From the NCBI GenBank assembly GCA_964019415.1, contig OZ025875.1:3368911-3432910 (forward strand): DNA of 64,000 bases, read 5' to 3'. Below the pieces are notes generated by a model. The model had not been told where the DNA came from. It did not search any database and was given only the letters and a program-made list of their open reading frames with translations. Positions within the stretch are counted from its first letter, which is position 1. Every line of letters begins with the position of its first letter. The DNA is from Ianthella basta (lineage: Eukaryota; Porifera; Demospongiae; Verongiida; Ianthellidae). Below are positions 1 through 64,000 of this stretch, in pieces. The position numbers and the translations under genes were made by a program.

Positions 1-3000
1 ATGTGTCTACTGGCAATGTACCATTCATGCTGCGAGGCAATCCTTATGCGCTTAGCGTATGCCTAGTATGCCTAGTACTGTAAGTACGATAGTTCATTCG
101 TAGTCAACAAGGTAGCAACACATACTTACCAGTGCAGTTCCTTCCGTCTCCAGTGTATCCGTCATTGCAGGTACATGTGTATGACCCAAGTGTGTTGGTA
201 CATGTGGCATCTGAGTCACAAGGAGACTGCTGCTCACACTCATCAATATCTGTAGGATGTAAAAACATCTAACTGCAATACTACGACACATTCCATACAA
301 AAGTATACTCGTAATCAGACTATTATTAACCCTTTTGGCACGAATGACGAGTTTACTCATCATAAATTTGTATACACGGAAGTGCAAATGACGAGTAAAC
401 TCGTCATAAAAATTGGCACAGCTTAAGAGCTGCTTTTTTTTGCTACAAACCTTCAGCTGACTGCTTTTCTCAGAGGACCTACAGCAGTGGTTGGATCTTA
501 CCAGGTTTGCTTTTCCTGTCTCCTTGTAGCGCCCGACACCTGCAATCAACTGTTAAAGTTTGCACGTATTTACTCACTTTCTCCCTTATCCAATCTGTAC
601 TAGTCCATGGAACAGAGGCAATTTGAACAAGAGTCTATAGACTCTCGTTCAATCTGCTATCATGGTAGAGGGAAATAAGTAAGCTCTAAGCTTTACAGCA
701 TGCAGAAACTCGGCGTTCTCGTCGTCTTCCTCTATTTTTGTGTTCTTCGTCCATACGCGCTTGCATACGTACGTTCTTAAACGGGCAAACGAGAAACCCT
801 CGGTATTCTCGGAGACAGCATCAAACTATCCTCACATCATCTTCACCTTTCTGGCAGTGACAACGCCACGAAGTGCACACACATGGCTCAAATCATTTAG
901 CCTCGTGTGCCACCATTTTAACTCGGCGTACTGAGTGCATGGCATGAAGTTTAAAAATTGAGCTTATAGGGTTAATAATTAGCATGTTTAAGGGAACTGC
1001 ATATTACTTATACCATAGTGCTGAGGTATATATGGATTTTAGACACACTTGCCTTTGGGCCTAGTGCGACTAACATCCTTATACACCCAAGCGCCATGGT
1101 ATGAGTGATGTATATTCTGTTGCCGGGGCTTCATATTACCATTTAGGCTGGATCATGGCAAGTCTAATAAATTCAGGATGGCTCAGGTAGCATCTGGCTG
1201 CTTCTGTTCGTGTGCTAACAATGTTACAGGTTGTTCTTTCCCAGACTACATGCTGCCAATTGTGCAAAATGCAAAGATAGATAATTAATTGTTCAGCCCA
1301 GAAACAGAAAGAATGTCTAGTGAAGTCTTACTCTAGAGAATACTAATAGAAAGCAGCACCACACCGACAAGGACGCCCAGCAGTCCCGCTGCATGGACGA
1401 TGATTGCGAGCCCCTCTGCTATTTGAGAGTAAGGAACAAGAATGATCTACGCTTCAATTTCCGTCTTAAGCACGCAAGTCTTAAGAAGGAAGTCTTGCAC
1501 AAGAAACCTAGAGGAGAGGTGTCCTGACAATTTCCCATGGTCGACTGCCAATTGTTTTGTGTATGTGGCTATTAGTTCACACCTTCCATTATGACTGTGA
1601 TAATAACAACAGTTAAGGAGCCATTTCAAGTACATAGATTCTTGTAGGCCGGGTGGGCAGAGCATAAAGGAAATGTTTACAGACATTCTCAGGTTGTTTG
1701 TCCACACTGGGCACCGGGTACTGGAGTCGAAATCATGGTACTATACATAAACATACTGCTGCATAAAATCTCAATGATCGCAATCTCAATCATCCTAGAA
1801 ATGTCGGGAAAGTCTCATTGCCCAGGCAGTAGATTGGTTAACTCATGGCTCCTTCGGCATTACCAGATATAACCTTGGTGGTCAATCTATTATAACACTC
1901 TCGGGCCTTCATCCTTAGGGTGTTATATACATAATTGACCACCGCGGTTATATCCAGTAATGCCTCAGGAGCCATGGGTTAACCTATACCTTAATTGATG
2001 CTATACCATGGAAGAGGCTTCTTATAGTAGATATACACACTTACGTACCAGTGCAGTTCATTCCATCTCCAGTGTACCCTTCATTGCAGGTACATGTGTA
2101 TGACCCAGGTGTGTTGGTGCACATGGCATTCTGATCACAAGGAGGCTGCTGTAGACACTCATCAACATCTACAAGAGTAATGAGTATGTGTGTGAAACAT
2201 ACAGTGCAGCACTTACTGCATACCTGGTATACTACATACAGACGCTCTGAGAGCTGATGCGTTCACTCAATACACAGTACAAACGTACATTTCAATTTTT
2301 CATTACTCTGCTTCAGTTTCAAGCAATAACAGTCAGCATTAGTCAGGCCTTGGAGAAAGTTGCTATGCTTGAGCAAACCTCTACAGATGTCCTTTGAAAT
2401 TCAGTTTCAAAATGTCACAAGGCTAGTTTCTTTGCGAATACAATATCTTAACTTTCCCAGTCCTTTGTTGAAAACATTAGAATACATTCACTATCATCAG
2501 TTTCATCTGACTAATGATGGATATTAATATCTGGGCAAGTTTCCATGAGTACTCTTGTCAGTTTCTGTGTGCTGTGTTACCAAGAGGTACTTCGTATTCA
2601 GAGCTTGCCTGATTTACCCGTGAAAACACTCACTAAAGTAATTACTTCAACACAGTTCCTTCTGACTCGTTACCATGAAGTCAACTAGTCTTGTTAAAAA
2701 CACTTACAGAGCCATAGCAGCTGGCCTAGGAGAAGCAGGATCCGCAAATTCTCAGTGTTTGAAACAGGCAATGACAATCACTATGTTTGTTACTCTCATA
2801 CTGAAACAAAGAAAACAAATGATAAGCAGCACTAATGCAGGTAAATGCACTTACCAGTGCAGTTTGCTCCATCTCCAGTGTATCCTTCATTGCAGGTACA
2901 TGTGTATGACCCAGGTGTGTTGGTGCACAGAGCATTGTCATCACAAGGAAGCTGTGTAGCACATTCATCCACATCTATACGATTATGTATATGATAGGTG

Positions 3001-6000
3001 CACATGTACAGTATCACAGCAGTACACTAACACAACGCAATACAAAATCTACACTAATCGGATATAATGAAAGTACTAGTAATGGATTTAGCAATGAAGG
3101 ATGTACGTACCAGTGCAGTTCATTCCATCTCCGGTGTATCCTTCAGTACAGACGCATCTGTAAGACCCGGGTGAGTTGGTACACACAGCATTCTCATCAC
3201 AAGGAGACTGCTGCTCACATTCATCAACATCTGAAAGAGTGAGTGAGTTGAGTACATGTATGAAAAGCAAAGTGTAGTACCTATATACACTATACACACC
3301 ACTATACACCAGTGCAAGTCACTCCACTGTTAGTGGAACTCCCATTACCGGGACATGTGTATGGTCCACATAACACAAGGGCTACAAGGACACAATGCCA
3401 CATTCATCGTCGTGTGCAGGGCAAGTATAACATAAACATGGTGAACCCAAACTTGCTATGCTTGTTGCTGACAAACAAACAGTAGCACTTAAGGGGTGCC
3501 TTACCAGTGCAGTTCATTCCATCTCCAGTGTATCCTTCATTGCAGGTACATGTGTAAGACCCAGGTGTGTTGGTGCACAGAGCATTAACATCACAAGGAG
3601 ATTGTGAAGCACATTCATTAACATCTGTAGGAGTAGTTTGAAGCCACCGTTGTGCTTACATATATATGAACCATTGCACAACAAGTGTTGTGTATGAATT
3701 TCACCCAGCTATCATTGTTCAAACGTACCTAAATGTTGCATGGGTGAACAACACCACATACCTACCAACATGAAGGCCTATGTCTACTTTAGTGTACAAT
3801 GTACACTAACAGAATTGCAGGTACATGGTGCCTGTACCTGCTACACATGGATGTACATAACTATAGAGTGTGCTAAGCTCTGGCAGTGAAAAACTATTTG
3901 GCAAATGTCTGTTAGGCTTGTCACAGCATAGGTATGGAACTCTTACAATTTTCACCATCTTATACTATAATGTTATATCTGTTACTTCAATCCTTCACTG
4001 TATTATACAATCAAAGTAACAGTATATTGCTACAACAAGGTACACTATGTATAGAAAGGATTACTGACCAGTGCAGTTCATTCCATCACCGGTGAATCCG
4101 TCATTGCACACACATGTGTATGACCCAGGTGTGTTGGTGCATGTGGCATTCCGGTCACAAGGAGACTGTGAAGCACATTCATCAACATCTATGCACAAGA
4201 GTGGTTTACAGATGCAAGAAATTAAAACTATGGTAGTTAAAAAGACACTCTCACATGTAAGAGCACCAAGGAAGTATACTTACCAGTGCAGTTTACTCCA
4301 TCTCCAGTGTATCCGTCATTGCAAGTACATGTGTATGACCCAGGTGTGTTGGTACATGTGGCATTGTGATTACAAGGAGACTGTTCCACACATTCATCCA
4401 TATCTGCGGGAGTGGTACATAAACTAGTAAAATAATTTTTCCCCTTAGAATTTAAAGAGATTTAGAAATCGACAGTGCCATAGAAAGGCAACAGTAACTG
4501 AACATTACAATAAAACCACATTGTTGTCGAAGTTTGAAGAAGGTTGAAGAAAGGCCAACTCAAAAGCACAACAGAAGCCCCGATTTTAGCTGCTCATAAT
4601 AACTGCATCTACGTACACACACGTATTCAAAGTGAACTGCATGGGTGGTGCGGGTAATATGCACTGTCATCAATGCAGTGAGGGATGGAAACCATCAGGC
4701 ACATTCTCAGCCAAAGGGGTACAACCTCTATTTGGAACGGCACAATTGGGCTCTGCTAGCGGTTTATATACCATGACCTCTGCATTCATTATGGCAATGA
4801 AGTGATGTCATGATGGTGTGAGCTCGAACCCTTGCCTATCTGTGAAAACCAACACGTAAAGACTCTCTGGGGCGTCCCCACTAACTTGGGAGAACTGCTT
4901 CTCCCTGGAGTGAGATGACAAGGGCTGAACCCTGACTCACCTAACATTTTATGAAAGGTTTGAAGGAAATGCAGGAAAATACCTGGGTCAAACATATCCC
5001 AGGCCAATGGACCTTAAGTTGGTTACGCCAAAATTTAATAATAAGAACTCAATAAATTATTGTTTTGACATCCACTTTGTTTTGTTTTGTTCACAAATTG
5101 TGGCACCCACGTCATTCTTCTTGGTCTAAGACGAAAGTTAATTCCTCTGCCTACAGTGACATAATTGTTGAGCATTGTCAGTCTCACACAAGATGTGCCA
5201 ATAGCACCTACATAGGCAGTTCAAAGCAGTCCGGTAAGTAGAGACTGGCAATCCTTAACACCAGACTGATGATGCTTCAACAGTAGAAAACGACAATGGC
5301 CTGAGAACTCGTTGAACAGACACCATGTAAAAAGGCAAACACGGAAATGATAAACACCAGGAAGATGAAATTGGCCAACCATATTGACGGTAAAGGAACC
5401 AACTGCACAGACCAGTGAATTGTAGATTAATACTTACCAGAACAATTACTTCCATCTCCACTGTATCCTTCATTGCAGGTACATGTGTATGACCCAGGTG
5501 TGTTAGTGCACAGAGCATTGTCACCACAAGGAGACTGTGAAGTGCATTCATCAACATCTGTGCAAAAGATTTACAGATGCATGAAATTAAATCTTAGCAG
5601 CAAAACACTTTTAACAGTTGAAGTCTAGGAGTGTTACTCAAATGGAATCCTACTATAATTCACGGGACCTAGAATTTTTATGTATGTTCGTTCAGCCATA
5701 AAATTGGCACCTTACCAAGAATCGGCTCAAGATGCTCCGTGCCAGTTGATGGACTCGGGGGCCATGCTCTTAGCGGGGTGCCATTCGCCTAGCTGCCTTG
5801 CGGTCGAAGAGGGAGATGTCCTTTGTCAATTCTCTGCGGGCCAATATGCCATTTTAAACATTATTGACCGGCCCTTCCACTACCGGTCATTGCCGTACTT
5901 GATACAAGCCATGCCAGTTAAGGGAGTGGGGGACATGAGCCTACAGGGAAGCCGTTCACCTACCTGCCCTGCATCCGAAGAAAGCGCTTCCTTTTTTCCT

Positions 6001-9000
6001 GCGGGCCGAGATGCCATTTTTAATTATTGGTTTCCAGGACTTCCAGTTACGGAAGATCTTATTTGTTGTCAGCAAACATTCGAATTAAACTCTACCGTTG
6101 TCATAGCAGCCAGCCTCCGTTGCTACCTGTGCAGATAGTTCAAAACTGTAGTGTACTAGGGGGACACTACGTATTAAATGGGTTGTGTACTAGGGGGACA
6201 CTACACATTAAATGGGTAATGTACTAGGGGGACACTACACATTAAATGGGTAATGTACTAGAGGAACACTACGCATTAAATGGGTAGTGTACTAGTACAT
6301 TAAAATGTAACATGTATGGAGTGCTAGTTTATCTATACGAAGCCAACAGGGAAGTACCTACCAGTGCAGTTCATTCCATCTCCACTGTATCCTTCATTGC
6401 AGGTACATGTGTATGACCCAAGTGTGTTGGTGCATGTGGCATTCTGGTGGCAAGGAGACTGTGTAGCACATTCATCAACATCTGCAGAAATCAGTAAGTT
6501 TCTGTACACAGTCTGCAGTATACTGTAACTATCATGTGTCAAAGTGAACATAGGATCACGCACATTAAATAGTTTGTGCGTGCATGCATGTGTGTGCGTG
6601 TGTGTGCATGTGTGTGTGTGCGCGCATGCATCAATAGTCTCTCTGTTCTCTTTGCTAATTCACCAGGAAGCCAAGAAAGATATCACCAAATTGTCAGGGA
6701 TTAGGTCAAACTACATGGTAAACACCGTAAGGCAGGCCACATGGAATGGTTAGTGCACTATAACCATTCCAACTAACAATGCCTTCACACCATATACCTA
6801 ACAGCTTTGGAGTAAAGAAGATAAAACTACCATAAAGCCACAAAAAGAATTGACATAATTTACAGGAGCTAAGACATACATAATAGTGTATAACAATTCC
6901 TTCAAAATTAAAAGGGATTTAGGAATGGCTGGCAGAAAAAGCATAGAAACAAGCAAGAGTAACTCAACACCCTGATAAACCACATTTCTGTGAAGTTCGT
7001 CTGCATTCCTAATTTCCTTGTAGCTACATGGGACTATATAACTGCTGGTCATTTGGGTACATGCAGCTACAAAGAAATTAGGAATGCACAGCGAACTTCA
7101 CAGAAATGTGGTTTATCAGGGTGTTGAGATACTCTTGCTAGTTTCACCGAAGCGTGCTAATACATTAAGATAGAGTAGCCATTTTTATTGGGTACATTCC
7201 TAAATAGACGTCACGAGCGTGACGTCTGATAAGCGCTAATTGATAGCACAAAGGCAAACATGTTGAGATTCAACTCACCTGGTGTGGTGTCACAGACCAC
7301 TCCTGCATCTTCACTGTGAACACAGTTATGAATGCCAATACCATTATGCGAGCAGTTGCCCAGGTGTGTCTCACTTCCAGTGCACTGCACATCGTCGTAG
7401 TGAATTGGACCAGTGCCTTGACCATAGGTAGCTCGTACAGGTGCTGATGTGGCTCCAATATAACCAAGTTGACGGCACACTACACTTGCATCAGTAATGT
7501 CCCAAAAGTCATCACACACAGTGCCCCATTCGCCATTGTGGTAGACTTCTACACGACCTTCATTGTCAGCGCCACCTCTAACCAATCGGATATCACCCTC
7601 TGTTGCATCAGATAAAAAAGTGAATGTGGAAATCCTGAATAGTAAGCCTAATGAACACCCTTATCTTAATGCTGAACCTACTTGATACATCACAAAAACA
7701 CTGTTCAAGATTAAGAAATCAGCTCAGCTTACCTGCTGGAACCCTACACACTACTCCTGCATCTTCACCGTGAAAACAATTATGAATTCCGATACCAGAA
7801 TGTGGGCAGTCAGCCAGTCGTGTCTCACTCCCAGTGCAAGCTACATCGTCATAGTGGATTGGACCAGTGCCTTGACCAAAGAAAGCTAGTCGAGGTGCAG
7901 ATGTGGCTCCAGTGTAACCAAGCTGTCGGCACACCACATTGGCATCATTGATGTCCCAGCTGTCATCACACACAGTGCCCCATTGTCCATTGTGCAAAAC
8001 CTCCACACGGCCCTCGTTTGCAGTGGCACCTCCCACCAATCGAATGGCACCTTCATTCCCCACTGCATGAGAATCACAAAACAGTGTGACATTACAGTAT
8101 CATTGTGTAGCTGAAGCAGTCAGCATGAACCTGATGACCACAAGGTCTGCATAAGTAGGAGGAGCTGTGTCATGAGATCTTCCAGTGTGTGCACGACTCA
8201 ATCCACAGCCCAGGTATCTAACAATGGTGGTGACCTATATGTCACCTGCATTATTACTGTGCATTGCCACTGCCTCAAACAAGATGGCGACATAGCACAA
8301 ACTACTAGATGTACATACTACTCCAGCCATATTACAACACAGATACAAGAAAAAGCTAGACTTGATTAAAGAAGCGAGGGTACTTTAAAGATGCTTCTGG
8401 TTCAATAGCAATAGCTAATGTATTCTACATTACAAACATGCCATAGTGGTGATCTTGGCAACACATTCGTCTTTGGGGGATTATACTAACCCAACAGAAT
8501 GATGATTAGCATTGGAGTTTAACTAAGCAGTATACATTTTGTCTGCTTCAGACTAAGCTGGACAATTTATAAGCACTAGGCCATTTTCAAGTAGCAGATA
8601 AATCACTGCAGTGATTGGCTATGTAGAGAGGCTGGCAATCTGTTTCAGCAGACTGATGATGCTTAAGTGGTAGAAGACGGTTCCAATATGTATTCAATTA
8701 CCAGACACCATGTATGTACAAAACCATGCATGGGATAGACACTGAAGATGACTTTGGTTAAGCGTATTAGTGACAAAAGCTTCCACTGCACATGCCAGTG
8801 AACACATGACTTAAAAATGAACAGTGACTTACATTCATAATTATGCTTGTACTTACCAGTGCAGTTCATTCCATCTCCACTGTATCCTTCATTGCAGGTA
8901 CATGTGTATGACCCAAGTGTGTTGGTACATGTGGCATTGTGGTGGCACGGAGACTGTGTAGCACATTCATCAACATCTGCAGAAATCAGTAAGTTTCTGT

Positions 9001-12000
9001 ACACAGTCTGCAGTATATATACTACATATCATGTGTCGAAGTGAACATCACGCACATTAAATAGTTCGTGTGTGCATGTGTGTCTGTGCATGTGTGTACG
9101 TGTGTGTGTGTGTGCGCGCGTTCGCATGTGCATCAATGGTATCTGTTCCCTTTGCTAATTCACCAGGAAGCCAAGAAAGATATCACCAAACTGTCAGGGA
9201 TTAGGTCAAACTATGTGGTAAACACCGTAAGGCAGGCCAAATGGAATGGTTAGTGCACTATCCATTCAAACTAACAAACCATCACACCACATACCTAAGA
9301 GCTTTGGAGTAAAGAAAAGATAAAACTACCATGAAGCCACAAAAAGAACTGACATAATGTGCAGGAGCTAAGACATACATAATAAATGCCAATTGATAAC
9401 ACAAAGGCAAACATGTTGAGATTCAACTCACCTGGTGTGGTGTCGCAGACCACTCCTGCATCTTCACTGTGAGCACAGTTATGAATTCCAATGCCATTAT
9501 GGGAGCAGTTAACCAAGTGCGTTTCACTCCCAGTGCAGGCCACATTGTCATAGTGGATTGGACCAGTGCCTTGACCAAAGAAGGCTACTCCAGGGGCTGA
9601 TGTAGCTCCAACATAACCAAGTTGACGGCACACGACATTGGCATCAGTAATGTCCCAAAGGTCATCACACACAGTGCCCCATTGGCCATTGTGGTAGACT
9701 TCTACACGACCTTCATTGTCACTGCCACCTCCAACCAATCGGATATCACCCTCTGTTGCATCAGATAAAAAAGTGAAAAGTGAATATTCTGAATCGTAAG
9801 TCTAATGAACACCCTTATCTTAATGCTGAACCTACTTGATACATCACAAAAACACTGTTCCAGATTAAGAAAGTCAGCTCAGCTTACCTGTCTGAACCAT
9901 ACACACTACTCCTGCATCTTCACCGTGAAAACAATTATGAATTCCAATACCAGAATGCGGGCAGTCAGCCAGACGTGATTCACTCCCAGTGCAAGCTACA
10001 TCGTCATAGTGGATTGGACCAGTGCCTTGACCAAAGAAAGCTAGTCGAGGTGCAGATGTGGCTTCACTGTAATTGAGCTGACGACACACCACATTGGCAT
10101 CAGTAATGTCCCAACCGTCATCACACACCGTGCCCCACTGTCCGTTGTGAAAGACTTCGACACGACCCTCATTGGCAGTGGCACCTCCCACCAATCGAAT
10201 ATCACCTTCGCCCTCCGCTGTATGTGAAAAACAAAACAGTGAGTACAGACATAGTATGGCATGGTGCTTCTTCAGTCAATTCAGCCCCTGTATTTCATAG
10301 CCTCGACGGGACACGGAACAAATCCAAAACAGGAGGGCACAAACAAGATGAAAACTATGTTCGGTTGTGACAAACATAATCCGTACCAATAGTGATGACC
10401 TCAAAATCAGAACCACTGCTCTAGCACAACTCACCTGGTGTGGTGTCACAGACCACTCCTGCATCTTCACTGTGAGCACAGTTGTGAATTCCAATGCCAT
10501 TATGGGAGCAGTTGGCCAAGTGTGTCTCACTCCCAGTGCAGGCTACATTGTCATAGTGGATTGGACCAGTGCCTTGACCGTAGGTAGCTCGAACAGGTGC
10601 AGATGTGGCTCCAGTGTAACCAAGTTGACGGCACACCACGTTGGCATCAGTAATGTCCCAGCTGTCATCACACACTGTTCCCCATTCACCATTGTGGTAG
10701 ACTTCTACACGCCCCTCATTGTCGGTGGCACCTCCAACCAAGCGGACATCACCTTCTGCAACATCAGATGAACAAGTGAGAATGTAAGGTAAACCAGGGT
10801 AATTCTGTCAATACTTATTTGGAGTTGGGGAAATTCTTCCTGGTCAGTCTACAATTACATATTGAGAAGGAGTGCACTCAGCCCCACATAGTGTTCAACA
10901 GTGCACTACGTAAATGGGCTCTGTACTATTGGTAATGTGGTGTGTTAAAAGTGAGTCATGACTGCCGCCAAGGCAGTATCCTAGTGACAGAATTGCCCTA
11001 GGTTACTTTAGCGATTGCTACATAACCAGTCTAGTAGAAACACAAACATTTATACACAAAATTATACAGTATCTATGTATGAAGTGAGGGCTTCTCAGCT
11101 GGCTCAGGCATCAGAAAGGGTTGGTTCTCTAATACCAGCTTCACAACAGGGTTGAAAAGCTTGCCGACGTTTCGACCAGATGCTCTGGTCTTCTTCAGGG
11201 TGAAGAACATCTTCTGAAGGAGCATCTGGTCGAAACGTCGGCAAGGTTTTCAACCCTGTTGTGAAGCTGGTATTAGAGAACCAACCCTTTCTGAGTATCT
11301 ATGTACCAAGAGCATTCTGCTTGGATGTAACAATACATACAGTATACAACCTACATACTGTACTGTAAGCAGGGAAGCATGCCATGAGAGGTTCCGTCAT
11401 GCAGGTGATTAATTAACCACAAACCAGGATTCCTTGCACAGAACCCACTGCATAACAATGCAGACTCAAAACTTTAATAAGAACATGACTGGATATGCAC
11501 AGGCTTACAGTATACCATATTGCATGTATTTTAAGTTAATTGAGAGCTTTAGCATAGCGTAGCAATGTTACGGTATCCCAAGGATACCATGCATATTGTA
11601 CTGTTATCACGATGTCTTCAGCTCATGGCATAGGGAAATTTGGTAAAACAGTAGTAGTGAAAAGATGGCAGCGATCTAACTCACATAATGACTGATTACT
11701 AGCATAAGCAGGAAGACGACGAGCAGGAATAAGACGTCGCAATCGAGTACACGAAGCAGCTAGACTGGTAGTGACGTGCACCGCAGCAGGTGACACTATA
11801 CAGGCAAGTCTATTTGTGTCCGACAAATTCGTGTAGGAGGAGAATATCGTCAGCAATGCTAAAACGTACAGGTGAATCTGTGTGTATCCTCATAACAAGA
11901 GAGCCAGCCATATAAGCCAGAGGAACCTCGTCAGCAGAAGAAGCAGGAGACATGGTCGAGGTCACACTTGTGCTGACAGAGCTGGATACTTGCTTACTGG

Positions 12001-15000
12001 TAAAGGATGCGTAACTATGCTGTGCGCTGCTCACAGGCTGAGTAGGGTCATGGGCACAGATGCTGTAGAAGTGCCTAGGATGCTTGCAGACACTGAAAAG
12101 ACGGTAAAGTTATACCGTTTAAAAGTGTCGATAAAATTCGGTTCTATCGTAAAATAAGTAAGTGTTTTACCATATTTTGTGATTGTACAGTAACTTATTG
12201 TACATCATATTGCCTTACGCTATGCCAAAGCTTTCCATTATATTTTTATCTTACACTTATACACTCAGAAGGGTTGGCAACTACACTGGAAGCAAAGCTA
12301 ATGTACATAAACCTGTTGACTTGTGTTAGTGAGGAACATAATCACCACAACAGAACTAGGCACAGATGAAACCAAACAAAACTACCTCAGCTCACCTGTC
12401 TGAACCGCACACACCACGCCTGCATCTTCAGCGTGAATACAGTTATGACTTCCAATACCACGATGAGAGCAGTCAGCCAGACGTGATTCACTCCCAGTGC
12501 AAGCTACATCGTCATAGTGGATTGGACCAGTGCCTTGACCAAAGAAAGCTAGTCGAGGTGCAGATGTGGCTCCAGTGTAATTGAGCTGACGACACACCAC
12601 GTTAGCATCAGTAATGTCCCAGCTGTCATCACACACAGTGCCCCATTGTCCATTGTGGAAAACCTCCACACGGCCCTCGTTTGCAGTGGCACCTCCCACC
12701 AATCGAATGGCACCTTCATTCCCCACTGCATGAGAATCACAAAACAGTGTGACATTACAGTATCATTGTGTAGCTGAAGCAGTCAGCATGAACCTGATGA
12801 CCACAAGGTCTGCATAAGTAGGAGTAGCTGTGACATGAGATCTTCCAGTGTGTGCATGACTCAATCCACAGCCCAGGTATCTAACAATGATGGTGAATTA
12901 TATGTCACCTGCATTATTGTTGAGCATTGCCACTGCCTCAAACAAGATGGCGACATAGCACAAACTACTAGATGTACATACTACTCCAGCCATGTGACAA
13001 CACAGCTACAAGAAAAGGCTAGACTTGATTAAAGAAGCGAGGGTACTTTAAAGATGCTTCTGGTTCAATAGCAATAGCTAATGTATTCTACATTACAAAC
13101 ATGCCATAGTGGTGATCTTGGCAACACATTCGTCTTTGGGGGATTATACTAACCCAACAGAATGATGATTAGCATTGGAGTTTAACTAAGCAGTATACAT
13201 ATTGTCTGCTTCAGACTAAGCTGGACAATTTATAAGCACTAGGCCATTTTCAAGTAGCAGATAAATCACTCCAGTGATTGGCTATGTAGAGAGGCTGGCA
13301 ATCATTTTCAGCAGACTGATGATGCTTCAGTGGTAGAAGACGGTTCCAATGTGTATTCAATTACCAGACACCATGTACGTACAAAACCATGCATGGGATA
13401 GACACTGAAGATGACTTTGGTTAAGCATATCAGTGACAAAAGCTTCCACTGCACATGCCAGTGAATACATGACTTAAAAATGAACAGTGACTTACATTCA
13501 CACGCTTGTACTTACCAGTGCAGTTCATTCCATCTCCACTGTATCCTTCATTGCAGGTACATGTGTATGACCCAATTGTGTTCGTGCATGTGGCATTCTG
13601 GTGGCAAGGAGACTGTGTAGCACATTCATCAACATCTGCAGGAATCAGTAAGTTTCTGTACACAGTCTGCAGTATATATACTACATATCATGTGTCGAAG
13701 CGAACATCACGCACATTAAATTGTTCATGTGTGCATGTGTGTCTGTGCATGTGTGTACGTGTGTGTGTGCGTCTGTGCATGTGTGTACGTGTGTGTGTGT
13801 GTGTGCACGTGCACATGTGCATCGATGGTATCTGTTCCCTTTGCTAATTCACCAGGAAGCCAAGAAAGATATCACCAAACTGTCAGGGATTAGGTCAAAC
13901 TACATGGTAAACACCATAAGGCAGGCCACATGGAATGGTTAGTGCACTAACTATTCCAACTAACAATGCCTTCACACCATATACCTAAGAGCTTTGGAGT
14001 AAAGAAAAGATAAAACTACCATAAAGCCACAAATAGAACTGACATAATGTGCAGGAGCTAAGACATACATAATAAGGCCCCGTTTACATTAAAACGTTTT
14101 CGCCCGTATCCGTAGCAATTCCGCTGCGTCTGCACCTTCCGTTTATATGCAAACGCCGAAAACAATTTGGTAAACGGAGGTTTTTGAAAATGGAGACCTA
14201 AGTGGAGCTGTTCGAAAATGATATCGTATCGTATGTGTGTAAACGGGTGAAAACGGTTCTTTTCGGCTTCAGTTGTCTTCGAGGCATACCAGAATGTCGC
14301 TAACCGAAAGGAGAAAGACTTTTTCAGTGGTCTTAGGCCTTACTTCCAACGTTTTAGCATTTTTCGCCCCTTTCGCCTCCTTGTATTACTGCAAATTCGT
14401 ATCAATGTAAACGGTACGAATACAGAACGCTATCCGCAGCAATCGCTCCGTATACGAATGAAAACATTTTAATGTAAATGGGCCCTAAATGCCAATTGAT
14501 AACACAAAGGCAAACATGTTGAGATTCAACTCACCCGGTGTGGTGTCACACACCACTCCTGCATCTTCACTGTGAGCACAGTTGTGAATTCCAATACCAC
14601 TATGTGAGCAGTTGGCCAGGTGTGTCTCGCTCCCAGTGCACTGCACATTGTCATAGTGGATAGGACCAGTGCCTTGACCATAGGTAGCTCGTACAGGTGC
14701 AGATGTGGCTCCAGTGTAACCAAGTTGACGGCACACCACATTGGCATCAGTAATGTCCCAAAGGTCATCACACACTGTGCCCCATTCACCATTGTGGTAG
14801 ACTTCTACACGACCTTCATTGTCACTGACACCTCCAACCAATCGAATATCACCCTCTGTTGCATCAGATAAAAAAGTGAAATGTGAATATTCTGAATCGT
14901 AAGTCTAATGAACACCCTTATCTTAATGCTGAACCTACTTGATACATCACAAAAACACTGTTCAAGATTAAGAAAGTCAGCTCAGCTTACCTGTCTGAAC

Positions 15001-18000
15001 CCTACACACCACTCCTGCATCTTCACCGTGAAAACAATTATGAATTCCAATACCAGAATGCGGGCAGTCAGCCAGGCGAGTCTCACTCCCAGTGCAAGCT
15101 ACATCGTCATAGTGGATTGGACCACTGCCTTGACCAAAGAAAGCTTGTTGAGGTGCAGATGTGGCTTCACTGTAATTGAGCTGACGACACACCACGTTGG
15201 CATCAGTAATGTCCCAACCGTCATCACACACCGTGCCCCACTGTCCGTTGTGAAAGACTTCGACACGACCCTCATTGGCAGTGGCACCTCCCACCAATCG
15301 AATATCACCTTCGCCCTCCGCTGTATGTGAAAAACAAAACAGTGAGTACAGACATAGTATGGCATGGTGCTTCTTCAGTCAATTCAGCCCCTGTATTTCA
15401 TAGCCTCGACGGGACACAGAACAAATCCAAAACAGGAGGGCACAAACAAGATGAAAACTATGTTCGGTTGTGACAAACATAATCCGTACCAATGGTGATG
15501 ACCTCAAAATCAGAACCACTGCTCTAGCACAACTCACCTGGTGTGGTGTCACAGACCACTCCTGCATCTTCACTGTGAGCACAGTTGTGAATTCCAATGC
15601 CATTATGGGAGCAGTTGGCCAAGTGTGTCTCACTCCCAGTGCAGGCTACGTTGTCATAGTGGATTGGACCAGTGCCTTGACCATAGGTAGCTCGAACAGG
15701 TGCAGATGTGGCTCCAGTGTAGCCAAGTTGACGGCACACCACGTTGGCATCAGTAATGTCCCAGCTGTCATCACACACTGTTCCCCATTCACCATTGTGG
15801 TAGACTTCTACACGCCCCTCATTGTCAGTGGCACCTCCAACCAAGCGGACATCACCTTCTGCAACATCAGATGAACAAGTGAGAATGTAAGGTAAACCAG
15901 GGTAATTCTGTCAATACTTATTTGGAGTTGGGAAAATTCTTCCTGGTCAGTCTACAATTACGTATTGAGAAGGAGTGCACTCAGCCCCACATAGTGTTCA
16001 ACAGTGCACTATGTAAATGGGCTCTGTACTGCTGGTAATGTGGTGTGTTAAAAGTGAGTCATGACTGCCGCCAAGGCAGTATCCTAGTGACAGAATTGCC
16101 CTAGGTTACTTTAGCGATTGCTACATAACCAGTCTAGTAGAAACACAAACATTTATACACAAAATTATACAGTATCTATGTATGAAGTGAGGGCTTCTCA
16201 GCTGGCTCAGGCATCAGAAAGGGTTGGTTCTCTAATACCAGCTTCACAACAGGGTTGAAAAGCTTGCCGACGTTTCAACCAGATGCTCTGGTCTTCTTCA
16301 GGGTGAAGAACATCTTCTGAAGGAGCATCTGGTCGAAACGTCGGCAAGGTTTTCAACCCTGTTGTGAAGCTGGTATTAGAGAACCAACCCTTTCTGAGTA
16401 TCTATGTACCAAGAGCATTCTGCTTGGATGTAACAATACATACAGTATACAACCTACATACTGTACTGTAAGCAGGGAAGCATGCCATGAGAGGTTCCGT
16501 CATGCAGGTGATTAATTAACCACAAACCAGGATTCCTTGCACAGAACCCACTGCATAACAATGCAGACTCAAAACTTTAATAAGAACATGACTGGATATG
16601 CACAGGCTTACAGTATACCATATTGCATGTATTTTAAGTTAATTGAGAGCTTTAGCATAGCGTAGCAATGTTACGGTATCCCAAGGATACCATGCATATT
16701 GTACTGTTATCACGATGTCTTCAGCGCATGGCATAGGGAAATTTGGTAAAACAGTAGTAGTGAAAAGATGGCAGCAATCTAACTCACATAATGACTGATT
16801 ACTTGCATAAGCAGGAAGACGACGAGCAGGAATAAGACGTCGCAATCGAGTACACGAAGCAGCTAGACTGGTAGTGACGTGCACCGCAGCAGGTGACACT
16901 ATACAGGCAAGTCTATTTGTGTCCGACAAATTCGTGTAGGAGGAGAATATCATCAGCAATGCTAAAACGTACAGGTGAATTTGTGTGTATCCTCATAACA
17001 AGAGCGCCAGCCATATAAGCCAGAGGAACCTCGTCAGCAGAAGAAGCAGGAGACATGGTCAAGGTCACACTTGTGCTGACAAAGCTGGATACTTGCTTAC
17101 TGGTAAAGGATGCGTAACTATGCTGTGCGCTGCTCACAGGCTGAGTAGGGTCATGGGCACAGATGCTGTAGAAGTGCCTAGGATGCTTGCAGACACTGAA
17201 AAGACGGTAAAGTTATACCGTTAAAAAGTGTCGATAAAATTCGGTTCTATCGTAAAATAAGGAAGTGTTTTACCGTATTTTGTGATTGTACAGTAACTTA
17301 TTGTACATCATATCGCCTTACGCTATGCCAAAGCTTTCCATTATATTTTTATCTTACACTTATACACTCAGAAGGGTTGGCAACTACACTGGAAGCAAAG
17401 CTGATGTACATAAACCTGTTGACTTGTGTTAGTGAGGAACATAATCACCACAACAGAACTAGGCACAGATGAAACCAAACAAAACTACCTCAGCTCACCT
17501 GTCTGAACCATACACACCACGCCTGCATCTTCAGCGTGAATACAGTTATGACTTCCAATACCACGATGAGAGCAGTCAGCCAGTCGTGATTCACTCCCAG
17601 TGCAGGCTACATCGTCATAGTGGATTGGACCAGTGCCTTGACCAAAGAAAGCTAGTCGAGGTGCAGATGTGGCTCCACTGTAATTGAGCTGACGACACAC
17701 CACGTTAGCATCAGTAATGTCCCAGCTGTCATCACACACAGTGCCCCACTGTCCATTGTGGTAGACCTCTACACGGCCCTCGTTTGCAGTGGCACCTCCC
17801 ACCAATCGGATGGCACCTTCATTCCCCACTGCATGAGAACCACAAAACAGTGTGACATTACAGTATCATTGTGTAGCTGAAGCAGTCAGCATGAACCTGA
17901 TGACCACAAGGTCTGCATAAGTAGGAGTAGCTGTGACATGAGATCTTCCAGTTTGTGCATGACTCAATCCACAGCCCAGGTATCTAACAATGATGGTGAA

Positions 18001-21000
18001 TTATATGTCACCTGCATTATTGTTGAGCATTGCCACTGCCTCAAACAAGATGGCGACATAGCACAAACTACTAGATGTACATACTACTCCAGCCATATTA
18101 CAACACAGATACAAGAAAAAGCTAGACTTGATTAAAGAAGCGAGGGTACTTTAAAGATGCTTCTGGTTCTATAGCAATAGCTAATGTATTCTACATTACA
18201 AACATGCCATAGTGGTGATCTTGGCAACACATTCGTCTTTGGGGGATTATACTAACCCAACAGAATGATGATTAGCATTGGAGTTTAACTAAGCAGTATA
18301 CATATTGTCTGCTTCAGACTAAGCTGGACAATTTATAAGCACTAGGCCATTTTCAAGTAGCAGATAAATCACTTCAGTGATTGGCTATGTAGAGAGGCTG
18401 GCAATCATTTTCAGCAGACTGATGATGCTTCAGTGGTAGAAGACGGTTCCAATGTGTATTCAATTACCAGACACCATGTATGTACAAAATCATGCATGGG
18501 ATAGACACTGAAGATGACTTTGGTTAAGCATATCAGTGACAAAAGCTTCCACTGCACATGCCAGTGAATACATGACTTAAAAATGAACAGTGACTTACAT
18601 TCACACGCTTGTACTTACCAGTGCAGTTCATTCCATCTCCACTGTATCCTTCATTGCACACACATGTGTATGACCCAAGTGTGTTGGTGCATGTGGCATT
18701 CTGGTGGCAAGGAGACTGTGTAGCACATTCATCAACATCTGCAGGAATCAGTAAGTTTCTGTACACAGTCTGCAGTATATATACTACATATCATGTGTCG
18801 AAGCGAACATCACGCACATTAAATAGTTCGTGTGAGCATGTGTGTCTGTGCATGTGTGTACGTGTGTGTGTGTGTCTGTGCATGTGTGTACGTGTGTGTG
18901 TGTGTGCACGTGCACATGTGCATCGATGGTATCTGTTCCCTTTGCTAATTCACCAGGAAGCCAAGAAAGATATCACCAAACTGTCAGGGATTAGGTCAAA
19001 CTACATGGTAAACACCATAAGGCAGGCCACATGGAATGGTTAGTGCACTAACTATTCCAACTAACAATGCCTTCACACCATATACCTAAGAGCTTTGGAG
19101 TAAAGAAAAGATAAAACTACCATAAAGCCACAAATAGAACTGACATAATGTGCAGGAGCTAAGACATACATAATAAGGCCCCGTTTACATTAAAACGTTT
19201 TCGCCCGTATCCGTAGCAATTCCGCTGCGTCTGCACCTTCCGTTTATATGCAAACGCCGAAAACAATTTGGTAAACGGAGGTTTTTGAAAATGGAGACCT
19301 AAGTGGAGCTGTTCGAAAATGATATCGTATCGTATGTGTGTAAACGGGTGAAAACGGTTCTTTTCGGCTTCAGTTGTCTTCGAGGCATACCAGAATGTCG
19401 CTAACCGAAAGGAGAAAGACTTTTTCAGTGGTCTTAGGCCTTACTTCCAACGTTTTAGCATTTTTCGCCCCTTTCGCCTCCTTGTATTACTGCAAATTCG
19501 TATCAATGTAAACGGTACGAATACAGAACGCTATCCGCAGCAATCGCTCCGTATACGAATGAAAACATTTTAATGTAAATGGGCCCTAAATGCCAATTGA
19601 TAACACAAAGGCAAACATGTTGAGATTCAACTCACCCGGTGTGGTGTCACACACCACTCCTGCATCTTCACTGTGAGCACAGTTGTGAATTCCAATACCA
19701 CTATGTGAGCAGTTGGCCAGGTGTGTCTCGCTCCCAGTGCACTGCACATTGTCATAGTGGATAGGACCAGTGCCTTGACCATAGGTAGCTCTTACAGGTG
19801 CAGATGTGGCTCCAATATAACCAAGTTGACGGCACACGACGTTGGCATCAGTAATGTCCCAAAGGTCATCACACACAGTGCCCCATTGGCCATTGTGGTA
19901 GACTTCTACACGACCTTCATTGTCACTGACACCTCCAACCAATCGAATATCACCCTCTGTTGCATCAGATAAAAAAGTGAAATGTGAATATTCTGAATCG
20001 TAAGTCTAATGAACACCCTTATCTTAATGCTGAACCTACTTGATACATCACAAAAACACTGTTCAAGATTAAGAAAGTCAGCTCAGCTTACCTGTCTGAA
20101 CCCTACACACCACTCCTGCATCTTCACCGTGAAAACAATTATGAATTCCAATACCAGAATGCGGGCAGTCAGCCAGGCGAGTCTCACTCCCAGTGCAAGC
20201 TACATCGTCATAGTGGATTGGACCACTGCCTTGACCAAAGAAAGCTTGTTGAGGTGCAGATGTGGCTTCACTGTAATTGAGCTGACGACACACCACGTTG
20301 GCATCAGTAATGTCCCAACCGTCATCACACACCGTGCCCCACTGTCCGTTGTGAAAGACTTCGACACGACCCTCATTGGCAGTGGCACCTCCCACCAATC
20401 GAATATCACCTTCGCCCTCCGCTGTATGTGAAAAACAAAACAGTGAGTACAGACATAGTATGGCATGGTGCTTCTTCAGTCAATTCAGCCCCTGTATTTC
20501 ATAGCCTCGACGGGACACAGAACAAATCCAAAACAGGAGGGCACAAACAAGATGAAAACTATGTTCGGTTGTGACAAACATAATCCGTACCAATGGTGAT
20601 GACCTCAAAATCAGAACCACTGCTCTAGCACAACTCACCTGGTGTGGTGTCACAGACCACTCCTGCATCTTCACTGTGAGCACAGTTGTGAATTCCAATG
20701 CCATTATGGGAGCAGTTGGCCAAGTGTGTCTCACTCCCAGTGCAGGCTACGTTGTCATAGTGGATTGGACCAGTGCCTTGACCATAGGTAGCTCGAACAG
20801 GTGCAGATGTGGCTCCAGTGTAGCCAAGTTGACGGCACACCACGTTGGCATCAGTAATGTCCCAGCTGTCATCACACACTGTTCCCCATTCACCATTGTG
20901 GTAGACTTCTACACGCCCCTCATTGTCAGTGGCACCTCCAACCAAGCGGACATCACCTTCTGCAACATCAGATGAACAAGTGAGAATGTAAGGTAAACCA

Positions 21001-24000
21001 GGGTAATTCTGTCAATACTTATTTGGAGTTGGGAAAATTCTTCCTGGTCAGTCTACAATTACGTATTGAGAAGGAGTGCACTCAGCCCCACATAGTGTTC
21101 AACAGTGCACTATGTAAATGGGCTCTGTACTGCTGGTAATGTGGTGTGTTAAAAGTGAGTCATGACTGCCGCCAAGGCAGTATCCTAGTGACAGAATTGC
21201 CCTAGGTTACTTTAGCGATTGCTACATAACCAGTCTAGTAGAAACACAAACATTTATACACAAAATTATACAGTATCTATGTATGAAGTGAGGGCTTCTC
21301 AGCTGGCTCAGGCATCAGAAAGGGTTGGTTCTCTAATACCAGCTTCACAACAGGGTTGAAAAGCTTGCCGACGTTTCAACCAGATGCTCTGGTCTTCTTC
21401 AGGGTGAAGAACATCTTCTGAAGGAGCATCTGGTCGAAACGTCGGCAAGGTTTTCAACCCTGTTGTGAAGCTGGTATTAGAGAACCAACCCTTTCTGAGT
21501 ATCTATGTACCAAGAGCATTCTGCTTGGATGTAACAATACATACAGTATACAACCTACATACTGTACTGTAAGCAGGGAAGCATGCCATGAGAGGTTCCG
21601 TCATGCAGGTGATTAATTAACCACAAACCAGGATTCCTTGCACAGAACCCACTGCATAACAATGCAGACTCAAAACTTTAATAAGAACATGACTGGATAT
21701 GCACAGGCTTACAGTATACCATATTGCATGTATTTTAAGTTAATTGAGAGCTTTAGCATAGCGTAGCAATGTTACGGTATCCCAAGGATACCATGCATAT
21801 TGTACTGTTATCACGATGTCTTCAGCGCATGGCATAGGGAAATTTGGTAAAACAGTAGTAGTGAAAAGATGGCAGCAATCTAACTCACATAATGACTGAT
21901 TACTTGCATAAGCAGGAAGACGACGAGCAGGAATAAGACGTCGCAATCGAGTACACGAAGCAGCTAGACTGGTAGTGACGTGCACCGCAGCAGGTGACAC
22001 TATACAGGCAAGTCTATTTGTGTCCGACAAATTCGTGTAGGAGGAGAATATCATCAGCAATGCTAAAACGTACAGGTGAATTTGTGTGTATCCTCATAAC
22101 AAGAGCGCCAGCCATATAAGCCAGAGGAACCTCGTCAGCAGAAGAAGCAGGAGACATGGTCAAGGTCACACTTGTGCTGACAAAGCTGGATACTTGCTTA
22201 CTGGTAAAGGATGCGTAACTATGCTGTGCGCTGCTCACAGGCTGAGTAGGGTCATGGGCACAGATGCTGTAGAAGTGCCTAGGATGCTTGCAGACACTGA
22301 AAAGACGGTAAAGTTATACCGTTAAAAAGTGTCGATAAAATTCGGTTCTATCGTAAAATAAGGAAGTGTTTTACCGTATTTTGTGATTGTACAGTAACTT
22401 ATTGTACATCATATCGCCTTACGCTATGCCAAAGCTTTCCATTATATTTTTATCTTACACTTATACACTCAGAAGGGTTGGCAACTACACTGGAAGCAAA
22501 GCTGATGTACATAAACCTGTTGACTTGTGTTAGTGAGGAACATAATCACCACAACAGAACTAGGCACAGATGAAACCAAACAAACTACCTCAGCTCACCT
22601 GCTTGAACCATACACACCACTCCTGCATCTTCAGCATGAATACAGTTATGACTTCCAATACCACGATGAGAGCAGTCAGCCAGACGTGATTCACTCCCAG
22701 TGCAAGCTACATCGTCATAGTGGATTGGACCAGTGCCTTGACCAAAGAAAGCTAGTCGAGGTGCAGATGTGGCTCCACTGTAATTGAGCTGTCGACACAC
22801 CACATTAGCATCATTGATGTCCCAGCTGTCATCACACACAGTGCCCCACTGTCCATTGTGGAAAACCTCCACACGGCCCTCGTTTGCAGTGGCACCTCCC
22901 ACCAATCGGATGGCACCTTCATTCCCCACTGCATGAGAATCACAAAACAGTGTGACATTACAGTATCATTGTGTAGCTGAAGCAGTCAGCATGAACCTGA
23001 TGACCACAAGGTCTGCATAAGTAGGAGTAGCTGTGTCATTAGATCTTCCAGTTTGTGCATGACTCAATCCACAGCCCAGGTATCTAACAATGATGGTGAA
23101 TTATATGTCACCTGCATTATTGTTGAGCATTGCCACTGCCTCAAACAAGATGGCAACATAGCACAAACTACTAGATGTACATACTACTCCAGCCATGAGA
23201 CAACACAGCTACAAGAAAAGGCTAGACTTGATTAAAGAAGCGAGGGTACTTTAAAGATGCTTCTGGTTCAATAGCAATAGCTAATGTATTCTACATTACA
23301 AAAATGCCATAGTGGTGATCTTGGCAACACATTCGTCTTTGGGGGATTATACTAAGCCAACAGAATGATGATTAGCATTGGAGTTTAACTAAGCAGTATA
23401 CATATTGTCTGCTTCAGACTAAGCTGGACAATTTATAAGCACTAGGCCATTTTCAAGTAGCAGATAAATCACTGTGGTGATTGGCTATGTAGAGAGGCTG
23501 GCAATCATTTTCAGCTGACTGATGATGCTTCAGTGGTAGAAGACGGTTCCAATATGTATTCAATTACCAGACACCATGTACGTACAAAACCATCATGGGA
23601 TAGACACTGAAGATGACTTTGGTTAAGCATATCAGTGACAAAAGCTTCCACTGCACATGCCAGTGAATACATGACTTAAAAATGAACAGTGACTTACATT
23701 CACACGCTTGTACTTACCAGTGCAGTTCATTCCATCTCCAGTGTATCCTTCATTGCAGGTACATGTGTATGACCCAGGTGTGTTGGTGCATGTGGCATTC
23801 TGGTGGCAAGGAGACTGTGTAGCACATTCATCAACATCTGCAGAAATCAGTAAGTTTCTGTACACAGTCTGCAGTATATATACTACATATCATGTGTCGA
23901 AGCGAACATCACGCACATTAAATAGTTCGTGTGTGCATGTGTGTCTGTGCATGTGTGTACATGTGTGTGTGTGTCTGTGCACGTGTGTACGTGTGTGTGT

Positions 24001-27000
24001 GTGTGTGCACGTGCACATGTGCATCGATGGTATCTGTTCCCTTTGCTAATTCACCAGGAAGCCAAGAAAGATATCACCAAACTGTCAGGGATTAGGTCAA
24101 ACTACATGGTAAACACCATAAGGCAGGCCACATGGAATGGTTAGTGCACTAACCATTTCAACTAACAATGCCTTCATACCATATACCTAAGAGCTTTGGA
24201 GTAAAGAAAAGATAAAACTACCATGAAGCCACAAATAGAACTGACATAATGTGCAGGAGCTAAGACATACATAATAAGGCCCCGTTTACATTAAAACGTT
24301 TTCGCCCGTATCCGTAGCAATTCTGCTGCGTTTGCACTATCCATTTTCATGCAATTGACAAAAACAATTTGGTAAACGGAGGTTTTCGAAAATGGGGACC
24401 TAACTGGAGCTGTTCGAAAACGGTATCGTATCGTATGTGTGTAAACGGGTGAAAACGGTTCATTTCGGCTTCGGTTGTCTTCGAGGCGTACCAGAATGTC
24501 GCTAACCAAAAGGAGAAAGACGTTTTCAGTGGTCTTAGGCCTTACTTCCAACGTTTTAGCGTTTTTCGCCCATTTCGCCTCCTTGTATTACTGCGAATTT
24601 GTATCAATGTAAACGGTACGAATACAGAATGCTATCCGCAGCAATCGCTCCGTATACGAATGAAAACGTTTTAATGTAAACGGGCCCTAAATGCCAATTG
24701 ATAATACAAAGGCAAACATGTTGAGATTCAACTCACCCGGTGTGGTGTCACACACCACTCCTGCATCTTCACTGTGAGCACAGTTGTGAATTCCAATACC
24801 ACTATGTGAGCAGTTGGCCAGGTGTGTCTCACTCCCAGTGCACTGCACATTGTCATAGTGGATGGGACCAGTGCCTTGACCATAGGTAGCTCGTACAGGT
24901 GCAGATGTGGCTCCAGTGTAACCAAGTTGACGGCACACCACATTGGCATCAGTAATGTCCCAAAGGTCATCACACACTGTGCCCCATTCACCATTGTGGT
25001 AGACTTCTACACGCCCCTCGTTGTCAGTGGCACCTCCAACCAAGCGGACATCACCTTCTGCAACATCAGATGAACAAGTGAGAATGTAAGGTAAACCAGG
25101 GTAATTCTGTCAATACTTATTTGGAGTTGGGGAAATTCTTCCTGGTCAGTCTACAATTACGTATTGAGAAGGAGTGCACTCAGCCCCACATAGTGTTCAA
25201 CAGTGCACTATGTAAATGGGCTCTGTACTGCTGGTAATGTGGTGTGTTAAAAGTGAGTCATGACTGCCGCCAAGGCAGTATCCTAGTGACAGAATTGCCC
25301 TAGGTTACTTTAGCGATTGCTACATAACCAGTCTAGTAGAAACACAAACATTTATACACAAAATTATACAGTATCTATGTATGAAGTGAGGGCTTCTCAG
25401 CTGGCTCAGGCATCAGAAAGGGTTGGTTCTCTAATACCAGCTTCACAACAGGGTTGAAAAGCTTGCCGACGTTTCGACCAGATGCTCTGGTCTTCTTCAG
25501 GGTGAAGAACATCTTCTGAAGGAGCATCTGGTCAAAACGTCGGCAAGGTTTTCAACCCTGAGCAGGAAGACGACAAGCAAGAATAAAACGTCGCAATCGA
25601 GTACACGAAGCAGCTAGACTGGTAGTGACGTGCACCGCAGCAGGTGACACTATACAGGCAAGTCTATTTGTGTCCGACAAATTCGTATAGGAGGAGAATA
25701 TCGTCAGCAATGCTAAAACGTACAGGTGAATCTGTGTGTATCCTTGTAAGAAGAGAGTCAGCAGAAGAAGCAGGAGACATGGTCGAGGGCACACTTGTGC
25801 TGACAAAGCTGGATACTTGCTTACTGGTAAAGGATGTGTAACTATGCTGTGCGCTGCTCACAGGCTGAGTAGGGTCATAGGCACAGATGCTGTAGAAGTG
25901 CCTAGGATTCTTGCAGACACTGAAAAGACGGTAAAGTTATACCGTTAAAAGTGTCGATAAAATTCGGTTCTATCGTAAAATAAGGAAGTGTTTTACCGTA
26001 TTTTGTGATTGTACAGTAACTTATTGTACATCATATCGTCTTACGCTATGCCAAAGCTTTCCATTATATTTTTATCTTACACTTATACACTCAGAAGGGT
26101 TGGCAACTACACTGGAAGCAAAGCTGATGTACATAAACCTGTTGACCTGTGTTAGTGAGGAACATAATCACCACAACAGAACTAGGCACAGATGAAACCA
26201 AACAAACTACCTCAGCTCACCTGCTTGAACCATACACACCACTCCTGCATCTTCAGCATGAATACAGTTATGACTTCCAATACCACGATGAGAGCAGTCA
26301 GCCAGACGTGATTCACTCCCAGTGCAAGCTACATCGTCATAGTGGATTGGACCACTGCCTTGACCAAAGAAAGCTCGTTGAGGTGCAGATGTGGCTCCAC
26401 TGTAATTGAGCTGACGACACACCACATTGGCATCAGTAATGTCCCAGCTGTCATCACACACAGTGCCCCATTGTCCATTGTGGAAAACCTCCACGCGCCC
26501 TTCGTTTGCAGTGGCACCTCCCACCAATCGGATGGCTCCCTCATTCCCCACTGCATGAGAATCACAAAACAGTGTGACATTACAGTATCATTGTGTAGCT
26601 GAAGCAGTCAGCATGAACCTGATGACCACAAGGTCTGCATAAGTAGGAGGAGCTGTGTCATGAGATCTTCCAGTGTGTGCATGACTCAATCCACAGCCCA
26701 GGTATCTAACAATGGTGGTGATCTATATATCACCTATGTACTAGGTCATTTTGAAGTAGCAGATAAATCACTCCAGTGATTGGCTATGTAGAGAGGCTGG
26801 CAATCTGTTTCAGCAGACTGATGATGCTTCAGTGGTAGAAGACGGTTCCAATATGTATTCAATGACCAGACACCATGTACGTACAAAACTATGCATGGAA
26901 TGGACACTCAAGATGACTTTAGTTAAACATATCAGTGACAAAGGCTTCCACTGCACAGACCAGTGAATGCATGACTTAAAAAAATGAACGATGACTTATA

Positions 27001-30000
27001 TTCATACGCTGTACTTACCTGTGCAGTTCATTCCATCTCCAGTGTATCCTTCGCTGCAGGTACATGTGTATGACCCAGGCGTGTTGGTGCACAGAGCGTT
27101 GTCACCACAGGGAGACTGTGAAGTGCATTCATCAACATCTGTGCAAATAGTTTACAGATGCATGAAATTAAATCTTACTAGCAAAACACTCTTAACAGTT
27201 GAAGTCTAGGAGTGTTACTCAAATAGAATACATTAAAATGTAACATGTATAGAGTGCTAGTTTATCTATATGAAGCCAACAAGGAAGTACCTACCAGTGC
27301 AGTTCATTCCATCTCCACTGTATCCTACATTGCAGGTACATGTGTATGACCCAGGTGTGTTGGTGCACAGAGCATTGTCACCACAAGGAGACTGCTGCAA
27401 GCATTCATCAACATCTGCAGGAAACAGTAAAGTTCTGTATACAATTTGTATAACTACTATCAATTGTCAAAGTGAACATAGCATCATCTATACATAATAT
27501 TATTAGTGTTTGCATATTTACATGTAGTCTAGCTGCTAGCCCCTACTTTGTCATTGCGCGCAGGGGCGGAAGCAAAGTAGGGTCTAGTAGAGTGTGTAAA
27601 TTCCACACCTCGCGCTGACCAATGAGATCGCTGCTGCCTCAGTTCACAGCAGTAATTATTGAGACACGGGCGCTTATTGTGTCAAAGTAGAGACAGGGCG
27701 ACAGTTGTATCCGAGACAATAATACGCTTGCTACTGGCTTTGGAGCCCGCGATCCTCAAGGATAACCTATGCAACCATGTTTTCCACCCCCTGGTTGTGG
27801 TTTCTCCCTCATTACTGAGTATTATTCACCAACTTTCTTCCGCCCCCGCACACGCTGACAAAGTAGGGGCTAGCGGCTAGACTAATTTATATGGGGATTG
27901 ATGATCTATTTCACCAGGAAGCCATGAAATACCACCACACTCAGAGATAAAGCCAAACTACTTTGAAAGCACTGTAAGGTGGTCCACTAGGAATGGTTAA
28001 TGCACTGACCATGCTATATGCATATGTCAGTAACAACACATTCACCCCATATACTTCAGAGCCTTGAAGTCAAGAAAATGAAACTGAAGCCTCAAAAGAG
28101 ATTGACTTAAATCTGCATGAGCGAACACATACTCAGCACCAACAGATAAAATGAAGGCAAGCTGAAGTTATATTGCTGATGTTCAACTCACCTGGTGAGG
28201 TGTCGCACACCACTCCTGCATCTTCACTGTGAGCGCAATTATGAATTCCAATACCATTATGGGAGCAGTTAACTAGGCGCACCTCACTCCCAGTGCAGGC
28301 CACATTGTCATAGTGGATTGGACCAGTGCCTTGACCAAAGAAGGCTTGTCCAGGTGCAGATGTGGCTCCACTGTAACCAAGCTGTCGGCACACCACATTG
28401 GCATCATTGATGTCCCAGAGGTCATCACACACAGTGCCCCATTGGCCGTTGTGGTAGACTTCTACACGCCCTTCGTTTACAGTGGTACCTCCCACCAATC
28501 GAATGGCACCTTCACCCTCTGCCGTATGAGAATGACAATGGAAGTAAGAATGCAGAAGCTGTTGTCAGCAAGGCAAATCACACGACATTCAACTTACCTT
28601 GCATATTAGTAGTACACACCACTCCTGCATCTTCATGATGACCACAGTTATGCACTCCAACACCATTGTGAGAGCAGTTAGCCAGGCGTGTCTCACTCCC
28701 AGTGCACTGCACATTGTCATAGTGGATTGGACCAGTGCCTTGACCATAGGTAGCTCGTACAGGTGCAGATGTGGCTCCACTGTAACCAAGTTGTCGGCAC
28801 ACCACGTTGGCATCAGTAATGTCCCAAAAGTCATCACACACAGTGCCCCATTCGCCATTGTGGTAGACTTCTACACGACCTTCATTGTCAGTGGCACCTC
28901 CAACCAATCGGACATCACCCTCTGTTGCATCAGATAAAAAGTGAAATGTAGAGGCTCTGTACGCAAGCCTAGGGAACATGTGCAATTTTAAATCCACATA
29001 CAACAACACTTTCCCTTTCTGGTAGAGTTGGTTTGCATTGTCTCAAGGACATGAGACTAGAATGCATACAACAGCAATCATGCCTCTCTGATTGTAGTGT
29101 ACAGTGTGCAGTGTGGGGCACAGAATATGTAAACAAAGTTAGCTTACATATACAGTATGGTGCATGGAAATGGCAAAGTTGAACCATGAAATGGTACTGT
29201 TTACAAGTTCACGAGCATTTACCTGTGTTAGCAAATAAAAGTTAATGGCTATTGGTTATGGGTTAAGAGTTCACCCCAAATCGTCAACAATTTACATAAT
29301 GTTACAGACGAAAACTACTTGATTAGTTCTAGCTGTACAGCAGCAACGAGGAGAGCATATCTAAATATTTGTGAACAGCAAATCATGCAACGACACTGTC
29401 AAGAAGAATGTGACCTATTATTGTGAACGTCCATGTGACAAAGTTCCTGATGTACATCCCTAAAACTGTTGGTGTGTGTTAGTGATTAATTTAATCATTA
29501 CAACACAAGTGAAGGAAACATTGGCTCAGCTCACCTGCTTGAACCATACACACCACTCCTGCATCTTCAGCGTGAATACAGTTATGACTTCCAATACCAC
29601 GATGAGAGCAGTCAGCCAGACGTGATTCACTCCCAGTGCAAGCTACATCGTCATAGTGGATGGGACCACTGCCTTGACCAAAGAAAGCTCGTTGAGGTGC
29701 AGATGTGGCTCCAGTGTAATTGAGCTGTCGGCACACCACATTGGCATCATTGATGTCCCAGCTGTCATCACACACAGTGCCCCACTGTCCATTGTGGAAA
29801 ACCTCCACACGCCCTTCGTTTGCAGTGGCACCTCCCACCAATCGGATGGCTCCCTCATTCCCCACTGCATGAGAATCACAAAACAGTGTGACATTACGGT
29901 ATCATTGTGTAGCTGAAGCAGTCAGCATGAACCTGATAACTACAAGGTCTGCATAAGTAGGAGTAGCTGTGTCATGAGATCTTCCAGTGTGTGCATGACT

Positions 30001-30811
30001 CAATCCACAGCCCAGGTATCTAACAATGGTGGTGACCTATATATCACCTATGTACTAGGTCATTTTGAAGTAGCAGATAAATCACTCCAGTGATTGGCTA
30101 TGTAGAGAGGCTGGCAATCTGTTTCAGCAGACTGATGATGCTTCAGTGGTAGAAGACGGTTCCAATATGTATTCAATGACCAGACACCATGTACGTACAA
30201 AACTATGCATGGAATAGACAATGAAGATGACTTTGGCTAAACGTATCAGTGACAAAAGCTTCCACTGTGCAGACCAGTGAATACATAAACAATGACTTAT
30301 ATTCGTACGCATGTACTGACCAGTGCAGTTCATTCCATCTCCACTGTATCCTTCATTACAGGTACATGTGTATGACCCAGGTGTGTTGGTGCACAGAGCA
30401 TTCTCATCACAAGGAGACTGTGAAACACATTCATCAACATCTGCAGAAGAGGTTTACAGATGCATGAAATTAAACTTTTGTAGAAAAATACTTCAACAGT
30501 TGAAGGCTATGAGTGCTACTCAGATAGAATATAAGAAATGCATGCAAATAGCAGTGAAATTATAAATGTAGTCAACAAGTAAGTACCCACCAGCGCAAGT
30601 CATCCCATTTCCACTGTATCCGTCATTGCAGGTACATGTGTATGACCCAGGTGTGTTGGTGCATGTGGCATTCTGATCACAAGGTGACTGTGTAGCACAT
30701 TCATCAACATCTGCAGGTATCAGTAAGCTTCTGTACACAGACTGCAGTATACTGTAACAATCATGTGTCAAAGTGTACGTAGGACCACGCACATTAAATA
30801 GTTTGTGTGTG

Positions 30812-30888
<77 letters not shown>

Positions 30889-33800
30889 ATGTGCATGCAT
30901 CAATGGTTTCTGTGTGCACGTGTGCATGCATCAATGGTTTCTGTTCTCTTTGCTAATTCACCAGGAAGCCAAGAAGATATCACCAAACTGTCAGGGATTA
31001 GGCTAAACTACATGGTAAACACCGTAAGGCAGGCCACATGGAATGGTTAGTGCACTATCCATTCCAACTAACAATGCCTTCACACCATATACCTAAGAGC
31101 TTTGGAGTAAAGAAGATAAAACTACCATAAAGCCAGAAAAAGAACTGACATAATGTGCAGGAGCTAAGACATACATAATAAATGCCAATTGATAACACAA
31201 AGGCAAACATGTTGAGATTCAACTCACCTGGTGTGGTGTCACAGACCACTCCTGCATCTTCACTGTGAGCACAGTTATGAATTCCAATACCATTATGAGA
31301 GCAGTTGCCCAGACGTGTCTCACTCCCAGTGCAGGCCACATTGTCATAGTGGATTGGACCAGTACCTTGACCAAAGAAGGCTCGTTGAGGTGCTGATGTG
31401 GCTCCAATGTAACCAAGTTGACGGCACACTACACTTGCATCAGTAATGTCCCAACCGTCATCACACACAGTGCCCCATTGGCCATTGTGGTAGACTTCTA
31501 CACGACCTTCATTGTCACTGCCACCTCCAACCAATCGGATATCACCCTCTGTTGCATCAGATAAAAAAGTGAAATGTGAGAATTCTGAATTGTAAGCCTA
31601 ATGAACACCCTTATCTTAATGCTGAACCTACTTGCTACATCAAAAACACTGTTCCAGATTAAGAAAATCAACTCAGCTCACCTGTCTGAACCATACACAC
31701 TACTCCTGCATCTTCACTGTGAATACAATTATGAATTCCAATACCAGAATGTGGGCAGTCAGCCAGTCGTGTCTCGCTCCCAGTGCAAGCTACATCGTCA
31801 TAGTGGATTGGACCAGTGCCTTGACCAAAGAAAGCTCGTTGAGGTGCTGATGTGGCTTCACTGTAATTGAGCTGACGACACACCACATTGGCATCATTGA
31901 TGTCCCAACCGTCATCACACACAGTGCCCCACTGTCCGTTGTGAAAGACTTCAACTCGACCCTCATTGGCAGTGGCACCTCCTACCAATCGAATATCACC
32001 TTCGCCCTCCGCTGTATGTGAAAAACAAAACTGAGAGTACAGACATGGTATGGCATGGTGCTTCTTCAGCATAAATTCACCTCTGTTTTTCATAGCCTCG
32101 CGGGGGTACAAAACAAATTCAAATAAAAGCCAATTAAGAGGATGAAAACTATGTTTGGTTGTGACAAACATAATCCGTACCAATAGTGATGACCTAAAAA
32201 TCAGAACCACTGCTCTAGCACAACTCACCTGGTGTGGTGTCACAGACCACTCCTGCATCTTCGCTGTGAGCACAGTTGTGAATTCCAATACCATTATGGG
32301 AGCAGTTAGCCAAGTGTGTTTCACTCCCGGTGCAGGCCACATTGTCATAGTGGATTGGACCAGTGCCTTGGCCATAGGTAGCAACTCCAGGTGCAGATGT
32401 GGCTCTGGTGTAACCAAGCTGTCGGCACACCACATTTGCATCAGTAATGTCCCAACCGTCATCACACACTGTTCCCCATTCACCATTGTGGTAGACTTCT
32501 ACACGCCCCTCGTTGTCAGTGGCACCTCCAACCAAGCGGACATCATCTTCTGCAACAGCAGATGAACAAGTGAGAATGTAAGGTAAACCAGGATAATTCT
32601 GTCAATATTTATTTTGAGTCGATGTAATTCTACCTGGTCAGTCTACAATTACATATTGAGAAGGAGTGCACTCAGCCCAACATAGTGTTAAACAGTGCAC
32701 CATGTAAATGGGCTCTGTACTGCTGGTAATGTGGTGTGTTAAAAGTGAGTCATGACTGCCGCCAAGGCAGTATCTTAGTGACAGAATTACCCTAGGTTAC
32801 CTTAGCAATTCTACATAACCAGACTAGTAGAAACACAAAAATTTATACACAACATTATACAGTATCTATGCACCAAGAGCATTCTGCTTGGATGTAACAA
32901 TACATACAGTATACAACCTACATACTGTACTGTAAGCAGGAAAGCATGCCATGAGAAGTTCCGTCAGGTGATTAATTAACCACAAACCAGGATTCCTTGC
33001 ACAGAACCCACTGCATAACAATGCAGACTCAAAACATTAACAAGAACATGACTGGATATGCACAGGCTTACAGTATACCATATTGCATGTATTTTAAGTT
33101 AATTGAGAGCTTTAGCATAGCGTAGCAATGTTACGGTATCCCAAGGATACCATGCATATTGTACTGTTATCACGATGTCTTCAGCGCGTGGCATAGGGAA
33201 ATTTGGTAAAACAGTAGTAGTGAAAAGATGGCAGCGATCTAACTCACATAATGACTGATTACTTGCATAAGCAGGAAGACGACGAGCAGGAATAAGACGT
33301 TGCAATTGAGTGCAAGAAGCAGCTAGACTGGTAGTGACATGCACTGCAGCAGGTGACACTATGCAGGCAAGTTTATTTGTGTCCCACAAATTCGTGTAGG
33401 AGGAGAATATTGTCAGCAATGCTAAAATGTACAGGTGAATCTCTGTGTATCCCCGTAAGAAGAGTGCCAGCCGTATAAGCCAGAGGAACCTCCGCAGAGG
33501 AAGCAGGAGGCATGGTCAAAGGCACACTTATGCTGACAAAGCTGGATACTTGCTTACTGGTAAAGGATGCGTAACTATGCTGTGTGTCACTCACTGGCTG
33601 AGTAGGAGCATGCACACAGACACTGTAGAAGTGGCTAGAATGCTTGCAGATACTGAAAAGATGGTAACGTTTATACCATAGAAGTGTCGATAAAACTCGG
33701 TTCTATCGTAAAATAAGGAAGCATTTTACCATATTTTGTGATTGCACAATAACTTATTGTAAATTGTATTGCCTTACACTATGCCAAAGCTCTCTATTAT

Positions 33801-34919
33801 AATTTTATCATAATTACACTAACACACTTGGAAGGGTTACTAACTACACTGGAAGCAAAGCTGATGTACGTACATAAACCTGTTGACTTGTGTTAGTGAG
33901 GAACATAATCACCACAACAGAACTAGGCACAGATGAAACCAAACAAAACTACCTCAGCTCACCTGCTTGAACCATACACACTACTCCTGCATCTTCACCG
34001 TGAAAACAATTATGAATTCCAATACCAGGATGGGGGCAGTCAGCCAGGCGTGTCTCACTCCCAGTGCAAGCTACATCGTCATAGTGGATGGGACCAGTGC
34101 CTTGACCAAAGGAAGCCTGTCCAGGTGCAGATGTGGCTCCAGTGTAATTGAGCTGACGACACACCACGTTGGCATCAGTAATGTCCCAACCGTCATCACA
34201 CACCGTGCCCCACTGTCTGTTGTGAAAGACTTCGACACGACCCTCATTGGCAGTGGCACCTCCCACCAATCGGACATCACCTTCGCCCTCCGCTGTATGT
34301 GAAAAACAAAACTGAGAGTACAGACATAGTATGGCACGGTACTTCTTCAGCATAAATTCAGCCCCTGTTTCTCATAGCCTCTAGGGGGCACGGAACAAAT
34401 CCAAAACAGGAGGCACAAAAAAGATGAAAACCATGTTAGCTTGTGACATGCATAATCCGTACCAATAGTAATGACCTCAGAATCAGAACCATTGCTCTAG
34501 CACAACTGACCTTGTGTGGTGTCGCACACCACTCCTGCATCTTCACTGTGAGCGCAGTTATGAATTCCAATACCATTATGGGAGCAGTTAACCAAGTGTG
34601 TTTCACTCCCGGTGCAGGCTACATCGTCATAGTGGATTGGACCAGTGCCTTGACCAAAGGAAGCTTGTCCAGGTGCAGATGTGGCTCCAGTGTAACCAAG
34701 CTGTCGGCACACCACGTTGGCATCATTGATGTCCCAAAGATCATCACACACAGTGCCCCATTCACTGTTGTGGTAGACTTCCACACGCCCCTCACTGGCA
34801 GTAGAACCTCCCACCAATCGGATGTCACCTTCAGCCACTATTTTCAAGAGAAGCACAACAGCAGCAAAAAGCACACGTAGAAGTCTCTGTCTGCATGACG
34901 CAAGACCTCTTGAACCCAT
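1..34919 (-). CDS. Giant multi-SRCR/cbEGF secreted or surface protein (partial, 3' end outside window)
   Basis: Gene-level entry for the exons listed separately between 130 and 34919. In transcription order it codes a signal peptide and SRCR, then SRCR repeats interspersed with EGF modules, and finally a run of EGF modules reaching the left edge: 24 SRCR and 17 cbEGF exons. All exons are symmetric phase 1-1, the donors are GTRAGT-like and the acceptors follow pyrimidine tracts. Each SRCR has six cysteines in the group A pattern (GTVCDD, VVCRQL, CTGSE, DC/NC, HNC, GVVC). Each EGF has DVDEC at its start and C-x-N-x4-Y-x-C-x-C, the calcium-binding and Asx-hydroxylation signature. The family includes DMBT1-like and sponge SRCR proteins; adhesion or microbe recognition is inference. 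A membrane anchor cannot be judged because the 3' end is missing. It could be continuous with the upstream leader exons and with the gene at 42-59 kb. Confidence 0.8.
130..249 (-). CDS. cbEGF exon
   Basis: 120 nt, phase 1-1, donor GTAAGT. Starts [11 protein letters not shown] and ends DGRNCT; six cysteines. It is the last coding exon before the left edge and keeps a good donor, so the gene continues outside the window. Confidence 0.88.
250..2048. other. Intron, 1.8 kb
   Basis: Between two EGF exons. Holds the inverted repeat at 1833-1985 and a short inverted stretch of TTTACTCATCATAAATTTGT with ACGAGTAAACTCGTCATAAA near 350-410. No further coding exon seen. Confidence 0.7.
1833..1985. repeat. 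Long inverted repeat (hairpin)
   Basis: Arms of about 65 nt: GGTTAACTCATGGCTCCTTC pairs with the complement ending GCCATGGGTTAACC, and GGTGGTCAAT with ATTGACCACC; loop about 20 nt. Likely a foldback MITE. Confidence 0.75.
2049..2168 (-). CDS. cbEGF exon
   Basis: 120 nt; donor GTACGT, acceptor CTTGTAG. Starts [17 protein letters not shown] and ends GDGMNCTG. The MNCT sequence makes an N-glycosylation sequon. Confidence 0.88.
2169..2854. other. Intron, no further feature seen
   Basis: No EGF or SRCR remnant recognised on either strand. Confidence 0.6.
2855..2974 (-). CDS. cbEGF exon
   Basis: 120 nt; donor [23 protein letters not shown] at the start and GDGANCTG at the end; the intact six-cysteine pattern supports a functional module. 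Confidence 0.88.
3111..3230 (-). CDS. cbEGF exon
   Basis: 120 nt; donor GTACGT, acceptor CTTTCAG. Variant residues [13 protein letters not shown] replace the usual YTCTCNEGY. It sits only 136 nt from the previous EGF exon, the tightest spacing in this run. Confidence 0.88.
3308..3412 (-). pseudogene. Decayed EGF exon relic
   Basis: Part of this stretch still reads [11 protein letters not shown] and SGVTCTG, like the second half of the neighbouring EGF exons, and GATGAATGT remains near the expected start. The first half does not keep the cysteine pattern in one frame and no clear acceptor is present. Probably a dead module between two live ones, though a strongly diverged exon is possible. 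Confidence 0.5.
3505..3624 (-). CDS. cbEGF exon (DVNEC variant)
   Basis: 120 nt, donor GTAAGG. It begins [17 protein letters not shown], with N for D at the calcium-site position; that substitution is allowed in the D-x-D/N-E-C consensus. Ends GDGMNCTG. Confidence 0.87.
3625..4068. other. Intron, no further feature seen
   Basis: AT-rich; no coding signal. Confidence 0.6.
4069..4188 (-). CDS. cbEGF exon
   Basis: 120 nt; donor [23 protein letters not shown] at the start, then [13 protein letters not shown]. The RNAT sequence gives an N-glycosylation sequon. Confidence 0.87.
4284..4403 (-). CDS. cbEGF exon (DMDEC variant)
   Basis: 120 nt; donor GTAAGT. Starts [17 protein letters not shown] and ends GDGVNCTG. 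It lies 95 nt from the preceding EGF exon. Confidence 0.87.
4404..5437. other. Intron, 1 kb
   Basis: The right end (about 5230-5430) resembles the intron that precedes E modules in the 5.1-kb units (CAGACTGATGATGCTTCA, GACACCATGTA, CCAGTGAAT). The rest is unremarkable. Confidence 0.6.
5438..5557 (-). CDS. cbEGF exon
   Basis: 120 nt; donor GTAAGT. Starts [17 protein letters not shown] and ends GDGSNCSG. Its 5' half closely resembles the EGF exon at 27019-27138 (same [12 protein letters not shown]), and the adjoining intron is also similar. Confidence 0.87.
5558..6361. other. Intron with GC-richer island and minisatellite
   Basis: 5690-6030 is richer in GC than its surroundings and contains two loosely similar segments (CAGCTGCCTTGCGGTCGAAG, CTACCTGCCCTGCATCCGAA). 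The minisatellite follows. No gene recognised. Confidence 0.55.
6151..6296. repeat. 34-bp minisatellite, about 4.3 copies
   Basis: Unit GTACTAGGGGGACACTAC followed by ACATTAAATGGGTAAT. Copies start near 6151, 6185, 6219, 6253 and 6287; the fourth has GAGGAACAC. Confidence 0.88.
6362..6481 (-). CDS. cbEGF exon
   Basis: 120 nt; donor [23 protein letters not shown], the E-module type used in the 5.1-kb units, followed upstream by the same TG-rich intron tract. It is the first EGF of the terminal EGF run. Confidence 0.88.
6945..7145. repeat. Long inverted repeat (hairpin)
   Basis: Arms of about 85 nt, highly similar: AACACCCTGATAAACCACAT and TTGTAGCTACATG pair with CATGCAGCTAC and GTGGTTTATCAGGGTGTT. 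It lies within about 350 bp (6887-7237) absent from the paralogous intron at 9360-9400. Confidence 0.8.
7207..7227. promoter_or_regulatory. CRE-like near-palindrome
   Basis: GACGTCAC and GTGACGTC face each other around four bases. Such TGACGTCA-like sites bind CREB/ATF factors in animals; here it sits inside a probable insertion, so function is only a possibility. Confidence 0.3.
7279..7599 (-). CDS. SRCR exon, c type
   Basis: 321 nt, donor GTGAGT. Variable loop after ATSAP is [14 protein letters not shown] carries a sequon. An arginine replaces glycine in [10 protein letters not shown]. This is the last SRCR in transcription order. Confidence 0.88.
7733..8062 (-). CDS. Chimeric SRCR exon (d-type 5' part, b-type 3' flank)
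   Basis: 330 nt. The upstream side starts [12 protein letters not shown] and is preceded by the intron that precedes d exons; the downstream intron is the one that follows b exons. Loop [21 protein letters not shown]. Best explained by a crossover inside two SRCR exons that removed an a exon and parts of b and d while keeping frame. Confidence 0.87.
8063..8856. repeat. d-E intron module, long form
   Basis: Also at 12726-13515, 17829-18618 and 22929-23717. Carries about 350 bp that the short forms at 26551-27018 and 29865-30320 lack, so long-form units share a common ancestor or the short forms share a deletion. Confidence 0.8.
8857..8976 (-). CDS. cbEGF exon (E module)
   Basis: 120 nt; [25 protein letters not shown]. 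It belongs to the shortened unit whose d and b exons are fused at 7733-8062. Confidence 0.88.
9432..9752 (-). CDS. SRCR exon, c type, unit 1
   Basis: 321 nt. Loop GVAFFG differs from the VRATYG of the other c exons; LGYVGAT and LVNCSHNG also differ. The intron before it lacks the 410-bp MITE found beside the other c exons. Confidence 0.88.
9888..10217 (-). CDS. SRCR exon, b type, unit 1
   Basis: 330 nt; starts [12 protein letters not shown]. Loop RLAFFG; LNYSEAT gives an N-Y-S sequon; ADCPHSGIG and HNCFHGED. Confidence 0.88.
10435..10755 (-). CDS. SRCR exon, a type, unit 1
   Basis: 321 nt; starts [15 protein letters not shown]. Loop [23 protein letters not shown]. The protein appears identical to the a exons at 15538 and 20639. 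Confidence 0.9.
11078..11294. mobile_element. 217-bp foldback element, copy 1
   Basis: Arms of about 90 nt (CAGAAAGGGTTGGTTCTCTA and its complement) around a short loop. Flanked by GTATCTATG on both sides (11069-11077, 11295-11303). The paralogous intron at 32862-32870 has a single GTATCTATG and no insert. A 9-bp TSD fits a Mutator-like non-autonomous element. Confidence 0.83.
11550..12110 (-). other. Conserved intronic block with open frames, unit 1
   Basis: In the a-d intron. One minus frame reads [20 protein letters not shown], then S/T-rich [14 protein letters not shown] and finally HEFVGHK and a stop (ends 11810). An overlapping second frame reads [19 protein letters not shown] onward. 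A TTTTCAG acceptor-like site precedes the block. Copies at 16639-17215, 21740-22316, 25560-25925 and 33099-33660. Confidence 0.5.
12396..12725 (-). CDS. SRCR exon, d type, unit 1
   Basis: 330 nt; starts [12 protein letters not shown]. Loop [31 protein letters not shown] is the d-type signature. Confidence 0.88.
13516..13635 (-). CDS. cbEGF exon, unit 1
   Basis: 120 nt; donor [16 protein letters not shown] has an isoleucine where its copies have leucine or proline. Confidence 0.88.
14076..14485. mobile_element. 410-bp MITE, PIF/Harbinger-like, copy 1
   Basis: Terminal inverted repeats start GGCCCCGTTTACATTAAAAC and end with the complement (TAATGTAAATGGGCCC). TAA flanks both sides (14073-14075, 14486-14488). 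The uninterrupted sites at about 9383 and 31180 read CATAATAAATGCC, with a single TAA. Short non-coding element; the family call rests on TSD and TIR. Confidence 0.85.
14535..14855 (-). CDS. SRCR exon, c type, unit 2
   Basis: 321 nt; donor context CCGG-GTGAGT instead of CCAG. Loop [22 protein letters not shown]. The 410-bp MITE ends about 50 nt beyond its donor, in the intron on the low-coordinate side. Confidence 0.88.
14991..15320 (-). CDS. SRCR exon, b type, unit 2
   Basis: 330 nt; loop [25 protein letters not shown]. The translated exon is identical to the b exon of unit 3. Confidence 0.9.
15538..15858 (-). CDS. SRCR exon, a type, unit 2
   Basis: 321 nt; loop VRATYG, ANCSHNG. Identical in translation to unit 3, and the surrounding intron is also shared base for base where I compared it. 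Confidence 0.9.
16181..16397. mobile_element. Foldback element, copy 2
   Basis: Unit 2 copy, with one arm base changed (GTTTCAACC for GTTTCGACC), a change shared with unit 3. Confidence 0.83.
17499..17828 (-). CDS. SRCR exon, d type, unit 2
   Basis: 330 nt; VEVYHNGQ instead of [15 protein letters not shown], loop [19 protein letters not shown]. Confidence 0.88.
18619..18738 (-). CDS. cbEGF exon, unit 2
   Basis: 120 nt; [13 protein letters not shown], with a valine where the other E modules have threonine. The variant bases (CACACACATG) resemble the EGF exons at 4069 and 43964, so a conversion tract is possible. Confidence 0.88.
19177..19586. mobile_element. 410-bp MITE, copy 2
   Basis: Carried along by the unit duplication, not a separate insertion: same place, same TAA flanks, nearly same sequence as copy 1. 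Confidence 0.85.
19636..19956 (-). CDS. SRCR exon, c type, unit 3
   Basis: 321 nt; loop VRATYG. LGYIGAT and NGQWGT differ from the unit 2 copy (LGYTGAT, NGEWGT) within an otherwise matching stretch. The changes match other exons of the locus, which suggests gene conversion. Confidence 0.88.
20092..20421 (-). CDS. SRCR exon, b type, unit 3
   Basis: 330 nt; loop [11 protein letters not shown]. Same protein as the exon at 14991. Confidence 0.9.
20639..20959 (-). CDS. SRCR exon, a type, unit 3
   Basis: 321 nt; loop VRATYG. Same protein as the exon at 15538. Confidence 0.9.
21282..21498. mobile_element. Foldback element, copy 3
   Basis: Unit 3 copy, carrying the same private arm change as unit 2. 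Confidence 0.83.
22599..22928 (-). CDS. SRCR exon, d type, unit 3
   Basis: 330 nt; INDANVVC instead of [15 protein letters not shown], loop RLAFFG. The near-identity of units 2 and 3 ends near this exon. Confidence 0.88.
23718..23837 (-). CDS. cbEGF exon, unit 3
   Basis: 120 nt; [36 protein letters not shown]. Confidence 0.88.
24278..24687. mobile_element. 410-bp MITE, copy 3
   Basis: Same position and TAA flanks, but more divergent internally (for example TTGCACTATCCATTTTCATG). Its right terminal repeat is closer to a perfect complement of the left, so it may preserve older sequence. Confidence 0.83.
24737..25057 (-). CDS. Chimeric SRCR exon (a-type 5' part, c-type 3' part)
   Basis: 321 nt. 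The start [15 protein letters not shown] and the upstream intron match a exons; the end (VQCTGSE, ANCSHSG, CCGG-GTGAGT donor) and the downstream intron with the 410-bp MITE match c exons. An unequal crossover inside SRCR exons removed the b exon of this unit without breaking frame. Confidence 0.9.
25380..25560. mobile_element. Foldback element, copy 4, truncated
   Basis: The right end and its target repeat are missing because of the unit 4 intron deletion. Confidence 0.8.
25560..25925 (-). other. Conserved intronic block, truncated copy
   Basis: Carries a 27-nt deletion that keeps the first frame (SSAD joined to SLLTRIHT). In the second frame the same deletion opens a leader-like start [20 protein letters not shown]. 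The 3' part of the block is lost. Confidence 0.45.
26221..26550 (-). CDS. SRCR exon, d type, unit 4
   Basis: 330 nt; loop [11 protein letters not shown] rather than the RLAFFG of the other d exons; [20 protein letters not shown]. Confidence 0.88.
26551..27018. repeat. d-E intron module, short form
   Basis: Runs GGTGATCTATATATCACC directly to TATGTACTAGGTCATTTT. The same junction appears at about 30040. Confidence 0.8.
27019..27138 (-). CDS. cbEGF exon
   Basis: 120 nt; [30 protein letters not shown] with serine for asparagine. The last base group before the donor is ACAG rather than ACTG. Confidence 0.87.
27295..27414 (-). CDS. cbEGF exon
   Basis: 120 nt; [29 protein letters not shown]. Unit 4 carries two EGF exons where units 1-3 carry one. 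Confidence 0.87.
27525..27884. mobile_element. 360-bp TIR element, Mutator-like
   Basis: 29-bp terminal inverted repeats TAGTCTAGC(T/C)GCTAGCCCC then TACTTTGTCA, one mismatch. Flanks ATTTACATG and ATTTATATG form a 9-bp target duplication with one mismatch. No coding capacity. Confidence 0.8.
28192..28518 (-). CDS. SRCR exon
   Basis: 327 nt; starts [17 protein letters not shown]. Loop [25 protein letters not shown]; ends CDTSPG at a GTGAGT donor. It does not fall in the a-d types and looks more like the exons around 36-38 kb. Confidence 0.87.
28598..28921 (-). CDS. SRCR exon
   Basis: 324 nt; starts [10 protein letters not shown] after a c-type acceptor region. Loop [23 protein letters not shown], and an unusual end CTTNMQG before a GTAAGT donor. 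Confidence 0.87.
28922..29534. other. Intron without the usual a-d block
   Basis: The left part resembles the c-side intron; the rest has no match to other introns here and no coding signal. Confidence 0.6.
29535..29864 (-). CDS. SRCR exon, d type, unit 5
   Basis: 330 nt; VGNEGAIRL start, loop [36 protein letters not shown]. Confidence 0.88.
29865..30320. repeat. d-E intron module, second short form
   Basis: Shares the deletion-like junction with 26551-27018, linking units 4 and 5. Confidence 0.8.
30321..30440 (-). CDS. cbEGF exon
   Basis: 120 nt; donor [32 protein letters not shown]. Confidence 0.87.
30591..30710 (-). CDS. cbEGF exon
   Basis: 120 nt; donor [23 protein letters not shown]; ends [11 protein letters not shown], which lacks the usual NCT sequon. 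It is followed in the upstream intron by the longest TG tract of the window. Confidence 0.87.
30808..30886. repeat. (TG)n microsatellite
   Basis: Nearly pure TG run in the intron upstream of the EGF exon at 30591. Shorter, interrupted TG tracts occupy the matching intron position at 6568-6630, 9068-9120, 13727-13820, 18830-18910 and 23930-24020. Confidence 0.9.
31228..31548 (-). CDS. SRCR exon, c type
   Basis: 321 nt; [14 protein letters not shown], loop QRAFFG, GNCSHNG. Its intron lacks the 410-bp MITE, like the c exon at 9432. Confidence 0.88.
31682..32011 (-). CDS. SRCR exon, b type
   Basis: 330 nt; AEGEGDIRL start, LNYSEAT, loop [14 protein letters not shown]. Confidence 0.88.
32229..32549 (-). 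CDS. SRCR exon, a type
   Basis: 321 nt; EDDVRLVGG (D for G in the usual EGDVRL), LGYTRAT, loop GVATYG as in the 42-59 kb gene. Confidence 0.88.
33099..33660 (-). other. Conserved intronic block, most divergent copy
   Basis: The first frame is still open ([20 protein letters not shown] to HEFVGHK) despite many substitutions and a 3-nt deletion (SSAEVPLAY for [10 protein letters not shown]). The second frame runs 106 codons to KALN. Confidence 0.5.
33963..34292 (-). CDS. SRCR exon, b-like
   Basis: 330 nt; [24 protein letters not shown], loop GQASFG, ADCPHPG. Second SRCR in transcription order. Confidence 0.87.
34511..34919 (-). CDS. Leader-bearing SRCR exon (candidate first exon of the left-hand gene)
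   Basis: ATG at 34919 opens [15 protein letters not shown], then a hydrophobic core [14 protein letters not shown], then EGDIRLVGG of the SRCR: a convincing signal peptide. The exon ends in phase 1 at a GTCAGT donor. A pyrimidine-rich AG inside the leader (CTTGAAAATAG) would instead give a 327-nt internal exon, 34511-34837, in the same phase. Loop GQASFG, NSEWGT, VNCSHNG. A MITE sits 24 nt upstream of the ATG. Confidence 0.82.
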
Positions 34920-34942
34920 TACAATACTAGGGAAAGGTCTAT

Positions 34943-35331
34943 AAGTAATAGTTAAATGGCGACCAAGAGGTGTCTACGTGATTTAGAGCATAAAGCTCAA
35001 GGGCGCGAAGTACCCGAGTGCTGAGTGGTCTAAATCGCATAAAGACACCGATTGGTCACCATTTAAGTAATATAGATCCAAATCTGTTCGCTTACCCAAT
35101 CATTTCGCCTTCCTCTCTCTTCTTGACAGCGTACGCGTGAATGACATCATACTACAATGATAATTGCCCCCACGGAGTTCCCGCAGATGGCTATATGGGA
35201 TTTATAAACCACTGCGCTCTGCGCGCAACGTACAATTATGGGATTTAGAATCACGCACGAAGGAGTTGGAATGCTTCTCAGAGATTTAGAACCATTGTTT
35301 AGAGGCCTGTTACCATGGCAATGGAATCTAT
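34943..35331. mobile_element. Palindromic MITE 24 nt upstream of a start codon
   Basis: TCTAT borders both edges (34938-34942, 35327-35331). The paralogous site near 36979 continues from GGTCTATA straight into ATGCAAAATAA. Its first part is a strong palindrome (TTAAATGGCGACCAAGAGGT against CGATTGGTCACCATTTAA). Inverted copy at 49041-49387. Confidence 0.78.
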
Positions 35332-36561
35332 TGCAAAATAAATAAGCAATCATTGAATAGGCTATAGCTCCATGCACTGGCCCCTTGCAATAGTGTAAGG
35401 GCAATGGACATCTACCATCACGGTGAATGAAACATCTGGTCTCCAAGAGTCACGACACGAGGCGAAGCTGAATTCCTTCAAGCAAGAATGGATAGTGGCC
35501 TAAGTGGGTGCTTACTTCTGCATAAAGTTTGGCAAATGCATTTTGGAGAATACCACTCTTATGTGGGAATTTCGTACTGCACTGATTCTAAATGAGCTAG
35601 TAAAATCTACTTGGATTTGGGAATGTTTAGAAATCAGTCTGTTGAAGAGGGCTCTTCATCTTGGACATTTTGACCCTGAAGGTCAATACTTGCAAGTTGA
35701 AGTGCCATGGGCACCAACCTTACATAAAGATGGGCATCCCGTGTACACTTTAACTTGCCGATGACGACCCACAGAGTCGAAAGATGAAGATGAAGAACCC
35801 TATCCAATAGACTGTGTTTTTAATGCTTCCAAATCTAAAAGGATTGTACATCACCAATACCACAGCAGCACTGTCCGAGTGTCACCAAGCTAACACTTTT
35901 ACTCATGATTGGTTAGCAAAGTCTGTCCACAATGATGTTGATTTGCTGTTTCGTTCAGAATACAGAGGAGGAATGAAGGGGTTAGTGCCAAGGGTAAAAA
36001 GCTGTATAAGTTCTCTTTAGCTAGACTATCAACCCATGCTGCATCCCTGCGACGATGTAAGGGCCATCATGGTGTGAGTCTTCCTATGACTGCTTGTTAC
36101 AGTTTCTACCCCTGCTACTAAACCCCTTCCTCAGTATTCTGAACTAAACAAAGATTCAACAAAGTGCGAACACATGTTGCTGACCAGTCATGAGAAAAAG
36201 TGTTTGCTTTTGAAATCTGGTGGCTGCCTGCCCAGTGCTGCCACTGTGGAGTGGTATTCTCTATAAAGGCCTTGATTACAGTGTCAATCCAGTAATTCAC
36301 CAACCTTTATACAGACTTATGTACGTACATCAACCACGTTTGCATTGCACAAGTGTACAGCGTGCCAGTGATCCATGCGTTGGTATTGCAAATCAAAACA
36401 GGGAATCCAGGCAAAATTGGGCTTTACGCTAGCAAGTTTAACATAGACACATACATACATACAGATCTGATAGCTTGCCAACAAAAGGGAACATTCTGGA
36501 AATAGTGAGATATGGTTCAAAACTGAGAAAGGAAGACAACAAAAACAAGCTCAGCACTCAC
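35332..36561. repeat. Tandem duplication around the leader exons, copy 1
   Basis: About 1.2 kb matching 36979-38156 (for example AAGTTTGGCAAATGCATTTT, CCAATACCACAACAGCACTG type blocks, TTGATTACAGTGTCAATCC). Holds short plus-strand ORFs that are not preserved well between copies; no gene recognised. Confidence 0.85.
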
Positions 36562-36958
36562 CACACACCACTCCTGCATCTTCACTGTGAGCACAGTTAT
36601 GAATTCCAATACCATTATGCGAGCAGTTAACCAAGTGTGTTTCACTCCCGGTGCAGGCCACATTGTCATAGTGGATTGGACCAGTGCCTTGACCAAAGAA
36701 GGCTTGTCCAGGTGCAGATGTGGCTTCACCGTAACCAAGCTGTCGGCACACCACGTTGGCATCATTGATGTCCCAAAGATCATCACACACAGTGCCCCAT
36801 TCACTGTTGTGGTACACTTCAACACGCCCCTCACTGGCAGTAGAACCTCCCACCAATCGGATGTCACCTTCAGCCACTATTTTTGAGAGAAACACAACAG
36901 TAGCAAAAAACACACGTAGAAGTCTCTGTCTGCATGACGCAAGACCTCTTGAACCCAT
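36562..36958 (-). CDS. Leader-bearing SRCR exon, tandem copy
   Basis: ATG at 36958 gives the same [15 protein letters not shown] leader with core [14 protein letters not shown]; the copies differ by substitutions only, mostly replacing residues. Loop GQAFFG, LGYGEAT. The 3' end (GVVCG, donor GTGAGT) is that of the next exon at 38157, so this exon is itself a crossover product. Alternative acceptor use gives 36562-36876 (315 nt), phase 1-1. No separate downstream body is visible, so it may be an alternative first exon of the left-hand gene. Confidence 0.78.
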
Positions 36959-36978
36959 TACAATACTAGGGAAAGGTC

Positions 36979-38156
36979 TATAATGCAAAATAATAAGCAA
37001 TCATTGAATAGGCTATAGCTCCATGCACTGGCCCCTTGCAATAATGTAAGGGCAATGGACATCTACCATCGCAGTGAAAGGAACATCTGGTCTCCAAGAG
37101 GCACAACACAAGGTGAAGTTGAATTCCTTCCAGCAAGAATGAATAGTGGCCGTGCTTACTTCTGCATAAAGTTTGGCAAATGCATTTTGGAGAATACCAC
37201 TCTTATGTGGGAATTTCGTACTGCACTGATTCTAAATGAGCTAGTAATCTTTTTTTGGATTTGGGAGTGTTTAGAACTCGGTCTGTTGAAGAGGGCTCTT
37301 CATCTTGGACATTTTGACCCTGAAAGATGGGCATCCTCCTGTAGCACTTCAACTTGCCGATGACGACCCACAGGGTCGAAAGATGAAGATGAAGAACCCT
37401 ATTTAATAGACTGTGTTTTATTAATGCTTACAAATCCAAAAGGATTGTACATCACCAATACCACAACAGCACTGTCCGAGTGTCACCAAGCTAACACTTT
37501 TACTTGTGATTGGTTAGCAAAGTCTGTCCACAATGATGTTGATTTGCTGTTTTGTTCAGAATACAGAGGAGGAATGAAGGGGTTAGTGCCAAGGGTAAAA
37601 AGCTGTATAAGTTCTCATCAACCCATGCTGCATCCCTGCGATGATGTAAGGGCCATCACGGTGTGAGTCTTCCTATGACTGCTTATTACACTTTCAACCC
37701 CTGCTACTAAACCCCTTCCTCAGTATTCTGAACTAAACAAAGATACAACAAAGTGCGGACAGATGTTGCTGACCAGTTATGAGAAAAAGTGTTTGCTTTT
37801 GAAATCTGGTGGCTGCCTGCCCAGTGCTGCCACTGTGGAGTGGTATTCTCTATAAAGGCCTTGATTACAGTGTCAATCCAGTAATTCACCAACCTTTATA
37901 CAGACTTACAGTATGTACGTACGTCAACCACGTTTGCATTGCACAAGTGTACAGCGTGCCAGTGATCCATGCGTTGGTATTGCAAATCAAAACAGGGAAT
38001 CCAGGCAAAATTGGGCTTTTATGCTAGTAATTTTAATGTAGAAACATACATATATACAGATCTGATAGCTTGCCAACAAGAGAGAACATTCTGGAAATAG
38101 TGAGATATGGTTCAAAACTGTGAAAGGAGAACAACAAAAACAAGCTCAGCACTCAC
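36979..38156. repeat. Tandem duplication around the leader exons, copy 2
   Basis: Lacks the MITE present at the left edge of copy 1 and a few short blocks. Lies between the leader exon at 36562-36958 and the SRCR exon at 38157. Confidence 0.85.
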
Positions 38157-38520
38157 CACACACCACTCCTGCATCTTCACCATGAACACAGTTATGACTT
38201 CCAATACCATTATGAGAGCAGTCAGCCAGACGTGTCTCACTCCCAGTGCAAGCTACATCGTCATAGTGGATTGGGCCAGTGCCTTGACCAAAGAAGGCTT
38301 GTCCAGGTGCTGATGTGGCTCCACTGTAACCAAGCTGTCGGCACACCACGGTGGCATCATTGATGTCCCAAAGATCATCACACACAGTGCCCCATTGTCC
38401 ATTGTGGTAGACTTCCACACGCCCCTCATTTGCTGTGGTACCTCCCACTAGGCGAACAGAACCCTCAGCTGCATGGGTGGCAAACAGAAGTGTATAAAGC
38501 TATGTGGTCGAGAGATCCAT
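38157..38520 (-). CDS. SRCR exon with a leader interrupted by a stop
   Basis: The leader region matches the first exon at 58987 ([13 protein letters not shown] retained), but the TGG codon at position 7 is TAG here, giving MDLSTT and a stop. The SRCR itself is intact: [14 protein letters not shown], loop [19 protein letters not shown]. With the acceptor at GCCACCCATGCAG it is a clean 312-nt phase 1-1 exon, 38157-38468. It can therefore serve as an internal exon but not, as it stands, as a first exon using that ATG. Confidence 0.78.
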
Positions 38521-38540
38521 TGGAATACACAACGACTATG

Positions 38541-39665
38541 TCTATGTACACAGTTTATCCAGTAGATAGCTAGGTGTGATGGCTACTATGGAGTGGTAGG
38601 TATCACAACAAGTTTTACTGCCGCGCGCAGACCATGCAAGCAATATATACAGCAGGGCACGATTCAAGCACAGCTATCTATATTATTATACTGAAGCCTT
38701 GTTGGCCGTCGTTCCAAATCTAGTCCGTCCTACTGACAGTATCGCGATGAAGAGCTACATAGAACTGCATGCAATAGACGCAACCTAAACAAACGTAGCT
38801 ACTACTTTCAAATGCTTAGTAAACACAATCAGCAATCACTTGAAGCTCACTTTGTGCATGACCAGGTGACACATGAACCAGAAGAAGCGCCAACAGTGGC
38901 AGCACCCAGTACTGATGGCTGTGGCCTCCCATCCCCTGCTAGCTAGCAAACGGACACTTGAGCACGACGTTTATCAAGCCAGTAGAATCGATGGATGTTC
39001 CTACACACGTCTACTGTGGTTCTTCCTCAGTACAGGAAAAGAACAAGGTGAAGTATGCAGAGATTCTGTCCACATACCACTTCGTACCAGTGTCAGCGGA
39101 TACGTCTGCATGAAGTGTTTAATTTTAATTAACCAAGAGACTTGGCCCTTCCTGTGAGAACTCAGGTGCTGTTTGCGTGTGAGGACTGGTGAGCCTCAGT
39201 CAAACCACCATCTCATGATTATCCTAATTAAGAATTGCGGTAGCCTCGCAGAGAAGAAATGTGGCTGTACACTACATGTATATAGCTAGTGCTGCATGGG
39301 CACAGCAAAGACGAATGGCTTTATTGACAGTGTTCACAGTCATATGACCTCCATGCAGAGACATGGCATTGTGTGAAGCATGTGTGTATATATTCTTGAT
39401 GTACTTGCTTGTAACGATTATGTTTGACATGTGCTTGCAATTGCTTGTAATAATTATGTTTGTGATTGCTTGTAATGTTATGCTGACATATTTATGGTGT
39501 AGATGTAACTGAGCATGTATACTAGAGAGACTAGAGACACGTGTTGTAAGTGTGCGGTTGTTGTTAAGGAATCTTTGTTTAGTTCAATTCGGTTGTTTAT
39601 TTGCTCACAGACGTCAAGGACGAGCAGAGGTAGCTGGACCCATAGAGGATCCCGACAGAATAATT
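38541..39665. repeat. Upstream-region duplication, short copy
   Basis: Matches 59573-61627 from CAGTTTATCCAGTAGATAGC through CCCATAGAGGATCCCGACAG, lacking about 0.9 kb present there. It lies just upstream of the SRCR exon at 38157, as the long copy lies upstream of 58609. Exon and promoter region were therefore copied together. Confidence 0.82.
39040..39135 (+). mobile_element. Smaller copy of the same retroelement fossil
   Basis: Shares the GAACAAGGTGAAGTATGCAG region with 60990-61080. Broken; part of the larger duplicated segment. Confidence 0.5.
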
Positions 39666-39860
39666 AGGGAATAGTTTATAGCGATAGTGCGTATTACAGC
39701 AGATATAAAATAGCTTCGATGATGTCATATAAACCTCACGTGCACTTTGCCTGCAACGTTCATGTATGGGATTTATTGTCATGCGCACTCTGCCAGCCAC
39801 GCACATCTACAGGATTTAGAATCACATGTGAAGTAATTAGAATGCCTTCTCTGAAGATTG
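39660..39860. mobile_element. Diverged fragment related to the palindromic MITE
   Basis: TATGGGATTTATT, GGATTTAGAATCAC and TTAGAATGCCTTCTCT resemble the right third of the 34.9-kb element. The ends are not visible. Confidence 0.5.
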
Positions 39861-40984
39861 GAATCTTTGCATAATACCACTATCGACAATGACCAACTGG
39901 ACTCGGGAGTCGATATAACTGAATGATAAACTGACATGCAACAAAATGTTCAAATATGCACAAATAACAGTTCCATTGCAATGTTCTGTGTACTCGTTGA
40001 CCAGCCATCGTGTACAAAGCCATGCACGGCAGATCAACACTGAGAAAATGACTTTGGCTAACCATTTTGGTGACAAAAAATTACCCTGACACAGCCTGTG
40101 AAAACATGACTTACAATGGACAATGAGATATGCAATAAGTAATATATATAGTATGGTGATTGCGCAACCATAGGGAGTTAAGCATTGGCAGGTGGTCCTA
40201 TATATGTGATATAGACCCGAAAAGAGGTCTGATATCACAATATCAAGCCTCTGATTGCGCAACAGGTCTGATATCAAGAAGAAATGTCATGAAACCAGAG
40301 CCAAATGTGTGTACTAAACAATGTCAGGTGAAGCAGTCTTACCATTTCACTGTGGCCGTGACAATCAGTGCTGCGGAGGATCTTGATGCTCCAAGAAGAA
40401 ACGCGACCGCAAAAATCGTTGCACGAAGGAAAATCAGTTTGACAAGATGCAAATATACATGTGTAAAGGGACGTATTCTAGGAACTGAGCACTGTGTCCG
40501 GCTCTGTTGCGCGAAACTATGGCATGGAAGACGCGCAGACACAGTCCATTGAGCGACTTCTTCAGATGACGAAAAGCAAAGTCCAGGTGGATATCGTCGA
40601 AAGCTCCCAAATGTGATTAAAATTGCCCCTTCTAGTTCTGAGTCCGCATCAAAGTCGGTGTTCCACCAGAAAAGAAGCTTTCAAGACCATCCTTGCAGCA
40701 CCCTGTCACAGCCACAACCAAAACTGCTGACTGTGCATTATTTTGAATTCGATTCCCTGTAATCTCATTGGTCAGCGTGCTGCCAAAAGGAGCGCAGTAT
40801 TCTCATTGGTCAGCCCTGAAGCTTGTTGTGATGTCACAGAGGCGTCTACTGAATGCAATGGTGCCGTAGCCTGTTCCCAGAAGGAGCAGTGACGTAATGC
40901 AGGCGCTTATCAAATGCAAATGGCGTCGTCTCCAGAGAGGTCTGGCCTCGATATTGCTGTAGAAGGTTCGTTTCTGTTGCGCAC

Positions 40985-41100
40985 TCACCATACTATATAA
41001 GACATATAGTACGGTAGGTCTATATAGGACCTCGGCACTCATATTTACCTCGGTCCTATATATTGGCTATAGACCTCCCTACAGTACTATATGTGTTACA
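40985..41100. repeat. Inverted repeat in 3' region
   Basis: ATACTATATAAGACATATAG and TCTATATAGGACC pair with GGTCCTATATATTGG and ACAGTACTATATGTG. Foldback structure of about 115 bp. Confidence 0.7.
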
Positions 41101-41104
41101 TATA

Positions 41105-41225
41105 TAACGTATGGTAAGGAGGTTGATTTCGGAAAATATCGACCCGAGGGCGCTTATATCAACCGAGGCACGAACAGCCCGAGGGTTGATATTGTCCGCA
41201 ATCAACCTCCTTACCATACGTTATA
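41105..41225. repeat. Second inverted repeat, adjacent
   Basis: TAACGTATGGTAAGGAGGTT at the left end pairs perfectly with AACCTCCTTACCATACGTTA at the right end; inner arms TCGACCCGAGGG and CCCGAGGGTTGATA. Ends look like TIRs of a small element. Confidence 0.75.
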
Positions 41226-41973
41226 CGTTATATCGTATGGTCTTTTTGAAGCTCAGCCAGCGCGAAGGCTCAATTAGACTGCCAGGCAAGTAGCAGCTGA
41301 CGCCATTTGCATTCCTTATTAAACGCCTAGGTAGACGTCACCTTAGCAGCCTAATCTGCGCATGCACAGTAGATTCTGGTGCCAATTTTAATGTCGCATT
41401 TGTGGTCTGCGATGGAACTGAACGAGCAGAAAACTCGGAGGCTCTCTCTCTCTCTCTTCCTCAAGCGCTCGTCATCAGGGCGATTTTAGGCTGTTCCATC
41501 AGAAGAGATAAGTCGATCGAAGAAACCCAACATTCCTGCTTAACACGCAGCACTGAACTGATTGGGCAGTTAGGACCTTTGAGGAATGGAGGGATTTCTA
41601 CAATTCCAGACATAGCAAATCTGAGTGCCCACGCAATATTTTGCTGACAGAAGACAAGGAAGCGCTGTCACTGGCTTTGCATTTTCATAATGAAAGTGAG
41701 AAAAGCGATTGGAGAGCCATACATGCCACAAAGCTTTGATCGACATATATCTTCTGATGGAACAGCCTGAAATCGCTCTGATGACAGGAGATCTAGAAAG
41801 AGCCTCCGAGTTTTCTGCTCATTCTGTTCCATCAATTACTATATATTGCATAGTGACATGCCAGGTATGCTATGATAACGAACCTCATTTTGTAGTTATT
41901 ATGGCATATAACATACTTTTTAGCCCTATCCTTTACTACATGATTGTGCAATCACCATACGATATGTACTTAC

Positions 41974-42093
41974 AAGTGCAGTTCATTCCATCTCCACTGT
42001 ATCCTTCATTACAGGTACATGTGTATGACCCAGGTGTGTTGGTACACAGAGCATTCGCATCACAAGGAGACTGTGAAGCGCATTCATCAACAT
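41974..42093 (-). CDS. cbEGF exon, last of the 42-59 kb gene
   Basis: 120 nt; [17 protein letters not shown]. The final exon base is T rather than the usual G before GTAAGT, which would change the codon spanning the next junction. Confidence 0.86.
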
Positions 42094-45000
42094 CTATGCA
42101 CAAGAGAGGTTTGCAGATGCAAGAAATTAAACTGTGGTAGAAAGACACTCTCAACAGTTGGAGCCTATGATTGCTACAACTCAGATAGAAATATACTAAA
42201 AGTCAATATCATGTACAGACTAATATGTAATATGCAAGGGCAACAAGGAAGTACCTACCAGTGCATGTCCTTCCATCTCCAGTGTATCCTTCATTGCAGG
42301 TGCATGTGTATGACCCAGGTGAGTTGGTACATGTGGCATTGTGATCACAAGGAGACTGTAGCGCACATTCATCAACATCTGCAGGAGTGGTACATATATT
42401 CAAATTACAAGCCACCTGCACTAGCCAAAGAGTAGTGTCCCAACTATCCCAGCTTTAAATTTAAATTCAGTTTGTTTGGCAACAAGCATCTGACATTTCC
42501 ATGCCTTTGCTTGCCCAACCTGTGCCATTACTCTTAGCCTGGCCAGCAAGCACACCAATTTTCACTCGTCCGGGCTCCTGGAAGTTTGGCTTGCTCTTCA
42601 GTTTATGCTAGGCGACAAACTTCATAACATTCCCTGTCTTTTGCCAGCCAGCCGTGCCTGCTATGCAGTTTCTGTTTGTTGTCCAGCTAGGTCATGCAGC
42701 TGTGCCTTGCCACGCAGCAGCCGTCACCTTCTCCCTTCTGGTGGCTCAGCATTGTCACTCACCGGAAGTGAGAAGGTGATGCCTGCCATGGGCAAAGCAC
42801 AGAAGCATTACCTGGTTGGACGACAGAAGAAATGTGTAGGTAACTTGGTTGCAAGCAGTCAATGCATATGCTTGCAATTGATATGGAATTGAGTATCCAC
42901 AGAAGAAAGTAGCAGAGCTCAAGTGTGGCAATCTCTCAAAGGAGGAGCCCAAGCAGGTGAACGAATGCATGAGTTGCGAGAATCAGCTCCTGTGCTTGAT
43001 GAGGGTGTAAATGGAGGACAAAAGGAAGCACAGTGCGACTCGTGGTACCTACATACATTAGCCACACCACTGATCAAAGAGAGAGCACTCTGAAGTGAAA
43101 AGAGCTAAGATCAGAAAGTATGCTGCTACTATGACAGGAAACCATAGCCAATGATCCTCCAACATTTCCATTTTTTGTCACGTCATCGGTAGTTATGGAT
43201 GTGGAATCTGCCAAATTTGAAACCAGCAAAGCTTTCATGGCAAATCTGCCAAATTTCGTACATGCCAACATTTCCTGCAGTATAAGGGTAATCGGAAAGA
43301 AATACTCACCAGTGCATGTCCTTCCATCTCCAGTGTATCCATCATTGCAGGCACATGTGTATGACCCAAGGATGTTGGTGCACAGAGCATTTGAATCACA
43401 AGGAGACTGTGAAACACATTCATCAACATCTGCAGGAATAGATTGCAGAGGTAAAAGAGAGAGAGCCTGTCCTTGCCAATCAGATTTGCTGATTGCTATA
43501 TGACGTGGCATTGGCTCGCTCAAAGGACAAAATTTGTGCTTCTAACCAAGAAAAATTATCCCACAAAGCAGAAATTAAGCTTTGAATAGTGAATCAGCTT
43601 GAACCTTAGGAAATTTTAGATAGTTGCAAGGCTACAAAGCTTCATCCCAGAATTCAGGGTTAATTCCATTGGCAACTGAAATAGAGATTAATACACAGCA
43701 AAATATGTGTAGGGTAATCAGTAAACATCTTACCAGTGCATGTCCTTCCATTTCCAGAGTATCCTTCATTGCAAGTACAAGTGTACGACCCAAGTGTGTT
43801 GGTACACAGAGCATTCTGATCACAAGGAGACTGTAGTGCACATTCATCAACATCTGCAGGAATAGATCGCAGAGGTAAAAGAAACAGACAGATTCAGTTT
43901 CAGTATTAATGCACACTCAATAACTGTTATAACACAAAGAGCTAGTATGGAGGGTAGGCTGACCAGTGCATGTACTTCCATCTCCAGTGTATCCTTCATT
44001 GCACACACATGTGTATGACCCAGGTGTGTTGGTACAAACAGCATTCCGATCACAAGGAGACTGCTGCGCACATTCATCCACATCTATGGGAGTGGTATGT
44101 ACATATGTACTTGCATTGTTAAGTGACTACTTGCTCACAAGGTTGAAAGTATTTAGAGGAGAATAACAGACTGGAAGTGGAAATGAAGGTAAATTGAAAT
44201 ATGTTGCATGTGTAGACAAGAGTGAACTACCTACCAGTGCACTTGAAATCGCAGAACTTAACATATACTCACTACTGTGTATAGTGCTTATGGAAAATAT
44301 ACATACCTGTGCATGTCCTTCCATCTCCAGTGTATCCCTCATTGCAGGTACATGTGTATGACCCAGGTGTGTTGGTGCACAGAGCATTTGGATCACAAGG
44401 AGACTGCTGCATACATTCGTCAACATCTGTATGAGTGGTACACATGGGACCTGTGGTTAATTTTGCTGCTGTATGTAAGATACACATGGCATTTGTGTCA
44501 TGACCATCACACAAGTCCGGGTCGGACAATGCATCTTCAAAAGATATATCTGTTATAGGGAATTAATGTTGAAGGAATCTTCAGAAATCTGCCAAGCATT
44601 CCAAATGGCATTCAGTGAAACTAATATAGTTTTGGGTTAAGGACTAGGGAGTTCTTAGCCATAATAACCCTAAGTGAAAAAGAAGTGCGATGCACTCTTG
44701 CATTTCAAACCTTTCAAACCACACCACTCTGAACTATAACACAATCGCTGGGAGGGGAGAGTGTGGTCACACTGATGGCCATGCCACAATACACAGTGGT
44801 ATAAAGTATACAGTAAATCTGCTTCCTCAATGCTCAATTTGTATAGTACAAGTTGCCTAATAACTCTAAGCATGCTGATAGTCTGCTTTTCAGTAGCTCA
44901 GACTTGGGGTGAGTAGAAATGTCTAAGTTTTAAGGCGTGTAAAATGCCATCTTTTGCCACTTCTACGCATTTAATAAGCCAAACATGCTTCTCGCTTCAA

Positions 45001-48000
45001 CTTGGAGATTTACCCCCAGGTCACCAAGTGCTAGAACATTGACTCACCAGCATGCTTAGAAACGCTAGGTGAGCTCTATTTGGAATTACTAATCAGTCCA
45101 TTGGTTCAGAGCATACACTTAGTAATAAGGCATTTTAATTCAATTAGATTAAAATGGTTGAGCTAATGAGCCATGATACACACACTCTACACTAAAAGAT
45201 AGAAATTTAAAGACATTAAAACAATAAAGAAATTAAAAACACTATTCTGTGTAGTTCAACTGACCTGGTGTGGTGTCACACACTACTCCTGCATCTTCGC
45301 TGTGGGCGCAATTATGAATTCCAATGCCATTATTGGGGCAGTCAGCCAGGCGTGTCTCACTCCCAGTACAGGCCACATTGTCATAGTGGATTGGACCAGT
45401 GCCTTGGCCATAGGTAGCAACTCCAGGTGCAGATGTGGCTCTGGTGTAACCAAGCTGTCGGCACACCACGTTGGCATCAGTAATGTCCCAACCGTCATCA
45501 CACACAGTGCCCCATTCGCCATTGTGGTAGACTTCTACACGCCCTTCATTTGCAGTTGTACCTCCCACCAATCGGACTGCACCTTCACCCTCTGTTGCAA
45601 GAGATTAACAACAGTAGTGAGATTGTAGGTTTCTCTGTCAGCATGACAATCCATCACAACAAGAAAAGAATTAAAGCTCCAACATTTATGTAATTCTACA
45701 AATGAGAGCTTGCATAAGGGGAAACATGTGCAAGATATTTTAATTAGTACGCACTTCTCATCATCAATCTGCAACTGTTACATCCTGGCAAACACAATAG
45801 CTATTTAGTATCAATTATGAACCTTTCAGTTTGACAATCCACACATTCTGTCAGAAGGAATGTCTACAAACATGGCATAAAGTAATGTCAGGCTAAAAGT
45901 CAAGAGGGCACTACACCTTGATCCACCCTGCAAAACTACTCTTCGGAATTTGACACTACATGTAAGGTACATTCTAATGCTATAGCTAACAGTCTGTTCC
46001 ACATACAATAGGCATATGTCTTGCACTGTGAGTGCTCTAAAAGATGGCAGAGAATTGCCATAATATATGTTTTAACCTTGTAGGATTAAACCTTCGCAGT
46101 TTTGCAAATCAGCAGCCATCCGTGAAGGTTTCATCCCGCAAAACTTACACAAGGCTCTAGCTAGCCAGACTGAGTCCTTGCAACCATGACAGTAAAAATG
46201 TGAAAATCGTCAAATTGCAAATAGTGAAAGTTTAATCCTGCCATAGTTAATGTGTACACAGTAAGCTGTTGTACATACTAAAGCTGTCATAGGTAATGGC
46301 TGAGTTGCATAAACCTCTTGAGTAACTGTAAAGGTGCAAATCACTGATACAGAACACAGCATACCTCAAATACATACAAATGAACCACACAAACTGAAAC
46401 TAAGTAAACTTACCCTGTGTACTAGTGGCACACACCACTCCTGCATCTTCACTGTGAGCACAGTTATGAACTCCAATACCATTATGTGGGCAGTCAGCCA
46501 GTCGTGTCTCACTCCCAGTGCAGGCCACATCGTCATAGTGGATTGGATCAGTGCCTTGACCAAAGAAAGCTCGTTGAGGTGCAGATGTGGCTCCAGTGTA
46601 GCCAAGCTGACGGCACACCACATTGGCATCAGTAATGTCCCAACCGTCATCACACACAGTGCCCCATTGTCCATTGTGATAGACTTCCACACGTCCCTCA
46701 TTTGCACCAGTACCTCCCACCAATCGAACATTACCTTCACCCTCTGTTGTAGGAGGGAAGCAACAGCAGTGAAAATGTAGGATTCTTTGTCAGCATGACA
46801 ACCTACTACAATAGCAAAGATAGGCATTAAAGTTTTCAACATGTATGTGACTCTACAATGGACAACTTCCATAAGCAAGAGAAAACATGTGCAGGAAGTT
46901 TCCAGCAGTACTTCTCATGATACAATCCACAACACTTTACATCCCGAAAACAAGATAGCATATTCGATAAACACGTCATGATTACCGTATACGTACTCAA
47001 ACCTTTGTCCCTGTACTCAATACATTACAGTTGACCTCAAATTGAGGACTAGGAGATGCACACGCTCTACTGCAATTCCTCATTGTAGCCTTTAATGCGC
47101 CATCATGGGTTGTCTGCAGCCATGCTTGGTAGCTACCTCCCATTTACAGCAGAAGGTGTTCTATACTTGTTGCCATGCTCTTGGCATCAGACAATTTTTG
47201 CTGATTGTGGTTACTTCTCTAGTTTTTGCATCAACAGGAGAAATGGCAAGAGAGTGCACAATTTTCTTCAAGAGATTAGCTGATATCCCAGCCAAGAAGA
47301 AGATCTGCTTCTTCAAGGTGATGTTCTAGATCTGCTGCAAAATCTTATGTTTGCAAAAGCAGCTACTTAAATTCCTGTGAGCAATGGCTAATTTTCTCTC
47401 CTACTCCAACAATTCACCTGAACTCTAAATATTTGTTGCCCTGGGCCATTTTGTCCATTATCCAATCCTCATGACTGACGAAGCATTTGCTGCCCAAAAT
47501 GTATAAAAATTTAGAGCACAAACAATAAAGGTATCCCAGGCAAAGGCCAAGAGGGGATTACACCTTGATTCACACAAAGCATACTCTTTGAGATACATTA
47601 CATGTATGATATGTATATAATGCTATACTAACACCAGCCAACACTCCGACACACATATCATGACCATTTGTCTTGCACTATGAGTATTCTGAAAGTTGGC
47701 AGAGAAGCTACACCAAAGCTGTTGTACACGCTAAAAACTGTCGTGCATGTATAACTGAGTTACATAAACCACTTGAGTAACTGTAAAGGTGATGAACAAA
47801 TCATTGGTACCGAACACAGCACATATCAGACACATACAAAGGAACCATGCAAACTGAAACCTGTTGAACATACCCTGTGTAGTAGTGTCACACACTACTC
47901 CTGCATCTTCGCTGTGAGCACAATTATGAATTCCAATACCATTATTGGGGCAGTCAGCCAGGCGTGTCTCACTCCCAGTGCAGGCCACATTGTCATAGTG

Positions 48001-51000
48001 GATTGGACCAGTGCCTTGACCGTAGGTAGCAACTCCAGGTGCAGATGTGGCTCCACTGTAACCAAGCTGTCGGCACACCACGTTGGCATCAGTAATGTCC
48101 CAAAGGTCATCACACACAGTGCCCCATTCACCATTGTGGTAGACTTCAACACGCCCCTCGTTTGCACTGCTACCTCCTACCAATCGAACATTACCTTCAC
48201 CTTGTATGGGAGAAACAACAGCAGTTGGACTAAAATCCCTGTCGACATGACAATCCAATATAAAAGTGAAGCAGGACGTTGTATACGTACATAGCTTAAA
48301 CATGTATGTACAGTGGAACCTGCATGACTTGCAGTCACTTCTGGAAAGTGGCTGCCTCAATTGTGAATACACCATTAAAGTCCCAATGATTGGTCTTATT
48401 CTATAGCAATAAAGATTCCACTCGAACTGCAGACACACCATTATCCCTAGTAACTGGCACACTGGCCTATTAACAACGGTATGTATCCCTCATTGATCAC
48501 TGCATGGGAATCTTACAGGCCTATATACGTAGGCTCAAAAGAACATGCCTTCTCAAGTTCGCCATCAGTATGTGAGAAATGTTGTAGTACAATTTATCGG
48601 ATTACTTTGAAACAAGGCACCAGCTGCAGTACTCAACTACAATGTTGTGTTGTGCCTCCTACAACTGTAGCTATAATGCATGGAATGTTCTGCAGCTGAA
48701 TGGCAGGAGCTATGCATGTACTCAACATTAACAGCATGCACTGATCATGATAGACCAGCTGTATGCATGTGTGTGTGTGTGTTTGTGTGTGATCATGCTG
48801 TACACACTACGTAGTATAGGTCTGCTCACAAGTAAGCGTGGCCAAAGCGCTTACTGCGCCTCACGTCACTGGCTTGATGACACAGTCCATCTAGTGCCAT
48901 ATGGCTGGTTCAACTTAAAGACAATGATGGTATTGAAAGCACCAGTTGGGTGTCACACACACGCATATACACACTACTCACCAAGCGTGTGTGCAACAGC
49001 AATAATCAGAGTAGCCCTAGGTGGCGTGGGCCATTAATTAGTAATAGATCCTGTTGCCATGGTAATGGGCCTCTAAACGATGGTTCTAAATCTCTGAGAA
49101 GCATTCCAACTGCTTCGCACGGGGGTTTATAAATCCCATATAACCATCTGCGGGAACTCCGCAGAGGCATTTATCATCGTAATGACGTCATTCATGCGTA
49201 CGCCATCAAGAAGTGAGAGGAAGGCAAAGTGATTGGGTAAGCGAACAGATTTGAATCTATATGACTTAAATGGCGACCAATCGATGTCTCAACGCGATTT
49301 AGACCACTCAGCACTCGGGCACTTCACACCCTCGAGCTTCGTGCTCTAAATCGCGCAGACACCTCTTGGTCACCACTTAACTATTACATAAATTGCAATT
49401 ATTGTGACTGTCTGATGCATGGTATCTAAGGGGTGCATGTAGCTAGCTGGTGTGCGAGTAACTCACTATACACAATGTTAGTGTATGGCCATAAACAAAC
49501 AGTGGGAAATGAGGTAAGCTTTACAACAGCAGTAAACAAAGAGAATAGCTAAAGAAGCAATATAGACACAGTGCTGCAGGCAATTGTTGTAAGCAGGTGT
49601 CCAGTCCAGCAGCAGAAGGAACCTTCTTCTTTAGCTTGCAAGGTAGCCCCACATAAGGGCAGCCAAGTGGGCTTTCCAGCACATTAGCTTACTTCACTCC
49701 CATATTATAAAGAGGGCTTTCAGCAGCCCCAAATGCAAAACAGCTATAATATCCACACTGCGAATCAAAACACCCATATGTGGACAGCTAGAGCAGCTCT
49801 CTCTCACTAGCAAATAACAGAACACTGCCATGCAAGTGTGGACACTAGTGAGTTCCAACCTAAGGAATGTAGAATGTCGCAGAGATTGCTTGCTACAAGG
49901 CATACATGCACAGCCGAAGCGTCCATGTTTGTCGCCACATGATTGCACTGTCCAAATCAGCAAAGGTAAAGTGCTCAAGGGCATTCCACCTTAGCTGACA
50001 TTGTAAACGAGCATTCGTTTAATTGATACTGTATATGAGGTATGTACGCTAGTTAACACTCAGTCCCACATAACATGATCACGTGTCTTGCTCTGCAGGT
50101 CAGCAGTGATATTACAACAAACTGATATACATAACAGGTGGTCATAAGTGATGCCTGAGTAAATTATTGCACTTGAGTATACATAATGAAAATTACCAAT
50201 ACCGAACACAGCACATATCAAATACATAAAAAGGAAACCACACCAACTTACTCTGTGTAGTAGTGTCACACACTACTCCTGCATCTTCACTGTGAGCACA
50301 ATTATGAATTCCAATGCCATTATTGGGGCAGTCAGCCAGACGTGTCTCACTCCCGGTGCAGGCCACATTGTCATAGTGGATTGGACCAGTGCCTTGACCG
50401 TAGGTAGCAACTCCAGGTGCAGATGTGGCTCCACTGTAACCAAGCTGTCGGCACACCACGTTGGCATCAGTAATGTCCCAAAGGTCATCACACACAGTGC
50501 CCCATTCGCCATTGTGGTAGACTTCCACACGCCCCTCACTTGCACTGCTACCTCCAACCAATCGAACATTACCTTCACCTTCTATTGTAGGATAGAAACA
50601 ACAACAGTGAGATTAGAATTCTCAGTCAACATGACAATCCACAGTAAGGCAAGACATTGCATTAAAGCCTCAATGTGTGTATACATAATTCTATAATGCA
50701 GAACCACCTGAATAAAGGATTACATACGGGCAAGAGGTTTCCAATATGGCTTAACTCCAAGTGCTTCTAATGATTCTATGCCCATATGCAGGGATTCAAA
50801 AGGGAGGTTAAATGTCTCAGCGAACATTTACATCCATCAATCCAAATGGAAGACGGTGTAAGAGGTCAGGTATACAGTAGGCATACTGGAATGTAGGGTG
50901 AAACTGGCAAACACAACAAGTTTATTCCTATCCACTGTTACATTAATAATGATGAACCAATCATTCACTTGCCATTCTATACATTAATCCAGAAGTAGTT

Positions 51001-54000
51001 ATATTCCACAATAACAAACATGATATAAAGGCATGTCAAGCAGAGTTCCAGAGGACTTTATATCTTATCGCTTTACACCTTGATCCACTCTGCAAAACTG
51101 CTCCTTGAATATTGATGCTATGTGTATTAATTACTACGGTACATACTAATGCTATAGACAACACTGACTCACAAATCATGATCATGTGCCTTGCACTATG
51201 AATATTCTGAAGAATGTCAGTGGCATTGCAACAAAAGTATATAATAGTACGTGCTAACAGGTTGTCATAAGCAGTGCCTGAGTTACATAAACCACTTGAG
51301 CAAAGGTGATGAACCAATCACCAATACAGAACACAGCATACCTCAAATACATACAAAGAAACCATGCAAACAAGTTGAACTTACCCTGTGTACTAGTGGC
51401 ACACACTACTCCTGCATCTTCACTGTGAGCACAGTTATGTACTCCAATACCAGAATGTGGGCAGTCAGCCAGTCGTGTCTCACTCCCAGTGCAAGCTACA
51501 TCGTCATAGTGGATTGGATCACTGCCTTGACCAAAGGAAGCTTGTCCAGGTGCAGATGTGGCTCCACTGTAGCCAAGCTGTCTGCACACCACGTTGGCGT
51601 CAGTAATGCCCCAGCCATCATCACACACAGTGCCCCATTGACCATTGTGGTAGACTTCCACACGTCCCTCATTTGCACCGGTACCTCCCACCAACCGGAC
51701 ATTACCTTCACCCTCTGTTGTAGGAGGCAGAACAACAACTGTGAGACTTTAGAAATCACATTACATCAGTAAGGACAGACATTGTGATGCCAATTGGAAT
51801 GCTATTGTACAATGCTGAACTTATATAGTGGCGGGAGGCCCTAGGGCGGATTCAGCCAAACCTTGATGGGACTCAGCTGAGCGTTTTTATTAGTTATTGC
51901 GCAGTCACCTCGGTTGAATGTATATAGCTAGCTATTTCAGTAAAGTACAGTGCATGAGCGTAACTCGACCAGGGCAAGTACATTTTGAGCAATCTGCTTT
52001 CACTGGCTGGCAGAAAGAAGGGATAGCAAGCCAGACGAAGCACTGGATGGCAGCAGACCCATCAACACCTACATATTTAAATCTGCGCAGGGAAGCAAGC
52101 CCCTACTTAACTAACGCATTTTGCACTTCACCCAAGGGAACAATGAAAGTGTTCCCGGCCACGCGGGCAAATGATGTCAGCCAATATGGCGGAATTGCCA
52201 ACAGGTGTGTAGCCCTCGCTGGAGCAATGAGCGAAGTTAAGAGCAATCTGAACGCAGCATGCAGCGATGAAGTGGAGTGTTGAGCAGATTCATGGCCAAT
52301 GGTGGCCAGGTAGAACATTTTGTTGTTGTGAGCACCTGCGGAGAACACCGGGCTATTGCACAATCTAGGTGTCTCGTGTTAACTGGGATGGATATACATA
52401 TATACATGCATATATGCAAACGGGGGACGACAACACATCACGATTACTTGCCTCGCCTTTCGGCTCGGCAATTAAAATGGCTGCCGGCACCCAGAACTAA
52501 AAAGAACCTAATTTAGATCCCTTTGCAGCCATACCAGATTCTATTAAGTTTAAACCAGCTCCTATAAGGTTATTTAGGTGATTTAGGCCATTACATTCTG
52601 TTGGATGCTCACTTTAGTAAAATTTGCTAAGAAACATATTTCAGATCTGGGCCAAGGAGGGGGCTCAAGCCCCCAAAGCCCCCCCCTCTAGATCCGCCCC
52701 TACACACAAAAGCAAGAGGAACTATGTGCAGTCACACCTGGTACCTCACATTCACAGGAGGAGGTGTTCTACATCTGTTAACTCTGAACTGCCAGTCCCC
52801 CAACTCACAATTCTCATTGTGATACATAGCTGCATACCTCGTACAAATTCACTGACTATTGTATACCCAAATGGCTTTGTAGATGTGGTTGCCACAAACT
52901 GCTATTCTAAACATTCATCACCCTTGGCCGTCTTACCCATTATGCCTCTTGTCACTAGGAAGGATGAATGATGAAACGTTTACAGCCCAAAGTGCATGTA
53001 CAACAAGGCCTCATGGAGACCATACCCCGTGCGTGTGGAGACTGTGTAGACCTAGCTATATATTATTATTATTATGCCTCTATCCGTATATGGACGGGCT
53101 GTCTCTGCAAACTCTTTGCGCATAATTATGGCTGCTGGCCGTCTAGTCTGGCTTGCTAGACCATCCCGTAAGCGCCCAGAGGTGCGAAAGGGGAGGGACC
53201 GGCTGCAAAACAATAGAAAGTGCCGTTTTAATAGCTTTTGCGTGGTTGTTGCAGTCGTTGATCGTATGCAGGCTGTTTTTTTAGCGAAACCTATTCTTCA
53301 GGAGCTACACCTTGGAAGTGCCTTAATCGTGCAAACGGCCCAAAAGTGCGGACGGACAAACTGAGCCACAAACCAAACGCATAACCTCTATTGCATGATT
53401 GCGCACGGGCTAAAAACTAGAGTACATAAAATGAAAGGCATAATCGAGAGATCAAGAGTGCATTACACCTTGATCCACACTGCAACAACTACTCCTTGAA
53501 TACTGACACTCTTCCACACACCATAAGCATATGTCTTGCACTATGAGTATTCTGAAATATGGCAGTGTGAAGCTACACCAAGGCTGTTGTACAGACTAGA
53601 AACTGTCATAAGTAATGGCTGAGTTGCACAACCTATCGAGCAAAGGTGCAATGGTCAAAATCACTGAAATAGAACACAGAATATCTCCTATTTCTACAAG
53701 GGCATTGTGCAAAATGAAAGGAGTTGAGCTTACCCTGTGTGCTAGTGGCACACACCACTCCTGCATCTTCACTGTGAGCACAGTTGTGACTTCCAATACC
53801 ATTATGGGAGCAGTCAGCCAGACGTGATTCACTCCCAGTGCAAGCTACATCGTCATAGTGGATTGGATCACTGCCTTGACCAAAGAAAGCTTGTCCAGGT
53901 GCAGATGTGGCTCCACTGTAGCCAAGTTGTCGGCACACCACATTGGCATCAGTAATGTCCCAACCATCATCACACACAGTGCCCCATTGACCATTGTGGT

Positions 54001-57000
54001 AGACTTCCACACGTCCCTCATTTGCACCAGTACCTCCCACCAACCGGACATTACCTTCACCCTCTGTTGTAGGAAGCAGAACAACAACAGTGAGACTTTA
54101 GAAATCACATTACATCAGTAAGAACAGACATTGTGTTGCCAATTGGAATGCTATTGTACAATGCAGAATTTATACAGTGGCGGGGGGCCCTAGGGCGGAT
54201 CCAGCCAAACCTTGATAAAAATTGCGCAATCACATTATGACGTAATTAAAATGGCTGCCGGCGCCCAGAACTAAAAAGAACCTAATTTAGATCCCTGTGC
54301 AGCCATACCAGACTCTATTAAGCTTAAACCAGCTCCTATAAGAAAATTTAGATGATTTAGGCCATTACATTCTGTTGTATGTACACTTGTGAAGTTTGCA
54401 TTTGCATCATGTTCACTTGAGTGAAAAATATATATTTCAGACCTGGGCCAAGGAGGGGGGCTCAAGCCCCCAAGCCCCCCCCCCCCCCCCCCCTTCTCCT
54501 CTGGATCCGTCCCTACACACAAGCAAGAGTAACTATGTGCAGTCACACCTGGTACCTCACATTCACAGGAGGAGGTGTTCTATATCTGTTAACTCTGAAC
54601 TGCCAGTCCCCCAACTCACAATTCTCATTGTGATACATAGCTGCATACCTCGTACAAATTCACTGTCTATTGTATACCCAAATGGCTTTGTAGATGTGGT
54701 TGCCACAAACTGCTATTCTAAACATTCGTCACCCTTGGCCGTCTTACCCATTATGCCTCTCATCACGAGGAAGGATGAATGATGAAACGTTTACAGCCCA
54801 AAGTGCATGTACAAAAACTAGAGTACATAAAATGAAAGGCATAACCAAGAAGTCAAGAATGCATTACACCTTGATCCACACTGCAAACACTACTCCTTGA
54901 ATACTGACACTCTATGTAAGGTACATACTAATGATATATAGACAACACTCTGTTCCACACACCGTAAGCATATGTCTTGCACTATGAGTATTCTGAAATA
55001 TGGCAGTGTGAAGCTACACCAAAGTTGTTGTACAGACTAGAAAATGTCATAAGTAATGGCTGAGCCAGGCCCAGAGGAAGCACTTTAAAAGTGGTCAGGC
55101 CAAGTCAGAACAATGTTACCTAGACAGCAACTTGCACAGGCCAGGAAGTACCTTAGCTATAGAAAAGCATGGCCAGACCTAAAAATCTGGTCAGGTCATG
55201 GCCTGGGCAGCCTGGGCGGTTCCGCCGGGCATGTCAGTTGCATAACCTTTCCAGCAAAAGTGTGATGGTCAAAATCACTGAAAAAGAACACAGCATATCT
55301 CCAATTTCTACAAGGGCACTGCGCAAAATGAAAGGAGTTGAGCTTACCCTGTGTGCTAGTGTCACACACTACTCCTGCATCTTCACTGTGAGCACAATTG
55401 TGAATTCCAATGCCATTATGGGGGCAGTCAGCCAGGCGTGTCTCACTCCCAGTGCAAGCTACATTGTCATAGTGGATTGGACCAGTGCCTTGACCGTAGG
55501 TAGCAACTCCAGGTGCAGATGTGGCTCCACTGTAACCAAGCTGTCGGCACACCACGTTAGCATCATTGATGTCCCAAAGATCATCACACACAGTGCCCCA
55601 TTCACTGTTGTGGTAGACTTCCACACGCCCCTCACTGGCAGTAGAACCTCCCACCAATCGGATGTCACCTTCAGTCACTGTTCATGAGAGAAGCAAACAG
55701 CAGTGAAAATGTGGAATGTCTTTCTGCATAGCACAAAACATCCTAAGGTAGGTGGTTAGCATACAGCAGCTCTGCTGTAGCCACAATGTTCCTTATGGTA
55801 CAACTAAACCTTCCTTTTATATCTATTCAACTGTCAACAATGTACTAAAAGCACGCTGTACGTAAGTGATGCACTGTTAAAAATAGGGAGTGATGATTAC
55901 ACCCATAATTGGTGTGAATTTGTTGCCACTGTGAGCACACGTATTTGCAGTGTGATGTTCACTCCAACCATGCAGTACACAACATACCATTTATGTGAAC
56001 AGCTTGTATGAGACTAAGCACTTCGTGGTACGTTTCACTACAGATATAGTACACAGCATACCACCTGGTGGGATTGCTAGTGGGTGACACAAAGTACCTA
56101 ATGGTACGTAAAATTTGCACACTTAGTTTGACGAGGTCCTCCCACTGTACACAACATACCATCAGGCTAAGCTGTATCCTGGGTAGCTATAATTATATGT
56201 ACTTAGATAGCTCGTAAGATTCTAAGTAAACTCTCATCTTTGTGTGTAAATTACTTCAAAGTCTCTTAATCTATCAGAAATGATGTGATCAACAGTGTGG
56301 GCACCGGTGTCAGTGTGAACGTCAAACTAAAGTAATAGTGTGACTGATCACACCCTTGCATGGTGTGAGCACTGAGTGGTGTGACGGTCATGCCATATTT
56401 TTAACAGTGTGTAATTCCAAGTCATGTGCATAAATTTCAACCAAACTGCATCACAACCCCTCATTACAGTGATACACAATGGTACACTTCTGCCTGCATG
56501 CAGTATACATACGTACGGTAGCTAGCTGGACATGAATATATCTGAATGTCTGATCATATATGCAGGCACAAAGATGATCGATAGTGATGTGGCATAACTT
56601 CATGGTCATACAGCATTTCATATCACTAGTCTACCCCTTGTAATTTGCCTTGAATAAATATTCCAGGGCAAGAATATTCATAGTCTCGTAGAGACCACTA
56701 TTCCTCTATTGTGCAACAGCATGGAGAAAACGGAGGCCTGAGGCAGGAGAGGGGGCCTGGCTCGACACTAGAATAATTACTGAGGATTAGAAAGCACATA
56801 GGTATTACTAGGTACACTGCTGAGATAGTATTATAGCATCTTGCACTCTTACTCCATCATTCTTGGTGCACCAGCTGATTCGCACAAACTGACAATGGTC
56901 CAACTACACCACAAACCACATCTGCTGTATTGTGGGAATTGTCTGCATTTCTCTCCCAATAGCTGCTCCACCCTAATGTCACAGCTGGCTTTCATATGTA

Positions 57001-58987
57001 TACCTCGCATTCTATACTAGACTTCATCTTACATCCAACCTACCTCACTACACCCCATCCTGCACACCTCACACTGGGCTAGCCACCCACCCACCCTAGG
57101 CAATCTTACTCACCCTACATTCCACTCACCTCAAGCTGCCCTCACACCCATATCCCACATGATTCCACAGAACTCGAAAGGACAATGTTATGGACCAAAT
57201 AACTCAAGATCTCAACATCTTCCAATACTATACTGAAAGGACCTTATATACATTCAGGCTAGGACAATTCTAGAATAGCATACACAAATCATCCAATGTC
57301 ACTCTGATGTTGCCATGCTTCCTATCACAACCATTGTTCTGCTGAACATGTAACAACCGTTACACACACACACACACTGGTCTTCACACACCCCACTCTT
57401 TCCTCGCGCTGTGACCTTCACCATATCCCCGCACAACCCTCATAACCTCATACACACTATTCTTCACCAGTATCGCTTCACCTTCACACAGTTTGCATGC
57501 ACCACTCGGTACAACTCTATCCATCACAGCTCTCAACTACTCAACCATCTATCAGTGATGCAGGGGTATTGAAGGATCGAACAGTACAAAGAGAAGCTGT
57601 ATTCATTTGCTAAACATGTACTTCACAGCATGCAGTGCAAGGGGACGCAAGGCCAACCTGCTCTGATCACTGCATATTATACCAATGTGTGTAGTAACTG
57701 TAAATTAGTAAAGTGAAATCATCGAATTTTGGATCCACGAAATACACTGTGTGTCAACCCCATGAAAACCCCATTCATCATCATGCATCATATACAATGT
57801 GCATTGGGCAATCAGGACTAGAAATCATGAAATATCTGTGAGTTGGGGGAGTAAACGCTTGCATACATTATCAGACAGCACAGTAGTGCTGTCTATGTAG
57901 GGATAGCAGTGTGTACTAGTAATCGCATTAATGGCTCTTTGTGCTATAGTGGCATGTATTAACTTGTTAACCTGCTGAACTCTCTCCCCTGAGTCCATTC
58001 CATAGGCTGCTGGACTCCCACTTGTACATACAACATGGACCAGATCATGTATACATCAGAAATAGCACTAGCATGCAGTAGCAACAAGAACAGTGGCTCT
58101 CTGCCCTCCCCTTCCCCTTGTCTTGTGAATAACTCTCTCTAAACTAGAGAGGGAGCTTCTCAGTTGGCTTCTCTTCATACCAACTTCAATGAACAAATTG
58201 AGATTTCAACATTTTGGCCAACTGCTCTGGCCTTCTTCAGGGCGAAGAAGGAAGAAACTAATACAGGCACTGTCAATTTATAGGCACGCATACAATTAAA
58301 TGGTGTCAGACCTCACTGGATGTTGCATGCTCAGCTCAGCTCAGTGCCGTGGCTTGTCTCATCCTGCCTCACTCTCTAAACTACAAATTTGCATGCCAGG
58401 GAGTGACTCATGCTGACCTCAGTGTGGGCTACACACATCAAGCTATGAATATCCTTAATTATACATAGTTGTGGCTTTGGGGATAGTTAGTTATCCTGGG
58501 ACAGTTATGACAGAACCAAACAAATGCTGGGCTAGGCTTTGGGCAGGCCTATAGGAGTTGGACAGTCGGGAGCCTAAAACATAAACTGAACAAGCTCAAC
58601 ATGCTCACCTAGTGTAGTGGTAGTACACACCACTCCTGCATCTTCAGCGTGAACACAGTTCTCAATCCCAATACCATTATGGGTGCAGTCAGCCAGGCGT
58701 GTCTCACTCCCAGTGCACTGCACATTGTCATAGTGGATGGGACCAGTGCCTTGACCAAAGAAAGCTCGTTGAGGTGCTGATGTGGCTCCACTGTAACCAA
58801 GTTGTCGGCACACCACAGTGGCATCATTGATGTCCCAAAGGTCATCACACACAGTGCCCCATTCACTGTTGTGGTACACTTCAACACGCCCCTCAGTTGC
58901 TGTGGTACCTCCCACTAGGCGAACAGAACCCTCAGCTGCATGGGTGGCAAATAAAAGTGTATAAAGCCATGTGATTGAGAGATACAT
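41974..58987 (-). CDS. SRCR(8)-EGF(6) gene with signal peptide
   Basis: Gene-level entry. Exons in order: signal peptide plus SRCR (58609-58987), SRCR at 55348, 53734, 51385, 50252, 47874, 46414 and 45265, then cbEGF at 44307, 43964, 43734, 43310, 42259 and 41974. The leader [20 protein letters not shown] has a hydrophobic core and small residues before the mature start. All junctions are phase 1. Most of its SRCR exons keep an EGEGNVRL or EGDIRL start. No stop-containing terminal exon was recognised below 41974, and the last EGF ends at a normal donor context (GTAAGT). The transcript therefore either has an unrecognised 3' exon in 38.5-41.9 kb or continues into the SRCR exons at 38.4, 36.8 and 34.8 kb, which have compatible phase-1 acceptors. 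Confidence 0.75.
42259..42378 (-). CDS. cbEGF exon
   Basis: 120 nt; donor [41 protein letters not shown]. Confidence 0.88.
42379..43309. other. Intron with C/T-rich segment
   Basis: 42530-42800 has a different composition, with inverted GGTGGCTCAGCATTG-type pieces and a 95-codon plus ORF. Probably repeat-derived; family not recognised. Confidence 0.45.
43310..43429 (-). CDS. cbEGF exon
   Basis: 120 nt; donor [43 protein letters not shown]. Confidence 0.88.
43734..43853 (-). CDS. cbEGF exon
   Basis: 120 nt; donor [34 protein letters not shown]. Confidence 0.88.
43964..44083 (-). CDS. cbEGF exon
   Basis: 120 nt; donor [39 protein letters not shown]. Confidence 0.88.
44307..44549 (-). CDS. 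cbEGF exon with a possible 41-residue N-terminal extension
   Basis: The core EGF is 44307-44426 ([17 protein letters not shown]). Upstream the frame stays open for exactly 123 nt to a good acceptor (CCCTATAACAG), adding [22 protein letters not shown] and LTTGPMC. Total 243 nt keeps phase 1-1. The added part resembles half an EGF module with three cysteines. Use of the nearer acceptor (ACTCATACAG) would give the plain 120-nt exon; both may be used. Confidence 0.6.
44550..46413. other. Introns around the SRCR exon at 45265
   Basis: 44550-45264 and 45592-46413, AT-rich, no additional coding module seen. Confidence 0.55.
45265..45591 (-). CDS. SRCR exon
   Basis: 327 nt; starts [18 protein letters not shown], loop GVATYG, ADCPNNG. 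Last SRCR before the EGF run. Confidence 0.88.
46414..46743 (-). CDS. SRCR exon
   Basis: 330 nt; [17 protein letters not shown], loop QRAFFG, then [10 protein letters not shown] with D for the usual G; IGVHNC. Confidence 0.88.
46744..47873. other. Intron, 1.1 kb
   Basis: Contains a 74-codon plus ORF at 47105-47329 with no recognisable family. Its right part (47510-47870) matches introns at 53430-53730 and 54830-55050, marking them as copies. Confidence 0.55.
47874..48200 (-). CDS. SRCR exon
   Basis: 327 nt with an acceptor shifted by 3 nt (ATACAAG) relative to its neighbours. [16 protein letters not shown], loop GVATYG, ADCPNNG; donor GTATGT. Confidence 0.86.
48201..50251. other. Intron, 2 kb
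   Basis: Holds the inverted MITE copy at 49041-49387 and a short TG run near 48770. No coding module. Confidence 0.6.
49041..49387. mobile_element. Inverted copy of the palindromic MITE
   Basis: Bounded by GTAATAG and CTATTAC. It contains the complements of the 34.9-kb element in reverse order (GGTTCTAAATCTCTGAGAAG, then CACCTCTTGGTCACC). Confidence 0.75.
50252..50581 (-). CDS. SRCR exon
   Basis: 330 nt; [17 protein letters not shown], loop GVATYG, ADCPNNG. The exon ends in A rather than G before GTAAGT. Confidence 0.87.
50582..51384. other. Intron, no further feature seen
   Basis: The left-hand gene-proximal part resembles the intron at 45600-46400; nothing coding. Confidence 0.55.
51385..51714 (-). 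CDS. SRCR exon
   Basis: 330 nt; DGWGIT in place of the otherwise constant WDIT or WDIN, loop [22 protein letters not shown]. Together with its intron it is a tandem copy of the exon at 53734. Confidence 0.87.
51826..52702. mobile_element. Probable hAT-like element, longer copy
   Basis: Starts TAGTGGCGGGAGGCCC, ends GATCCGCCCCTA, resembling the CAGTGGCGGATCC type of hAT ends. Holds about 590 bp (51873-52470) missing from the copy at 54175. That segment contains a 121-codon plus-strand ORF (51918-52283), not recognised. Confidence 0.45.
53734..54063 (-). CDS. SRCR exon
   Basis: 330 nt; loop [29 protein letters not shown], ends ATSTQG at GTAAGC. Confidence 0.87.
54175..54514. mobile_element. 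Probable hAT-like element, shorter copy
   Basis: Starts CAGTGGCGGGGGGCCC, ends CTGGATCCGTCCCTA. It sits in the same intron position of the tandem exon copy, so it was duplicated with it. Confidence 0.45.
54475..54493. repeat. Poly-C tract
   Basis: Run of C in an element-derived intron segment; the paralogous place at about 52675-52686 has a much shorter run, so its length is unstable. Confidence 0.85.
55064..55236. mobile_element. Short insertion, MITE- or SINE-like
   Basis: The paralogous intron at about 53620 runs GGCTGAGTTGCAC without interruption. Here about 170 bp lie between GGCTGAG and CAGTTGCATA, with GCC- and GGC-rich complementary ends (CAGGCCC, GGCCTGG). Confidence 0.55.
55348..55677 (-). 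CDS. SRCR exon
   Basis: 330 nt; starts [28 protein letters not shown], loop GVATYG. The 5' half resembles the leader exons at 34.5 and 36.6 kb, the 3' half the exons at 48 and 50 kb. Confidence 0.87.
55678..58608. other. Large first intron of the 42-59 kb gene
   Basis: 2.9 kb. 55880-56410 holds short similar segments (CACAACATACCAT, CACAGCATACCA) and a pair GTGTGAGCACTGAGTGGTGT; 56990-57540 is C-rich on the plus strand. A degraded foldback copy lies at 58146-58256. No exon recognised. Confidence 0.55.
58146..58256. mobile_element. Diverged relative of the foldback element
   Basis: GAGCTTCTCAGTTGGCTTCT, CAACTGCTCTGGCCTTCTTC and AGGGCGAAGAAGG resemble the foldback arm and loop. Only about half an element remains, in intron 1 of the 42-59 kb gene. 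Confidence 0.5.
58609..58987 (-). CDS. Signal peptide plus SRCR, first exon of the 42-59 kb gene
   Basis: ATG at 58987; [20 protein letters not shown] then [13 protein letters not shown]. Loop [21 protein letters not shown] has E where other exons have H before the seventh-type cysteine. Phase-1 donor GTGAGC. An in-leader acceptor (GCCACCCATGCAG) would give 58609-58935, also phase 1-1. Confidence 0.83.
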
Positions 58988-59572
58988 TGGAAGGGGCTCT
59001 TGTGAATTACATCCACACTAGACATAAACCATACACAACTAGTTTAATCCTGTGCTATGTACAGTATAATGCACTAAAATACAGTAGGTCTTTGTTGTAC
59101 AGTGCGTAGTCCATCTAATAATTCGCAGAATAAGGCAACCGAGGCAGCAATGAGCTAGCAATAAGAGTTAATGCAGCATTGGACCAAAATTAAACAAATA
59201 AGAAATTTGTCTTAGTCTCAATTAAATGCAAATTGTGAATTTGGCAGACAAGATGGTCATCAAATTGACCCCCTTACATGTAGCTAGCTTGGAAAGAAAA
59301 TGCTGTTCTATATTACGACTATTGGTTGTGCACATTAATCTCTTGCCACAATATCGCCAACCTCTACAGACTAGTGCAAGGTTGAAGCAAAGTCTTCAAA
59401 TCACTAAAATATGCCAAAATAGTCAATAACCATCTACAAAGTTAGGATTTTCTTTCCTATATAATATATGAACAAGAGCATACATAATAGCATTCCCCCC
59501 AGCACCACAGCAACGTTACATCAGAGATTCTCTAGACTACACAACCTTGCTCACACCACAACCTCAATACAC

Positions 59573-61627
59573 GTCTATGTACACTGTTTATCCCGTAGAT
59601 AGCTAGGTGTGATGGCTACTATGGAGTGGTAGGTATCACAACAAGGTTTTACTGCCGCGCGCAGACCATGCAAGCAGTATATACAGCAGGGCACGATTCA
59701 AGCACAGCTATCTATATTATTATACTGAAGCCTTGTTGGCCGTCAATCCAAGTCTATAGTTCGTCCTACTGACAGTATCGCGATGAAGAGCTAAGTAGAA
59801 CTGCATGCAATAGATACAACCTAAACGAACGTAGCTACTACTTTCAAATGTTTATTCAACACAATCAGCAATCACTTGAAGCTCACTTTGTGCCTGACCA
59901 GGTGACAGGTGAACCAGAAGAAGCGCTAACAGCGGCAGCACCCAGTACTGTCGGCTGTGGCCTCCCATCCCCTGCTAGCTAGCAAACGGACACTTGAGCG
60001 CGGCGTTTACGAAGCCAGCAGAGCCGATGAATGTTCCTACACACGTCTACAGTGGTTCTTCCTCGAAGGGCGTGGCCTCTGTTTACTCGCCCACTGCACG
60101 GAAGGGGCTCAACCTGTACATGCGTGAATTATGTATTGACGCCCTACCATGCCGTACAGTGCAAGTTGCAAAATGACTACTGTAATGTGACCATGTAAAT
60201 CAGTTGTCCTAATTCAAGCAGATCGAATCTGATGATTCTGTGGACATGAGAATGGACAATGATTGTCCATCCTCCTTGTATATGTTCTCCTTGAACCTTT
60301 TCCATCTCCAGTGTAAAGGTGGATCAGGACACTGCACTATAGCTACCTTACGGTCAATCCTCACTTCTTTGGAAAGTTTGCTTACCTTTATAGCTACATA
60401 AATAATTCTTTATAAAATTAGGCTACAAGCATAATAAGATAATGAACCCATTCACATGAACCTGCATGCATTTATGGGATTCTTTCTTCACCAACTTGAT
60501 GAAGGGAAAATATACAAATCGTACAATATTTTAGAAATAAAGGAACAGCATGCAGGCTGGAGTTATGTAGGGCCATGCAGGCCCACCTGTGTATGAACAC
60601 TCTTGGTCGAACTCACAGTAACTATATAGCTCTGACACATTGCTTGTGAACATCAAATGTTAAATCAGCTATTAATATTAGTGACGAGTTGCAATTGGCC
60701 ACAAGTGGCCTGAGCTGCTCCAAGAATCCAGGGTCGTTATCCATGCCACAGGACCATCGATGAGCTCATCCAGTGATCACTGCAGCTGCATGGCCACAGC
60801 CGACCGGAGTTCCTGCTCAACTGGAACCACCCAGTATTTTTGTTTGGATGGGAAGCGACTGGATGGCGCAATGGTTGCAATGTGTCTTGCAATTGGATGT
60901 GTGGTAGAGCCATTGTGTGGGATGCCACAAGTGTTGACACATTCACTATTGGTGACAAATTAGTGAAGCATGCAGGCACACAGAACAGGAACAAGGTGAA
61001 GTATGCAGAGATTCTCTGCACATACCACTTCATACCAGTGTCAGTGGATACTTCTGCATGGATTGCTTAATTTTAATTAACAAGGAGACTTGGCCCTTCC
61101 CGTGAGAACTCAGGTGCTGTTTGCATGTGAGGACTGGTGAGCCTCAGTCAAACCACCATCTCATGATTATCCTAATTAAGAATTGTGGTAGCCTCGCAGA
61201 GAAGAAATGTGGCTGTGCCATATAGCTAGTGCTGCATGGGCAAAGCAAAGACGAATGGCTTTATTGACAGTGTTCACACTCATATGACCTCCATGCAGAG
61301 ACATGGCATTGTGTGGTGCATGTGTGTATTCTTGATTTGTTTGCTTGTAATTAATGATTATGTTTGATGTACTTGCTTGTAACGATTACGTTTGACATGT
61401 GCTTGCTTGCAATGATTATGTTTGTGATTGCTTGTAAGTTATGCTGATGTATTTATGGTGTAGATGTAACTGAGCATGTATACTAGAGAGACTAGAGACA
61501 CGTGTTGTAAGTGTGCGGTTGTTGTTAAGGAACCTTTGTTCAGTTAAGTTCAGTTGTTTATTCACTTGCGGACATCAAAGATGAGTGAAGGTATAGCTGG
61601 ACCCATAGAGGATCCCGACAGAATAAT
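59573..61627. repeat. Upstream-region duplication, long copy
   Basis: Contains the 5' flank of the 42-59 kb gene and the retroelement fossil. About 590 bp (58990-59572) between first exon and this segment have no counterpart at 38.5 kb. Confidence 0.82.
60755..61080 (+). mobile_element. Retroelement fragment (fossil), probably non-LTR
   Basis: A plus-strand segment codes matter such as RAIVWDATSVDTF, KVKYAEILCTYHF and VSVDTSAW. This resembles the nuclease-like end region found in many animal retroelement ORFs. Only a small broken fragment; family uncertain. Confidence 0.5.
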
Positions 61628-62308
61628 TATATATGATTATATTGCATGTATATATTTACATGCACAAGCATGTAATTATATACTGTGTACTGCCCATGCA
61701 TTATGTATGACACTTTCATTATCATAAGAAGCATACAAAAATAAAATTATAGAATAGTATAATACTATTCCCATATTAATCAAATTTAAAATAAACTTCT
61801 TTTTAAGTACACCAGCATCATGCCATGCATGCATGCATGCACCATGTACATACGTATTTACAGCTAGATCCATTAGGAATCAAATACTAATTTTGTATGC
61901 ATGTGTACATGTAATGCATAGATTATATTATATTACTTCATGCAGCTAAGTATAATAAATTAACATTCTAATATTATTATAGCTAATATAATAAAGCTGT
62001 TATAATACATATAAATGTACATAATATTAAATGAAAACAGTAATAGTAGTTATATGCAAACTAATGTCGACGTCACTAGCTGCAAGTTGCATGATGAATT
62101 GTAATTAAATTGTGTTATTATTACAAGGACAATTGCCCCAAAGTGACAGGCCAGCATTCTGCAAGTGACTTTAAAATGCCAACAAATCTTTGTTTCTTGT
62201 TACAATCATATCCACATGCATATTGAGATTATACTAAGAAAAATAGCAGATAACGTTGTGCCATTAGCCCCATGGTAAACTGGAACTAAATAGCATTATA
62301 TGAAACAA
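61628..62308. other. Intergenic AT-rich stretch
   Basis: Between the receptor's stop codon and the duplicated upstream segment. Contains a (GCAT)n run near 61823-61842. AATAAA-like motifs occur on the minus strand but none could be assigned. Confidence 0.55.
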
Positions 62309-62677
62309 TTACAGTGGAGTGACTTGAGTCCCATCGCTCTGCTTGTTCTCTACAATGTCTCTGTGTGTACCAGTGAAGCTTGGGTCCACTTTGGAAGGGA
62401 CATCATCAGCTTTCAGTGACAACTTATTAACTGAGTGGGATTGATGCAGAGGGTTGTAGCACCAGTCACCACCATCAAACTCATTAACTAGCTCTTCTGC
62501 TGCAGGTAACACTGAATCATTAGCATTAGGATTCTGGAAAGTGTTCTTAGTTTCATCTGCTTCCACTGTTTCCTCTTTGGCACCTTCTGGTGCTACCCAT
62601 GAAGGCTCGCGCACAAAAGCATCACTGTAGCACCACTTGTCTGGTTTCATTTTCTCAACCAGTTCTAAATTGACAGG
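62309..62677 (-). CDS. Receptor terminal exon, cytoplasmic tail
   Basis: Codes 122 residues and TAA. The tail is rich in E, D, S and T, with two similar short motifs, DKWCYSDAF and GDWCYNPLH, spaced about 50 residues apart. These WCY repeats may be docking sites, which is speculation. No transmembrane segment follows. Confidence 0.8.
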   Translation of the reverse strand, partial: PVNLELVEKMKPDKWCYSDAFVREPSWVAPEGAKEETVEADETKNTFQNPNANDSVLPAAEELVNEFDGGDWCYNPLHQSHSVNKLSLKADDVPSKVDPSFTGTHRDIVENKQSDGTQVTPL

Positions 62678-63952
62678 CTGCACATGACCCTCTATTGCTT
62701 TCAGGCCATGCTTTACAAATATAGTGTACTCACTGTACTCCTGCTGTTCTTCAGCGTGTCCCTCCTGTTGCCCTTCCAGGATGCAAGAACAGAGGACAAT
62801 GTTTTTAGTCGACTCCTGCTTTGGGGGTGGCTGGATGAGAATGAAACCCCTCGCTTCTTCTTGCACTGACAGAGAAGCCACCTCTTCCAAAGTTTACGTG
62901 CTTCTTGAGACCTTACAACATAGAGTATAAACAGGTACACACCCAGGAAGGCAGTAGTCAGGGTGAAGACCCACTCAGCAGGGTAGCGCACTCCAGCAGG
63001 AAGATCACTGGTAGCTAGCAGACCAATAGCCCAGCCCATTCCAAAGAGAAGAGACAGTCCCAGGGCAATCATGAAGTTCTCCTTCAGTTTGCGAAGGTTC
63101 CCACTACTGCTTGTCTCCTTCCTAACGTTAGGCCTACACAGCAGACTGGCAAAAATGAGGATGAATAATATCCAGTTCATAATGTAGATGACACCAAATG
63201 GTACAAGCAGACCAATCCAGAAAGAATAGCCATGCACACGGCAGCTGCAATTAGAGAGAAAATGGGTGTATTATACAAATGTAACTGCTGCATTTATGCG
63301 TCTATGTAAGTTCAGTGACATCTTGTTTCTTGATCTTAATATCTACGGTATGTACAATATAATGTTACTGTTTCATTCCGTTATTACAGCATAGTTGCAA
63401 ATTAAGGTTACACTGTTCTATGGTCCATCCTTTTCATTCTGTTTTTGAACAGAACATTTATGGAACATACAATTTGAGGTGCAACACGGAATAATTACGC
63501 ACAGTTGAAAGAATTGACACACACTAAGTCTTGTAGTGTGAACACGTGCACGCAACAAAGGTGTACAGTAGCAGCCTATGCAACCATCCAAATTCATGCC
63601 TTCCACCCATGCCTGGCTGCTCGGTAGTCACTTCATTCACTGGGCACTAAATTGGCTCAATCATTTTATTCAGTGCCAAAAGTCTCAATTGTATTATTCA
63701 CCCTTTTATCCATCCATCCATTTTGTATTTTACTGTGAATACAATAGAAAAAGGGCATTACATATATACTGCCAAAACAAACATTAAGGTTATAATAATA
63801 TTGTCACATACCATATGATATAAACATATAGTATCATGATGCATATAAAGAAATTTCGCACGTATAAAATTAATCTTATTTAACCAATGGCATGCATTTG
63901 TATTATGCTGTCACTCACAATGATGGATGGATGTAGTTCTGGTATCGTGGAG
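62309..63952 (-). CDS. Adhesion-type (family B2) 7TM receptor, C-terminal exons
   Basis: Three exons are visible. Exon 63919-63952 (34 nt) codes PRYQNYIHPS and two bases of the next codon, in the second extracellular loop. Exon 62734-63244 (170 codons) starts with the loop cysteine and holds TM5 (FWIGLLVPFGVIYIMNWILF), TM6 (FMIALGLSLLFGMGWAIGLL) and TM7 (EWVFTLTTAFLGVYLFILYV), then a basic juxtamembrane stretch with CQCKKKR. Exon 62309-62677 codes an acidic cytoplasmic tail ending GTQVTPL and TAA. The 56-nt intron between the last two (62678-62733, GTGAGT to GTGCAG) is required because the TM and tail frames differ by two; the joint is in frame. The GMGWAIG stretch in TM6 and the long tail fit adhesion GPCRs. 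TM1-4 and the ectodomain lie to the right of the window. The 34-nt exon is inferred from frame and splice signals. Confidence 0.82.
62734..63244 (-). CDS. Receptor exon with TM5-TM7
   Basis: The acceptor is TCTCTAATTGCAG and the donor GTGAGT. It encodes three hydrophobic helices separated by a charged intracellular loop (RPNVRKETSSSGNLRKLKEN) and a short extracellular loop (DLPAGVRYPA). SQEARKLWKRW follows TM7. Confidence 0.88.
63245..63918. other. Receptor intron
   Basis: 674 nt between the 34-nt exon and the TM5-7 exon; a contrast to the 56-nt intron downstream. No other feature seen. Confidence 0.6.
63919..63952 (-). CDS. 34-nt exon of the adhesion-type receptor (ECL2)
   Basis: The acceptor follows TTTTCTTTAG and the donor is GTGAGT. 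Only one frame stays open across both joints; it places YQNYIHPSF just before the conserved loop cysteine of the next exon. Short exons are hard to prove by eye, so confidence is moderate. Confidence 0.6.
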
Positions 63953-64000
63953 CTAAAGAAAATATAACAATAAAGGCCGGAACCACTACAGGAGCAGAAA

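Follow-up and report, generated by a model that had tools for sequence, protein, structure and literature searches.

A sponge SRCR/EGF exon array as the probable distal ectodomain of a giant adhesion GPCR, with modules apparently reshaped by in-exon recombination

Background

A 64,000-nucleotide stretch of sponge genomic DNA (C8:3368911-3432910, termed here the window; positions are counted from its first nucleotide, so that negative positions lie to its left and positions above 64000 to its right) carries a long succession of SRCR and cbEGF exons. This locus raises two questions: of what kind of protein do these exons form a part, and by what process were so many similar modules accumulated within an intact reading frame?

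The reading proposed here, to which a probability of roughly 0.78 is assigned, is that a giant adhesion GPCR (termed A1) has its distal ectodomain encoded in the window, next to a second 5' block (termed A2), that both belong to a tandem cluster of paralogues, that their module arrays have been reshaped by recombination, and that they serve in recognition. A1 would then consist of a signal peptide, 26 SRCR modules, 21 cbEGF modules, about 8 fn3 and about 9 Ig domains, one more EGF, a GPS, a 7TM domain and a cytoplasmic tail; A2 would consist of a signal peptide, 8 SRCR and 6 cbEGF modules, a 7TM domain of its own not having been found.

Results and discussion

Module census and exon phase

Domain models built from the window itself locate 34 SRCR and 23 cbEGF modules within positions 1-64000, all on the minus strand; the window contains no N. 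In a genome-wide Pfam search for which 150 candidates were scored, 29 of the 34 SRCR modules are above the Pfam cut-off among the matches listed. Two of the window's modules, when compared with PDB sequences, match CD163, CD5L and others, and one of the two also matches DMBT1.

Each SRCR module is encoded by a single exon and is exactly 100 residues long, 64 of which are invariant across the 34 modules; there is no indel, and six cysteines occur at fixed places in every module. SRCR domains of group A have six cysteines and are encoded by two exons, and those of group B have eight cysteines and are encoded by one; the modules of the window have the cysteine count of group A and the exon structure of group B. 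A phase-1 acceptor and a phase-1 donor are found at the expected place in all 34 SRCR exons and in all 23 EGF exons (27 of 27 EGF exons when the four just left of the window are included), as compared with about one exon in nine if phases were random. The original prediction of more than 30 SRCR and more than 20 cbEGF modules, each a single exon flanked by phase-1 introns, agrees with these counts.

Two start copies

These exons follow two copies of a signal-peptide exon (Table 1). The first belongs to A2, and its peptide, which was also recovered by tblastn, is identical to the one at the start of paralogue B (at 112098; see below). Within the original prediction's locus of 1 to 58987 the modules are indeed present, but the gene starts farther upstream, at the signal-peptide exon at 59968. 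The second copy, at 38932, belongs to A1 and lies within a duplicate of the A2 start region: positions 38540-39028 are 93% identical to 59573-60064, and 39032-39666 are 86% identical to 60980-61629. Along transcription, the copy at 59968 leads into 8 SRCR and 6 EGF exons (58924-41978), and the copy at 38932 into 26 SRCR and 17 EGF exons within the window (38457-134).

No match to fn3 or Ig, nor to the GPS or 7TM exons of its neighbours, is seen in A2 between its start and the A1 start copy. A2 may either end by itself or serve as a distal promoter that splices into A1. On another contig (C19:841056-843161) there is a paralogue with a 91% match to the A2 start region, including the first SRCR.

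Table 1. Positions of the main features, numbered from the first nucleotide of the window
Feature	Position	Strand	Remarks
Last 7TM exon and cytoplasmic tail of gene B	62312..63270	-	7tm_2 25.5 bits, cut-off 20.6
A2 signal-peptide exon	59887..59968	-	ATG at 59968, 27 residues, phase-1 donor
8 single-exon SRCR modules of A2	45278..58924	-	domain models, splice phases
6 single-exon cbEGF modules of A2	41978..44427	-	domain models, splice phases
A1 signal-peptide exon	38852..38932	-	89% identical to A2 copy
26 single-exon SRCR modules of A1	7292..38457	-	cbEGF exons interspersed
17 cbEGF exons of A1 in the window	134..30711	-	domain models, splice phases
Four further cbEGF exons of A1	-1965..-277	-	left of the window
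Unit U1, 4 SRCR and 1 EGF	9383..14485	-	tandem copy
Unit U2, 4 SRCR and 1 EGF	14486..19586	-	tandem copy
Unit U3, 4 SRCR and 1 EGF	19587..24687	-	tandem copy
Fusion SRCR exon, type D start, type E rest	24750..25049	-	max-chi-square p = 0.0002
Fusion SRCR exon, 5' type F, 3' type C	7746..8045	-	p = 0.0002 and 0.0008, two C parents

A putative adhesion GPCR end

Ninety kb on each side of the window were examined. The exons of A1 continue on the same strand past the left edge for about 20 kb, to about -20056, where the 7TM exons close with a stop; the locus, described beforehand as very large, is larger still, comprises two start copies and reaches well outside the window. Neither the 7TM end nor the two signal-peptide exons figured in the original prediction. 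Beyond the edge the order in A1 is cbEGF, fn3 and Ig (as matched by Pfam), GPS and 7TM. Some 260 bp separate the last cbEGF (-1965) and the first fn3 exon (-2515), which match in phase 1, and the stretch between them contains no copy of the signal peptide. Local models find 7 fn3 and 8 Ig domains; an exon model of the tail, which fits the fn3 and Ig exons but contains one stop and is unsure in its GAIN and GPS part, suggests about 8 and about 9.

The GPS exon of A1 (-16787..-16695, i.e., C8:3352123-3352215) scores 38.2 bits against PF01825 (cut-off 22.5) and reads CGCDHLTHFAIL, the H-L-T/S cleavage triplet being present as HLT. The first 7TM exon scores 47.8 bits against 7tm_2 (cut-off 20.6; E 1.5e-12) and the last 20.2 bits, just under the same cut-off; there is also a weak hormone-receptor-like ORF (Pfam, E 0.077). 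At the place expected for a GAIN domain, an ORF (-16162..-15488) without a Pfam match is conserved in the three neighbouring genes described below. Across 244 kb each gene has a single GPS and a single 7TM (allowing that the GPS of gene B would fall in a run of N), and neither occurs a second time between the SRCR/EGF exons of A1 and its 7TM. Among the Pfam matches of 20 ORFs (18 from the A1 tail and 2 from gene B), which are to fn3, Ig and 7tm_2, there is no CUB, ZP or sushi domain.

A1 is thus most likely a giant adhesion GPCR (class B2), of which the window would encode the distal ectodomain. Its SRCR and EGF exons encode 3,604 residues and the rough tail model about 2,800, so that the modelled receptor may be roughly 6,000-6,500 residues long. 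That the SRCR/EGF exons and the 7TM exons belong to one transcript is suggested by phase, by order and by recurrence of the arrangement in paralogues; and the presence of a 7TM end downstream speaks against a secreted A1 product.

Paralogues with different arrays

Three further genes of the same kind, termed B, C and Z, lie on the same strand; following transcription, B comes before A2. Gene B has 31 matches to fn3, 6 to Ig and 3 SRCR modules, one of which contains an in-frame stop; gene C, which is interrupted by N and by the edge of the examined stretch, has no fewer than 24 matches to fn3 and 6 to Ig; and gene Z has 5 matches to fn3 and 6 to Ig, besides 14 cbEGF modules and 14 EGF modules of another type. 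GPS and 7TM matches are found in Z and C, and B shows the last 7TM exon. The arrangement seen in A1 recurs as EGF-fn3-Ig-GPS-7TM in Z and as signal peptide-SRCR-fn3-Ig-7TM in B. Genes B and C constitute a tandem duplication with an offset of about 52 kb (60616-102586 versus 112890-154000); their similarity is about 98% in the pieces at 60.6-64.0 and 66.5-85.7 kb, and 94-96% in three others. From these sequences the cluster appears to follow one pattern, in which one kind of Ig/GPS/7TM end is preceded by different arrays.

Several observations concern these genes individually. Runs of N occupy 64001-66500, just right of the window, where (judging from C) they would hide the GPS of B, and 144001-149000, inside gene C. 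The in-frame stop in gene B is a TAG in its third SRCR exon (106791-107090), which could be skipped without a change of frame if its phases are 1-1. Within 74188-97344, gene B has 29 consecutive fn3 matches with tandem repeats of their own--that is, the same mode of growth applied to another module.

Could the SRCR/EGF exons instead belong to genes, secreted or otherwise anchored, that merely lie beside separate fn3/Ig/7TM adhesion GPCR genes? A2, whose SRCR and EGF exons show no GPS or 7TM match ahead of the A1 start copy, lends this some plausibility, and at least one SRCR/EGF block may indeed end without a 7TM. For A1, however, the closeness and matching phase of the last cbEGF and first fn3 exons argue otherwise, as does the distribution of the signal-peptide copies, which mark starts at 112098, 59968 and 38932 but not between cbEGF and fn3. 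The same order from EGF to fn3 is moreover seen in Z, and adhesion GPCRs with SRCR repeats are reported from Amphimedon in the cited part of PMC4302439. Unlinked genes are considered unlikely.

Tandem units

Within A1, about three units of 5.1 kb each (U1-U3) occur in tandem and are about 97-98% alike. Outside the SRCR and EGF domains they diverge by 1.08% (U1/U2), 2.09% (U1/U3) and 1.51% (U2/U3). When exons are grouped by their intron flanks, the types regularly follow one another along transcription as F, D, C, E, EGF.

Units this similar might be the product of assembly, two haplotypes or repeated contigs having been joined end to end; the overall difference between U2 and U3 amounts to only about 1.6%, which is near a possible allelic difference in a marine invertebrate. 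Against this, the units number three rather than two and the window is free of N; one 2.4-kb stretch is identical between U2 and U3 amid a remainder that differs; the array edges, at 9383 and 25087, are both within 62 bp of an SRCR domain; and older duplications, of about 88-93%, surround the units. An artefact is very unlikely. Three genome searches, with 40 candidates scored in each, gave no second copy of the array among those candidates. Two other SRCR-bearing contigs, C55 and C1, align over 10 kb each only in patches of 77-92%, which looks more like paralogy than like a second haplotype.

Between U1 and U2 exons are more diverged than introns: 61 of 1317 exon positions differ, versus 41 of 3784 intron positions (p = 3e-13), and the excess persists when exon 9445 is set aside (26 of 1017 exon positions; p = 8e-4). 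Between U2 and U3 exons are no more diverged than introns (p = 0.44). Over a broader set of pairs, exons are the more diverged in 44 of 62, though in a table that is biased by having kept only those pairs with intron flanks at least 85% alike. The dN/dS ratio of the SRCR exons is 0.22 (0.15-0.24 across identity bins). Positive selection was considered as a cause of the exon excess and rejected, inasmuch as SRCR pairs that are 90-99% identical have a dN/dS of only 0.15-0.17. Because low dN/dS is here combined with exons more diverged than introns, exchange between constrained module exons appears to be a better reading of the U1/U2 excess than either relaxed or positive selection.

Fusion exons

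Two SRCR exons are in-frame fusions of different types (Table 1). The exon at 24750 has a 5' flank of type D and a 3' flank of type E, with a breakpoint between nucleotides 36 and 69, and its unit contains two SRCR modules, as against four in each of U1-U3. For the exon at 7746 the breakpoint lies between nucleotides 137 and 241. A third exon, at 33976, likewise has discordant flanks, but its breakpoint is not significant (p = 0.57 and 0.41). Of three exons used as controls for the breakpoint test, two are not significant (p = 0.061 and 0.093) and one, 19649, is (p = 0.0002); the latter signal is read as its reference parent, exon 9445, being itself mosaic. Over the 34 SRCR exons, a recombination test is significant when all biallelic sites are used (p = 0.001) and is not when third positions alone are used (p = 0.13).

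A similar origin was considered for the single-EGF exons, as fusions of EGF pairs, and rejected: their flanks suggest it, but the exons do not (p = 0.34; one exon tested). All four single EGFs have 2-3 differences from one parent and 12-15 from the other.

These findings suggest a mechanism in which the arrays would have grown and shrunk through unequal crossing over and through exchange of sequence from one module exon to another. The stretch common to neighbouring modules would be provided by the SRCR exons, each of 300 bp, such that recombination would tend to fall inside exons; and because these exons are all phase 1-1 and free of indels, the recombinant products would stay in frame. The original prediction had described the array as suited to exon gain, loss and skipping, and this is borne out by the symmetric phases, while the 5.1-kb units, the fusion exons and the contents of the paralogues record past gain and loss.

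A more far-reaching version is that N-terminal arrays (SRCR/cbEGF, fn3-rich or EGF-rich) are interchangeable on a conserved Ig/GPS/7TM end, and that in-exon recombination rebuilds them so frequently that individuals differ in them. This is put forward only tentatively, as rather doubtful; if true, it would imply a GPCR repertoire of variable copy number by which microbes or other individuals are recognised, and a 7TM counterpart to secreted DMBT1. A related idea is that the module arrays differ between individuals and serve to discriminate self from non-self. The raw material for such individual-specific arrays would be furnished by copying, by fusion and by mosaic exons, but the dN/dS values indicate purifying selection on average, in contrast to the diversifying selection that is usual at known allorecognition loci; an allorecognition locus is very unlikely.

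Cation sites and possible functions

In the portion of PMC7043408 drawn upon here, the surface cation ligands of DMBT1 SRCR8 are given as D1019, D1020 and E1086 and as D1020, D1058, D1059 and N1081. Residues D1019, D1020, E1086, D1058, D1059 and N1081 fall on module positions 27, 28, 94, 66, 67 and 89, respectively, a placement based on residue spacing and on a 100-to-100 residue PDB match, the alignment itself not having been inspected. The positions that match D1019, D1020, D1058, N1081 and E1086 are invariant in all 34 modules, and position 67 (D1059) is D in 17 modules and N in the other 17. Position 31, which belongs to the buried cation site, is D in 33 of 34, the remaining module (51401) having G rather than aspartate. 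The motif GRVEVxxxxxW was set aside as evidence of ligand binding: although GRVEV occurs in all 34 modules, the motif is described in PMC7043408 as buried and as no ligand site.

Judged from these residues, each SRCR module looks able to bind ligand, and dozens of them in a row would favour high-avidity binding. Each SRCR module keeps the DMBT1-like cation residues, other positions vary, and the whole would act as a multivalent, cation-dependent recognition rod that relays engagement of a ligand (on a microbe, the matrix or another cell) to GPS/7TM signalling. By analogy with SRCR proteins of sponges and of human saliva, as they are described in the cited parts of PMC7308585, PMC6208332 and PMC5435793, microbe recognition would be the likeliest use. 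What argues for ligand recognition by the A1 and A2 modules is the conservation of their SRCR cation sites. We infer GPS autoproteolysis, this class of ligand and a present-day polymorphism in copy number.

The arrays might alternatively be passive tandem repeats in an adhesion GPCR with a structural or mechanosensing task, the number of modules drifting neutrally and recognition playing no part. Giant adhesion GPCRs like ADGRV1 are structural tethers, and both the low dN/dS and the 64 invariant SRCR sites are in keeping with such a role. The retention of surface cation ligands in every module, and the fact that paralogues differ in module type rather than in number alone, tell against it, though both are compatible with a structural role too. 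Such a passive role is possible but less than probable, and recognition is preferred.

Relation to known systems

The adhesion GPCR ADGRV1/VLGR1, whose ectodomain runs to thousands of residues, resembles A1 in ectodomain size, except that Calx-beta repeats stand in place of SRCR and EGF modules, and we know of no module exchange of such a kind within it. The sponge aggregation receptor combines SRCR with SCR/sushi domains and a single TM; it is, like A1, a multi-SRCR protein of an early animal, whereas here SRCR modules are combined with EGF, fn3, Ig and 7TM. In the cited part of PMC5435793 that receptor appears as an SRCR protein and is said to be polymorphic.

The closest precedents are two. 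Amphimedon queenslandica Aq712029 and Aq715659 are described, in the part of Krishnan et al. 2014 (PMC4302439) used here, as adhesion GPCRs with SRCR repeats. They share with A1 the multiple SRCR repeats on an adhesion GPCR, and are not described there as having what is found here, namely 26 (+8) SRCR and 21 (+6) cbEGF modules, fn3 and Ig domains, differing tandem arrays and in-exon breakpoints. Human DMBT1/SALSA, as portrayed in the cited parts of PMC4946147, PMC5435793 and PMC7043408, contains tandem SRCR exon units whose number varies between individuals. Tandem genomic units with SRCR exons (here U1-U3) and the same surface cation ligand residues are common to both; but DMBT1 is secreted and has SID, CUB and ZP domains, whereas for A1 the most likely product is a 7TM receptor that includes EGF, fn3 and Ig, and variation in copy number between individuals is a feature of DMBT1, whereas the present locus is known from one assembly.

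In-exon crossovers or swapping of module arrays in adhesion GPCRs were not found in the subset of PubMed Central searched. What would be new here is the joining of an Amphimedon-type SRCR adhesion GPCR with DMBT1-type SRCR units, along with fusion exons and differing arrays on tandem paralogues. The exact joints can be named: exons 24750 and 7746, and the units at 9383-25087. This would link SRCR copy-number variation of the DMBT1 type to adhesion GPCR signalling, and would delineate a sequence-level route for the diversification of invertebrate receptors, in which recombination within symmetric exons alters module number and sequence while leaving the frame intact.

Genome context

Across the genome there are at least 150 GPS matches, many of them on C8 at 1.76-3.49 Mb. 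Dozens, on both strands, lie within C8:1764691-3486875 and make up an adhesion-GPCR cluster of very large size. Among the matches listed, those to SRCR and to GPS are intermixed at 5.62-5.92 Mb on C6.

Repetitive elements are also present. To the left of the window, a 997-codon open frame on the plus strand (-34166..-31176), which by eye resembles the reverse transcriptase of a non-LTR retrotransposon, falls in the stretch that bears the second EGF type of gene Z. Two dispersed repeats of about 650-700 bp, at about 16640-17340 and at 326-975, each have around thirty copies elsewhere in the genome, of about 75-86% identity, among the matches listed; the former is carried within the 5.1-kb units.
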